Translations under genes and position numbers: made by a program
Origin: a virus
Strand: one strand, 5' to 3'
DNA length: 33,822 bases
Virus record (IMG/VR): IMGVR_UViG_3300045117_000212
Coordinates: 1-33,822 of that record
In this document: piece after piece, positions 1 through 33,822 of the stretch
Position numbering within the stretch: the stretch's first letter is position 1
Layout of the letters: every line of letters begins with the position of its first letter
The notes under the pieces: generated by a model
What the model saw: only the letters and a program-made list of their open reading frames with translations
Database searches by the model: none
Told to the model about the DNA's origin: nothing

Positions 1-1596
1 GATAAAAACGCCGATTATAATATCCTTATAGAAGGCGACAATTACCACGCCTTGGCGACTTTGAATTTTACTCACGCCAACAGCATTGACGTAATTTACA
101 TTGACCCTCCGTATAATACTGGCAATAAGGACTTCAAGTATAATGATAAGTGGGTGGATTTTGAAGACCAATATAGACACAGTAAGTGGCTCTCCTTCAT
201 GGAAAAAAGACTTAAACTTGCTAAAAACCTGTTAAAGGAAGACGGCGCAATTTTTATCTCAATTGATGATAACGAATTATATCAATTAAAGTTGCTTTGT
301 GATGGAATTTTTACAGAGCAGAACTATCTCAGAACTATGGTATGGAAGAAAAAAACTGGCGCAGGGACAGGAATAAAGCAGATTTTTGATGAACATGAGT
401 ATGTCCTTATTTACGCAAAAAATATTGGCAAGACGCGGACTTGGCGTTATGTAGATAATGACCATGGAAATTATAAAAATCCTGACAATGACCCGAGAGG
501 AGCTTGGGAGAGCTGTGCAATAACCGCACCTTCAAAAAATAGAAACCCAAGGCAATTATACTGCATGGAGATATATCCAAAAATGTCTCATAAAGATGTT
601 GAAAAGAAAAATGCAACTGGTGAAGCAGTAAAAATATTTGATTACTTAGACAATACAATTGTATTCCGAACTGGAATGTTTGACAAAGAAACATCTGAAT
701 TTGACGAAAAACATCAATGTTATCGTTTTATTCGCAGATGGGCGTATATCCCCGATTCAATGGAAAATGTTTTTGGAGAAAAACGAGTTTATTTAAATAA
801 GCAAAACATTCCTCGTTATAAAAAATTTGAGAATGAATATGGTGGAAAAGCATTGCCCAGTATTTATTATGATAATTTCTCAACCCAAGAGGGTAGCCAA
901 CAACTTAAACAGATGCTGCCCGATGCAAAAATGGATTATCCTAAACCAGTTGAACTTATCAAATATCTAATAAGCGCAACTACTGAAAAAAACGCAGCAG
1001 TTCTTGACTTTTTTGCAGGCTCAGGCACAACAGGGCACGCAGTATTGGAGCTAAACAAAGAAGACGGCGGCAACAGGAAGTTTATACTCTGCACAAATAA
1101 CGAAGACAACAATGGCGACGGGCTTAAAATATGCACAGACATATGCTACCCGCGCATTGAGAAGGTAATTAATGGCTACAAGACGCCTGACGGCGAAAAA
1201 GTGGAAGGCGTGGGCGGCAACTTGCGTTATTTCAAGACCGACTTTGTTGATAGCGCCCCAACAGCCAAGAACAAAAAGAAGATAGTGGACAAGTTCGCAG
1301 AGATGATTTGCCTGAAGGAAAACGCCTTTAACCTGATAAAGGACGGCGGACAGTTCAAAATATTCAACAACTCCAAGACTTACCTTGGCATTGTTTTTGA
1401 GACGGAAGCAATAGAGGGCTTTGTAAAGGAAGCCAAGAAAATTGACGGCAAGTTTAACGTTTACGTCTTTTCTCTGGATGACACAGTGCCGGAAAAGGAA
1501 TTTAAGGAGCTAAAGGACAGGATTAGCCTTTGTCCGATACCTGAGGCGATTTTGCACGTTTATAGAAGGGTGTTTAAGGATGATGATAACTCTTAA
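1..1596 (+). CDS. mod: Type III-like Mod DNA methyltransferase, 5' end outside window
   Basis: Probable adenine-N6 DNA methyltransferase of the type III Mod (beta-class) kind. The frame is open from base 1 (DKNADYNILIEGDNYHAL...), so the true start lies upstream and the TTG at 52 is internal. The catalytic motif IV, DPPYNTG, follows 'SIDVIYI' near residue 35, and the SAM-binding motif I, FFAGSGTTGHAV, lies about 300 residues later, which is the beta-class order. The middle (target recognition) part is variable. The visible 531 residues are close to the usual Mod length. No Res helicase is visible downstream, so it may be an orphan modification enzyme protecting viral DNA; what lies upstream is unknown. 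The stop overlaps the next ORF. Confident about the family, less about the methylated base. Confidence 0.9.
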   Translation, partial: DKNADYNILIEGDNYHALATLNFTHANSIDVIYIDPPYNTGNKDFKYNDKWVDFEDQYRHSKWLSFMEKRLKLAKNLLKEDGAIFISIDDNELYQLKLLCDGIFTEQNYLRTMVWKKKTGAGTGIKQIFDEHEYVLIYAKNIGKTRTWRYVDNDHGNYKNPDNDPRGAWESCAITAPSKNRNPRQLYCMEIYPKMSHKDVEKKNATGEAVKIFDYLDNTIVFRTGMFDKETSEFDEKHQCYRFIRRWAYIPDSMENVFGEKRVYLNKQNIPRYKKFENEYGGKALPSIYYDNFSTQEGSQQLKQMLPDAKMDYPKPVELIKYLISATTEKNAAVLDFFAGSGTTGHAVLELNKEDGGNRKFILCTNNEDNNGDGLKICTDICYPRIEKVINGYKTPDGEKVEGVGGNLRYFKTDFVDSAPTAKNKKKIVDKFAEMICLKENAFNLIKDGGQFKIFNNSKTYLGIVFETEAIEGFVKEAKKIDGKFNVYVFSLDDTVPEKEFKELKDRISLCPIPEAILHVYRRVFKDDDNS

Positions 1597-1792
1597 GAAT
1601 TACGAAAAGTATGTGGAAGAGCTGAAGGACACAGCGAGGGCGCGGGGTAATTGTATGAACACCCGCGAAGCCCTGAAAAAAGGCATCTGCGACAAAGCTC
1701 ACCCCTGTTCAAAATGGGTGTGGTGTGAGCGCGAGAAAGACCATAAAGGGTTCTGCACGGCGGTATTCCGAGGATGCGAGGTAATTGTATGA
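1580..1792 (+). CDS. Small Cys-rich protein
   Basis: Seventy codons from the ATG at 1580, which overlaps the end of the methyltransferase by 17 nt. A second in-frame ATG at 1655 gives 45 residues (MNTREALKKGICDKAHPC...). It may be the real start, because the sequence GGTAATTGTATGAAC around it recurs at the start of the next gene. The C-terminal half has five cysteines (C-D-K-A-H-P-C, W-C-E, F-C-T, G-C-E) that could bind a metal. No family recognised. First of a chain of small genes joined by ATGA overlaps. Confidence 0.5.
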   Translation: MMITLKNYEKYVEELKDTARARGNCMNTREALKKGICDKAHPCSKWVWCEREKDHKGFCTAVFRGCEVIV

Positions 1793-2049
1793 ACGTGAAA
1801 GAAGCCCTGAAAACCTACAAAGACCACATTGCCGCCATCAAAACAATATCAAGAAAAAGAAAGATAGAGGTAATCCGCCAGCATCATGGCAGCGAGGAAA
1901 AAATCTCAGTTGCCATGTCCATCCTCATGGAAAAGCGCATCTGCACCGAATGCGGCAGCAAGATGAAGGAAACCAGCCCGCACTCGTGGAGATGCCAGAA
2001 AAAGAATTGCAGGCTTGCGCAGTCAGGCGTGAGGCTGAATATAGGGTAA
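1789..2049 (+). CDS. Small zinc-ribbon-like protein
   Basis: Eighty-six residues starting MNVKEALKTYKDH. The ATG at 1789 overlaps the preceding TGA (ATGA) and has GAGGT six bases upstream. The N-terminal 55 residues are basic and probably helical. The C-terminal part has a C-T-E-C-G...W-R-C-Q-K-K-N-C arrangement typical of a zinc ribbon. The upstream leader and first codons duplicate those around 1655, so the two genes share a copied translation-start block. Possibly nucleic-acid binding; function unknown. Confidence 0.6.
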   Translation: MNVKEALKTYKDHIAAIKTISRKRKIEVIRQHHGSEEKISVAMSILMEKRICTECGSKMKETSPHSWRCQKKNCRLAQSGVRLNIG

Positions 2050-2054
2050 TAGCA

Positions 2055-2252
2055 ATGAGAAATTATATGTGCTGGTGCGGACACAGGTGGGAAGAACACA
2101 ACCAGTCAGACGCATACGGAACGTATTGCTGTCATTGGGGAATTGTCAATGGAATAAGACAGGGAAGCTGTAGATGTAAAAAATTCATCAGAAAAACAAA
2201 AGAAAATTGGTTCAAAAGCAAAACGCGCTATGCGTCAAGGGTGAGACCATGA
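2055..2252 (+). CDS. Cys/His-rich mini-protein (CxCGH ... CxCxxF type)
   Basis: Sixty-five residues. C-W-C-G-H-x4-H near the start, then C-C-H-W-G and a closing C-R-C-K-K-F. This C-x-C-G-H-x4-H ... C-x-C-x2-F plan is that of small zinc-binding proteins seen in many mobile elements. The start at 2055 is 5 nt after the preceding stop; the end overlaps the next start by ATGA. Three other genes in this cluster (2249, 2793, 3133) have variants of the same plan. Role unknown. Confidence 0.6.
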   Translation: MRNYMCWCGHRWEEHNQSDAYGTYCCHWGIVNGIRQGSCRCKKFIRKTKENWFKSKTRYASRVRP

Positions 2253-2587
2253 AAAACAAAGTAATCTCCCAATTCCCGACAGGCAGGTGCGAGACGTGCA
2301 AGCATGAAAATGAATATCACATAGAAGGAGAAGGTTGTTTCTATGGTACTGAAGTAAGAGGTTTGAAAATTCCTTGCAAGTTTGGGGCAGGAATAGAGTG
2401 CTGCAACTGTTATAAGTTCAAGCCCGAACGCCGCAAGGTCGTGGGGATTGAGATGGTTGAGGAAAGCGCAAGGAGTGCGGTGGCGAGCCGTGAGCCTGAC
2501 GCACGCAAGAACTCCGAAACGGCTGCGCCCTCAAAACAGAAAGTGAATACTGTCATGGGAACAAAAGAAATATGGGTGAGACCATGA
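2249..2587 (+). CDS. Cys/His-rich small protein, paralogue of the protein at 3133
   Basis: One hundred and twelve residues starting MKNKVISQFPTGRCETC. The start sits in a GGGTGAGACCATGA leader that recurs almost exactly at the next gene (2574-2600). Zinc-binding-like residues: C-E-T-C-K-H, H, C-F, C-C-N-C-Y-K-F-K-P. The blocks 'QFPTG-C-E-T-C' and 'FKPE...KVVGIEMVEE' are shared with the protein starting at 3133, so they are paralogues. The C-terminal 45 residues (Ala/Ser/Lys rich) do not match the paralogue and may be a degraded or frame-shifted extension. Function unknown. Confidence 0.55.
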   Translation: MKNKVISQFPTGRCETCKHENEYHIEGEGCFYGTEVRGLKIPCKFGAGIECCNCYKFKPERRKVVGIEMVEESARSAVASREPDARKNSETAAPSKQKVNTVMGTKEIWVRP

Positions 2588-2796
2588 CAAACAAAGTAAT
2601 CATCAAGCTGACTTGGGAGCAGTGCAAGGCAATTTCACACTATTACCAATTCCAAACGGTGGTCTTTTTGCTGCCAGAAAAACACATGCTCCGAAAACTG
2701 AAAGACAAAACACGGAACGCCGCCATAGGAGAAGGCATCGAAAAAATCAGGAAAAAACTGGATAACATAGCCGAAGAGTTGAAGATGGTCTTATGA
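2584..2796 (+). CDS. Small hypothetical protein, helical
   Basis: Seventy residues, MTNKVIIKLTWEQCKAISHYYQF.... ATGA overlaps at both ends and the leader GGGTGAGACCATGA is shared with the gene at 2249. The second half (KDKTRNAAIGEGIEKIRKK...) is charged and probably helical. It lacks the Cys/His pattern of its neighbours. Translation is probably coupled to theirs. No family recognised. Confidence 0.5.
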   Translation: MTNKVIIKLTWEQCKAISHYYQFQTVVFLLPEKHMLRKLKDKTRNAAIGEGIEKIRKKLDNIAEELKMVL

Positions 2797-2921
2797 AAAA
2801 ACACGAATGCTCTAACTGCCACCACAAGCATCGTTTCAGCAAAGGGCAGCACGAACGGAACAAGGACAAGGTGGGCAAGTGCATGAAGAAAGGCTGCACT
2901 TGCGGGAGGTTTTTGATATGA
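2793..2921 (+). CDS. Cys/His-rich mini-protein, 42 aa
   Basis: MKKHECSNCHHKHRF..., 42 residues, easily missed because of its length. It has C-x2-C-x-H-x-H, then G-K-C, and ends C-T-C-G-R-F, the same C-x2-C-H ... C-x-C-x2-F plan as the proteins at 2055 and 2249. ATGA overlaps with both neighbours (2793/2796 and 2918/2921) support it as a translated gene. Probably binds one zinc; role unknown. Confidence 0.6.
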   Translation: MKKHECSNCHHKHRFSKGQHERNKDKVGKCMKKGCTCGRFLI

Positions 2922-3136
2922 AAATAATCGAGATAGAATATGGAGAATTGCGAAGCACAGAAAGATATGGCAATGTCTGCCTCCATCTCAGAGCAAGCCT
3001 TGAAAAAAATGACAATGCCGACAACGTGCGCGAGGAACTCAAAAGGGAAGTGAAAAAAGAACTTGACCGTGAAGTAAAGCGCAGGAATGCGGCAGCTATG
3101 AGAACGATAAAGAAACTCACGGAGTGGGAACCATGA
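2918..3136 (+). CDS. Small charged helical protein
   Basis: Seventy-two residues, MKIIEIEYGELRSTERYGNV... The first 30 residues look like beta strands. The rest (REELKREVKKELDREVKRR) is a strongly charged helix, possibly a coiled coil. ATGA overlaps at both ends place it in the coupled early cluster. An alternative upstream start would overlap the previous gene widely and is less likely. Family not recognised. Confidence 0.55.
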   Translation: MKIIEIEYGELRSTERYGNVCLHLRASLEKNDNADNVREELKREVKKELDREVKRRNAAAMRTIKKLTEWEP

Positions 3137-3564
3137 AATTCTCACGCACCCTCTCCCCCTCGGAAATCGCAAAGGAGCTGGACATAGATTGTATCATTCC
3201 CCATCTCTGTGTAGGCGGAAATCTGGTTGGAGTAAAAAAATTCCCAGAAGGCGGAATAGGCAAACATGAAACTCTCTTATCAATCGGCTCCCAATTCCCG
3301 ACAGGCGGGTGCGAAACATGTGGTTGTTCTGAAAGCAACCATAGCAACGGGGAATTTGGAAGATTTTGCTTCAGCCATAAGACCTATCTTTCAATGGAGG
3401 AATATCCAAGTGTTATCTGCAATGAGTTCAAGCCCGAACTCGGCAAGGTCGTGGGGATTGAGATGGTTGAAGAGTGCAAATGCGGGCATGAACAAGGAGA
3501 AGAGTGCGACATCTGTGGAAGCAAACCAATGCAGAAAGTAAAGATAACTATGGAGGTCGATTGA
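3133..3564 (+). CDS. Two-part Cys-rich protein, paralogue of the protein at 2249
   Basis: One hundred and forty-three residues. The N-terminal 50 (MKFSRTLSPSEIAKELDID...) form a separate small domain of unknown function. Residues 50-115 repeat the 2249 protein: QFPTG-G-C-E-T-C-G, H, C-F, C-N-E-F-K-P-E, then KVVGIEMVEE. The end adds C-K-C-G-H ... C-D-I-C-G, another possible zinc site. The ATG overlaps the preceding stop. The shared DNA around 'cccgac-aggc' and 'ggtcgtggggattgag' shows a recent duplication. Function unknown. Confidence 0.6.
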   Translation: MKFSRTLSPSEIAKELDIDCIIPHLCVGGNLVGVKKFPEGGIGKHETLLSIGSQFPTGGCETCGCSESNHSNGEFGRFCFSHKTYLSMEEYPSVICNEFKPELGKVVGIEMVEECKCGHEQGEECDICGSKPMQKVKITMEVD

Positions 3565-3565
3565 G

Positions 3566-3844
3566 ATGAAAGTCGGAATCGTGTCAATAGACGCAGGCCC
3601 AGAAACCCGGGAGTTTGCAAGGGCATGGTTGGTCATAACTCTAATCGGGCTGGTCATGGCGGCAGTCCTGCAAGGCGCGGCGGGCAGGAAAGTCAGCGAA
3701 GCAAACTGCACAGCTGTCGCTCAAGTCTCGGCGGCACAGGCATACTGCCTCACGCAACAGAACTTCGCTCAGGACGCGGTCCAATTAAACAGCACCCACG
3801 TCGCTGTGTATGCCAGCAGGTTCGACGCACGTTGCTTCCGATAG
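3566..3844 (+). CDS. Small membrane protein
   Basis: Ninety-two residues. A hydrophobic segment at about 20-38 (AWLVITLIGLVMAAVLQG) is a likely membrane anchor. The outer part contains two cysteines close to the segment, two N-X-S/T sequons and a C-terminal C-F-R. The SD-like GGAGGT lies about 14 nt before the ATG at 3566. It may modify the host surface or be an early membrane protein; nothing more specific can be said. Last gene before a new promoter. Confidence 0.55.
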   Translation: MKVGIVSIDAGPETREFARAWLVITLIGLVMAAVLQGAAGRKVSEANCTAVAQVSAAQAYCLTQQNFAQDAVQLNSTHVAVYASRFDARCFR

Positions 3845-3851
3845 TGTCAGC

Positions 3852-3865
3852 TTAATAAATATTAA
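3852..3865 (+). promoter_or_regulatory. TATA box for the gene at 3888
   Basis: TTAATAAATATTAA in a 43-nt gap. Its end is about 23 nt before the ATG at 3888, the spacing expected for a leaderless archaeal transcript. A GGAG at 3875 could instead act as SD on a slightly longer RNA. Confidence 0.5.
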
Positions 3866-3887
3866 TGAATTTAATGGAGTGGTTCAA

Positions 3888-4058
3888 ATGGAACGACTGT
3901 CGATATACCGTCTGCAGGAGCCGAACGAGGGACAGTTCTCAACCGTCTTCTCGAACAGGGCAAAGAAGCAGATGCTAAAGGACGGTTGGGAAAAAGGCTG
4001 CTTCTTCGAGGCAATCAGAAAAAGCAAGACGGAAATACTTTTGAAGAGGCTACCATAA
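3888..4058 (+). CDS. Small hypothetical protein
   Basis: Fifty-six residues, MERLSIYRLQEPNEGQFSTVF.... Basic, no cysteine cluster except one Cys, no membrane segment. The stop overlaps the start of the ParB/methyltransferase gene (TAATG), so the two are probably translated together from the promoter at 3852. Family not recognised. Confidence 0.5.
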   Translation: MERLSIYRLQEPNEGQFSTVFSNRAKKQMLKDGWEKGCFFEAIRKSKTEILLKRLP

Positions 4059-5409
4059 TGGACATAACTTTCATAAAAAACGAGCTTCTCCCCCCAGAAC
4101 AGCTCATACAAGACCCAGACAACCCGAACGAAATGAACAACGCCGAATTCGTCGCACTGAAGGCAAACATCGCGCAATACGGCATCCTTGAGCCGGTAGT
4201 CATCGACCAGGACAGCAACATCGTGGACGGCCAGCACCGCTCCATGGCTGCAAAGGAGCTGGGCATCCAAGTCCCCTGCGTGCGCTTCAACATACCCAAC
4301 CCGACAGACAGGCGCATCATCCGCCAAACCCTGAACAAGCTGAGGGGCAAGCACAACCCGCTTAAGGACGCGGAGGAGTTCATAGCCATCCTGAAGGCAA
4401 ATGAGGAAAAGAAGCTCTTCGACCTCACAAGCATCAGGGAAAACGAATTCTACCGGACCATCGCCCAAAAGCAGTCCGAGCAGGAAAAGGATGCCGTCCC
4501 AGAGCCGCCAGAAACGCCAATCACGCAGCCAGGCGACCTTTGGGTAATCGGAGAACACAAAATCATGTGCGGCGACTCCTGCAGCCCAGAGGACGTGGCA
4601 AAGCTTATGGGGGGGGAGAAAAAGCCCATATCGTCATCACCGACCCACCATACGGAGTGGACTACATAGCCCAAATAGAGGGCAGGGAGGGCACAACGAG
4701 CAAATGGAAGCACATCAAGGGGGACGAGCTGAAAGGCAAGGCGCTGCAGGACTTCTGCGCCAAATTCCTCCGCAATATCCAAACCCATACCACCGAAGAT
4801 AGCGCATATTACATTTTTTTTGGCATGAAGACCTTCCACCACTTATTGGCAGCCATGGACGAAACGGAAGTCTATTACGCTTTGCCCCTAATTTGGAGCA
4901 AATCACGCCCGACCATCAGCTGGGCAAAATACCACCCAGACTACGAGATAATGGCTTATGGGGGCAACGGAGCCAAACAGAAGCCCCACAGGGAAAAGGC
5001 AGTGCCAGCATCTGCCGCCCAGGCAAGGAACGACTACCGTCCCGACTACGAGCCAATCGCCTTCAGCGGACATGGCAGCAAACCCAACCAAACGCGGTGG
5101 TTCGCCAAATACGACCAAAACACCACATGGTTCGTCAAACCAGACAACAGTCTCAGCTACGCTCATCCAACTCAAAAGCCCGTGGAGTTGGCCGAACGCG
5201 CCCTGCTGAACAGCTCAAGGGAAGGGGAAGTCTGCCTCGACCTCTTCACAGGCTCAGGATTTACTGCCATAGCCTGCCACAAGCTCAAGCGCATCTTCAG
5301 GGGCATGGAGCTGGAATGTTCTTATGTCGATGTGAGTGTTCAGAGATTAGAACATTACTCTGGTTTGAAAGCGAAATTAATTCGCAACGGCGAGGAAGTG
5401 AAGTTTTAA
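4058..5409 (+). CDS. ParB-like domain fused to DNA methyltransferase, frame broken at a G8 run
   Basis: Residues 1-100 are a ParB/sulfiredoxin-type domain with the G-Q-H-R-S motif (DGQHRSMAAKEL). Then comes a linker and the typical 'GDLWVIGEHKIMCGD' entry into a beta-class methyltransferase: DPPYGVDY (motif IV) and later LDLFTGSGFTA (motif I). Similar fusions are known in phages, often next to packaging genes. The reading frame ends at 4669 in the first frame. The methyltransferase continues in the -1 frame, with the switch at eight consecutive G (4609-4616). The two parts together give about 450 residues, a normal full length. Either the sequence has a G too few, or the locus is phase-variable, or the ribosome or polymerase slips here. 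Confidence 0.8.
4609..4616 (+). other. Homopolymer G8 at the frame switch
   Basis: Eight G directly after the ATG codon of K-L-M. Nine G (or a -1 slip) would join the ParB and methyltransferase frames. G tracts of this kind drive phase variation in many methyltransferases and are also a common site of sequencing error. Confidence 0.75.
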
Positions 5410-5415
5410 AAATCA

Positions 5416-6030
5416 ATGCGACGTAACCATGTCATGATTGAAAAATATTGGATGTGCAATTGGTGTGGCGAGAAAAAGGAAGCCCGACCACCTACAACGA
5501 ATGCGACATGTGAAAAATGCCAACGAGGTAAATTCCGATGTATAATGCGATGCAACTGCCAGAAACTCTTCCATCCCAACTCCAAGAGTCTTCAATTTTG
5601 CAGTCGGAAATGCGCCTACAAATATCGACGAACGCACGAACAAAGGGGAATTCCCAAACCATATCTCTGGCGTGCAAGAATAGGGGCATGTATCAAATGC
5701 GGAAAAGAGTTCCGCGCAGTCAAAGACTTCAAAAACCGAAAACAAAAATATTGCTCAAAGGCATGTTGGGCAACTCGTTCTGGAAGACCTCGCTGGAAAA
5801 GCAAAAGACTGACACTTGCATCGCTTGCGCAAATAAGAAAATGGCGCAAGACGATCTTCAATCGGGACAGAGGAAGATGCGTGCAATGCGGTTCAGACTA
5901 TCGGCTCGAGGCAGATCACATTCTGCCAGTTTCGCAAAGACCCGATTTAATTCTCAACGTAGACAATGGGCGAACACTCTGCCACGAATGCCACAAGCAA
6001 ACCGACACCTACGGAGCGAATCTCAAATAG
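5416..6030 (+). CDS. HNH endonuclease with zinc fingers
   Basis: Two hundred and four residues. The C-terminal HNH nuclease core runs FNRDRGRCVQCG ... LEADHILPVS ... NGRTLCHECH, with the catalytic D-H and zinc C-x2-C pairs. Three or four further C-x2-C pairs lie upstream (C-N-W-C-G, C-E-K-C, C-I-K-C-G, C-S-K-A-C), giving an unusually zinc-rich N-terminus. An HNH gene just before the terminase is common in HK97-like phages, where it aids DNA cutting for packaging; it could also be a homing nuclease. A TATA-like TTTTAAAAA at 5404-5412 overlaps the upstream stop and lies about 23 nt before a second in-frame ATG at 5434, which may be the real, leaderless start. Confidence 0.85.
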   Translation: MRRNHVMIEKYWMCNWCGEKKEARPPTTNATCEKCQRGKFRCIMRCNCQKLFHPNSKSLQFCSRKCAYKYRRTHEQRGIPKPYLWRARIGACIKCGKEFRAVKDFKNRKQKYCSKACWATRSGRPRWKSKRLTLASLAQIRKWRKTIFNRDRGRCVQCGSDYRLEADHILPVSQRPDLILNVDNGRTLCHECHKQTDTYGANLK

Positions 6031-6069
6031 CGGCGGACAGGAAATAATACCAAAACGACGTGAGCATCC

Positions 6070-6570
6070 ATGGAAGAAAACAACACAGAAACAGCACAAA
6101 AAAACACCCAAACGCAGCAACAAAGCACACCTACAGCACAAAAAGAACACAAAAACACAGAACATGCGCAGGCAGCCAGTTTCACAAGTTTGACAAAAAT
6201 AAGAGTTTCTAAGAAAAAAGCCCTTATGATACAACTCGCCCAAAAGCACAAAGGAGCCAATTTGGGGGAGAGGTGCAGAATGGTCGGAATAAGCCGGCAG
6301 ACGCACTACAATTGGTTGCACAAGGACGAGCACTACAAATCACGAATGGACGAGGCAAGCGAGGACTTCGTAGACACGCTCGAGGCAACCGCCTACACCC
6401 TTGCGTTGGAGAAGAATCCCCAAGTGCTGCTCGCAACCCTGAAAGCCAAGGCAAAGGACAGGGGTTGGGGGGACGACCCGAAGGCTTTGGTGCAGCTCAA
6501 CCAAGGCTTCCAGCTCAACATCGTGGCGCCAGAAGAGAAGAAGGAAAAGAAAGAAGCTGTGAAATCCTAA
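6070..6570 (+). CDS. terS: Terminase small subunit
   Basis: One hundred and sixty-six residues. The first 50 are low-complexity, rich in Thr/Gln/Asn/Lys. A helix-turn-helix follows (GERCRMVGISRQTHYNWLHKD), then the region DFVDTLEATAYTLALEKNPQ...LKAKAKDRGWG seen in phBC6A51-type small terminases. It would recognise viral DNA and load the large subunit. Position before the large terminase supports this. The N-terminal tail is longer than usual. Confidence 0.8.
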   Translation: MEENNTETAQKNTQTQQQSTPTAQKEHKNTEHAQAASFTSLTKIRVSKKKALMIQLAQKHKGANLGERCRMVGISRQTHYNWLHKDEHYKSRMDEASEDFVDTLEATAYTLALEKNPQVLLATLKAKAKDRGWGDDPKALVQLNQGFQLNIVAPEEKKEKKEAVKS

Positions 6571-6575
6571 GAACC

Positions 6576-6606
6576 AAACCTAATATTTTATAAGTTTATT
6601 AGGTTT
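6576..6606 (+). promoter_or_regulatory. Promoter inside a 10-bp inverted repeat
   Basis: Arms AAACCTAATA (6576-6585) and TATTAGGTTT (6597-6606) are perfectly complementary. The 11-nt spacer holds TTTTATAA, a TATA box about 32 nt before the ATG at 6625, so a short leader with GGTGG is expected. The dyad could be an operator over the TATA box, or a hairpin ending the upstream transcript. Confidence 0.5.
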
Positions 6607-6624
6607 TGTTAGGTTGGTGGTTGC

Positions 6625-6900
6625 ATGCCAACAGCGCACATAAGCAAAAACTTAGAAAAAATCATAAACGAAAACGTCCAAGGGGAAGGAACCCTCGGAG
6701 CCAAACTCGAAGCCTACATAAACGAACACGGCGCACGCGAAGAGACACTTGCCAAGGAAAACGAATTCCTGCGAAAAGAGATAGTTTCCCGACTTCCGAG
6801 CATCATATCAGTCGAAACAACACCAACACTAACCACAGTAGACTACGCACGCATCGAACGCATCATCAAGACTGCGCTCGAATCCGCGATGGCGAGATAA
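6625..6900 (+). CDS. Small coiled-coil protein between the terminase genes
   Basis: Ninety-one residues, MPTAHISKNLEKIINEN.... The middle (NEHGAREETLAKENEFLRKEI) is a probable coiled coil; the C-terminus is another helix. GGTGG lies 4 nt before the ATG. The stop overlaps the large-terminase start (TAATG), so the two are coupled. A packaging accessory role is inferred from position only. Confidence 0.6.
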   Translation: MPTAHISKNLEKIINENVQGEGTLGAKLEAYINEHGAREETLAKENEFLRKEIVSRLPSIISVETTPTLTTVDYARIERIIKTALESAMAR

Positions 6901-8225
6901 TGCAAACCGCTACATGGAGGCCCACCTCGAGGCAAATGGAAGCTTGGGAAATCCTACAAGATGTCACCACAACCGAACTCTTCTACGGCGGTGCGGCGGG
7001 GGGCGGAAAGTCTTACTTGGGCTGCGCATGGCTGCTCGCCTCATGCCTGCGGTATTCCGGCAGCCGTTGGCTTATGGGCCGCGCTGTCCTAAAGCACCTG
7101 AAGGATAGCACACTGCTCACCTTTTTCCAAGTCTGCAAGGAGTGGGGCATCAAGAAAGACGAGCAATACACCTACAACTCAATGGAAGGCGTAATAAAAT
7201 TCTTCAACGGCAGCGAAATCTATCTCAAAGACCTTTTCGCCTACCCCTCCGACCCAGAGTTCGACTCCTTCGGCTCAACTGAATTCACCGGCGCGTTTAT
7301 CGACGAGGGCAGCCAAGTGAGCGAGAAGGCCAAGAACATAATATCTGCCCGCCTGAGATACAAACACAAGGAATTCGAGCTTGTCCCAAAACTCCTCATA
7401 GGCAGCAATCCCTCGAAAAACTTCCTATATTACCAATTTTTCAAGCCGTCAAAGGAAGGAACACTCCCACCTTACCGCAAATTCGTAAGGGCAACCGTCG
7501 GAGACAATCCATATCTTCCCGCACAATACATTGAGCAGCTGCAACGGCTTGACAGGACAAGCCGGGAAAGGCTGTTGTTCGGCAATTTCGATTATGACGA
7601 CGACTCAAGCAAGCTGATGCAATACAATAAAATCACAGACATCTTCACAAACGCGAAAACGGCATCTGAAAAGAAATTCATAAGCTGCGACATTGCCCGA
7701 TTCGGAACGGACAAGACAATCGCGGTAAGGTGGGAAGGGCTGCATATTGCCGAGATAGCCGCGTGGCAGAAGGAAAGCACAAAGGAAACCAGGCTTAGGC
7801 TCGAAGCCATCGCCACAAAACACCAAATCCCAAGGAGCAACATCATCGTGGACGAGGACGGCGTGGGCGGCGGCGTGAAGGACGAAATGAACGGCATACT
7901 CGGATTCGTCAACAACAGCAGTCCGCTTGGGAACACCAACTACGCGAACCTGAAAAGCCAATGCTACTACAAACTTGCCGACTGCGTGAACCTTGGAAAG
8001 ATAAGTTGCGCGGAGCTGGAACCGAGAATAAAGGAGATGCTGATTGAGGACCTGGAGCAAATTGCGCGGAAAGACCCGGACAAGGATAGCAAGCCGGCAA
8101 TAGTTCCGAAAGAGGTGATAAAGGAGAAATTGGGCCGCAGCCCCGACGTGGGCGACGCGATAATGCTAAGAATGCATTTCGAGCTGAACCAAGAGAGTTT
8201 CGGAGTCGCAAGGAAGGGATGGTGA
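6900..8225 (+). CDS. terL: Terminase large subunit
   Basis: Four hundred and forty-one residues, a usual length. ATPase: Walker A G-G-A-A-G-G-G-K-S at about residue 30, Walker B FTGAFIDEG at about residue 130, and a coupling segment GSNPSKNFLY. RNase H-like nuclease: SCDIARFGTD, IIVDEDGVGGGV and DVGDAIML supply the acidic residues. It pumps DNA into the prohead and cuts it. The start is the ATG of the TAATG overlap at 6900; an open extension upstream is just the other frame of the previous gene. Confidence 0.95.
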   Translation: MQTATWRPTSRQMEAWEILQDVTTTELFYGGAAGGGKSYLGCAWLLASCLRYSGSRWLMGRAVLKHLKDSTLLTFFQVCKEWGIKKDEQYTYNSMEGVIKFFNGSEIYLKDLFAYPSDPEFDSFGSTEFTGAFIDEGSQVSEKAKNIISARLRYKHKEFELVPKLLIGSNPSKNFLYYQFFKPSKEGTLPPYRKFVRATVGDNPYLPAQYIEQLQRLDRTSRERLLFGNFDYDDDSSKLMQYNKITDIFTNAKTASEKKFISCDIARFGTDKTIAVRWEGLHIAEIAAWQKESTKETRLRLEAIATKHQIPRSNIIVDEDGVGGGVKDEMNGILGFVNNSSPLGNTNYANLKSQCYYKLADCVNLGKISCAELEPRIKEMLIEDLEQIARKDPDKDSKPAIVPKEVIKEKLGRSPDVGDAIMLRMHFELNQESFGVARKGW

Positions 8226-8665
8226 TGGGCTTTTACAAGAACTTCATAAGGCTCCACGAATTCACGAAAAAGAGCAAATGGAGCTGCGACGGGCAAACAA
8301 AGGTCTTCAACAAATACAACAAACTATCCTTCCCAAGCGACGAGTCAAACAAACTTACTTTTGACGAATGGATTATACAGGCTGCAATCGCCTACAAGCT
8401 GCATGAGAACGGAGTGCCTTTTATCTCAAACAAGCACTTCTACAAGATAGACGTTTTCGGGGACGTTGTCGGGAACGAAACAATAAAGATTCTGAGGCTG
8501 GACAAAATGGAAGCGATACAAAACCGCCCCTCGGAGATTTTCAAGACAATAAACTATGTGAAATACAAGGAGATTCAGGACTTCATGGAGATGCTTTACG
8601 AATATGCGGACGGGATAGTGAAGAACTCCCAGAAGCCGCCAAAGGGAAGCATGAAGGGTTTATGA
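8225..8665 (+). CDS. Hypothetical protein after the large terminase
   Basis: About 146 residues, MGFYKNFIRLHEFTKKSKW.... The start at 8225 overlaps the terminase stop (TGATG); an ATG at 8219 is also possible. Aromatic and charged, soluble, no motifs recognised. Its position between terminase and portal suggests a packaging or head role, but this is inference. The stop overlaps the first copy of the 16-bp late promoter. Confidence 0.6.
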   Translation: MGFYKNFIRLHEFTKKSKWSCDGQTKVFNKYNKLSFPSDESNKLTFDEWIIQAAIAYKLHENGVPFISNKHFYKIDVFGDVVGNETIKILRLDKMEAIQNRPSEIFKTINYVKYKEIQDFMEMLYEYADGIVKNSQKPPKGSMKGL

Positions 8666-8680
8666 GTGTTATTTAAAAAG
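8665..8680 (+). promoter_or_regulatory. Late promoter element, copy 1
   Basis: AGTGTTATTTAAAAAG, starting on the last base of the upstream TGA. TATA-like core; ends 22 nt before the portal ATG at 8703, so the transcript may start at or next to that ATG. A purine-rich AGGAGGAGG lies between. Confidence 0.7.
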
Positions 8681-8702
8681 TCGGCAGGAGGAGGTTGAAG
8701 GT

Positions 8703-10919
8703 ATGAAAATACTCGGCTTTGAGCTATTCGGAAGTGGGGCAAAAACGCCAGTATCGGAAGCGCGTCCATTGAAGGCATACAGTTCCAGCGAGATGGACGT
8801 CGTTGAAATGCAGTTCCCTCGACTTGGGCTTGAATCGCTTTTCAGTTACGTTTATTACTCAGACACCTACCGCGCCATAACGGATGCGCTCGTAAGGGAA
8901 CTCTTCAGGAACGGCGCAGACTTCACTCCAAAGTTCACGGCAAAATGCACAAACAACCTCTGCCAGGCGGAATTTGACTACGAAGTTGAAAACTGCCCAG
9001 AGTGCAACAGCCCGACAAGGGAGCCCGACCACCAGCAACAGTGGATTTTCAAGGAGTTCGTTTCCGAAGCAAACGCAAACGGGCAGCCATTGGAAGCAGT
9101 AATGAAATCAATCGAGATAGACCTTGACGCGGTTGACAACGGCTACCTGCTTGTCCTGAAAGCCTACACGTTTGGCGCACAAGGGGAAATAATCGGCGCA
9201 GACGTAAAAGAACTGCTCCGAGGCGACCCAAGAGTAATGAGGAAGATAATCGACAGGAAAGGGAGACCGGGCTACGATTGGGACTCTGGGAAAAGAATAC
9301 ATGTCTGCCCCATGCACCGCAACAAGGCGCAGGAAGGCCCAAGATGCTCCGACTGCCAGCTAAAACTCTACCCTGCCTACTTCGTGGCTTTCTCCGAAAT
9401 TCCAACGTATTACCTTGCGGGAGAAGTCTGCCACAGGACAAAATACTCGCAGACAATCTACTACGGTTTCCCCCCGATACTCACGCTGCTCCCAAAAATC
9501 CAAATCCTTCTGGCGCAGGACAAATACATGAGGGCATACTACTACGGGAAAAAATCTCCAAAGGGTATTTTGGCATGGATGACAGGCTCGGTGGAATCAG
9601 CGGAAAAGAAATGGTCGGAATTTGTGGACAGGGCAATAGAGGAGCCAAACAACGTGTTCCCTCTTTTCATAAATCCCGGGCAAGCCAACACAAACGGGGA
9701 CGTGGTGAAATTCATCGACCTGATGCGGACGCCACAAGAAATGCAATACATAGACGTGCGGCAGGAATTAATCACGAAGATAGGAGCATTCCACGGGGTA
9801 ATGCCGATTTTCCAAGCAGACCTGTCACAGAGCGCGGGCTTGAATTCAGAAGGATTGCAGGTAACGGTAACAACGAGGGCGGTGGAAACAGGGCAATCCG
9901 TCCATAATTCATTCTTCGCTTTCTTGGGCTATCAGTTGGGGCTCGTCGATTGGGAATACAAGCTCAATCCCCCGGAGGAAAAGGACGAGATGGCGGAACT
10001 GCAACGGGAAGCCCAGAAAATCGCAAATGCACAAGGAATGAAGAACCTCGGATTTGAGGTGAGCCTGGATGACAGCGGCGAGTTCAAATTCACGGAAAAG
10101 CCGGAAGGGATGCAAAACCTTCCTTTTGGACAGATACCCGAGTTTGGCGCAGGAAGCACGGACGAAGCAAGCGGAACTCCCGACAAAGGCAGATTAGACG
10201 GGGAGCCTTTTGACGAGGGACGAATGATGAAGACCGCTGCCGAAAAAAAAAATTCCCAAGACCAGTATGAGGAAGCGATAAAAAGCGCCATTTCAAGATT
10301 CACACGAGGGAACGCAAAGGAGCTAATCACCGCAATCTCAAGAAGCCTCGTGATGAAGTTTGATGCAATCACCGACAAGTATTTCACAAGAATTTACAAG
10401 GAGAAACTAATCGAATTGGAAAACAGGCTTGGAATAGATTTGGGCTTCACGAAAGACGACAGGGACACATTAATGGCGCTAAAGTCCCAAAGGGTTCTTT
10501 CAAGGGCATACCAAGACCTTGCCCAAAACGTGGAAAAAATGGTGAATGAGGCAACAAGCAAATCCGAATCCAAGGAGCAATTAGCCTCATACATCGACGA
10601 GATAAAAACCTCTACAAGCAGCAACGCCGAGCTAATCGCAAGGACAGAAACGGCAAAAATACAGTCGGCGGCTAATCTTACGAATTTCCGCAAAGCATTC
10701 CCCAAGGGCTTCATGGTAAGGCACGCAGGCCCGACTGACGAAAGGACAACAAAGACGTGCAGAAGAATCATGGAGAGGACAAGGAAAGGAGTCACGGAAG
10801 CGGAATACTACGACACCCTGAAAGAGGAATCAGCAAAGGACTTCCCGACATGGACCGTGGATAGGGAAGCCCCTGTAGCCCATATCCAATGCAGACACAG
10901 GCCCGAGGTGCTGGTTTAG
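8703..10919 (+). CDS. Portal protein with zinc-finger insertions and C-terminal MuF domain
   Basis: Seven hundred and thirty-eight residues. The central part (VFPLFINPG ... FIDLMRTPQEMQYI ... FGVMPIFQ-like stretch, TTRAVETGQS) resembles phage portals. Two Cys-rich insertions lie in the N-terminal third: C-T-N-N-L-C ... C-P-E-C and H-V-C-P-M-H ... C-S-D-C, unusual for portals. The C-terminal ~170 residues (LIARTETAKIQSA ... GPTDERTTKTC ... HIQCRHRP) match the Mu gpF/SPP1 gp7 head-morphogenesis domain, so the gene is a portal-MuF fusion. It forms the ring through which DNA enters, with the MuF part inside the prohead. Ends in a TAGTG overlap with the next gene. Confidence 0.85.
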   Translation: MKILGFELFGSGAKTPVSEARPLKAYSSSEMDVVEMQFPRLGLESLFSYVYYSDTYRAITDALVRELFRNGADFTPKFTAKCTNNLCQAEFDYEVENCPECNSPTREPDHQQQWIFKEFVSEANANGQPLEAVMKSIEIDLDAVDNGYLLVLKAYTFGAQGEIIGADVKELLRGDPRVMRKIIDRKGRPGYDWDSGKRIHVCPMHRNKAQEGPRCSDCQLKLYPAYFVAFSEIPTYYLAGEVCHRTKYSQTIYYGFPPILTLLPKIQILLAQDKYMRAYYYGKKSPKGILAWMTGSVESAEKKWSEFVDRAIEEPNNVFPLFINPGQANTNGDVVKFIDLMRTPQEMQYIDVRQELITKIGAFHGVMPIFQADLSQSAGLNSEGLQVTVTTRAVETGQSVHNSFFAFLGYQLGLVDWEYKLNPPEEKDEMAELQREAQKIANAQGMKNLGFEVSLDDSGEFKFTEKPEGMQNLPFGQIPEFGAGSTDEASGTPDKGRLDGEPFDEGRMMKTAAEKKNSQDQYEEAIKSAISRFTRGNAKELITAISRSLVMKFDAITDKYFTRIYKEKLIELENRLGIDLGFTKDDRDTLMALKSQRVLSRAYQDLAQNVEKMVNEATSKSESKEQLASYIDEIKTSTSSNAELIARTETAKIQSAANLTNFRKAFPKGFMVRHAGPTDERTTKTCRRIMERTRKGVTEAEYYDTLKEESAKDFPTWTVDREAPVAHIQCRHRPEVLV

Positions 10920-11308
10920 TGGGAGACGAGGCGGCTTATCTGGCATTCATAGATGAGGTTCTCACAATCGTAGCCTACAAAATACTGAACCAGGCAAACA
11001 AGAACATAGACGACTACAAAATAAACGACACCGGGCGACTTAGGGGCTCAGGGGTGGTGGAACCAGCTGGAGAGGAATATTTGATTGTCTGGAAAGCCCC
11101 TTATTCGGGGGCAATTGAGTTTGGCTCACACCCACACATGGTTCCAGCAGAAGTCCTGTATGGCTGGGTAAGGAGAAAAATGAGAATAAGCGATGACAGA
11201 AGAGCATGGGGAATCGCTTATGCAATCCAGAAGGAAATAGCCGAAAGCGGACAAACAGGAAGGCACTTCATAAGGGACGCAATAGACATGATGGCTGCCA
11301 ATCCTTAG
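10919..11308 (+). CDS. HK97 gp10-like head-tail/neck protein
   Basis: One hundred and twenty-nine residues from a GTG overlapping the portal stop, with GAGGTG about 9 nt upstream. The motif D-T-G-R-L-R-G-S followed by YSGAIEFGSHPHMVP and a tail helix is the HK97 gp10 family signature. Such proteins usually act in head-tail joining or tail completion, though the gene here lies early, between portal and protease. Good family match, role inferred. Confidence 0.75.
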   Translation: MGDEAAYLAFIDEVLTIVAYKILNQANKNIDDYKINDTGRLRGSGVVEPAGEEYLIVWKAPYSGAIEFGSHPHMVPAEVLYGWVRRKMRISDDRRAWGIAYAIQKEIAESGQTGRHFIRDAIDMMAANP

Positions 11309-11322
11309 TGTTATTTAAAAAG
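11307..11322 (+). promoter_or_regulatory. Late promoter element, copy 2
   Basis: AGTGTTATTTAAAAAG on the TAG stop of the gp10-like gene. It ends 21 nt before the ATG at 11344 but only 6 nt before the ATG at 11329, which favours 11344 as the protease start. Confidence 0.7.
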
Positions 11323-11343
11323 GGGAAGATGGAAGTGTTTGAT

Positions 11344-12387
11344 ATGCAAGCGCACATGACAAACTTGGCTTCACCTGCAATTGAGGGCAGTCCATCCATA
11401 TCACCCCCAATACTGATTAAGAATGAAGGTTTGCCCTCGCAGGATGAGGCATTTTACATTCTCAACTCAGACGAAAGGCTCTTTACGGCGTGGCTGTCCG
11501 TAGAGATAAAGGACAACCAAGGGCAGATAATCCCAATGGGCGAGTTCAAAAAGTCAATGCCGATGTGGATGGCAAGAGGGGCGCCGATAACAATAATGCA
11601 CTCCAACATGGTGGTAGGAAAGTGCCTCAATTACCAATTTGCGACAAACCCGGCTACGGGAGCAGAAGGAATACTTGTAACAGGATTGATTTTCAAAGGA
11701 AACACGCTTGACGACCAAGCATGGGAAAAGGTGCAGTCAAAACAGTTCGCAGGCGTTTCAGTAGGCGGGACGGCTTCACTCAAAAAATCAAAGGACGGCA
11801 TATTGAGGGGCTTTGAACTGTTTGAGATGGCTCTTGCAGATAAACCCGCAAACCCGGCAGCAGTAATAGAGACAGTTTCTCAGGTGGCAAAAGCAGATAC
11901 AACGCCAGTAAAAACGGAAAAAATCAACAAAGGTGATTTTGTGCCAGATGATGAAAAGAAACCCGAGGAGGAAAAGCCGAAGGTGGAAACAAAAGTCGAA
12001 CCTCCAAAAGAGGAAGCTCCGCCAGTGGCTCCTCCAAAAGAGGAAACAAAAACAGAAATGCCTCCGACTTCAGCACCACCAGCAGAAGCACAATCGGACA
12101 CGGCTGAGATGAAGGCGATACTGGTAAAAATCTATGAAATGCTCACATCCGCTCAACATGTCAAGGAGTCTGTGAAAACAGGAACAGCCCCTGTAGAGAC
12201 AAAATCGGACATAACGGCAGTGAGAAAATCAGAGGCGGAAATATCAACGCCGAGACCAGATGCCGTTTCTGACTTCTCCCCAAAAGAGGAGAAGAAAACC
12301 CTTGGCGACAAAGCGGTTGAAATCGCAAAGGGACTGGTAAGGTTCAACCCCCGCGAAGACTACCGGGCAAGAAGTAGCCAAAACTAA
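11344..12387 (+). CDS. XkdF-like prohead protease fused to scaffold-like tail
   Basis: Three hundred and forty-seven residues from ATG 11344 (352 from 11329). Residues 30-200 follow the XkdF putative serine protease pattern: FTAWLSVEIKDNQG, the H of 'ITIMHSNMVVGKC', and the S of 'FAGVSVGGTA', the likely catalytic His and Ser. The second half is rich in Pro, Glu and Lys, ending in helices, as in scaffold domains. The position directly before the capsid gene fits a protease-scaffold that shapes and matures the prohead. The promoter overlaps the preceding stop. Confidence 0.8.
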   Translation: MQAHMTNLASPAIEGSPSISPPILIKNEGLPSQDEAFYILNSDERLFTAWLSVEIKDNQGQIIPMGEFKKSMPMWMARGAPITIMHSNMVVGKCLNYQFATNPATGAEGILVTGLIFKGNTLDDQAWEKVQSKQFAGVSVGGTASLKKSKDGILRGFELFEMALADKPANPAAVIETVSQVAKADTTPVKTEKINKGDFVPDDEKKPEEEKPKVETKVEPPKEEAPPVAPPKEETKTEMPPTSAPPAEAQSDTAEMKAILVKIYEMLTSAQHVKESVKTGTAPVETKSDITAVRKSEAEISTPRPDAVSDFSPKEEKKTLGDKAVEIAKGLVRFNPREDYRARSSQN

Positions 12388-12396
12388 GGTGATAAA

Positions 12397-13596
12397 ATGC
12401 AATGGAACTATGGAAGCCAAGAAAACCTTGCTCTTTACGAGAGGCTCATCCAAGAGCAATACAAAGGAGTGCCAGCCTCTCCGTCTGACGTAACGTCAGT
12501 GAACAAAGCCGATGCGCCTATACTGTCCTCAACGACAGGCTTTTTCAATCCGGTTTATGGGGCGTCGGTAATGCAGCAACTCGCCCACGACAGCGTCCTT
12601 TTCGGGATGCTGCCAAAATACCCCTACAAGAAAAGGGGATTCAGGGCTGAAACCACGAGATTCGTGACAAGCGGAGTGGGTGTTGCGGAAAACGCAGCAG
12701 TGCCTGACAGCGTGAAAAACGCAATTGCAGCGGTTGATGTTCCAATAAAGGAGCACGCAATCACTGTTGAGATTTCAGAAAGACAGAGGCTCCTGATGGA
12801 AGCGGGGGACGACACAGCATATACCGACTACGCGGGAGTGATGGAAAGCGCAAAGAGGAGTTTCTCCTATGCTTACGACGCTGACATAAATACCGACGTA
12901 ACAACAGTCGCCTCCAACAACTCGGAGTCAATCGACAGGGTTGTTTCCTCATATGCAGAGGTTACTAACTGCGCTGATGTGAATGCAAACGACGCTGACA
13001 TTTACTCACTGGACAGGGATGCAGCTGCTTCATGGACGGATGCATATGTGAATCATGGCTCCAACGTAACAAGGGTTCTTTCAGACACCATCGTTAGGGC
13101 TGTTATGAGCAATACCGTTTCCAACGGGGCAGACCCCAGGACCCAAGTCTGGTATACAGGCGCAGACACTTACGAGGCACTTGTCGGATTGTATGGCACA
13201 CAGAACAGATACGCTATGCAATTCACAGGCCCCGGGACAAGTGCAGTGTCCGGAGAGCCCGCAAAAGGAATCGCTTACGGGATGGAGATGGCGACCCTTT
13301 ACGGAAGACCCTTCTTCGTTGCACCAACAGGAAAAGTGGTTGCAAACGGAGCAGCAGGAGCAGGAACGGCAATATCAAACCTCTACCTGCTTGACTTGGG
13401 AACCGACCCAATCTATGGCGAACCAATATTGGGCATAAAGACGCTCAGGGCTCCAATCCTTGCAAAGACAGGACTGATGGACGGTTACCCTGCGCACGCA
13501 AAGCTCGGCAACGAAACCATCATCTACGCTGCAATGGAGCTTGAATGCAAGAACTTTAAGCGACAGGGCAAAGCGAGAGACCTTGCAGCACCCTAA
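12397..13596 (+). CDS. Major capsid protein, HK97-type
   Basis: Three hundred and ninety-nine residues. AGGTGAT, a perfect SD, lies 4 nt before the ATG. The sequence has the expected N-arm, then an E-loop-like stretch (PYKKRGFRAETTRFVTSGVG), a long helix region (VEISERQRLLMEAGDDTAY) and C-terminal TDPIYGEPILGIKTLRAP, in keeping with HK97-fold capsid proteins. Neighbours (protease before, small head proteins after) support this. There is no signal peptide and only about three N-X-S/T sequons, unlike the fibre proteins. A hairpin follows the stop. Confidence 0.8.
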   Translation: MQWNYGSQENLALYERLIQEQYKGVPASPSDVTSVNKADAPILSSTTGFFNPVYGASVMQQLAHDSVLFGMLPKYPYKKRGFRAETTRFVTSGVGVAENAAVPDSVKNAIAAVDVPIKEHAITVEISERQRLLMEAGDDTAYTDYAGVMESAKRSFSYAYDADINTDVTTVASNNSESIDRVVSSYAEVTNCADVNANDADIYSLDRDAAASWTDAYVNHGSNVTRVLSDTIVRAVMSNTVSNGADPRTQVWYTGADTYEALVGLYGTQNRYAMQFTGPGTSAVSGEPAKGIAYGMEMATLYGRPFFVAPTGKVVANGAAGAGTAISNLYLLDLGTDPIYGEPILGIKTLRAPILAKTGLMDGYPAHAKLGNETIIYAAMELECKNFKRQGKARDLAAP

Positions 13597-13619
13597 ATGA
13601 TTGAATGATATTCCCTGTG

Positions 13620-13647
13620 TGCGCCGTGGGTAATTTTTAACGGCGCA
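13620..13647 (+). terminator. Hairpin after the capsid gene
   Basis: Perfect 8-bp arms TGCGCCGT and ACGGCGCA around a 12-nt AT-rich loop (GGGTAATTTTTA). It lies 23 nt after the capsid stop and 25 nt before the next start. It may stabilise or partly end the capsid mRNA; the TAATTTTTAA in its loop could also be a weak TATA box. Confidence 0.55.
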
Positions 13648-13672
13648 GAATAACCCTAAGAGGTGTGTGTTT

Positions 13673-13972
13673 GTGGCAAAAGTATTGAGGACGAAAGGGG
13701 GAGTGCGGGAAATCCAGTATTATGTGGCGGAAGGCGGAGGCTACCAGTTCGGGGATTCAGGAGAAACGGCTGGAATGTGCCTTGTGTTGAAAGAAAAACA
13801 CGTGTCCGAACTCCTGGCTGCACATGGGGACGATTTGGAAATTGTCCAAGAAAGCAAATGGCCTGAAATCTACAAGAAAAAGGCACAATCGTTTGAAGAA
13901 GACCTATTGGGGAAAGCGACAGCGGCGTTCCCTGAGGTCGTCGAGAAACTGACCGGAAAGAAAAAAAAATAA
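13673..13972 (+). CDS. Small head protein of unknown function
   Basis: Ninety-nine residues from GTG 13673 (MAKVLRTKGGVREIQYYV...), chosen because GAGGTG is 7 nt upstream. The N-terminal part looks beta-rich; the end is a Lys-rich helix. It lies between capsid and other structural genes, so a head accessory role is likely but unproven. Confidence 0.6.
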   Translation: MAKVLRTKGGVREIQYYVAEGGGYQFGDSGETAGMCLVLKEKHVSELLAAHGDDLEIVQESKWPEIYKKKAQSFEEDLLGKATAAFPEVVEKLTGKKKK

Positions 13973-13984
13973 TGAGGGATTGAC

Positions 13985-14239
13985 ATGGCATTTTCAAGCA
14001 CTTTGGTATTCAAAACTGTGATGGGGAACAAGAGCATGGAAGTTTGGTCTTTCAATTCTGCGGGCGTGACTTCTGGAAACATTGCCACAGGTCTCGCAAA
14101 CATAGCGGCAACCAAACTTGCAAACAAGACTGCTCAACGAGGAGTTGTGGACGACACGACCACCGCAGGGACAGTCGCACTCACAGGCCTTACATCAAAT
14201 GATGTTGGCTATGTGTTTGTTTGGGGACATTCGCTTTAG
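13985..14239 (+). CDS. Small hypothetical structural protein
   Basis: Eighty-four residues, rich in Thr, Ala and Gly: 'NIATGLANIAATKL' and 'GTVALTGLTSNDVGYVFVWGHSL'. No signal peptide. Composition and position suggest a capsid decoration or fibre-base protein. GAGGGA upstream serves as SD. Not recognised further. Confidence 0.55.
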   Translation: MAFSSTLVFKTVMGNKSMEVWSFNSAGVTSGNIATGLANIAATKLANKTAQRGVVDDTTTAGTVALTGLTSNDVGYVFVWGHSL

Positions 14240-14250
14240 AGGTGTTTCAC

Positions 14251-15354
14251 ATGATTAAGAGGCTGTTCGCCGGTCTTTTGCTACTGATGGCATTTGCATT
14301 TGGGGCAAGTTTGAGCTCCAACTTCTATCAGAGTGGCTTTGACGTAAGGCAGGCGACCATGACAAAAGAATACTATGGCAGCGAAACCGTCGGCTACTCG
14401 TCGGTTTTTGGCTCCATAAGATACCTCCAGGTCAAAAACTCAGGTGGAGAGGACATGTCGTATTCCATTCAGGATGACGCGGGAACAAGCCTCTATTCGG
14501 CGACGGTAGCCCCTGCCGCAACCCACACGAACAGGACTCTTCCCAACTACACCAATTACGGCGTGTTGAACCTCGTCTGTGCAAACAACTTCACAGGAGG
14601 CGGCAGCCTTCCAACAGGTCTTGTCTCATTCTGGAAACTTGACGAAGGGACAGGAAATACAACCGCCGACGTGAACGCTGCAAACACGCTTGAACTGCCA
14701 TCGGCACAAGGGGAAGGCGACAACACATGGACAACTTCGGGGAGATTCTACAATGCCACAACCCTCGACGGCGTGAATGACACGCTGCGACTGAACGACA
14801 GCGCAACAGTAAATGGAACAGCCTCAACGAGCTTCGCATGGGCGTTCTGGCTTTATCCAAACGCAGCACTTGGAACAAACAAGAGCGCGTATCTCTACCA
14901 CAAGGGAGTCAAGAACGGCAACGTAACGCCCGTTCCAATCAGCACAGGCGTAAATTCCACGGCTCTCCAGGCAATCAACAACACTGCCATAAAGCTGTTC
15001 GTCAATACCAACGTTACGCAAAGGACAGTCACTTACAACTCCGCCGACTTCAGCACTGCGGCATGGAGCCACTATTCAGTTACATTCAACGGCACCGACC
15101 TGAAGCTCTACATCAACGGGGCACTTGCAAGCAATGACACGCCAACCACTACCCAGAATCTCAATTGGACAAGCCAGAACTGGTTATTTGGGGATGGGTT
15201 CGACACAGGCAACAACAGCGTGGCATACTTCGCCAACTGGAACTATGACAGCATCATGTATTTCAACACGAGCCTCACAGCGGCGCAAGTGTCCTACCTT
15301 TACAACCAGACAAAGAAGGTGAATCTGCAAACAACAGTAATTGCCGTGAGGTGA
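14251..15354 (+). CDS. Secreted LamG/concanavalin-like protein, sequon-rich
   Basis: Three hundred and sixty-seven residues. Signal peptide at 1-18 (MIKRLFAGLLLLMAFAFG). From about residue 125 there is a LamG-like module: GLVSFWKLDEGTGN ... TLDGVNDTLRL ... FAWAFWLYP ... HYSVTFNGTDLKLYINGALAS ... YDSIMYFNTSLTAAQVSYLY. By my count about 18 N-X-S/T sequons. LamG folds bind sugars or protein surfaces, so attachment is a natural role. However, a signal peptide would export the protein, which is odd for a virion part assembled in the cytoplasm. GAGGTG precedes the ATG at 14251. Confidence 0.8.
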   Translation: MIKRLFAGLLLLMAFAFGASLSSNFYQSGFDVRQATMTKEYYGSETVGYSSVFGSIRYLQVKNSGGEDMSYSIQDDAGTSLYSATVAPAATHTNRTLPNYTNYGVLNLVCANNFTGGGSLPTGLVSFWKLDEGTGNTTADVNAANTLELPSAQGEGDNTWTTSGRFYNATTLDGVNDTLRLNDSATVNGTASTSFAWAFWLYPNAALGTNKSAYLYHKGVKNGNVTPVPISTGVNSTALQAINNTAIKLFVNTNVTQRTVTYNSADFSTAAWSHYSVTFNGTDLKLYINGALASNDTPTTTQNLNWTSQNWLFGDGFDTGNNSVAYFANWNYDSIMYFNTSLTAAQVSYLYNQTKKVNLQTTVIAVR

Positions 15355-15370
15355 GTTTTGGTGATTCAAA

Positions 15371-15958
15371 ATGCCAGCTGCACCACAATCCATTTCACGG
15401 AAGGACCTTGCTACCAAGAATGACCCCAACTCCATAAAGCAAGGAATCGCTGGCTATGGAGTATGTTCGGGACTTGCAGTTTCCGCAGGGACAGGGCTCC
15501 AGGTCTCCATCGCTTCCGGAAATGCCCTGTTTGCTTCAACACTCGTGATAAAAAGCGGAGCAACTACCTTGAACCTGACGGCTGCCGATTCAACCAACCC
15601 CCGAAAGGACATAATAGTTCTTGCTTCAGACGGGACAATAAGCGCAGTCGATGGAACGGCAGCAGCAATCTATCTTCCATCCGACACGAAGTTTCAGTTG
15701 CTCTCTCCCTATCCCGAGGCCATACCCTCTGGCAAGATAATACTGGCGGAGGTCTATGTGGCGGCAGGGGCAACGAGCCTTGCGGCTTCTGACATAAACG
15801 ACAAGAGGGTTTTGCTTTCAGGCAATTACAAAATCTCGACTGTTTTCTCGGCAGACGCAAATGGCATTACTTTTAAAGCAAGCGATGGAACAACTACCAT
15901 AGCCGTTCTTGATGACAGCGGAAATTGGGGAATAAAGGGAATGCAATACACATTATGA
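15371..15958 (+). CDS. Fibre/baseplate-type protein
   Basis: One hundred and ninety-five residues. The pattern NPRKDIIVLASDGTISAVDG ... IPSGKIILAEVYVAAGATSL ... DINDKR is characteristic of phage tail-fibre or baseplate proteins. No signal peptide, unlike its two flanking genes. GGTGAT lies before the ATG. The end overlaps a possible upstream start of the next gene (ATGA at 15955). Likely a fibre base or collar. Confidence 0.7.
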   Translation: MPAAPQSISRKDLATKNDPNSIKQGIAGYGVCSGLAVSAGTGLQVSIASGNALFASTLVIKSGATTLNLTAADSTNPRKDIIVLASDGTISAVDGTAAAIYLPSDTKFQLLSPYPEAIPSGKIILAEVYVAAGATSLAASDINDKRVLLSGNYKISTVFSADANGITFKASDGTTTIAVLDDSGNWGIKGMQYTL

Positions 15959-15966
15959 GGGAAACC

Positions 15967-18900
15967 ATGAGGCAATTACTTATCCTCCTGTTTCTGATGG
16001 GAAGTGTTTTTGCCGCAATAGGAGACCCTTCCAAGTTTGGAAATAGCACAACAGTAACCTGCTACATAGGCGGAACGCAAGGCATTCTCAACTGCACTGG
16101 TCAGCTCATCGGAAAGAACCTAACCTTGATGACTGTTTGCAGTTCAGGGCAATTCCTCACCCTCAACACGACTACCAATCTCACCTATTGCGCGTCGCCG
16201 CCAGCATACCAGAACGGTTCAAGCAACCTCACAATAACTCAGGTCTTCGCAAACTTCTCGGCAACATCCCCCTGGCTAATCTACAACGGGGCAGGCAACT
16301 ACGCTTGGAACGACACTATGGGAAATCTCACATATTTGCTAAACTCTGTCTTCACGAGCGAAAACTCCTCAATCTGGTCAGCAATCAATGCGCGACTTCT
16401 CACCTCCACATTCAACGCGGAAAACGCCTCAATCTGGAGCGCGATAAACGCAAGGCTTCTGACATCCACTTTCACAGCGGAAAACGCATCCATATGGAGC
16501 TCAATAAACTCCCTCATCACTTCAAACGCAAGCACGAACGACAGAATTACGTCGGTCAATTCATCAGTCCAGGGGATTTTCACCGACTATGCGAACAAGA
16601 GCAAGAGCGAAACGATAATTGGCAACTGGCTCTTCACCCCGTCGAGCAACGTCACCTTCAGCAGCGGCAGGGTTCTCTTCTACTCGCCTGTCTTCTTCTA
16701 CAACGACACCACCTACTCCAACACGAATGCGATGAGGGTGAATTCCAGCATAACCGTGACGGACATCGGCAATGTTTCAGTCGTGAATATCAGCGATGAT
16801 GGAACAGGGAAGGGTAGGATTTGGAGCAACGGCTACGCAATCTTCCAGCAGACCGTCCAGGCGAGCGAGTTCAGCGGGGCGTTAAACTGGACTTTCCTGC
16901 AAAATTATCCTTCGGGATGCTCAACAGGATATGCCGTCCAAGCAGTAGGAGATACTCTCGCATGCGTCCTAATGCCCACAGGGAATGTCACAGGCTCGTT
17001 TTCAGCCAACCAAGTGCCATACGCCACCAACTCCACAAACTTAGCAAGCTCGCCGAACTTGGTTTTCAATGAAACACAGCTATCCATCAACGGAACACTA
17101 AGAATCAACACCAACAACATCATAGACATGCGCACAGGCTCGGCTACGAGCGTGGATAGGCTTGACATACTTGCCACGCAGGGAAACAGAGGGTCTTCAA
17201 TCCAACTGATTCCATCGGGAACAGGCACATTTTCAAAGTTCGCCACCGCGAACCAGAACTCCTCCTCAAACTTCGGAAGCATCATCATAGCCGCAGACGG
17301 AAACACAGGCTGGATTAATCCGCAGCAGGTCGGAACACCGACAACGAACCTGACAATACTCAGAATTGGCGGCGTTCCACCGACTGCGGGAGGCACGAAC
17401 TGGAGCGAAATACACCTCTTCAGCAGCAACGTGTCATTCCGCACAAACGAGTTGAGAATCGCTGACATTTCCAATACGTTCATAGGCTCATTTGCCGCAG
17501 TGTTGAATAACACAACCGTTCCCACAGCCAGCAGCACATTCGGCACATCAGTTCGCGGGCTTCCAAACGGGCATCTTTTCCTTGATGTTTTCAACAATGA
17601 CATCAATGATGCGGTGATGGTTCGTTTCAACAACTCAACAGCCATCAGCATCGGCGCAGTTTTCAGACCATCTTCCATAGACTTCTATGGAAACCTTAGA
17701 CCAGACGGGGCAGACTGCGGAGACGGGCAAACGATATATCGCATCACCGATGGGAATTGGGGGTGCGTTACGCCTATTGGTGGCGGTGCAGCAACAAAAC
17801 AGGTAGGGTATTGGCATACCGACACAATTTTAGCCGGTAGCGGAACATTCTACTACGACTTCGATAATTTCCTTCTTGGTGTGGGCGGAGAGATGGCAAG
17901 CGACCCGTCGGCAACACTCGATGTGAGGCAACAGGCAATCGACGGTGGAGCAGCCACCATCACTCCCGCATTCAAAGTCACAGGAGGCAGCCACACCCAG
18001 ATGGCTTCCGAAAACCACGACGCATTCTTCAATTTCAGCAGGACACTGATAATGCCAGGCGCATTTTCAAACCAACGGCAGTTCTACATTACTGCACCCG
18101 AATACAGGGATGGAGATGGATTAAATATCCAATCCGCAGCGACGGTAGCAATATCAGGCGCACCCCGACTTCAAAGCGGCGTGTTGGAGCATTCCGCAGC
18201 ACTTGACATAGAAGGCGGAAGCGTAACGACAGGCGGAACCCCAACCAACGCATACGGGCTTCGCGTTGCCGCACCGACTGGCGCAACGAACAACTATGCG
18301 GCACAGTTCAACGGGTTGCTTGACGCCACAAACGGTTTCAAGCTTCAAGGCGCACTGACTCTACCCGCCAATTCAGTCACAGATGCCTTCATTAATTCAG
18401 TTAATTGGACAAAAGTCTCAAACGCCCCTTGGATAACGAACAACCCTTACAACCTCACCATCAATTCAAGCCTCTCCATGCCCAATACATCGGGCAGGAT
18501 AGTTCTTTCAGGCAGACTATACGCAGACCAAGTAGGGACTCTTACTGACGACCAAATGTTGAGAAGAGGCGAATACCACAGACCAATGGTGAATTACACC
18601 GGTGCAAATGCGTCGCTTGCCATAACGGGGATGGCCTTTGAGCCGTATTTCAACGCAACAAACATAACCTTTCCAACGGTCATCGGTTTTGACATGCAGC
18701 CAAGAATACAGGGCAATACGACCACATACACAAATATGCGCCTTATAATGCCTATTAATTCAGGCACAGGAAATCCAAACACAACAACAACGACCAATAT
18801 TGAAGTCAGGAAGCCAACGCTTCTCGGCAACATCACCAATGTCATATTTAGCCTGGGCGGAGTGGCTTCTGTTTCGCCGTCGGGTAACTATTCCGTATAT

Positions 18901-19110
18901 GACGACTCTGGTTGGAACTGGTATCTGAAAAACAGCAACCTGACTGTCAATGGAACAATCAACGCAAGCTCATTCCTCATGCCGAGCGTAAATTCGCTTT
19001 CCTGTTCCGCAACAATCAAAGGCTCTCTCGGCTACAACTTCACGAGCAACAGGCCGTGCTACTGCAACTCAACGTCATGGCTGAACATGACGGGAGGGAC
19101 AGTGTGTTAA
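15967..19110 (+). CDS. Large secreted fibre-like protein with dense N-sequons
   Basis: One thousand and forty-seven residues from ATG 15967 (GAGGGA 5 nt upstream; an ATG at 15955 adds four residues). Signal peptide 1-15 (MRQLLILLFLMGSVFA). Residues 129-188 are three 20-residue repeats (ENASIWSAINARLLTSTF type), probably a helical stalk. The rest is beta-rich with fibre-like motifs (DPSATLDVRQQ, AYGLRVAAPTGATNNYAA). The end has a Cys-rich tail (C-S-A-T ... C-Y-C-N-S-T ... C). I count about 50 N-X-S/T sequons. A tail fibre or adhesin in outline; the signal peptide and sequons imply passage across the membrane and N-glycosylation. Confidence 0.75.
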   Translation: MRQLLILLFLMGSVFAAIGDPSKFGNSTTVTCYIGGTQGILNCTGQLIGKNLTLMTVCSSGQFLTLNTTTNLTYCASPPAYQNGSSNLTITQVFANFSATSPWLIYNGAGNYAWNDTMGNLTYLLNSVFTSENSSIWSAINARLLTSTFNAENASIWSAINARLLTSTFTAENASIWSSINSLITSNASTNDRITSVNSSVQGIFTDYANKSKSETIIGNWLFTPSSNVTFSSGRVLFYSPVFFYNDTTYSNTNAMRVNSSITVTDIGNVSVVNISDDGTGKGRIWSNGYAIFQQTVQASEFSGALNWTFLQNYPSGCSTGYAVQAVGDTLACVLMPTGNVTGSFSANQVPYATNSTNLASSPNLVFNETQLSINGTLRINTNNIIDMRTGSATSVDRLDILATQGNRGSSIQLIPSGTGTFSKFATANQNSSSNFGSIIIAADGNTGWINPQQVGTPTTNLTILRIGGVPPTAGGTNWSEIHLFSSNVSFRTNELRIADISNTFIGSFAAVLNNTTVPTASSTFGTSVRGLPNGHLFLDVFNNDINDAVMVRFNNSTAISIGAVFRPSSIDFYGNLRPDGADCGDGQTIYRITDGNWGCVTPIGGGAATKQVGYWHTDTILAGSGTFYYDFDNFLLGVGGEMASDPSATLDVRQQAIDGGAATITPAFKVTGGSHTQMASENHDAFFNFSRTLIMPGAFSNQRQFYITAPEYRDGDGLNIQSAATVAISGAPRLQSGVLEHSAALDIEGGSVTTGGTPTNAYGLRVAAPTGATNNYAAQFNGLLDATNGFKLQGALTLPANSVTDAFINSVNWTKVSNAPWITNNPYNLTINSSLSMPNTSGRIVLSGRLYADQVGTLTDDQMLRRGEYHRPMVNYTGANASLAITGMAFEPYFNATNITFPTVIGFDMQPRIQGNTTTYTNMRLIMPINSGTGNPNTTTTTNIEVRKPTLLGNITNVIFSLGGVASVSPSGNYSVYDDSGWNWYLKNSNLTVNGTINASSFLMPSVNSLSCSATIKGSLGYNFTSNRPCYCNSTSWLNMTGGTVC
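16351..16530 (+). repeat. Three 60-bp coding repeats in the fibre gene
   Basis: Copies at 16351, 16411 and 16471, each encoding a 20-residue unit like F-x-x-E-N-A-S-I-W-S-A-I-N. The third has diverged at its end. Confidence 0.8.
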
Positions 19111-19197
19111 AGATGTTCTGCCCCCGAACAGGATGTGTGAAGCAACCACGAACCAGACGAGATGGGACGGAGTAAGGGGATATTAGGAGGATTAGCG

Positions 19198-19656
19198 ATG
19201 GTCGAAAACAGCACAGCCAAAGTCGAGGCAGCCCCTCCAGCAAAAGGAATCGCTACAGAAGGAACTACATCAACCCAGCTTCCGCAATGGGATTTTTTTC
19301 AATGGGACTACTGTATGTATGAAGGTCTGGTAACGTCAGGTGCACCTCCTGATGGGGAAGCAGTTGTTGAAACAACCAAACAGGCAAAAGGTTCAGTAGA
19401 AGCACCGAAAAGGTCAAAATCATTTGTGGAAGCCACAAAACAGGCAACGGGGTCGGTAGAATCTGCCATCAGGTCAAAATCATTTGTGGAAACAACACGG
19501 TCAGCAAAAGGTTCAGTAGAAGCACCGAAAAGGTCAAAATCATTTGTGGAATCTGCCCAAATGGCTAAAGGCACAGTAGAAGCAGTCAAACGTTCAAAAT
19601 CATTTGTGGAAGCCACAAAACAGGCAAGGGCATACATTGAGCCAACGAAGGTTTAG
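19198..19656 (+). CDS. Decapeptide-repeat protein
   Basis: One hundred and fifty-two residues; AGGAGG 7 nt before the ATG. The N-terminal 60 contain 'TSTQLPQWDFFQWDY' and no known motif. Residues 60-150 are about nine copies of a 10-residue unit, consensus V-E-A-x-K-x-x-K-x-x, alternating GS/SF endings (VEAPKRSKSF, VEATKQAKGS). The regular V/E spacing suggests stacked beta turns or a charged fibre. No signal peptide. Not assigned to a family; its place between fibre and connector genes suggests a virion or surface role. The stop carries promoter copy 3. Confidence 0.7.
   Translation: MVENSTAKVEAAPPAKGIATEGTTSTQLPQWDFFQWDYCMYEGLVTSGAPPDGEAVVETTKQAKGSVEAPKRSKSFVEATKQATGSVESAIRSKSFVETTRSAKGSVEAPKRSKSFVESAQMAKGTVEAVKRSKSFVEATKQARAYIEPTKV
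19381..19620 (+). repeat. Four 60-bp tandem coding repeats
   Basis: Exact 60-bp period starting at 19381, 19441, 19501 and 19561; each has TCAAAATCATTTGTGGAA at the same place. Each encodes two decapeptide units. It is not CRISPR: repeats are contiguous and coding. Confidence 0.85.
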
Positions 19657-19670
19657 TGTTATTTAAAAAC
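19655..19670 (+). promoter_or_regulatory. Late promoter element, copy 3
   Basis: AGTGTTATTTAAAAAC on the TAG stop of the repeat-protein gene. Followed by GATGAGGT and the non-ATG start of the connector gene. Confidence 0.65.
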
Positions 19671-19699
19671 AAGCAGGATGAGGTATAACCAAAATTCGG

Positions 19700-20623
19700 G
19701 TGATTTTTATCGGAGTCTGGTTTGCTTGGCCCGCGCCAACAACTGAAAGCAGCTGGAACACGAGTCGAATATACAGGGCAACCTCACAATCAGGTTCTTT
19801 CAGCCTTTTGGTATCACAGACATTGTCCCTCTCTGCACCGGACACGACTTACTACGATGAGTCTGGGACAGGCACTCACTGGTATAAGTATTCATTCTAC
19901 AACTCGTCAAGCACAGTAGAAAGCCCATTATCTGACGCAATTCCCGCCACAAGAACAACAGTCACCTATTGCCAGCCGCAGGACGTTGCCGAACTCCTGC
20001 AATTCAGGAACAGCCAAGAACTCCATATGTTCGACTCACAAACAAAGCCAAACATTTTTGAAGTCCTTACCTACATCCGAAGGGCAGAAGACTACATCGA
20101 CAACAAGACAGGACACGCTTGGAGGGCAAGATATTCCGGAACCCCTGGCAACGACGCAACCGCTGCCGAGTGGGAACACCTTGACCAGCACATACCCTAC
20201 AAGAAGGGGCAAGGCTATCCTCTTTACATGAAACATCGCATGGTAAGAACACTTGCCGCTGGTTCAGGAGACGCCGTTTCTGTCTGGAATGGCTCCTCAT
20301 ACACCGATTACCTCGCAAGCAAAACAGAAGGAAGAAACAATGACTTCTGGGTGGATTACGAGAGAGGGATTCTTTACCTTATTGATGCTTCATTCGTGAG
20401 CCTTGACGATGCGGTGAGAATAAAATACCGATACGGAGATTCCACCGTTCCTGCCGACATAGAACACGCAGCGACACTTTTGGCAGCCATCCATGTCCTT
20501 GAAGGGGATGAAAGGAGCACCGTATTCCCGGAAGGCTCGTTCCGTTCCGCCATAGGGGAAAAAATCTATGACCTGAAAAAACAGGCGGAAGAAATAATCA
20601 GAGCACACACTGAGACGCAGTAG
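19700..20623 (+). CDS. Connector protein with Fn3-like N-terminus
   Basis: Three hundred and seven residues from GTG 19700; the in-frame ATT at 19694, 9 nt after GAGGT and 23 nt after the promoter, is an alternative. Residues 1-95 look like a fibronectin-III-like fold (FAWPAPTTESSW ... SRIYRATSQSGSFSLL ... SPLSDAIP). From about 100 on (CQPQDVAELLQF ... ILTYIRRAEDYIDNKTG-like) it resembles head-tail adaptor proteins that seal the portal. The fusion is unusual. Position before the tail-completion gene supports it. Confidence 0.65.
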   Translation: MIFIGVWFAWPAPTTESSWNTSRIYRATSQSGSFSLLVSQTLSLSAPDTTYYDESGTGTHWYKYSFYNSSSTVESPLSDAIPATRTTVTYCQPQDVAELLQFRNSQELHMFDSQTKPNIFEVLTYIRRAEDYIDNKTGHAWRARYSGTPGNDATAAEWEHLDQHIPYKKGQGYPLYMKHRMVRTLAAGSGDAVSVWNGSSYTDYLASKTEGRNNDFWVDYERGILYLIDASFVSLDDAVRIKYRYGDSTVPADIEHAATLLAAIHVLEGDERSTVFPEGSFRSAIGEKIYDLKKQAEEIIRAHTETQ

Positions 20624-20637
20624 TGTCATTTAAAAAG
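20622..20637 (+). promoter_or_regulatory. Late promoter element, copy 4
   Basis: AGTGTCATTTAAAAAG on the TAG stop of the connector gene; one base differs (C for T). A 35-nt gap to the ATG at 20673 leaves a leader with AAACCCGTTAGTT and GGTGG. Confidence 0.65.
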
Positions 20638-20672
20638 AAAAGAAGCGAGTTAAAACCCGTTAGTTGGTGGCA

Positions 20673-21119
20673 ATGACACAGGCAGACCCCGAAAGCGTGA
20701 TTCAAACGCTTCTCACAAACAATTGGACTTCTGGCAATACCGACAACAGAACCCCTAAGTTTTACATTTCTTCGGAGCCCTCCGTTTCCAAATTCCTAAG
20801 CCATGAGAATCTGGGGGACATCATCCTTATTTACGAAAGGAACAGGCAAAACATCAAGAATAGCACCGGTTCTTCGTCCAAGAGGGCAATCTACCATGTT
20901 TCACTTGACTGCCGTTCTACTGTGTCCAGAGCGCATTTTATCAAGTTTATTGGGGAAGCGGAAAGGGTGTTGGATGCGAACATAGTCAATCCTGCAACGG
21001 GCTACAATATCTTAGACCCAACGGGAACAATCCCCATCTCAAATGACAGCACGAAAGGTTTTTGGAGAGGTGTAATCGAGTGCGCGTTAATCAAGAGCAA
21101 TGTGACAAGAAACGCATAG
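20673..21119 (+). CDS. Probable tail-completion/neck protein
   Basis: One hundred and forty-eight residues from ATG 20673 (GGTGG 3 nt upstream). Pattern 'IQTLLTNNW' at the start, then 'DIILIYERNRQNIKN ... IYHVSLDCRSTVSRAHFIKFIGEAERVL ... FWRGVIECALIK' is that of small proteins that end the tail tube, between connector and tail tube genes. No direct family motif; the role comes from order and general fold. First gene of the tail unit. Confidence 0.55.
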   Translation: MTQADPESVIQTLLTNNWTSGNTDNRTPKFYISSEPSVSKFLSHENLGDIILIYERNRQNIKNSTGSSSKRAIYHVSLDCRSTVSRAHFIKFIGEAERVLDANIVNPATGYNILDPTGTIPISNDSTKGFWRGVIECALIKSNVTRNA

Positions 21120-21129
21120 GAGGGAGTTT

Positions 21130-21351
21130 ATGATTGACAAAGTAACAGTCAGGAGCCTCATAGGAGAGGTTAGGGTCAGAAGAAGAGACCCTGCGTTTGA
21201 GTATGACTTCAAGGAGACAGACGGAAGGGTTTGTGCAGAGGCGGAAAAATCCCACGCGGAGATAATCTGCCAAAATCCCGGGTTCGTGATTGAGGAGGAG
21301 CAAAAGGGCTCCTTCAAGAAATTAAAGGGAAAAACAGTTGTTGAGGTGTAG
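21130..21351 (+). CDS. Small protein before the tail tube gene
   Basis: Seventy-three residues, MIDKVTVRSLIGEVRVRRR.... Beta-rich start, then charged. GGAGGGA precedes the ATG. Directly upstream of the tail tube gene (2-nt gap). Not recognised. Confidence 0.55.
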   Translation: MIDKVTVRSLIGEVRVRRRDPAFEYDFKETDGRVCAEAEKSHAEIICQNPGFVIEEEQKGSFKKLKGKTVVEV

Positions 21352-21353
21352 AT

Positions 21354-22316
21354 ATGGCGAAACATTCAGTCCAACACGTATTGCTGTTCGGGAAGGAAAC
21401 AACCTATGGAACAGCCGTCAGTCCCACAAAGGACTTGGGGTTGAGGCAAAACTTCTCAATCGCAGCAGAACAGGCGGCAAGGGAAATCCATACAACGGGA
21501 CAGGCTGGTGCAGCACAAACAGCAGCAGGAAAGGCAGACCTGAAAGGCTCACTTGAACTGCTGATGCAGCATGGGAGACCATTGGAATACATATTTGGGA
21601 CAGTAGCCCACGCACAGTCCACGAATGATTGGACGCACACCTTCACAGTGGCAGACGACCTTCCAAGCATGACGCTTGAAAGTTCTTATGAGGACAGTTC
21701 AAGTGATGTGTCCCACACCCTTAATGGCGTGAAATTCACCTCTGCCACAATAGGCCTTGCATTGGACGGCTCTTTATCATTCAGGGCGGATTGGATGGCA
21801 AAAGACACTGTGAATGCAACAACCGCCTCCAGCGACGTTTTAAGCACATTGGCGTCTTTGCATGACTTCCATGGGGCATTCAAGACAGGAACCGAAGGGG
21901 GAGAAACAGCCGTTGCAGAAACCCAGAGCTTTGAGATTACTCTTAACAGGAACACCAAGAAAATTTGGGGGCTTGGAGACAGGGAAAACACGAAAGCGGC
22001 TGGAATGCAACTCAACGTCGATTTTACGGCAACTGTGGGTTTCAATGACAACACCGAGTTCGCAAGACTGTTAGGCGGGACTTCCATCGGTGCAACGGCA
22101 GACACGCCATTTGGAGTTGTGATGTCGGCAGACAATGGAACCGCATTGGGTTCTGGAAAGAGGGCATTGACGATGACCCTGCAAAATGTCCATTACCGTT
22201 CTGTGAATATCACCACACCGATAGGTGACTGGATTATGGCGGATGTCGCAGGGACAGGGACGGTTTCTGCTACCGGCTGCACATACGTCGATAACATCTC
22301 ATCTGGCTCATGGTAA
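21354..22316 (+). CDS. Major tail (tube) protein
   Basis: Three hundred and twenty residues. The beginning 'LLFGKETTYGTAVSPTKDLG' is the classical opening of phage tail tube proteins; 'SFEITLNRNTKKIWGLGDRE' and the following strands fit the tube fold. It would form the tail tube wall. No sheath gene is seen nearby, which suggests a non-contractile tail. A hairpin follows the stop. Confidence 0.8.
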   Translation: MAKHSVQHVLLFGKETTYGTAVSPTKDLGLRQNFSIAAEQAAREIHTTGQAGAAQTAAGKADLKGSLELLMQHGRPLEYIFGTVAHAQSTNDWTHTFTVADDLPSMTLESSYEDSSSDVSHTLNGVKFTSATIGLALDGSLSFRADWMAKDTVNATTASSDVLSTLASLHDFHGAFKTGTEGGETAVAETQSFEITLNRNTKKIWGLGDRENTKAAGMQLNVDFTATVGFNDNTEFARLLGGTSIGATADTPFGVVMSADNGTALGSGKRALTMTLQNVHYRSVNITTPIGDWIMADVAGTGTVSATGCTYVDNISSGSW

Positions 22317-22319
22317 TCA

Positions 22320-22342
22320 GTTTAGGTGAAATTTACCTAAAC
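22320..22342 (+). terminator. Hairpin after the tail tube gene
   Basis: Perfect 8-bp arms GTTTAGGT and ACCTAAAC around a 7-nt loop, 3 nt after the stop. Together with the capsid hairpin, it may protect or attenuate an abundant structural mRNA. The sequence AAACCCGTTAGTT just after also occurs at 20653. Confidence 0.55.
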
Positions 22343-22368
22343 CCGTTAGTTTGTTTGGAGGCGAGAGA

Positions 22369-22692
22369 ATGGTGGAAGTGGAACTGAATGACTCAGGTCT
22401 GAAAATAGACGTGAAAAAACCCACGGGGGCTTTGCAAATGGAGTATATCATGCAAATGAATCTGCTCCAAAGCTCCGATAAAGCCGAAGCAATGGCAACG
22501 TGGGTGAAATACCGGCATGGGCTAATCCCCAAGCTGTGCAAGCAATTCAAAACAGTAAGCGAAGTCCAAGACCTGACAACGGACGACATAGAACAGATAA
22601 TGGCGATAGTTGAGGGGAAGATTCTTTCACTGATGGGAAAGAGTTTTTTACCGAACTCTCCAGCGTTGCAAGTCTCAACCCAACAGCCTTAG
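22369..22692 (+). CDS. Tail assembly chaperone, zero-frame product (gpG-like)
   Basis: One hundred and seven residues from ATG 22369 (GGAGG about 8 nt upstream). MVEVELNDSGLKIDVKKPTG..., small and helical; it lies between the tail tube and tape measure genes, the fixed place of lambda gpG-type chaperones. Near its end AGT TTT TTA contains a T-TTT-TTA slippery heptamer. It would bind the tape measure protein during tube assembly. Confidence 0.75.
   Translation: MVEVELNDSGLKIDVKKPTGALQMEYIMQMNLLQSSDKAEAMATWVKYRHGLIPKLCKQFKTVSEVQDLTTDDIEQIMAIVEGKILSLMGKSFLPNSPALQVSTQQP
22644..22650 (+). other. -1 frameshift slippery site T-TTT-TTA
   Basis: Heptamer of X-XXY-YYZ type exactly in the zero frame of the chaperone gene. 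A -1 slip continues into a 90-codon frame that ends at 22919. Length and place match the gpG-T shift of tailed phages. Confidence 0.75.
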
Positions 22693-22919
22693 CTTTCCTG
22701 ATAAAGAAGGGGAAGGTTTCGCCAAGAACCCTCCTATATTTGAAGATGGAGGGGTTGTCTGAGATTTACGGCTGGACGCCAAGACAGATAAGAAGAGACC
22801 TTACAGGGGAGGATTTGTTCGCCTATCTTGCCATCCTTGACGGAAAGGCAAAACAGGCGAAACAGGCAAAGCAACAAACGCCAACCGTTCCCACAAGGTC
22901 ATTCAGGAGATTGCGATGA
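22650..22919 (+). CDS. T-like extension of the tail assembly chaperone (via -1 shift)
   Basis: Eighty-nine residues with no start codon of its own: TELSSVASLNPTALAFLIKK..., then LSEIYGWTPRQIRRDL and FAYLAILDGKAKQAKQ. The fusion product (22369-22919) would be about 183 residues. In phage lambda the gpG-T fusion recruits the tape measure and tube subunits; the same role is inferred. The stop overlaps the tape measure start by ATGA, which supports real translation of this frame. Confidence 0.75.
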   Translation, partial: TELSSVASLNPTALAFLIKKGKVSPRTLLYLKMEGLSEIYGWTPRQIRRDLTGEDLFAYLAILDGKAKQAKQAKQQTPTVPTRSFRRLR

Positions 22920-24352
22920 TTGAGATACCCGTTGGAGTAAGGCTCAAAGTCCTGAACCTAAACGAATTCAAGAAGTCAGTAGGTTCCGCCGCATCAGCGA
23001 AAGCAGGAGGAACTACGGGCGGAACAAGCGCGGGCAAAGACGAACTTACGGGAATCATAGCCAAAGGGAACTTTCTGGCACTGGCGGCACAGAAAGTCTT
23101 GGAGAAGATGGCTGACTTATTGAGAGGTATTTTTGACAAGATGAAGTCAGCCTCTCCAGCTTTGCAGGGAATCTTATTGACATTTGAGAAGGCAATGATG
23201 ATTTTCTTCAAGCCGTTTGGGGATTTCTTGGCTTTGCTTTTGAGACCAATGGCATTGCTCTTAATCAAGTTTGCAAGGGATTGGGCTAAGGGGCTAAAAG
23301 GGATTATTCCTAATGCAAAAGACGTAGGGAACGCCATTGGTGGAACAGTCAGCGGATTTATTGGCGGTGGAGGCGCTGGTGGAGAGGGTGGAAAGCCCGG
23401 CATTCCAGGGGCTGCTGGCGAAACAGGAGAGCCCGGCACAACGAATGTAAATCTAAATGCTAAGGATGTGGCAGATTCTATTGGTAAATCCATTATCACA
23501 TTTCTTGGGGACTTGGGAACTGAATTGGCGAAAAAGGTCAATACATTCGCCCCTGACATTGCTTCATTTATTGCAAAACTCAGCGATATGGTTTTTTCTT
23601 TCATCGTTGGTTTAGGATTTGCAATTTTTAACTTCCTGAAAGATTTGAAAATAGAGCAAGCGGGGAAAATAGCAACAGAGATATTGTTGGGGATAGGGAA
23701 ACTTCTAATGGCAGTGATAATGTTCATTATTATGGTGATAACAGGACTCTTGATTTTTGTCTTTAATGCATTGAAAGACAACGCTGATGCTATTTGGACT
23801 CTGATAAATATCTACGTCATTGAACCACTGGGCAAGTTTTTTGGCAGGGTGGTCGGTGTTTTAGAGGAGAACTTCAATGAACTTAGGGACGATGTCATTG
23901 CCCTTTGGCGAAAGGTTACTGCAAAAGTTACTGAGATAAGAGATAAGTTCATAACCGAAATAGAAACATGGAAAACAAACATAGGAGGAATTCTCACGAC
24001 ATTGTATAACAACTTGTCAAATGCCCTTTCCGACATAGGGAACAGGGTGAAAAAGATTATCGATGAAGCTTTCTCAGTCGGCAGCCGGGCAGTAAATGAC
24101 ATTTGGAACCAAGTCCTCGGGAAAAAACAAGTAGGGTCAGATTTTATCCCAGAAACGGGGATGTATATGCTGCACAGGGGCGAACAGGTTGTCCCAACAA
24201 CCAGGCAAGCGCCAACTCGTCCAATGAACGTTTCCTTTGGCAACGTTGTAATCAATGTTCCTTCTGGAACGGAATTGGACGAAGACCGGCTTGCCAGAAA
24301 AATAGCGGAACAACAACGACTGATGCTGAGGAGGGCAATGTCCTACGGATGA
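22916..24352 (+). CDS. Tape measure protein
   Basis: Four hundred and seventy-eight residues. Helical, with strongly hydrophobic stretches at about 240-285 (FIVGLGFAIFNFL, MAVIMFIIMVITGLLIFVF). Near residue 410 the tape-measure signature 'GSDFIPETGMYMLHRGEQVVP' is plain. Around 150-170 it has a collagen-like G-x-y run (GKPGIPGAAGETGEPG). The length predicts a short tail, about 70 nm by the usual 0.15 nm per residue. It sets tail length and probably meets the host membrane. Confidence 0.85.
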   Translation: MIEIPVGVRLKVLNLNEFKKSVGSAASAKAGGTTGGTSAGKDELTGIIAKGNFLALAAQKVLEKMADLLRGIFDKMKSASPALQGILLTFEKAMMIFFKPFGDFLALLLRPMALLLIKFARDWAKGLKGIIPNAKDVGNAIGGTVSGFIGGGGAGGEGGKPGIPGAAGETGEPGTTNVNLNAKDVADSIGKSIITFLGDLGTELAKKVNTFAPDIASFIAKLSDMVFSFIVGLGFAIFNFLKDLKIEQAGKIATEILLGIGKLLMAVIMFIIMVITGLLIFVFNALKDNADAIWTLINIYVIEPLGKFFGRVVGVLEENFNELRDDVIALWRKVTAKVTEIRDKFITEIETWKTNIGGILTTLYNNLSNALSDIGNRVKKIIDEAFSVGSRAVNDIWNQVLGKKQVGSDFIPETGMYMLHRGEQVVPTTRQAPTRPMNVSFGNVVINVPSGTELDEDRLARKIAEQQRLMLRRAMSYG

Positions 24353-24356
24353 TTTT

Positions 24357-24734
24357 ATGACTACAACCTTGAATGCCATTTCGCTTGAAGAAGTGCAGAC
24401 GGAGCACGTTTCAATAGAGACGGGGCTTGTTCCGCTTCCGCCGCCTGACGACGGAACTTCAACAACAGCGGACACCATAATTGTTTCGCTCATCGCTCCC
24501 ATGAGGCAGTTTCAGATAACAGGGATAAAAGTCGATACAATCGCCAACCTCAGGACATTTGCCAGCGGGATAATTTCGGCGGCACAGAACCAAGAAACAG
24601 CCCACACCTACCATTCGGACTTTTTCAACGCAAATTACAACGTGAAAATCAGCGGCTACACCTTTGATTATGTTGCAGGGGAGCCGGCGACCCTTGAATA
24701 CCAATTGACCTTGATTGAGGGCAGTTCCATATGA
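24357..24734 (+). CDS. Small tail protein
   Basis: One hundred and twenty-five residues, beta-rich, no motifs recognised: 'TEHVSIETGLVPLPPPDDGTSTTAD ... VSLIAPMRQFQITGIKVDTIANLRTFASGI'. Lies between tape measure and hub; the stop overlaps the hub start (ATGA). A distal tail or baseplate adaptor is the best guess from order. Confidence 0.5.
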   Translation: MTTTLNAISLEEVQTEHVSIETGLVPLPPPDDGTSTTADTIIVSLIAPMRQFQITGIKVDTIANLRTFASGIISAAQNQETAHTYHSDFFNANYNVKISGYTFDYVAGEPATLEYQLTLIEGSSI

Positions 24735-26227
24735 CGAAATACATAACAGTGAAATTGAACAGCAACACGGTTACCACTTATGTCCGAAACTACAAGATAG
24801 ACAAAAGGATAAGCTCGGATGCGCTCATAGACGAGTGCAACATAGAATTTTTCAAATCCTGTTCCCCCGTTCCCGCCGTGGGGCAAACGATAGAAATCTA
24901 CTCAGGTTATTCGGCAAACCCGACAGTCAGGAAGTTTTACGGGATTGTGAGAGACGTCCAAACGTCAAAGGAGATTTACAAGGCGAAATGCCTCTCCCGA
25001 TTGGTCCTTGCCGCTGATGCCCTTGTAAATACCGTCTATAATTCCAACGGCTCAACCGCAGGTGTCGTTTCGGCGATAGTGGATGACCTTTTTGAGACAT
25101 ACGCAGGGCTCACCTGTTCGGTGGTAACAACGCCAGACGTAATCTCCAAGTTCATTTGCAGGAACACCGACGTTCTTGAAAGGTGCGTCCTATTGGCGCA
25201 TCAGGTCGATTATGACATACACTATGACCATGATGCCGACGTTGTCTATTTCAGACCAAGGGAGTATTCCACCAATTCGGGAACAATCTACATTGGAACG
25301 GCAAGCAACTCCGTTTCCCAGGCAGTCAAGTGGAAGGACATCGGAATACAGGACTTGTTCAACAAGCTCACAATCTACGGCGCAACGGTCTATGTTTCGG
25401 ACACAAAGAGCTTCACGGCTTCAGCGGCACAAACAACAACAACCCTCAGCCATATCCCTGACGTGGTGAAAGTTACCAAGAACGGAACAGAGCAGGTAGG
25501 CGGTTTATCAGGCAGCACCACATCTTACGATTACCAAGTGGACAGGGAGAACAAGAAAATAACATGGGCAGTCGCTTTTGCAGGAGGGGAAAGCGTCGTG
25601 GTAACCTACTACTACAATGTCCCCGTTCCTGTCCAAATGCAGGACGCCACCTCGATAGCGGCTTACGGCACGATACACAAGATATTCACTTTCACTGACC
25701 TTACCACAGTCGATGATGCGATACAGCGGGGGCAGCGGCTTCTGAACAACTACAAAAACCCATTCAAGTTGTCAGAGCTATACCTGTTGCCAGACTCCGT
25801 AAATACCCTGAACCCGCAAGTGGGGCAGAGAATAAGGGTCACGGACAATCTCGTGTCGATAAACGACTACTTTGTGATAAAGCAAGCGACAGAAGAATAT
25901 CCAGAGAAAGGGATGCTGCTGACTATAAGCGACAAGGAGTGGAAGTGGCAATCGACGGAAATATCAACACAGCTTCGCATTAAAAGGCTTGAAGAACAGC
26001 TGAACGAAGGCGACCAAGTTGTTTCACAGGTAATAACAGGCGGAGCAGATGCCGCCGCAGCAAGAACAACGTTGGAGGCATTGGCAGCCAGAGTAAATGA
26101 CAGTTTCATATTGGGACATTGGCTAAACGGACAATTGGCAAGGGGAATTATCTTAGATGACTTTGAGTCAAGTCCCTTATCAAATTGGACAGGAACATCC
26201 TGCACCCTTTCGGAGCAAACCGCATGA
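24731..26227 (+). CDS. Tail hub/baseplate protein ending in a truncated jelly-roll module
   Basis: Four hundred and ninety-eight residues. The front resembles tail hub (gp27-like) proteins: 'VGQTIEIYSGY ... RKFYGIVRDVQTSK ... LVLAADALV'. A coiled-coil-like stretch follows at about 415-445. The last 25 residues (ILDDFESSPLSNWTGTSC...) look like the beginning of a carbohydrate-binding jelly roll, but the frame stops after 'LSEQTA'. The rest of such a module appears in the same frame from 26711. It would form the tail tip. The stop overlaps the next start. Confidence 0.7.
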   Translation: MTKYITVKLNSNTVTTYVRNYKIDKRISSDALIDECNIEFFKSCSPVPAVGQTIEIYSGYSANPTVRKFYGIVRDVQTSKEIYKAKCLSRLVLAADALVNTVYNSNGSTAGVVSAIVDDLFETYAGLTCSVVTTPDVISKFICRNTDVLERCVLLAHQVDYDIHYDHDADVVYFRPREYSTNSGTIYIGTASNSVSQAVKWKDIGIQDLFNKLTIYGATVYVSDTKSFTASAAQTTTTLSHIPDVVKVTKNGTEQVGGLSGSTTSYDYQVDRENKKITWAVAFAGGESVVVTYYYNVPVPVQMQDATSIAAYGTIHKIFTFTDLTTVDDAIQRGQRLLNNYKNPFKLSELYLLPDSVNTLNPQVGQRIRVTDNLVSINDYFVIKQATEEYPEKGMLLTISDKEWKWQSTEISTQLRIKRLEEQLNEGDQVVSQVITGGADAAAARTTLEALAARVNDSFILGHWLNGQLARGIILDDFESSPLSNWTGTSCTLSEQTA

Positions 26228-26709
26228 GCAGCATAAAATACGTCGTAATGTTTTCCATTCTTTTGGCTACTTTTGGCTGTTTAGGATTCCTATTTCCACA
26301 AGACGGCAAGCAGAAATATCCGTGGGAAGGACTCTCTACGGGCGCTGGCGGCAATCTGTCAGTTGTATTTGGAAGCGGCATCAGTTCTGTTTATTTCAAC
26401 GCAAGCACCCATGTTTCAAGGAACGTTTCAGCGACCAATCAGACAAGCTCGATAGCGTTGTTCAATGTCACGAATATCGGAGGCAACAACACATCAATAA
26501 ACATGAGCATCAATACGAGCATTACGGGATTCACGGTCAGGTGCGCCCAACACTACAACCAGACGGGCCTTACGAACCTGACCATATCTAACCGGACAAT
26601 CGCAAACATCAGCACAAACGCAACGGTCAGGATTTGGTGTTGGGCTGACTTTTACTACGCAAACAAAAGCGCAGCAAGGAACTTCAATATCAGCGTGACA
26701 GAGGGATAA
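26224..26709 (+). CDS. Exported, very sequon-dense small protein
   Basis: One hundred and sixty-one residues. N-terminal signal or anchor segment (MSSIKYVVMFSILLATFGCLGF). The rest has about sixteen N-X-S/T sequons in about 130 residues, by my count, and is likely heavily glycosylated outside the cell. A start inside the hub gene's final codons (ATGA) and an inserted position in the middle of a split jelly-roll suggest it came in as an extra (moron-like) gene. May mask the host surface or exclude other viruses; unproven. Confidence 0.65.
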   Translation: MSSIKYVVMFSILLATFGCLGFLFPQDGKQKYPWEGLSTGAGGNLSVVFGSGISSVYFNASTHVSRNVSATNQTSSIALFNVTNIGGNNTSINMSINTSITGFTVRCAQHYNQTGLTNLTISNRTIANISTNATVRIWCWADFYYANKSAARNFNISVTEG

Positions 26710-26710
26710 A

Positions 26711-27223
26711 ATGCCGGGATTTGGGGGAACATTCGACATCAACGACTCGCTCGTGCTCGTGGGCAGCAAGAGCCTCAAAGCGGTGGCAAGCGCAAGCACA
26801 TTCAGCATCGCCACAACTCAGAGCTTCGGAGACCTCTCGACATACACAGGAGTCGGCTCAGGTGCGCCTACAAGCGGAACTGTGGGCATTTGGGTCTATT
26901 GCGCTTCGGGGGAAATTACCTCCGTAACGCTCCGCATGGGCAGCAGCTCAATCAACTACTCGGAAGTGGCGGGAGTGAAGACATATACCAACGGGACAGA
27001 CACCCAAGACGGCTGGAACTATTTTGTTTTCCGCCTGACAAATGCGACAACAACGGGAACGCCCGTCTGGACAGCAGTAGCATACGCAAGAATCCAAGCG
27101 GTAAGCACAACCACACCAACAGTTATATTTGATTACTTCGCAATAGGGACAGGAAACGTAATCGGATTGAATGGAATGGGGGACAGACGAACAGACTACC
27201 AACTGTATAGCGTTACATATTGA
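26711..27223 (+). CDS. Carbohydrate-binding jelly-roll-like module, likely 3' half of a split module
   Basis: One hundred and seventy residues; GAGGG before the ATG. 'INDSLVLVGSKSLKAVA ... TTQSFGDLSTYTGV ... GTVGIWVYCASGEITSVTLRMG ... WNYFVFRL ... ARIQAV ... VIFDYFAIG' is a typical carbohydrate-binding jelly-roll, but without the usual 'DDFE...W' first strand. That strand is at the end of the hub gene in the same reading frame, 484 nt upstream. Probable receptor-binding tail part. Confidence 0.65.
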   Translation: MPGFGGTFDINDSLVLVGSKSLKAVASASTFSIATTQSFGDLSTYTGVGSGAPTSGTVGIWVYCASGEITSVTLRMGSSSINYSEVAGVKTYTNGTDTQDGWNYFVFRLTNATTTGTPVWTAVAYARIQAVSTTTPTVIFDYFAIGTGNVIGLNGMGDRRTDYQLYSVTY

Positions 27224-27232
27224 GGTGAAACC

Positions 27233-28291
27233 ATGCCGGGCACAGCAGAGGGAGCATATCCAAAGTCAAACGGCGACATTTTGTATGCAAGTGAGACTAA
27301 TAATGTGAAAATGCACATCGCAGGTCAGCGATATGTAGGGGACGGTAGTGATGGGGCACTGAGCGTGACAAGCGGGACAACGACAATATCGAGCAGTGTA
27401 AAAAGATACACCTCCATGTCTATCAGCGCAGGTGCGACGCTCGCGTTTGGAACAGTAGGAAAATTCATAATTTACTGTCAAGGCGATTTTACCCTAAATG
27501 GAACACTTTCTTTGGGTAATAAGGTAGGCACCTCTCCAACAACATTCGATTCAAGTGCAGGAAGCACGGGGGATGGGAACCCCGGAGGAGCAGCAGGAGT
27601 GGTGAACGCCCCATTGTTCGGTTCTTTTTCTGTGGTGAAACTTGATTGGATAGGCTCTGAGGGTTCTAATGGAGGCGTTGGCAAAACTAATTCTTACGGC
27701 AATGGCGGAGGCGGCGGCGGAGGCGGTAGTCTTCTTGTGGCAGGTGGAGCCGGTGGCAATGGTGGAGTGTCTGGGGGCGCAACCGCTGGTGCGGGTGGTG
27801 CAGCGGGCGTCGGAAAATGCGCTGTCATTATTTTTGTGGGAGGAACAATCACATTCGGTGCGTCATCATCCATCGTTGGCACTGGCAACTCGGGTTCTGT
27901 CGGAGCTGGCGGTAGTTTTCCGACCAACAGTAGTGGCTCAGGAGGCGGAGGCGGTGGAGCAAGCGGATTCGTTATGATTTTTGGAAATAAGGAAGCAACC
28001 CTCACAACAGGGGCAACAGTTACTTTAGTGGGAGGAGCAGGTGGTGCAGGTGGAGCCGGAGCTGGGGGGACAAATGGAGGCGGCGGAGGAGGCGGTGGCG
28101 GAGGCTCGGGGGGAGTTTTTGTCTTATTGTGCAACGGAACCCTCTCCAACAGTGCAACTATATCAGTTTCGGGCGGTGCAGGGGGGGCTGGAGGAGCCGG
28201 AGGCAACGCTGGAGGAGCAGCAGGAGCTAATGGCTCCAATGGCAATACTGGTCTATCATTTGTCCTAACCAACTCATACGCGATTTCATAG
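27233..28291 (+). CDS. Glycine-rich adhesin/tail-tip fibre
   Basis: Three hundred and fifty-two residues. The N-terminal 100 are beta-rich (a beta-helix-like run 'TMSISAGATLAFGTVGKFIIYCQGDFTLNGTL'). Then four to five glycine runs (GNGGGGGGGGS, GSGGGGGGAS, GGAGGAGGAGAGG, and others) alternate with short beta segments (KCAVIIFVGG, GFVMIFGN, GGVFVLLCN). This resembles the polyglycine-sandwich adhesins of T-even-like phages (gp38). Host recognition is likely. GAGGTGAA precedes the ATG. Opposite-strand Pro-rich ORFs here are shadows. Confidence 0.7.
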   Translation: MPGTAEGAYPKSNGDILYASETNNVKMHIAGQRYVGDGSDGALSVTSGTTTISSSVKRYTSMSISAGATLAFGTVGKFIIYCQGDFTLNGTLSLGNKVGTSPTTFDSSAGSTGDGNPGGAAGVVNAPLFGSFSVVKLDWIGSEGSNGGVGKTNSYGNGGGGGGGGSLLVAGGAGGNGGVSGGATAGAGGAAGVGKCAVIIFVGGTITFGASSSIVGTGNSGSVGAGGSFPTNSSGSGGGGGGASGFVMIFGNKEATLTTGATVTLVGGAGGAGGAGAGGTNGGGGGGGGGGSGGVFVLLCNGTLSNSATISVSGGAGGAGGAGGNAGGAAGANGSNGNTGLSFVLTNSYAIS

Positions 28292-28299
28292 GTGGTCTT

Positions 28300-29199
28300 A
28301 TGGCAGTTGGAGCAGTAATCACAAACAACGGCGAAGACCTGTTGCACTACAGGCTTTATGGGACAGGCTCAAAGAGTGCTGTTACAAAACTACACATTGG
28401 AGTGGGGACAACAACACCAGCCGAAGGAGACACGAATATACAGACACTTGTGCCAGTAACTTCCCAATTAATCAACAAGTGCGACACACCAGGGGATTTT
28501 TCACAAAGCACCGATGCAATAACGCCAACAGCGAACACAACCACTTACAAAGAAGGCTATGGGACAACGGACAACACTTCCCTTAACATCGGAAAATCAG
28601 GGACAACGGAGGCCCTTGTCTATTATCGGGACACTGTTTCAATCGACATGAGCGGAACATCGCCGTATATGTGGTGCTGGCTGCATATCCTGAACTCAGG
28701 CGCACTTGCAAAAATCTCCAATGTGCAGCTTTATGTAAGGCAAGGCGCAAATTACCGATATTGGCAAACAGGTGTTGCTTCACTTGCTGTCGGCTGGAAC
28801 CTGATAAAAACGGGGGTATTCACCAGTTACACAGGACAAAGTGGAACAGCACCCACTCTTTCGGCCATAGACACAATAGAACTGCGAATCAACACAACAG
28901 CATCGAGCGATACCTTTAGCTTGGGGGACTTGAAGATGGACTTCTTCCATTGGGAACTTTTTGCCAACTCCAATATTGGGGCGCTTACCGGCTATCCGAC
29001 TGTTTCAGGACAGGTGGCGACAGCCCGTTATTACATCTCATCCACAAAGGCGCTTGGCTACGATTTGAGGGAATGTGGGGAGTTCAACACCGACTCTACT
29101 CCGGTCATGTATTCCCATGACGTCCATAACAGCCTCGGCTCTTCCGGAAAAACAAGCGAGATTGAACTGCATTACATTCTTACACACACAATCAGTTAG
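28300..29199 (+). CDS. Tail fibre/receptor-binding protein
   Basis: Two hundred and ninety-nine residues; AGGTGG before the ATG. N-terminus 'AVGAVITNNGEDLLHYRLYGTGSKSA', a fibre-like base. The middle has a complete jelly-roll ('TSLNIGKSGTTEALVYYRD ... MWCWLHIL ... VGWNLIKTGVFTSY ... IDTIELRINTTAS ... LKMDFFHWEL'). The C-terminal part (YYISSTKALGYDLRECGEF) is beta-rich. Last gene of the tail unit; stop carries promoter copy 5. Confidence 0.65.
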   Translation: MAVGAVITNNGEDLLHYRLYGTGSKSAVTKLHIGVGTTTPAEGDTNIQTLVPVTSQLINKCDTPGDFSQSTDAITPTANTTTYKEGYGTTDNTSLNIGKSGTTEALVYYRDTVSIDMSGTSPYMWCWLHILNSGALAKISNVQLYVRQGANYRYWQTGVASLAVGWNLIKTGVFTSYTGQSGTAPTLSAIDTIELRINTTASSDTFSLGDLKMDFFHWELFANSNIGALTGYPTVSGQVATARYYISSTKALGYDLRECGEFNTDSTPVMYSHDVHNSLGSSGKTSEIELHYILTHTIS

Positions 29200-29213
29200 T
29201 GTTATTTAAAAAG
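29198..29213 (+). promoter_or_regulatory. Late promoter element, copy 5
   Basis: AGTGTTATTTAAAAAG on the TAG stop of the fibre gene; ends 20 nt before the ATG at 29234, the spacing expected for a leaderless transcript. It should drive the lysis unit. Confidence 0.7.
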
Positions 29214-29233
29214 GAAAAATTGCAAGTGGAACC

Positions 29234-30310
29234 ATGGCGCTTCAGGAACTTTTTGAAGGGGTCTTTTGCAAACGGGTAATCTTGGAGAGGGACGGATTCC
29301 AGCAGACAACCTCCGACCTGACGAAAAAACTGGCTGCCCTTGAAATAAGCATAATCAACTGCGACAGGGAAAAGAACGCCATTATCAGCGCCGCGAAGGA
29401 AGGGGAAAAACAGAACCTGTGGAGAATAGGGCAGCTTGAAGCGGAAAAATCGGCGTTGCAACAGAAATACGCCGACCTGCTCACAACAATAAACAACCTT
29501 GTTCCGTCGGAGACAGAGCCATATTCCCCCAATTTCAAGAGGCTTCTTGATTCAACCCAACAAAAGCTCATCGCCTATGAACACAAATACACGAAAGTCT
29601 ACATTTCCTATCGTGCAAGATTCGTCGGGAAAAACCCAGACAACGCCATTGACATGGACGTGAAGCCCTTTTTCTCATGCGGACTGCAGGACGCCCGAAT
29701 ATCCGGGTGGCTCGCAGAAAACAAGTGCCGCGTCAAAGACGTTTCTCTCCAATACCCCGACAAGACATTTGACGAGTGGTGCGAAATTGCCTGCACAAGA
29801 ATACAGGCAAGGCTCCCGAATCCTTACGGTTATGACCAAGACAGGTGGGGACGCAATGAATTCTGGGAATATGCGACTGAAACGTTCTATGGGAGCCAAG
29901 ACAAGAACCTCTCCTTTGATTGCGACAGTTGGGCTATCCTGAAGCACGTAATGCGAATGGCGGCGGGAGTTCCGGAGGAGATGCTGCGGTTTGTCTGCGG
30001 GACAACCTTCGACAACCAAGGGCACGCCACAAACGCGGTCTATTCCCCCTCAAGAGGATTCTGGATTCACATGAACAGCACCAGCAGAGGCACGGACAAT
30101 GACGACATAAGGCAGTTCAAGAGGATGGGGGACGCCACCGAATCGCTGAACATAAAACTGCCGTGGTGGTCAAGCACTTCAAAGTTCTCGTATATGCAGA
30201 TGATTAGCGACGCACAGGAAGCGGAAGTGAAACGAAGAGTGCGGAACAAGTCAAAGGAAAACAGGCTCCTACGAAAAATAAAGGTGTCCTCATTGAAGGT
30301 GAAGCTATGA
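29234..30310 (+). CDS. Coiled-coil plus transglutaminase-like cysteine peptidase (candidate endolysin)
   Basis: Three hundred and fifty-eight residues. Residues 20-110 form a coiled coil. From about 170 on, a transglutaminase-like fold with C in 'SFDCDSWAILKHVMRMAAGVP', H in 'DNQGHATNAVY' and later 'GFWIHMNSTSRG', the usual Cys-His order of these enzymes. Pseudomurein endopeptidases of methanogen viruses (PeiW/PeiP) are related in general type. No signal peptide, as for endolysins released by a holin. First gene of the candidate lysis unit. Alternatively, a virion peptidase used on entry. Confidence 0.7.
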   Translation: MALQELFEGVFCKRVILERDGFQQTTSDLTKKLAALEISIINCDREKNAIISAAKEGEKQNLWRIGQLEAEKSALQQKYADLLTTINNLVPSETEPYSPNFKRLLDSTQQKLIAYEHKYTKVYISYRARFVGKNPDNAIDMDVKPFFSCGLQDARISGWLAENKCRVKDVSLQYPDKTFDEWCEIACTRIQARLPNPYGYDQDRWGRNEFWEYATETFYGSQDKNLSFDCDSWAILKHVMRMAAGVPEEMLRFVCGTTFDNQGHATNAVYSPSRGFWIHMNSTSRGTDNDDIRQFKRMGDATESLNIKLPWWSSTSKFSYMQMISDAQEAEVKRRVRNKSKENRLLRKIKVSSLKVKL

Positions 30311-30660
30311 ACGCGGCTGAGTTGGAGTCAAAACTGGCAGCAGACTACGGCTGCTATTTTGTCAATCCGCAGTTGTTTGTCCCGGGTTCGGACAAGGACG
30401 CCGCTATCTTATCCCCTGCCGATTTTATGAAAGTTTTTGAGAAGGACTCGGACAAGATTTCAAAGTGCGTCAGGAGAAGGGCCGAACAGATAGGCACTTT
30501 CAGTTACTACGCAGTTTGGTCTTATGGCGGCGGCTACATGAAAACAAGCGTTCCGACAGCCGTAGGCGCAGGGGCAGGGGGATTTTTGGACAACATTCAG
30601 GTTCCTTTCACAATTAAACAGCTTTGGGACACCTTTTGGGTGCGCCTCGGGCTGTTTTGA
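30307..30660 (+). CDS. Hypothetical protein in the lysis unit
   Basis: One hundred and seventeen residues, MNAAELESKLAADYGCYFVN.... ATG overlaps the peptidase stop (ATGA). Central helical part, glycine-rich 'AVGAGAGGFL', C-terminal aromatic 'QLWDTFWVRLGLF', possibly membrane-associated. Family not recognised. Confidence 0.55.
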   Translation: MNAAELESKLAADYGCYFVNPQLFVPGSDKDAAILSPADFMKVFEKDSDKISKCVRRRAEQIGTFSYYAVWSYGGGYMKTSVPTAVGAGAGGFLDNIQVPFTIKQLWDTFWVRLGLF

Positions 30661-30670
30661 GGTGGTTTGA

Positions 30671-30916
30671 GTGGAGATACCGAATTGGCTGAAAAACCTT
30701 TTGGCGCATGGTCTTGCGGGCTTTGTAATTGGATTCAACGCCGCATTCGTCCTGAGCGACTTCAAGGACGTCAATTGGGAGATGGCACTCAAAGGCGCTC
30801 TGATTATGGGCGGCTATAACGCCATAAAAGCAATTTTGGCGCACCTTTCAGGAACACTTCCCAAGACAACTCAGGGTGGGAAATCAAGCGTTAAGTTCGC
30901 GGACAGGATGCCTTAA
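30671..30916 (+). CDS. Holin-like small membrane protein
   Basis: Eighty-one residues from GTG 30671 (GGTGGTTTGA upstream). Two hydrophobic segments: 'LLAHGLAGFVIGFNAAFVL' and 'MALKGALIMGGYNAIKAILAHL', with a short hydrophilic turn (SDFKDVNWE) between. The arrangement is like r1t-type phage holins. The place next to a putative cell-wall peptidase supports a role in making the membrane pores that release it. Confidence 0.6.
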   Translation: MEIPNWLKNLLAHGLAGFVIGFNAAFVLSDFKDVNWEMALKGALIMGGYNAIKAILAHLSGTLPKTTQGGKSSVKFADRMP

Positions 30917-30937
30917 AATAAAAACCGAGGGAACACC

Positions 30938-31150
30938 ATGCCAAGCAAACAGGAAGATGCGCAGACCTTCATCAAAATAACCAATCGGGAAATCTACGAC
31001 AGTCTCCAGCAACTGCACATAAAGGTTGACAGGATAGACTCTCGGGGAAGGCTGCACCAAGTCCTGATAGGCGGGGCGTTCACTCTGATAGCGGCGCTTT
31101 CAGGGTTCCTTTGGAAGCATGCAACAGAAACAGCCCATAGCCTGAAATGA
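30938..31150 (+). CDS. XhlA-like membrane-anchored protein
   Basis: Seventy residues. The N-terminal helix (TNREIYDSLQQLHIKVDRIDSR) is amphipathic; a C-terminal transmembrane segment follows (VLIGGAFTLIAALSGFLW). This is the plan of XhlA-type lysis proteins. CGAGGGA before the ATG. Last clear gene of the lysis unit. Confidence 0.55.
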   Translation: MPSKQEDAQTFIKITNREIYDSLQQLHIKVDRIDSRGRLHQVLIGGAFTLIAALSGFLWKHATETAHSLK

Positions 31151-31153
31151 CGC

Positions 31154-31228
31154 TTGCCAAGCCCACAACTTGCAAGGGATAGGAACGACCATGCCGTGAG
31201 GGCTAACCCTATGACCGGCTACAACTAA
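31154..31228 (+). CDS. Possible 24-residue ORF
   Basis: TTG start, 'LPSPQLARDRNDHAVRANPM...', stop at 31228. No SD. Very short; listed because no other gene explains this stretch. Confidence 0.15.
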   Translation: MPSPQLARDRNDHAVRANPMTGYN

Positions 31229-31234
31229 TGGCGG

Positions 31235-31399
31235 ATGCAACTCATGGCGCAGAAAGCAGGAAGGATTCCAACCTTCCTTGAACGGGCAGAGCCTTACCTT
31301 CAAAGAAAAGAGGCATTGAAAACAACTGAGTCTGTCCGGATAGTGAAAGCAATAAGGCGCAAGCGTATTATTCCAGAACCGCCTCTGAAGAAGAAGTGA
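31235..31399 (+). CDS. Small basic protein, 54 aa
   Basis: MQLMAQKAGRIPTFLERAEPYLQ..., ending PEPPLKKK. Strongly basic, Arg/Lys rich in the second half (IRRKRII), perhaps nucleic-acid binding. Second ATG at 31244. No clear SD. Not a known family. Confidence 0.35.
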   Translation: MQLMAQKAGRIPTFLERAEPYLQRKEALKTTESVRIVKAIRRKRIIPEPPLKKK

Positions 31400-31489
31400 G
31401 TTTTGGAGGTAAGTCCCCACAGAGCCTCCAGTGTGTATTGGCTCAACCATGCCCTGGAAGAGCTGGACAGCATAACTAAGAGAGTCTAA
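31400..31489 (+). other. Short gap, competing tiny ORFs
   Basis: GGAGGT at 31405-31410 but no start at the right distance. Two 28-codon frames overlap here (for example '...VYWLNHALEELDSITKRV', to 31489). I see no reliable gene. Confidence 0.3.
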
Positions 31490-31523
31490 GTTTTTAACAC
31501 TTTTGTTTTTTATTTATTTTTTT
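31490..31523 (+). terminator. T-rich transcription terminator
   Basis: Runs of T (TTTTT, TTTTGTTTTTT, TTTATTTTTTT) with no hairpin, the form archaeal RNA polymerase uses. It follows the last late gene and would end the late transcripts. Confidence 0.65.
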
Positions 31524-31596
31524 ACACACAGAAAAGAGACAGAGAAGACACGAATCAAACCACCATTATCATCCACAATATTCATTTTTACGACGT

Positions 31597-31618
31597 GTAT
31601 GTAACTATAGTTACATAC
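31597..31618. promoter_or_regulatory. Perfect 22-bp palindrome, probable operator
   Basis: Arm GTATGTAACTA followed directly by its complement TAGTTACATAC. A TATA-like TTATATATTATTATA (31619-31633) is next to it, so a dimeric regulator could block a promoter here. Confidence 0.65.
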
Positions 31619-31650
31619 TTATATATTATTATACAGGTTCCCACAAAAAT

Positions 31651-31672
31651 ACCATAAGTGGCTATTTATGGT
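31651..31672. repeat. Inverted repeat ACCATAA / TTATGGT
   Basis: Seven-bp arms, 8-nt spacer, 33 nt after the palindrome. Possible second regulator site. Confidence 0.4.
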
Positions 31673-31762
31673 CGCTCAGTTCGCACTTTCCACTGTCTCC
31701 CGAACTCGAAAAAAAATAAAAAAATAAACAAAACAAATAAAAATGTTAGCTACCTAATAAGC

Positions 31763-32065
31763 ATGCGCACAGCGCGGAGTGGAAAAATGGGCTACTACGA
31801 AATTAAGCAAAAGGCAGCACAAGAAATTCTCAAAGGGTGTGAAAAGCGACCTTTCATGACGCAGTTGGAGGTTGACCGGCTCGAAGCCCAAGCAGTCGCC
31901 ATGTTTGGTCTTAGTAGGAAAGCAGTAAAGGAAATCATATCTGCAAACATCGAATTCGGGAACCTGCATATCATAAAAGAACACAAAAAAGAAGAGAGGA
32001 ACCCCATCACACAAGAAGAAATGCACACAGTAGACAATATCCTCAAGGCAAAACCAAAGGACTGA
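31763..32065 (+). CDS. Putative winged-helix-like DNA-binding protein
   Basis: One hundred residues from ATG 31763, or 92 from ATG 31787 (GGAGTGG upstream). 'AAQEILKGCEKRPFMTQLEVDRLEAQAVAMFGLSRKAVKEIISANIEFGNLHII' has a helix-turn-helix outline with an 'FGLSRKAVKEII' recognition-helix-like part. It lies right after the palindrome and could be its regulator; this is inference. An A-rich TATA-like AAATAAAAAT (31735-31744) precedes it. Confidence 0.55.
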   Translation: MRTARSGKMGYYEIKQKAAQEILKGCEKRPFMTQLEVDRLEAQAVAMFGLSRKAVKEIISANIEFGNLHIIKEHKKEERNPITQEEMHTVDNILKAKPKD

Positions 32066-32069
32066 AATC

Positions 32070-32318
32070 ATGCCTGTGAAGAAATACGGTATCATTCGAT
32101 GTCCACATTGCGGCGAGTTGGTGTTGTGGGCTGCTTGGATTCGGACGAAATGCACAACCTGCCACAAGAAAATCGACCCTAAAAAGGCGAGGAAAATATG
32201 GTTGGGCAACACACCGCGTGAAGTGGGGCACACGCTACAACGCATCAAGGAGCAAGTGGCAAAAGAATTTGGGGTGCCCTTGGAAAAAGGAGCAATCTAT
32301 GTGGGGAGAAAAGCATGA
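32070..32318 (+). CDS. Zinc-ribbon protein, DUF1922-like
   Basis: Eighty-two residues: 'YGIIRCPHCGELVLWAAWIRTKCTTCHKKIDPKKARK', two C-x2-C pairs, then basic helices. The pattern resembles the small archaeal zinc ribbons of the DUF1922 type. Possibly transcription or DNA related. The stop overlaps a tiny ORF (ATGA). Confidence 0.6.
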   Translation: MPVKKYGIIRCPHCGELVLWAAWIRTKCTTCHKKIDPKKARKIWLGNTPREVGHTLQRIKEQVAKEFGVPLEKGAIYVGRKA

Positions 32319-32395
32319 GCAGGCCATTCAGCGGACGTGCAGGGAGCATCAGCAGGCACTACACGCGAATCGCCCGCATGGAGAGGAGAAAATGA
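32315..32395 (+). CDS. Possible 26-residue basic ORF
   Basis: MSRPFSGRAGSISRHYTRI..., Arg-rich, joined by ATGA overlaps to both neighbours (32315/32318 and 32392/32395). Such double coupling favours translation, but the product is very short. Confidence 0.3.
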   Translation: MSRPFSGRAGSISRHYTRIARMERRK

Positions 32396-32478
32396 AACTG
32401 ACCATTTTGCAAGGCGACATTTTCGAGAGGCTGCCTCAAATCCCAAGCGACAGCATCGACCTTTGCATTAGTTTTTAA
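32392..32478 (+). pseudogene. Truncated methyltransferase N-terminus, copy 1
   Basis: Twenty-eight codons: MKLTILQGDIFERLPQIPSD..., then DLCI, the usual lead-in to a methyltransferase motif IV (SPPY), but the frame ends 'SF' and stop. GGAGAGGAG precedes the ATG. It is cut just where TSPPY should follow, at the start of the endonuclease cassette. The second copy begins at 32972. Confidence 0.7.
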
Positions 32479-32481
32479 ATA
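32472..32481 (+). promoter_or_regulatory. TATA box of the endonuclease gene
   Basis: TTTTTAAATA, ending 22 nt before the ATG at 32503, leaderless spacing. It overlaps the stop of the truncated methyltransferase. Confidence 0.6.
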
Positions 32482-32502
32482 CTAAGTCCCCTAATTGGTG
32501 GT

Positions 32503-32961
32503 ATGGGAAACATTCAATATCTCGCAGGAATAATCGATGGGGAAGGCTGTATTTTTGTGAAGCGTTCTACTTATCGCATGCGCTCGGAAAAATATGGGGA
32601 TTGTAAGAACCCAGAATTTCATCCACGCATTCAGGTCAAGATGACCAACGAAGAAGTGCTACGTCTCCTCGCAAAAGAATTCGGAGGCTCAATTTATCAA
32701 GAGAAACGTCTGCATCCCTCCCGTTCTGGATTCGCGCCGAGAAAGCTCCTCTGGGTTTGGCATACCAGCGACAGAAAAGCGGCACAAGCGTTCGAGCAGT
32801 TAATTCCATTTCTTATTGTGAAGAAAAAGAATGCGGAGAACGCATTTGCCCTTTACAAATTCAAGAAATCAATCCACAGAGAAAAGCATCGCGCATTCTC
32901 AACGGGAGAAGTTGCTCGTTTAGAAGAATATTATCAAATGAGCAAAAGACTGAACAAATGA
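32503..32961 (+). CDS. LAGLIDADG homing endonuclease
   Basis: One hundred and fifty-two residues. The motif 'YLAGIIDGEGCIFV' at the start is the single LAGLIDADG signature, so it probably works as a homodimer; the following 'RIQVKMTNEEVLRLLAKEFGG' is typical. Such enzymes cut an uninterrupted allele so that repair copies them in. GGTGG lies just before the ATG. It is flanked by two copies of a methyltransferase N-terminus, see findings. It is a free-standing enzyme, not an intein. Confidence 0.9.
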   Translation: MGNIQYLAGIIDGEGCIFVKRSTYRMRSEKYGDCKNPEFHPRIQVKMTNEEVLRLLAKEFGGSIYQEKRLHPSRSGFAPRKLLWVWHTSDRKAAQAFEQLIPFLIVKKKNAENAFALYKFKKSIHREKHRAFSTGEVARLEEYYQMSKRLNK

Positions 32962-32971
32962 GGTGGTTGCC

Positions 32972-33822
32972 TTGCGCCTGACAATCTTGCAAGGAGATGT
33001 CTATGAAAAGATAAAGGAAATTCCAGCGAACTCCGTTGATTTGTGTATCACAAGCCCCCCTTATAGCGCATAAAGCGCAAGGAATGGGGACTCCGAACAT
33101 ACAACGCGGGTGAGAAAGAACTGGGAGCAGAACCGACCATGGACGCTTATCTTGACAACACACTGCGCTGGGTGAAAGAAGTCTGGCGTGTTCTCAAACC
33201 AACAGGAAGTTTTGTGCTGAACATCGGCGACTGCTGGTGTGGTTATCGTGGTAACGATACCAACTCCTCAGAAATTGACCCTAAGAAAAAAGGATTTCCT
33301 ATGCAACTTAATAGGGGTATCATTCAAAAGGAAGGAGGCATCTACAAAACCAAACAACTCCTAAGCGTTTCCAGCTTCCTCTACTGCCGTGTCGTCAGCG
33401 AAACGGACTTCGTATGCCGGGGAGAGCACATCTGGGCGAAGCCAAACGTCCCCTCACCTATAAGAAGCCGCCTAAAGCACAGCCACGAGAAGCTGTTTTG
33501 GTTTGTGAAGGATGCGGACAAATATTATTTCAACCAGACACCGTGGATGAAAGACGTGCAACCAAACAAAATCAGGCAGGAAGTCTATCATCCAGCTTAC
33601 GAGAACATTGGGCTGTCGGAAACTTCCACCATGCGAACAAAAACATGGACCAACGAAAAAACAATCGAACACTCATGGCGCATCATCCCAGTTGGAGCAA
33701 AGCAAAGCGGCTTCGAACTGGCGGGAAAGAAAGCGAGCGAACACATTGCGCCCTATCCTGAAGAGCTGATACGCCCATACATCAAAAGTATGGTTCCGCA
33801 CAGAGGCACCGTGTTGGATTGT
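32972..33822 (+). pseudogene. Frame-shifted DNA methyltransferase, 3' end outside window
   Basis: The second copy of the N-terminus starts TTG 32972 (LRLTILQGDVYEKIKEIPAN...) and reaches 'DLCITSPPYSA' then a TAA at 33071. The remainder is open in the -1 frame from about 33067 to the window end: EWGLRTYNAGEKELGAEPTM, then VWRVLKPTGSFVLNIGD, EHIWAKPNVPSP, HEKLFWFVKD, ending RGTVLD, where motif I should follow. Motif IV S-P-P-Y suggests a beta-class N4-cytosine or N6-adenine enzyme. The break lies beside a repeated AGCGCA; it may be a true disruption, programmed shifting or a sequencing error. Confidence 0.75.

Follow-up and report, generated by a model that had tools for sequence, protein, structure and literature searches.

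Repeated TATA-containing elements as putative late promoters in the genome of a probable archaeal tailed virus

Background

By analogy, the closest known kind of element to the one described here appears to be the promoter-bearing intergenic repeats of halovirus HF2 (Haloferacalesvirus). These repeats, of class I and class II, have proven promoter activity; they drive a reporter without viral genes, changes in their BRE were without effect, and in IR4 the BRE was found to be dispensable (PMC8707807). In SIRV2, the early genes share a virus-wide promoter, the consensus of which differs among archaeal viruses (PMC11065993). A trinucleotide near the TATA box has also been described for SIRV1 and SIRV2 promoters, as far as the work is summarized in a later paper (Kessler et al. 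2004, via PMC5569661). How the viruses of uncultivated archaea, those of DPANN included, control their genes is almost entirely unknown.

The present analysis covered the whole of a 33,822-base virus record (the window), in which a 16-mer with a TATA core is found five times. The late promoters of T4 similarly consist of a short repeated word defining a late regulon; they belong to a bacterial sigma system with sliding-clamp activation and are unrelated to the window element. Like the HF2 repeats, the element is a virus-specific, TATA-containing word that recurs at gene junctions of an archaeal tailed virus, and it heads late genes as the class II repeats head late morphogenesis genes; however, the HF2 repeats are 29-58 bp long, truly intergenic and conserved across the genus, whereas the window word has 16 bp, runs over stop codons, stands before five late modules and is confined to a single virus (PMC8707807). 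Comparison with the motifs quoted in PMC8707807 revealed no obvious likeness to the 16-mer. Among the relatives examined, the portal and protease positions were kept and the word was not, the virus's own genus being represented by one near-identical contig. With SIRV2 it has in common that one extended BRE/TATA consensus stands before many genes of one virus, but the SIRV2 promoters precede early anti-defence genes and have a purine-rich BRE, whereas the window copies precede virion and lysis genes and have an AGTGTTA flank (PMC11065993). As summarized in PMC5569661, the SIRV1/SIRV2 promoters likewise combine a TATA promoter of host type with a cis element specific to the virus, except that this element consists of three bases downstream of TATA, compared with about 7 nt upstream of TATA in the window.

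Overall, as far as can be judged from sequence, the five copies appear to be a real set of late promoters and an instance of the repeated promoters of archaeal tailed viruses. What is new is that each virus has a word of its own, that the promoter places are kept across a diverse group and that fusion to stop codons is frequent.

Results and discussion

Five copies of the element at gene junctions

Scanning of the window revealed five copies of the 16-mer AGTGTTATTTAAAAAG, starting at 8665, 11307, 19655, 20622 and 29198, with the + strand carrying all five and the - strand none, which confirmed the near-identical copies reported in a preliminary description; all were at gene junctions and none elsewhere. 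Three of the five (8665, 11307 and 29198) were exact, and the others had one change each, the copy at 19655 ending in C and that at 20622 (AGTGTCATTTAAAAAG) having C for T. With up to 3 mismatches allowed, the 5 matches in the window compared with 0.33 expected, 5 was reached in 0/100 shuffles, the reversed-pattern control gave 0 matches, and no sixth copy was present on either strand of the whole window; the number of exact copies expected by Markov models of order 1 to 4 was about 1e-5. On the + strand of the window, the core ATTTAAAA occurred at the five element sites only. In every copy the TATA core, TTTAAAAA, was extended upstream by either AGTGTTA or AGTGTCA, and the identity ended sharply at 16 nt, outside which the flanks were unrelated. 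The element ranked among the best-scoring TATA sites of the window.

Every copy overlapped the stop codon of the preceding gene, as had been described. Copy 1 (8665..8680), in front of the portal-MuF gene, had only the A in common with the stop TGA (8663-8665), and the other four had the AG of TAG in common: copy 2 (11307..11322; stop at 11306-11308) in front of the protease/capsid/fibre unit, copy 3 (19655..19670; stop at 19654-19656) in front of the head-tail adaptor gene, copy 4 (20622..20637; stop at 20621-20623) in front of the tail unit, and copy 5 (29198..29213; stop at 29197-29199) in front of the putative lysis unit.

Genes headed by the element

Among sequenced phages, the portal and capsid proteins matched archaeal viruses only, namely the haloarchaeal HVTV-1/HCTV-1/HCTV-5 and the methanogen-associated vir335/vir519, and portal homologs were found in MAGs labelled 'archaeon' and 'Candidatus Nanoarchaeia'; it is therefore apt to read the element as an archaeal TATA box. 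A DPANN-type host can reasonably be inferred. The terminase was nearest to that of Bacteroidetes phages, so the modules of this genome would be of mixed origins. The record is probably incomplete, because both ends cut methylase genes.

All genes given below are on the + strand. The unit after copy 1 (8703-11308) contained, by homology, a portal protein fused to a MuF-like domain (8703..10919) and ended with a neck/tail-completion-like protein (10889..11308; phrog_5). Copy 2 was followed by a unit (11344-19656) of a head maturation protease (S78-like; 11344..12387), the major capsid protein (12397..13596; phrog_24667) and LamG-like and fibre proteins, and copy 3 by a head-tail adaptor-like protein (19700..20623; phrog_17057 and phrog_442). 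The tail unit after copy 4 (20673-29199) was opened by a small protein (gene 20673; 20673..21119) and included the tail tube protein (21354..22316; Phage_tube_2) and the tape measure. In the unit after copy 5 (29234-30916), the matches were weak: a transglutaminase-like cysteine protease domain, a putative lysis protein (29234..30310; C93, below the curated cut-off), and a holin-like small protein (30671..30916). Judged by homology, with the lysis matches weak, the genes headed by the element were all virion or lysis genes and none was early. The proposal that each copy begins a functional unit was thus mostly borne out, except that the terminase unit, which had no copy in front, falls outside the set and that the lysis label reflects weak matches. 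The most T-rich 40 nt of the window (31485..31524, + strand; 27 T by base count) followed the last late gene and is the probable terminator of a late super-operon. The elements themselves had no T run on the + strand, and a transcription terminator at these sites was rejected.

Proposed function as archaeal TATA-box promoters

It is highly probable that the five copies are archaeal TATA-box promoters restarting transcription at the late modules via the host machinery. This is supported by their high TATA scores, by the recurrence of TATA sites at the homologous portal and protease junctions in relatives (see below) and by the archaeal-virus-like portal and capsid. We infer that host RNA polymerase with TBP/TFB would use the TATA core together with the extended upstream AGTGTTA, that the promoters would fire within a co-directional late region of about 22 kb, each restarting transcription at its module (portal/neck; protease-capsid-fibre; adaptor; tail; lysis) late in the viral cycle, and that nested transcripts would run on to the T-rich terminator near 31.5 kb. 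From such a nested-promoter layout, the dosage of genes along one late super-operon can be predicted. A purine-rich BRE is frequent, although not obligatory, in archaeal promoters, and the AGTGTTA/AGTGTCA flank is not of this kind; this lowers the probability of an archaeal TATA box but is compatible with one, because the BRE is dispensable in HF2 IR4 (PMC8707807).

Start codons, leaders and stop-codon fusion

The distance from the end of the element to the ATG was 22 nt (8703), 21 nt (11344) and 20 nt (29234); after the copy at 20622 the next ATG was 20673, and after that at 19655 the first common start codon was GTG 19700, the putative start. Counted from the start of the TATA core, the ATG followed at 29-31 nt for the portal, protease and lysis genes and at 44 nt for a fourth gene, and in relatives mostly at 27-35 nt. 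An archaeal TATA box is an AT-rich sequence of 8 bp located about 26 nt ahead of the transcription start, and TTTAAAAA would fit this description at these distances. In HF2 promoters, TATA begins at -26 (PMC8707807). By analogy with this spacing, transcription would begin about 26 nt from the first base of the TATA core, with predicted leaders of 0-6 nt for protease, lysis and possibly portal, and longer ones for the adaptor and tail genes. The Shine-Dalgarno energy was weak at 29234 (-3.7 kcal/mol) and 11344 (-6.7), and that of the portal (-12.2), located 8-16 nt before the ATG, was the strongest among all window genes tested. Thus, of the three leaderless mRNAs expected earlier, the spacing fits at 8703, 11344 and 29234, but the strong Shine-Dalgarno makes a leaderless start uncertain for the portal, leaving it plausible for the protease (near-leaderless as predicted from 11344, with an alternative in-frame ATG at 11329) and lysis genes. 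Because of this Shine-Dalgarno, ribosomes may also translate the portal from mRNA that reads through from the terminase unit, or the portal may have a slightly earlier start. A Shine-Dalgarno of such strength between TATA and ATG would not be expected in an mRNA that is purely leaderless.

In the window, the stop codon ended 5-6 nt before the TATA start. In the related record L108, the TAA of AGTAAATT was the stop itself in four copies and a TAG abutted or overlapped in two, and in both copies of L097 and 2/3 copies of L132 the stop was in the same register within the word. Stop fusion is frequent and not universal, since L133 and L062 did not follow the rule. An economical reading is that a promoter of about 36-40 nt is squeezed between abutting genes, beginning on the upstream gene's stop codon because a compact genome would let its upstream edge share the stop bases.

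Promoter positions kept in related viruses

Relatives were gathered by portal and capsid profiles, and each TATA-like site lying 18-50 nt upstream of a start codon was given a rank among all windows of its own contig. Stop-anchored candidate starts were used, as alignment-based starts had mis-set the portal starts. In the first set of relatives, an excess of TATA was found for portal (p 6e-8) and protease (p 4e-6) compared with 0.55 for capsid and 0.12 for terminase; the second set gave 1e-4, 7e-11, 0.27 and 0.46, respectively. After deduplication the set comprised 69 loci, with the window among them; when tested with the window excluded, Fisher p was 6e-13 for portal (n=32), 2e-21 for protease (n=57), 5e-3 for capsid (MCP), 9e-4 for neck, 0.016 (weak) for the gene-20673 family and 0.56 for terminase (terL), all these p values treating viruses as independent and being weakened by their relatedness. 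Across about 30-57 related contigs, TATA was thus enriched in front of portal and protease genes, weakly so in front of capsid genes, and not enriched in front of terminase genes. At the homologous portal and protease junctions, the flanks of the TATA sites differed among relatives. Elements 1 and 2 therefore occupy probable promoter places of the whole group, the exact word belonging to this virus.

Words private to single viruses

The exact 16-mer was found in 37 stretches of IMG/VR, only one of which had two copies, namely the near-identical contig L039/L043 (13.7 kb; 4/13,680 positions different from the window, 99.98% identity); the remaining matches look like chance. When related viruses were checked for the same element, as had been proposed, several junction positions were shared but not the word, which was restricted to the window and this contig.

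The 80-nt regions before portal and protease were then compared for strong ungapped matches within and between viruses; since the comparison was designed after the window and L055 had been seen, the second set is the fairer evidence. A portal/protease word was common within the virus in 9/28 testable viruses, window included, and between viruses in 2/756. The corresponding values were 4/9 within vs 0/72 between viruses for portal/gene 20673 and 6/27 vs 2/702 for protease/gene 20673, and the capsid-gene (MCP) controls gave 0/24, 0/54 and 0/29. In 19/28 relatives tested, the portal and protease promoters had no common extended word. Examples of private words were GATAACTATATAAACAAACGTAGTACTA in L132 (identity up to 34/35), TTTTTAAGCAAACCAACTGCTTCTTTT in L133 (up to 27/27), AG(T/C)ATTAAATA(G/C)AACCTA in L055, TTCTCAAATAC(A/G)TTTA in L057, GTAAGCGAAAAA(C/T)TTAAAA in L097 and AGTAAATTATTTAAA in L108; in L126, a 38-nt word was common to portal and neck (36/38 identical). 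The best parallel to the window seems to be L108, a 35.9-kb record with nine word copies on one strand (reversed control, 0) preceding portal, protease, head, tail and holin-like genes. In the window as in L108, L132 and L133, the virus's private word stood at three junctions, those of portal, protease and gene 20673, the last being that of the fourth element of the window. The continuation of L055, L088, contained no additional copies of the L055 word, and the distant portal relative HVTV-1 no repeated promoter word. A boundary test for 16-mers (up to 3 mismatches) clearly singled out only the window; it failed to pick up L055 and L057 owing to the greater length or divergence of their words. 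A repeat search with any AT-rich word was swamped by low-complexity AT sequence in the relatives, and AGTG as a group-wide BRE (3/20 relatives' promoters, p 0.009 post hoc) was discarded as too weak.

These results suggest that different private words at several of the same junctions constitute a common but fast-changing on-switch of late genes. Late modules are computably marked, with fixed places and a private word per virus, so that late regulons become predictable from metagenomes, short promoters become available for expression tests and ideas about what reads the late promoters of archaeal viruses become testable.

Reader of the word and origin of its identity

A virus-specific reader, host-specific optimization and simple copying of promoters within a genome are all possible explanations for the private words. 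The extended word may be read by a virus-specific factor (a virus-encoded activator, or TFB in a modified or alternative form) that co-evolves with it and switches on the late modules together, a possibility that we hold only tentatively. It would account for words that are private to each virus, repeated within it and longer than the TATA core, for the nine L108 copies before structural and holin-like genes, and for the absence of the window word from three other promoter-like sites (6587, 5404 and 32474). Against it, no TBP/TFB homolog or clear late activator was found among the proteins scanned of this incomplete genome, in which small zinc-ribbon proteins are present and no candidate regulator stood out; moreover, mutations in the HF2 BRE and alpha region were without effect and the promoters were active without viral factors (PMC8707807). 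The virus-encoded transcription factor suggested in the preliminary description thus gained no support as stated, although, given the virus-private words, it is still a tentative candidate. As a doubtful extension, one late layout, with a stop-fused promoter heading the portal, protease and tail modules, may be common to a clade of tailed viruses that infect archaea, in some cases probably DPANN hosts; the word would be rewritten per virus together with a virus-specific reader, thereby insulating the late regulons of co-infecting relatives.

It is likewise conceivable, if rather improbable, that the identity arose by recent copying or gene conversion, ordinary host TATA promoters having been homogenized per genome with no special reader. 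The identities of 34/35 and 27/27 in L132 and L133, which include bases outside TATA and BRE, and the complete difference of words between relatives agree with this, but in the window the identity stops sharply at 16 nt with unrelated flanks, and the copies are in register with stop and start codons, for which selection on promoter function is the simpler explanation. That the element is instead a general promoter consensus of the host, its repetition not being special to late genes, is unlikely: in vir519 (a Methanofastidiosa virus) one word does precede seven genes in several genome parts, portal among them, but the window word is missing from the other promoter-like sites, and in 279 genomes from the archaeal phylum in which portal homologs occur, a proxy for the host, the 18-mer TTAGTGTTATTTAAAAAG was not commoner than its reversed control, so that the proposed check for equal frequency in host genes revealed no enrichment within that proxy. 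A bacterial-type or RNA-level signal (a sigma-factor -10 site, a processing site or TAGTG stop-start reinitiation) is most improbable, for although the terminase is nearest to Bacteroidetes phages and TAGTG contains GTG, the portal and capsid have their matches in archaeal viruses only, the corresponding places in relatives carry TATA sites with different flanks, and in 4/5 copies the GTG is not in frame with the gene that follows, on which ground a mini-ORF was also rejected.

Host-read TATA promoters thus remain the preferred reading of the five copies. Upstream of the terminase unit, a different promoter-like TATA was located inside an inverted repeat with 10-bp arms.

Other promoter-like sites and repeats in the window

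The TATA sequence ahead of the terminase unit (TTTTATAAG) was enclosed by an inverted repeat with perfect 10-bp arms (AAACCTAATA...TATTAGGTTT, bp 6576–6606), which is likely to be an operator of a different control class. A perfect 22-bp palindrome (GTATGTAACTATAGTTACATAC, bp 31597–31618) was directly followed by a promoter-like site, TATATATTATTA, where the gene cluster of the right end begins. The HNH and LAGLIDADG endonuclease genes each had their own TATA about 30 nt upstream of the ATG (bp 5404–5434 and bp 32472–32503), both sites being without the 16-nt late word, and DNA-methylase-like coding fragments surrounded the LAGLIDADG gene.

In bp 4058–5409, a ParB-N domain and a DNA methylase domain were encoded in different frames that met at a run of eight G residues (about bp 4609–4616), which was the same in the near-identical contig L043; this arrangement may reflect a programmed frameshift or a pseudogene. 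It was also noticed that a small cysteine-rich early protein gene was present in two diverged copies (bp 2207–2587 and bp 3124–3564), and that the gene immediately 5′ of element 3, the third late word copy, contained 60-bp tandem repeats (bp 19324–19677), encoding 20-residue KSFVEATKQA-like repeats.

Promoter words in other viruses

The related 35.9-kb record L108 carried nine copies of AGTAAATTATTTAA(A), all on a single strand and upstream of head, tail and holin-like genes; in several copies, the TAA of the word was the upstream stop codon. In Methanofastidiosa virus vir519 (GenBank:BK063666), a CTTTATAAGGTACTGA-like promoter word was located upstream of seven genes, including that for the portal, spread over several parts of the genome.

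Follow-up and report, generated by a model that had tools for sequence, protein, structure and literature searches.

The window, that is, the whole 33,822-nucleotide stretch that was analysed, is a 33.8-kb virus record known solely from metagenome sequence. The HK97-type capsid protein, portal, large terminase and tape measure families are all present, as in archaeal Caudoviricetes, together with a connector family. Among 50,697 phage records, the portal and major capsid proteins had matches, at about 26% identity, to tailed viruses of haloarchaea and methanogens only, which points to a tailed virus whose host is probably archaeal. The gene order is capsid protein, two small genes, LamG-domain protein, 195-aa protein, fibre-like protein, repeat protein and connector (Table 1). 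The repeat protein (19162-19656) consists mostly of RSKSFVEATKQAKGSVEAPK-type repeats, and a long open frame lies on the opposite strand at 19308-19637. Genes at 52-1596, 4540-5409, 5416-6030 and 32503-32961 encode two N6/N4 DNA methylases and two endonucleases, one of the HNH and one of the LAGLIDADG type.

Table 1. Genes of the window that bear on the fibre locus.
Feature	Coordinates	Strand	Remarks
Major capsid protein	12397..13596	+	phrog_24667, E 2.5e-20
LamG-domain protein	14251..15354	+	367 aa; Pfam Laminin_G_3; 19 sequons
195-aa protein, possible virion anchor	15371..15958	+	between LamG and fibre genes
Fibre-like protein	15967..19110	+	1047 aa; 53 sequons
Head-tail connector-type protein	19700..20623	+	phrog_17057, E 1.2e-34; phrog_442 head-tail adaptor, E 5e-4
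Third exported-looking protein	26224..26709	+	161 aa; 16 sequons; signal-peptide-like N-terminus

The N-X-S/T sequons of the 44 main ORFs were compared with 1000 shuffles, the reversed motif S/T-x-N served as a control of identical local composition, and signal peptides were called by a simple home-made score of hydropathy, charge and cleavage. The LamG protein exceeded its expectation of 8.3 sequons (z 4.5; 19 forward against 8 reversed motifs, p 0.026), as did the fibre with 23.6 expected (z 7.2; 53 against 31, p 0.011). Both N-termini, MIKRLFAGLLLLMAFAFGASLSS in the LamG protein and MRQLLILLFLMGSVFAAIGD in the fibre, are signal-peptide-like by our score, so that the earlier note, which had estimated about 18 and about 50 sequons behind signal peptides, holds on both proteins. 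It had also described the capsid as poor in sequons, in agreement with 3 against 2.9 expected, and the protein between the two genes as devoid of a signal peptide, which is the case for the 195-aa protein (1 sequon). A third such gene, at 26224-26709, was missing from it; here about 4 (4.2) sequons were expected (z about 6), and forward motifs outnumbered reversed ones by 16 to 4 (p 0.006). Besides these three, only one further plus-strand ORF of the window, encoding a small membrane-type protein at 3566-3844 (2 sequons, 0.3 expected), has a signal-peptide-like N-terminus. In the shuffles, no sequon excess was found in the capsid, the connector, the tape measure, the S/T-rich tail proteins or the 195-aa protein. 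Chance or composition as the source of the sequons was rejected on the basis of the shuffles and the reversed motif. The LamG, fibre and third proteins thus combine a predicted signal peptide with a sequon excess, the two sequence features sought in an exported N-glycoprotein.

The LamG assignment rests on a Laminin_G_3 match (PF13385; E 7.6e-11, 42.8 bits against a curated gathering cut-off of 27.6), and the gene is preceded by a ribosome-binding-like GAGGTG; the confidence of the predicted structure was too low for use. The third gene gave no family match. Its ORF spans 26185-26709, and the probable start at 26224 overlaps the stop of the tail gene 24731-26227. This tail gene and the one at 26711-27223 flank the third gene, are in the same frame and resemble halves of one tail domain, so that the third gene looks like an insertion in the region 26150-27223; phmmer with the joined halves supported neither an insertion nor its absence.

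A search with the window fibre retrieved a near-copy of the window (L002) and one relative (L004), whose fibre gene is truncated and also begins with a signal peptide. Searches from the L004 gene led to 15 non-window viral contigs after removal of duplicates. On all 15, a fibre-like gene encodes a signal-peptide-like N-terminus, and a sequon excess (z 2.5 to 11.7) is present in 14 of these fibres; in the relatives, such an excess is mostly confined to signal-peptide proteins. Across the 16 contigs the two features co-occur (Fisher 6e-13, a value inflated because the contigs were chosen through such fibres). An AxA-like cleavage site is present in most fibres, and a conserved DFTPQGN segment begins immediately after this site. 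Many share this mature N-terminus; others have only internal segments in common. Residues 223-357 of the window fibre match the signal-peptide fibre of L019 (phmmer, E 1.6e-10), and a further segment is shared with L013 4181. Since full-length homology does not link all of them, the fibres are best described, from their sequences, as a shared architecture with partial homology, not as one proven family. Dual localisation through an internal start codon was considered and set aside: such a codon is not conserved, and L013 has none in its first 50 codons.

The proteins with sequon excess are rich in N, S and T, and one may ask whether these are ordinary fibres assembled in the cytoplasm, whose N-termini are not working signal peptides and whose sequons reflect an Asn/Ser/Thr-rich composition. 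The L026 fibre (7895-10441), which keeps its signal peptide with 13 sequons against 12.5 expected, speaks for this explanation. However, the excess is larger than composition explains, and forward motifs outnumber reversed ones by 549 to 278 in the 15 related fibres pooled (p 1e-21). No excess is seen in the other S/T-rich tail proteins of the window, and the signal-peptide-like start is kept on every related contig; we consider ordinary fibres very improbable. The host of the L026 virus perhaps lacks N-glycosylation of this type.

Eight of the 15 related contigs end within the fibre gene (L004/L019, L010, L011, L020, L021, L022, L023 and L025), and in the near-copy of the window the sequence breaks off at fibre residue 640; assembly may fail at the fibre gene owing to repeats or to variation within the population. 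A diversity-generating reverse transcriptase acting on the fibre was rejected as RVT_1 was not found in the 16 records, a weak absence given that many are fragments.

Another explanation is that host surface-protein genes were acquired recently as moron-like cargo and play no fixed part in the virus cycle. LamG domains are frequent in the surface proteins of cells, a weak PDB match was obtained to an S-layer domain-containing protein (E 0.002), and the third gene seems to be inserted between two tail genes. This explanation nevertheless appears unlikely to us, as similar genes occupy similar places on 15 other virus contigs, and two scans of genome contigs found neither a provirus nor a cellular relative of the fibre. 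By the same 15 contigs, a one-off host gene picked up by the window virus is unlikely. PCNA was present in two fibre-bearing relatives, which supports archaeal hosts for those two. MCM was not found in the 16 virus records, and could not mark archaeal hosts in any case because the control was positive in 14 of 14 genomes, bacteria included.

The fibre gene has a recurrent position. In 11 of the 15 relatives it lies just after the head-tail connector, within the structural block: in eight (L011, L013, L019, L021, L022, L025, L026 and L027) it starts at most about 45 bases from the stop of a homologous connector or overlaps it, and in L010, L020 and L023 one small gene separates it from a connector-like gene, that of L010 being judged from its sequence alone. 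The L019 connector matches the phrog_442 head-tail adaptor. The window departs from this order, its fibre gene preceding the connector. Downstream, the fibre is followed in L013, L026 and L017 by homologous, apparently membrane-anchored proteins in which a membrane segment at the N-terminus is followed by a long remainder. L013, L015 and L016 have a Cys-rich membrane protein in common, and in L012 and L016 a LamG membrane-type protein comes after the fibre, an arrangement that recalls the LamG-fibre pair in the window.

According to these results, we propose, with a probability of about 0.5, that a fibre cassette is part of the virion operon and that its products would be exported, N-glycosylated and held at the surface of the infected cell. 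The proteins would be made together with the virion proteins late in infection, would exit through the host Sec pathway and would be N-glycosylated by the host AglB. The glycosylated fibres would then stay attached to the outside of the infected cell, in some relatives through ectodomain or LamG partners anchored in the membrane, and their most likely role there would be that of adhesins or of fibres that mask receptors, in the late phase and at release. Export and N-glycosylation outside the cell, as the earlier note had suggested, are well supported at the sequence level by the co-occurrence of signal peptide and directional sequon excess, the AxA-like sites and the DFTPQGN segment, which is conserved and begins where cleavage is predicted. 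A search of the 16 records, of which several are fragments, found no STT3; a virus-encoded oligosaccharyltransferase was therefore rejected, and glycosylation would fall to the host. Glycosyltransferase family 2 genes occur in the records of L015, L017 and L023.

Part of the sequence support for the cassette is its tight spacing with the structural genes in the window. The earlier note had offered host-surface adhesins, decoys or parts attached to the virion after export, and the data agree with more than one of these. The membrane-anchored partners of the relatives favour the infected-cell surface as the destination, and the separate tail-end genes of the window (27233-29199), which lack signal peptides, also count for surface display. 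Against it stand the location in the structural block after the connector, a place in which one would expect a virion part; the lack of a membrane-anchored partner beside the fibre of the window; and the L026 fibre, which keeps its signal peptide although its sequons are not in excess.

The recurrent slot after the connector leaves room for a joining of the fibre to the virion, and together with the truncated anchor-like protein upstream of the window fibre it speaks for later joining. The fibre could be split, with a short anchor made in the cytoplasm (the 195-aa protein) on the virion and an exported, glycosylated distal fibre that would attach to this anchor extracellularly, either during lysis or afterwards. 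The 195-aa protein matches phrog_9534 (E 1.5e-12) and phrog_3398 (E 6.7e-10), and aligns only to the N-terminal part of longer phage head, baseplate or fibre proteins (profiles of 303-916 positions); by tblastn it matched HVTV-1 gp136, HRTV-4 and a Blf4 structural protein. Its homologues that can be read whole in viral contigs are single proteins of 293-364 aa, and in L048 one comes directly after a gene placed like a connector. Moreover, the window fibre gene directly follows that of the 195-aa protein, whose stop is overlapped by another possible fibre start at 15955, and in L015, L016 and L017 the fibre likewise comes after short proteins that lack a signal peptide. On the other hand, no anchor of this type was seen beside the fibre in the connector-fibre group (L011, L013, L019 and others), and the membrane-anchored partners of the relatives lack an obvious place in a lipid-free virion. 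We regard a split fibre as possible, at odds well below even. If true, the fibre would be a genuine virion part matured in two compartments. The fuller version, in which the anchor would be placed on the virion in the cytoplasm and the distal part would be exported, N-glycosylated, probably disulphide-bonded and joined only at virion exit, is slightly less probable.

Known virion surface proteins help in judging surface display. The turret head of HFTV1, the tower of HSTV-1 and the baseplate protein gp136 of HVTV-1 have neither signal peptide nor sequon excess, which counts for display of the window fibres on the cell. The HFTV1 turrets (gp30/gp31) and the HSTV-1 tower are likewise surface projections of archaeal tailed viruses, and the HFTV1 turret genes sit after the connector and tail-completion genes, like the fibre slot. 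The turret head, however, has a polysaccharide deacetylase-like domain and not a LamG domain. The window LamG and fibre proteins matched no HFTV1 protein by phmmer against all fetched ORFs; without relationship to gp30/gp31 and with signal-peptide-like starts, they do not belong with these turrets. HFTV1 uses head and tail for host binding, and its turrets were proposed to bind host glycans (PMC12494034).

Glycosylation outside the cytoplasm is described for the pleolipovirus spikes (HRPV-1, HFPV-1) and for VP4 of SSV1 and SSV19 (PMC10384203). These virions contain membrane and exit by budding, whereas the window virus is tailed, with portal, terminase and tape measure. Archaeal head-tailed viruses leave by lysis; HRTV-DL1 virions gave faint bands on glycoprotein staining, and deletion of aglB had no effect on the HRTV-DL1 life cycle (PMC10384203). 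In nine annotated archaeal tailed virus records, some of them partial, none of 348 ORFs passed both cut-offs, an absence that is not absolute since the signal-peptide cut-off is strict: the LamG, fibre and third genes of the window fall just under it themselves. An annotated signal-peptide gene of Halorubrum virus Hardycor2 (MN901520) has 6 sequons against 6.3 expected. Gene 00023 of the Methanosarcinales virus vir515 (L035, BK063672; 13296-13718) combines a signal peptide, just under the cut-off, with 7 sequons against 1.8 expected, and is in this respect like the window fibre. This gene (phrog_24894) lies directly after the major head protein of an archaeal tailed virus, and its relatives in four viral contigs (L043-L046) keep both features. 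Its 140-aa product is, however, unrelated in sequence to the window fibre and not fibre-like, and the confidence of its predicted structure was too low.

PblA and PblB of Streptococcus phage SM1 are virion-type gene products that act as host-cell adhesins, although no classical signal peptide takes them to the surface; to our knowledge, no sequon feature has been noted in them. Their host is bacterial, unlike the probably archaeal host of the window virus, and the window LamG protein and the fibres tested, that of the window included, gave no sign of a sequence relationship to PblA/PblB, with no match in the 50,697 phage records, a set that may or may not include SM1. Adhesion by PblB is treated in PMC4508584. 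In the open-licence literature we found no account of fibre proteins being exported in tailed viruses of archaea, which is weak evidence of novelty.

Altogether, sequon-rich fibres that look exported recur in uncultured, probably archaeal tailed viruses, in the window and in at least 15 relatives. The assembly of tailed virions is normally assumed to take place entirely in the cytoplasm. Exported, sequon-rich fibres encoded in a virion operon would either break this rule or show a late remodelling of the infected cell surface, and the signal peptide together with the directional sequon excess provides a simple sequence signature to seek in other viruses.

Follow-up and report, generated by a model that had tools for sequence, protein, structure and literature searches.

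The window, i.e. the whole analysed stretch of 33,822 bases, is a virus record with a siphovirus-like gene order of terminase, portal, capsid, neck, tube, tape measure, a 125-aa distal-tail gene, hub and tail-tip genes, in which several gene names were assigned by position only. At the locus studied here (Table 1), the hub ORF terminates in VNDSFILGHWLNGQLARGIILDDFESSPLSNWTGTSCTLSEQTA immediately before its stop codon, and the ATG of a gene for an exported protein overlaps this stop (ATGA). Behind the exported gene follows an ORF that starts with MPGFGGTFDINDSLVLVGSKSLKAVAS in the reading frame of the hub; sharing a frame is a 1-in-3 chance and was given little weight.

Table 1. Features of the split hub locus in the window
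Feature	Position	Strand	Basis
Tail hub protein, 498 aa, cut short within its nested C-terminal jelly-roll	24731..26227	+	homology to related hubs
NDSFILGH motif of the hub, just ahead of the jelly-roll nesting point	26096..26119	+	conservation
Hub C-terminal end GIILDDFESSPLSNWTGTSCTLSEQTA, jelly-roll first strand(s), proposed donor strand	26144..26224	+	first-strand HMM, AlphaFold, G015 identity
GGAG, Shine-Dalgarno-like site of the exported gene, within the hub-end codons	26212..26215	+	read directly; 8 nt before ATG 26224
Exported sequon-rich protein, 161 aa, 486 nt, between the halves	26224..26709	+	sequon count, G015/G016 homology
GAGGG, Shine-Dalgarno-like site of the jelly-roll gene	26701..26705	+	read directly; such a site also in the G015 gene
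Stand-alone jelly-roll protein, 170 aa, module without first strand plus hub tail	26711..27223	+	profile match, G015 identity, fused-hub homology
Jelly-roll protein N-terminal 16 residues, partly redundant with hub end	26711..26758	+	low pLDDT
Jelly-roll protein C-terminal tail GNVIGLNGMGDRRTDYQLYSVTY, equivalent to the hub's own C-terminus	27152..27220	+	fused and jelly-roll-less hubs

The sequence-only reading had put the N-X-S/T sequons of the exported protein at about sixteen, and 16 were indeed counted, compared with 4.0 in shuffles (0 of 500 shuffles reached 16). Neither an endonuclease nor any other Pfam or PHROG family was detected in this protein, which is probably a host-surface or secreted glycoprotein. 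Two further exported sequon-rich proteins are encoded in the structural cluster of the window, at 14248-15354 (19 sequons versus 8.3 expected, with a Laminin_G_3 domain) and at 15925-19110 (53 sequons versus 23.5 expected).

Single tail proteins used as direct queries recovered no relatives in IMG/VR, the GTDB genomes (searched with the hub only) or the phage collection. Relatives were reached via the portal (11 loci) and then with an alignment of the capsid protein, which gave 78 virus loci in all and one archaeal MAG contig; the hub and the 170-aa protein were then searched against the records from this route, and the window hub was found to be homologous to the hubs of 11 related records. 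An IMG/VR scan with the hub alignment, a pattern that was too loose, yielded one new hub only, bearing a different C-terminal module, and the fused module described below had no match in the phage collection. The tail tip of contig G014, which is among the closest in capsid protein, is of a different kind and was uninformative on the split. An archaeal host is likely for the window virus, given its sequon-rich exported proteins, the archaeal MAG contig and its HFTV1 relatives.

One jelly-roll module on two genes

The sequence-only reading had suggested that a jelly-roll was cut after its first strand at the hub end and resumed from 26711, and had proposed a search for an uninterrupted form in related viruses. 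Such a form was found in three contigs, G023 (679 aa), G024 (791 aa) and G012 (at least 587 aa, cut by the contig end), where hub and jelly-roll lie in one open frame and the C-terminus of the fused hub is homologous to the 170-aa protein. An HMM of the full module matched the 170-aa protein at positions 25-158 of 161 with 114 bits, so that the rest of the module does lie there, and positions 1-24 were missing from the match; a complete, independent jelly-roll in this protein, which would have spoken against the suggestion, was thus not what the profile found. Modules on unbroken genes start at model position 2-4 (the L130 fragments set aside).

A second HMM, for the first strand, was built from relatives with every split virus, the window included, left out, and was run on the six frames of the window. 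It matched best at the extreme C-terminal end of the hub frame (8.7 bits, E 0.086), over all 29 positions and up to the last residue of the hub. A segment this short gives a weak score by itself; the next best match in the window reached 4.6 bits (E 1.7). The hub end aligns in this way to module positions 1-29, and together with the 170-aa protein it tiles one module with an overlap of a few model positions.

The NDSFILGH motif is conserved in fused, split and jelly-roll-less hubs. In G021 and G018 the hub has no jelly-roll; only a short stretch follows its NDSFIxGH motif, with GDR(R/C) in the tail. The 170-aa protein ends with GLNGMGDRRTDYQLYSVTY, like the end of the fused hub G024 (GLNGVGYR...), and resembles the jelly-roll-less hubs at GDRR, a short match that rests mainly on the fused intermediates. 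From these likenesses, the hub carries the jelly-roll as a nested module directly ahead of its own tail; what the 170-aa protein holds is therefore the larger part of the module plus the tail of the hub. Fission of a hub-jelly-roll gene is very probable. The earlier suggestion that an insertion broke one gene in two stands as far as both pieces derive from one hub-jelly-roll gene; the exported gene is no more than a candidate for the breaker, since its relatives are found at other places too in related viruses, e.g. upstream of the hub in G029.

The same module was also seen outside hubs of this kind. In G011 (L015:9516-10667) it is uninterrupted and nested in a relative of the neck-like protein at 19700-20623 of the window, the window copy of which has no module, and the jelly-roll appears to move between virion genes. 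TGTPDWT was matched by 34 contigs (L123-L156), most of which carry a complete module nested near residue 190-350 of tail-hub-like proteins of roughly 800 aa from another virus group. On the minus strand of L130 the module extends over two neighbouring ORFs (at 4502 and 5300) about 45 nt apart, which is most simply a frameshift or assembly error and was rejected as a split of the same kind. The middle of the protein at 28300-29199 of the window resembles the same kind of jelly-roll by eye, and the module profile finds no match in it; its G015 counterpart is a protein of 130 aa without the jelly-roll-like middle.

The second split lineage

The same cut, together with a homologous exported gene, is present in two other contigs, G015 and G016. 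Their hub ends with GQVLEDWEDGTTGWAGTNCTLSEQTDV before the stop and is followed by an exported sequon-rich protein of about 740 aa, a gene of up to 326 aa and a jelly-roll protein of 169 aa, so that the interval between the halves is about 3 kb with two genes. The jelly-roll proteins of both contigs match the module profile from position 28, and that of G015 is 66% identical to the one of the window. Both pieces are kept as open frames with their own start sites, the jelly-roll gene having its own Shine-Dalgarno sequence and ATG in either lineage, and are conserved in the second lineage with synonymous changes.

The 742-aa exported protein that G015 and G016 encode at the same place has a C-terminal part homologous to the exported protein of the window (48% over 113 aa). 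In the 33 records searched, clear homologues turned up in these two contigs only; one in G012 or G023 may have been missed, since these fused contigs end at or soon after the hub. Weaker relatives were found in G014, as the final part of an exported protein of 942 aa, and in G029, upstream of a different hub; the latter was followed as a possible third split and rejected, its hub end not being jelly-roll-like. G015 and G016 also share with the window, at the same place, a 345-aa gene similar to that at 29234-30310, the product of which weakly resembles transglutaminase-like cysteine proteinases (Peptidase_C93, E 4e-5, under the cut-off).

Between the window and G015 the hubs are 32.5% identical pairwise, and the core is 27% identical in the multiple alignment. 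In the last 44 residues 27 of 43 aligned positions match (about 63%), a part of which is made up by the NDSFILGH motif common to all these hubs, compared with at most 18 in other 44-column windows. Of the last 15 residues 10 are identical. In the jelly-roll part of the hub tail about half of the positions match, and the end CTLSEQT is identical with synonymous codon changes. Since the GGAG of the exported gene of the window lies within the same codons, constraint on the DNA from this site and the start of the exported gene may be behind part of the identity.

The hub cores group G015 with the fused G012 (52% identical) and reject a grouping of the window with G015 (p 0.0004). The jelly-roll data prefer the window with G015 (support 92/86) and do not reject G015 with G012 (p 0.13). 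The split block may have been transferred from lineage to lineage, may have been ancestral and followed by re-fusion, or may have two origins.

Predicted fold and known systems

AlphaFold was given a read-through composed of the hub tail, an out-of-frame spacer and the 170-aa protein, and the 170-aa protein alone. In the read-through model the hub tail was placed confidently (pLDDT about 94 at residues 31-40, strands 32-35 and 37-42), as was the jelly-roll core, while the spacer had low confidence and the first 16 residues of the 170-aa protein were below pLDDT 50. Modelled alone, this protein had a pTM of 0.72, with pLDDT <50 in the first 14 residues and lower confidence in the first strands. 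The best PDB match of the read-through was the HFTV1 turret 8qpg (Z 13.6, rmsd 2.7, 144 residues aligned from model residue 17), which the lone protein matched with Z 8.9 (rmsd 2.9, 118 aligned). The structure prediction proposed by the sequence-only reading supports reassembly in the sense of compatibility, not of binding or independent proof: the result was steered by fused relatives present in the alignment, and the alignments of the two jobs were not the same.

The predicted model, hub tail included, has a CBM-like or galactose-binding-like jelly-roll fold, the same beta-sandwich as CBM27, CBM11, CBM30 and CBM22 (Z about 10-12), and no Pfam CBM family reached the cut-off for the module. 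Binding of carbohydrate or glycans would fit this fold. By sequence, the only clear PDB relative of the module was the turret head protein gp31 of HFTV1 (PDB 8QPG, E 4e-4), also its top structural match, in which a galactose-binding-like domain has been described at residues 57-198 (PMC12494034). There, a complete module is carried on a capsid turret protein and followed by a deacetylase-like domain, whereas the module of the window is incomplete and separate.

A profile of 6 hubs had its best PDB match in the baseplate hub gp44 of HFTV1 (9H4P, E 1.6e-6, profile positions 307-442; further entry 9H7V), and the window gene is by this sequence homology a tail hub of the HFTV1 kind. A carbohydrate-binding domain has been predicted at the C-terminal end of gp44 (PMC12494034); it lies within the hub chain, whereas in the window the domain is split off as a second protein.

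Genes in pieces are known from T4-like phages, i.e. Aeh1 nrdA with mobE, T4 gene 60 with mobA and phage 25 gene 43, where insertion of a gene into a coding sequence has produced two polypeptides that still function jointly (PMC2988022). The hub gene of the window resembles these in having an insert between its pieces, an uninterrupted homologue in relatives and both pieces retained as genes. The T4-like inserts are homing endonuclease genes (the origin for gene 43 being unsure) and their targets enzymes (PMC2988022), whereas the insert of the window encodes an exported sequon-rich protein in which no homing endonuclease was found, and its target is a virion receptor-binding module. In donor-strand complementation, as in pili and TasA (PMC9674648), a strand of one chain completes the sheet of another; the hub tail of the window is alike by prediction only, its strand donation would not be polymerising, and the likeness concerns the principle, with no claim to a common family.

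Readings of the split

The arrangement can be explained as follows. An ancestral tail-hub protein would have had a nested carbohydrate-binding jelly-roll directly ahead of its C-terminal tail, and in the window virus and in the lineage of G015 and G016 the gene would have been split inside the jelly-roll after the first strand, an exported sequon-rich protein gene now sitting between the halves. The hub would retain the first strand(s) at its very end, and the 170-aa protein, with its own start, would comprise the remaining jelly-roll and the true C-terminus of the hub. The incomplete jelly-roll most likely receives the hub tail as a donor strand, and a lectin domain would in this way be held at the tail tip non-covalently. 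We favour, with moderate confidence, gene fission in which the hub tail acts as strand donor to a separately translated lectin domain. The sequence-only reading had proposed that the halves reassemble in the tail tip; this holds at the level of prediction, and reassembly by non-covalent strand donation is somewhat the better bet, as the predicted structure and the conservation of both halves in the second split lineage support it. Assembly in the virion, and any role of the exported protein, are what we infer.

Strand donation is weakened by the distance of about 3 kb between the halves in G015, by the shared hub motif, which accounts for part of the hub-tail conservation, by a DNA constraint that may account for another part, and by the chance that the N-terminus of the jelly-roll protein replaces the lost strand. 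The last point leads to a reading in which the split is real, the hub end is a relic and the 170-aa protein needs no partner to fold and function, being a tail-tip lectin that is free or attached in some other way. The start site of this protein in both split lineages, the jelly-roll model obtained for it alone (with its Z score to 8qpg) and the residues GTFDIND, which could occupy the second-strand position, agree with such a lectin. The hub tail is, however, conserved well above the hub core between the two split viruses, and the lone protein is without model positions 1-24 and has a poorly predicted N-terminus, so that we regard a self-sufficient lectin as possible but rather doubtful.

The remaining readings are all very improbable. 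Fused forms exist in other viruses, as would be expected if 26225-26710 were a removable segment, the loss of which in some members of the population produced a fused adhesin. The search for repeats or a target-site duplication flanking the insert gave only short chance-like repeats, no recombinase family was found among the proteins scanned, and the pieces overlap slightly, so that clean excision would give no exact module; with the two-gene interval of G015 and the Shine-Dalgarno sequence and ATG of the jelly-roll gene in both lineages, the adhesin switch of the sequence-only reading has to be largely given up. Bypassing is known from gene 60 of phage T4, and the common frame of the halves in the window would suit programmed bypass, recoding or RNA splicing into one protein; the same ribosome-binding site and start codon, and the two-gene interval of 3 kb, speak against it, and an Rfam scan of 25900-27400 detected no intron and no structured RNA. 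An assembly artefact joining unrelated DNA at the junction might be suspected because L002, the only near-identical second contig, spans 4209-17885 and leaves the junction uncovered, but the same arrangement recurs in G015 and G016, and the ATGA overlap, like the start sites, has a native look.

Should strand donation by the hub tail be true, a receptor-binding module that is interrupted within its own beta-sandwich, and has stayed so in two diverged lineages, would be a natural case of strand complementation building a virion tail tip, and the virus could exchange its lectin domain without rebuilding the hub. As a tentative extension, which we consider on the unlikely side, the donor strand of the hub may non-covalently mount a separately encoded plug-in adhesin, with hub tail, exported glycoprotein gene and lectin forming a cassette exchangeable between lineages that pairs a receptor-binding part with its cognate surface protein.

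Some further features of the window were recorded. A LAGLIDADG-type protein at 32503-32961 (E 4e-6, above the cut-off) and an HNH protein at 5416-6030 (E 5e-7) are possible free-standing endonucleases away from the split. Identical stretches of 15-26 nt recur near gene starts or ends at 29189-29214, 11299-11323, 19653-19669 and 8665-8680, and are possibly a shared regulatory element.

Follow-up and report, generated by a model that had tools for sequence, protein, structure and literature searches.

A LAGLIDADG endonuclease gene between two methyltransferase N-termini, and a predicted 20-nucleotide bulge-helix-bulge intron, in a virus with a likely archaeal host

The sequence analysed here, referred to as the window, is a 33.8-kb virus contig from IMG/VR (IMGVR_UViG_3300045117_000212; 33,822 nt), and the features we describe lie on the + strand near its 3' end. 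The first of these is a truncated methyltransferase N-terminus of 28 codons, N1 (32392-32478), which reads MKLTILQGDIFERLPQIPSDSIDLCI followed by S, F and a stop codon (ORF residues LTILQGDIFERLPQIPSDSIDLCI) and has a ribosome-binding site, GGAGAGGAG, just upstream. Next comes an ORF for a LAGLIDADG_1 homing endonuclease of 152 aa with one LAGIIDGEG motif (32503-32961; Pfam match), with a TATA-like box, TTTAAATA (32474-32481), 29 nt before its ATG. This box lies within TTAGTTTTTAAATA, which resembles the TTAGTGTTATTTAAAA motif that precedes further genes of the virus. The bases ACTAAGTCCCCTAATTGGTGG (32481-32501) may be a decayed motif IV of copy 1, a weak and post hoc resemblance whose local alignment with the joined copy-2 site is equalled by 14 of 5000 shuffles and by 93 of 20000 random windows. 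The second methyltransferase N-terminus, N2 (32972-33064), has a TTG start and a ribosome-binding-like GAGGTGG upstream, reads LRLTILQGDVYEKIKEIPANSVDLCITSPPY, and would serve as exon 1 of the gene proposed below. It is followed by 20 nt, AGCGCATAAAGCGCAAGGAA (33065-33084), placed between codons for Y and W, which we predict to be a bulge-helix-bulge intron from a gap in homology and from the RNA fold. The presumed exon 2 (33085-33822), beginning WGLRTYN, encodes the body of a beta-type N4/N6 DNA methyltransferase (Pfam N6_N4_Mtase) and is cut by the end of the contig. The elements described in an earlier note on this DNA, namely the two N-termini, the TATA-like box and the endonuclease ORF, are all present where it placed them.

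The two N-termini are identical at 15 of 24 residues, and of 196 homologous N-termini N2 scores highest against N1 (93, with the next at 81). Among 90 LAGLIDADG endonuclease loci, N1 and N2 also give the strongest match between upstream and downstream flanks (tblastx E 4.7e-10). Their DNA is only 58% identical, and third codon positions agree no more often than by chance (8/24), which argues for an old divergence under protein-level selection and against a fresh duplication. The proposal that an endonuclease with a promoter-like box of its own separates a truncated N-terminus from a diverged replacement, with motif IV as the insertion point, is borne out by this anatomy, and an endonuclease ORF between the old and the diverged new terminus of one gene is the arrangement seen in mORF hybrids. 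The same architecture was found at none of 89 related endonuclease loci; flank repeats at five of the loci (L039, L078, L054, L057 and L085) were apparent only, and were rejected as they are not duplicated gene ends.

The earlier note had further suggested that the replacement N-terminus restores the host gene, and that the arrangement differs from an intron. N2 is in place and predicted splicing would restore the gene, but the DNA of copy 2 is itself interrupted after SPPY, where 20 bases (33065-33084) that contain an in-frame TAA and shift the reading frame part TSPPY from WGLR. Restoration therefore needs RNA splicing, and the distinction from an intron was wrong in part, given the predicted 20-nt bulge-helix-bulge intron in copy 2. 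Group I and group II introns were rejected, there being no Rfam match.

The position of the interruption is set by protein homology, as TSPPY is followed directly by [WFY]xLRxY in all eight homologs that we aligned without selecting for the junction motif, a set that covers archaeal viruses, phages and a plasmid. A further 160 loci are not independent evidence of this since they were found using patterns that contain the TSPPY/[WFY]xLRxY junction. N2 and the 246-codon body are each stop-free in their own frames, and when joined over the 20 nt they form an open frame of 277 codons, truncated by the contig end, with the Pfam N6_N4_Mtase score rising from 76 bits for the body alone to 95.9 bits. 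Searches of IMG/VR, genomes, phages and plasmids returned no close relative, with or without the insert, and the best methyltransferase matches were below about 38% identity. No second insert between SPPY and [W]xLR was found in IMG/VR or in 392 genomes from the phylum of a Methanothrix MAG using patterns that allowed TAT or TAC for the tyrosine and required a glycine after it.

With the bounds of the insert fixed from protein homology before any RNA folding, the minimum-energy fold of 33040-33110 (RNAfold) is CCCC-CCUU-[AUA]-GCGC-AUAAA-GCGC-AAGG-[AAU]-GGGG, and the same hairpin appears in both the minimum-energy and centroid structures of a 301-nt context. The whole bulge-helix-bulge spans 33055-33089 with 12/12 Watson-Crick pairs, and is made up of an outer helix (CCCC/GGGG, 33055-33058/33086-33089), a central helix (CCUU/AAGG, 33059-33062/33079-33082), an inner helix (GCGC/GCGC, 33066-33069/33075-33078) and the bulges AUA (33063-33065) and AAU (33083-33085). 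In the canonical archaeal motif a 4-bp helix is bounded by two 3-nt bulges, one on each strand (PMC4090602), and precisely this is found here between flanking helices. Cuts after the second nucleotide of each bulge would excise exactly 33065-33084, that is, the ends set by homology, so that the predicted intron sits between codons and directly after the catalytic motif IV. Its length of 20 nt is inside the ranges of archaeal tRNA introns (11-129 nt; PMC4090602) and cbf5 introns (16-44 nt; PMC2738675).

Counting both strands, the window contains just this one perfect motif with an intron length of 16-60 nt, and none was seen in six shuffled windows. When the insert was shuffled by mononucleotides with the exons held fixed, Watson-Crick central and inner helices arose in 1/200,000 cases (2/200,000 with G-U pairs), and dinucleotide shuffles with G-U allowed gave the motif in 3/20,000. 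It should be noted that perfect 12/12 motifs occur elsewhere, at other loci, at a chance rate of about one per 100 kb per strand, so the weight of the argument lies in the coincidence of the motif with a junction defined by homology. On this basis the 20 bases are very probably an archaeal mRNA mini-intron whose removal would restore the N2-C methyltransferase.

Such an intron calls for an archaeal host, as in a bacterial host the 20-nt insert would stay. The major capsid and portal proteins of this virus have nine and ten record matches, respectively, all of them to archaeal tailed viruses. TATWWAAA boxes are found 31-40 nt ahead of three gene starts (3 seen against 0.18 expected), several of them within the TTAGTGTTATTTAAAA promoter-like motif. 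This motif recurs with small variations a few dozen bases before gene starts at 8665-8680, 11308-11322, 19656-19670 and 29199-29213, and we read these occurrences as viral TATA boxes of the archaeal type. The nearest relatives of the terminase come from Bacteroidota phages, with 47% identity to that of Flavobacterium phage 11b. We note the mixed ancestry of the genome, in which a bacterial-phage-like terminase (6954-8222) contrasts with a portal and capsid region (8703-13593) matching archaeal viruses only. Taken together, the host is likely to be archaeal.

The endonuclease ORF matches Pfam PF00961 (LAGLIDADG_1, E 4.3e-6), and the family profile matches I-MsoI, I-CreI and I-CvuI (PDB), which are homodimers. 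An AlphaFold model (pLDDT 91) has I-CreI as its best Foldseek match (E 5e-8) and also matches the archaeal intron-encoded I-Vdi141I, while the motif aspartate D12 and the lysine K107 are invariant in 42 sequences. A single LAGLIDADG motif with its acidic residue, a length of about 150 aa and an I-CreI fold are thus all found, and the modelled enzyme is predicted to act as an I-CreI-type homodimer. The uninterrupted joint, AGCCCCCCTTAT/TGGGGACT, is palindromic at 7/10 positions around a centre 2 nt left of the insertion and falls in the top 0.3% of the window, though the SPPYWGL codons themselves account for part of this symmetry (median of 5/10 in homologs). Enzymes of this class usually leave a 4-nt 3' overhang, and given such an overhang the predicted top-strand cut would coincide exactly with the position of the 20 bases. 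The most likely target of the endonuclease would be the intron-less, pseudo-palindromic SPPY/WGLR codons of related methyltransferase genes.

The explanation which we favour overall, with somewhat better than even confidence, is that an archaeal-virus methyltransferase gene carries a homing endonuclease module together with a mini-intron. The gene would be read from N2 through the 20-nt intron to the methyltransferase body, with the host tRNA-splicing endonuclease cutting the transcript after 33064 and after 33084, and a ligase joining SPPY to WGLR into an intact catalytic motif IV. The endonuclease homodimer would cut an intron-less motif IV site with a staggered break at the intron position, and repair from the present locus would co-convert the endonuclease, N2 and the mini-intron. 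As the intron would destroy the target site the carrier would be protected, and splicing of the RNA would spare the methyltransferase. The likely target of the cutter in the DNA would thus stay blocked, and repair of the methyltransferase probably takes place in the RNA. N1 would be the displaced N-terminus of the invaded gene, and the weak, post hoc motif IV remnant behind it fits this role. If the mini-intron is granted, we regard homing with co-conversion as evenly balanced between true and false. The proposal in full, of a mobile archaeal-virus module in which a LAGLIDADG endonuclease, a replacement terminus and a target-blocking mini-intron are co-converted together while the host tRNA-splicing machinery mends the mRNA, is a tentative one that we place somewhat short of even.

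A serious rival accepts the same mini-intron prediction and differs only in the origin of the N1-N2 adjacency: two methyltransferase genes may have stood in tandem, with the endonuclease entering the first, whose body was then lost, and the second independently carrying a mini-intron, in which case there would be neither a cassette nor a replacement N-terminus. The long-ago divergence of N1 and N2 indicated by their DNA is compatible with this history, and at least two other methyltransferase genes are present in the virus. Against it, the closest known relative of N1 is N2, the two breaks lie in motif IV or next to it, and a weak motif IV remnant follows N1 just before the endonuclease ATG; we consider the tandem origin unlikely, though well worth keeping in mind. 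A broken gene is less probable still. Here the 20 bases would be end-joining filler left after a double-strand break, perhaps one made by this endonuclease, the methyltransferase would be a recent pseudogene and the hairpin an accident. The insert does coincide with the predicted cut, the short direct repeat AGCGCA occurs within it, 12 of its bases recur at 2463, and a second methyltransferase of this genome (3986-5409) is frameshifted. Filler would not be expected to yield a 3-nt bulge on each strand, a 4-bp helix between the two and cuts that match the codon junction exactly (1-2/200,000 and 3/20,000 shuffles). N2 and the body also each have a frame without stops. A templated origin of the 20 bases was rejected, its sole support being the match at 2463, which is at chance level.

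Two further alternatives can be given very little weight. An endonuclease within a long intron that extends from N1 as far as N2 or the body would recall archaeal rRNA introns, which often encode LAGLIDADG enzymes (PMC4496867). Bulge-helix-bulge motifs joining the end of N1 to sites up to 33200 occur at background level only, however, no Rfam group I or II intron was matched, N1 reads into a stop codon, and a separate promoter-like box precedes the endonuclease gene, all of which makes this highly improbable. It is scarcely credible, and marginally less likely than the long intron, that the ribosome itself crosses the 20 nt, by frameshifting or by programmed bypassing of the kind seen in T4 gene 60. 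There is a precedent in T4, where an endonuclease-split gene has a non-coding insert that may protect it from cleavage (PMC5009743), but no matched take-off and landing codons and no slippery site can be read from the sequence across the 20 nt, and a simple change of frame would add some seven residues inside motif IV.

Damage to a methyltransferase gene near a nuclease gene is also seen elsewhere in the window. The frameshifted gene at 3986-5409, which encodes a ParB-domain/N6 methyltransferase, is split near 4630, where an A6 run lying a few codons short of the DPPY motif contains one A too many. Contig L002, which is 99.98% identical over 13,677 bases with no gaps, has the same bases at this site, and so the frameshift is probably not an assembly error. 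Directly behind it lies a gene for an HNH endonuclease (5416-6030; best PHROG E 5e-17), the second case in this genome of a nuclease gene adjoining a damaged methyltransferase.

Several published systems share parts of this arrangement. The ShiLan element is a homing endonuclease element in an actinophage DNA methylase (PMC11855218), and as in our locus it occupies a conserved stretch of a viral DNA methylase gene; the ShiLan enzyme is of the HNH type and lies in an overlapping frame, with no duplicate terminus and no intron found. LAGLIDADG endonucleases also occur in another frame inside the C5 DNA methylase genes of Mycobacterium phage DotProduct (L006, 3001-3360) and the Gordonia phages Ailee (L005, 2835-3194) and Keitabear (L013, 3001-3360), a layout resembling the published ShiLan element but with a different nuclease family. 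We rejected these three phages as examples of the architecture described here, as their endonucleases overlap the C5 methylases in a different arrangement.

The fungal mitochondrial mORF hybrids (Allomyces atp6 and Glomus atp6, atp9, cox2 and nad3) combine a LAGLIDADG ORF with a diverged replacement terminus and leave the old one behind (PMC3630166). The termini of the atp6 hybrid are 64% identical in DNA (PMC3630166), similar to the 58% seen here, but those replacements are C-terminal, fused in frame and lack an intron, whereas ours would be N-terminal and is accompanied by a predicted intron. Genes 39/60 of phage T4 are likewise split by a homing endonuclease beside a non-coding insert, of 50 nt, which is overcome during expression (PMC5009743); a different gene and endonuclease are involved, and T4 depends on ribosomal bypassing where we predict RNA splicing.

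Very few pre-mRNA introns have been confirmed in archaea; the publications compared here name the cbf5 gene and one leader (5' UTR) in Haloferax. The crenarchaeal cbf5 introns interrupt a catalytic codon and are spliced by the same machinery (PMC2738675), and the present case is similar in having a short bulge-helix-bulge intron at the catalytic site of a protein gene, in this instance directly after motif IV. In cbf5, however, the gene is a host gene, no endonuclease is present and splicing has been shown, whereas our intron is viral and predicted. Rudivirus SIRV1 also has tiny putative introns of 12 bp in archaeal virus genes (Peng et al. 2004, cited in PMC2738675), which are in frame and have no endonuclease, while the insert described here shifts the frame and must therefore be removed for function.

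The closest parallel to the pairing of a LAGLIDADG endonuclease with a neighbouring short bulge-helix-bulge intron is found in the 16S rRNA gene of Pyrobaculum oguniense, where the Pog.S1213 endonuclease cuts the intron-minus site of the short hairpin intron Pog.S1205 (<50 nt), and Pog.S1213, Pog.S1205 and the bases between them are co-converted (PMC4496867). That endonuclease is encoded within its own intron in a cellular rRNA gene, whereas at our locus, where we infer the link between the two elements, the gene is viral and protein-coding, the endonuclease is free-standing and a replacement N-terminus lies in between. This locus bears on the question of how introns that leave no room for a coding sequence come about and move. 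The cbf5 authors have suggested that short introns arise by loss of the endonuclease part (PMC2738675), a proposal whose proof needs an intermediate; here a predicted, frame-breaking mini-intron in a viral protein gene is paired with an endonuclease gene close by and an exchanged gene terminus. If our interpretation is right, some apparently broken genes of archaeal viruses may be spliced, and this would be the first protein-gene bulge-helix-bulge intron tied to a homing endonuclease among the published systems we compared, and would represent a route by which archaeal mRNA introns arise and move.
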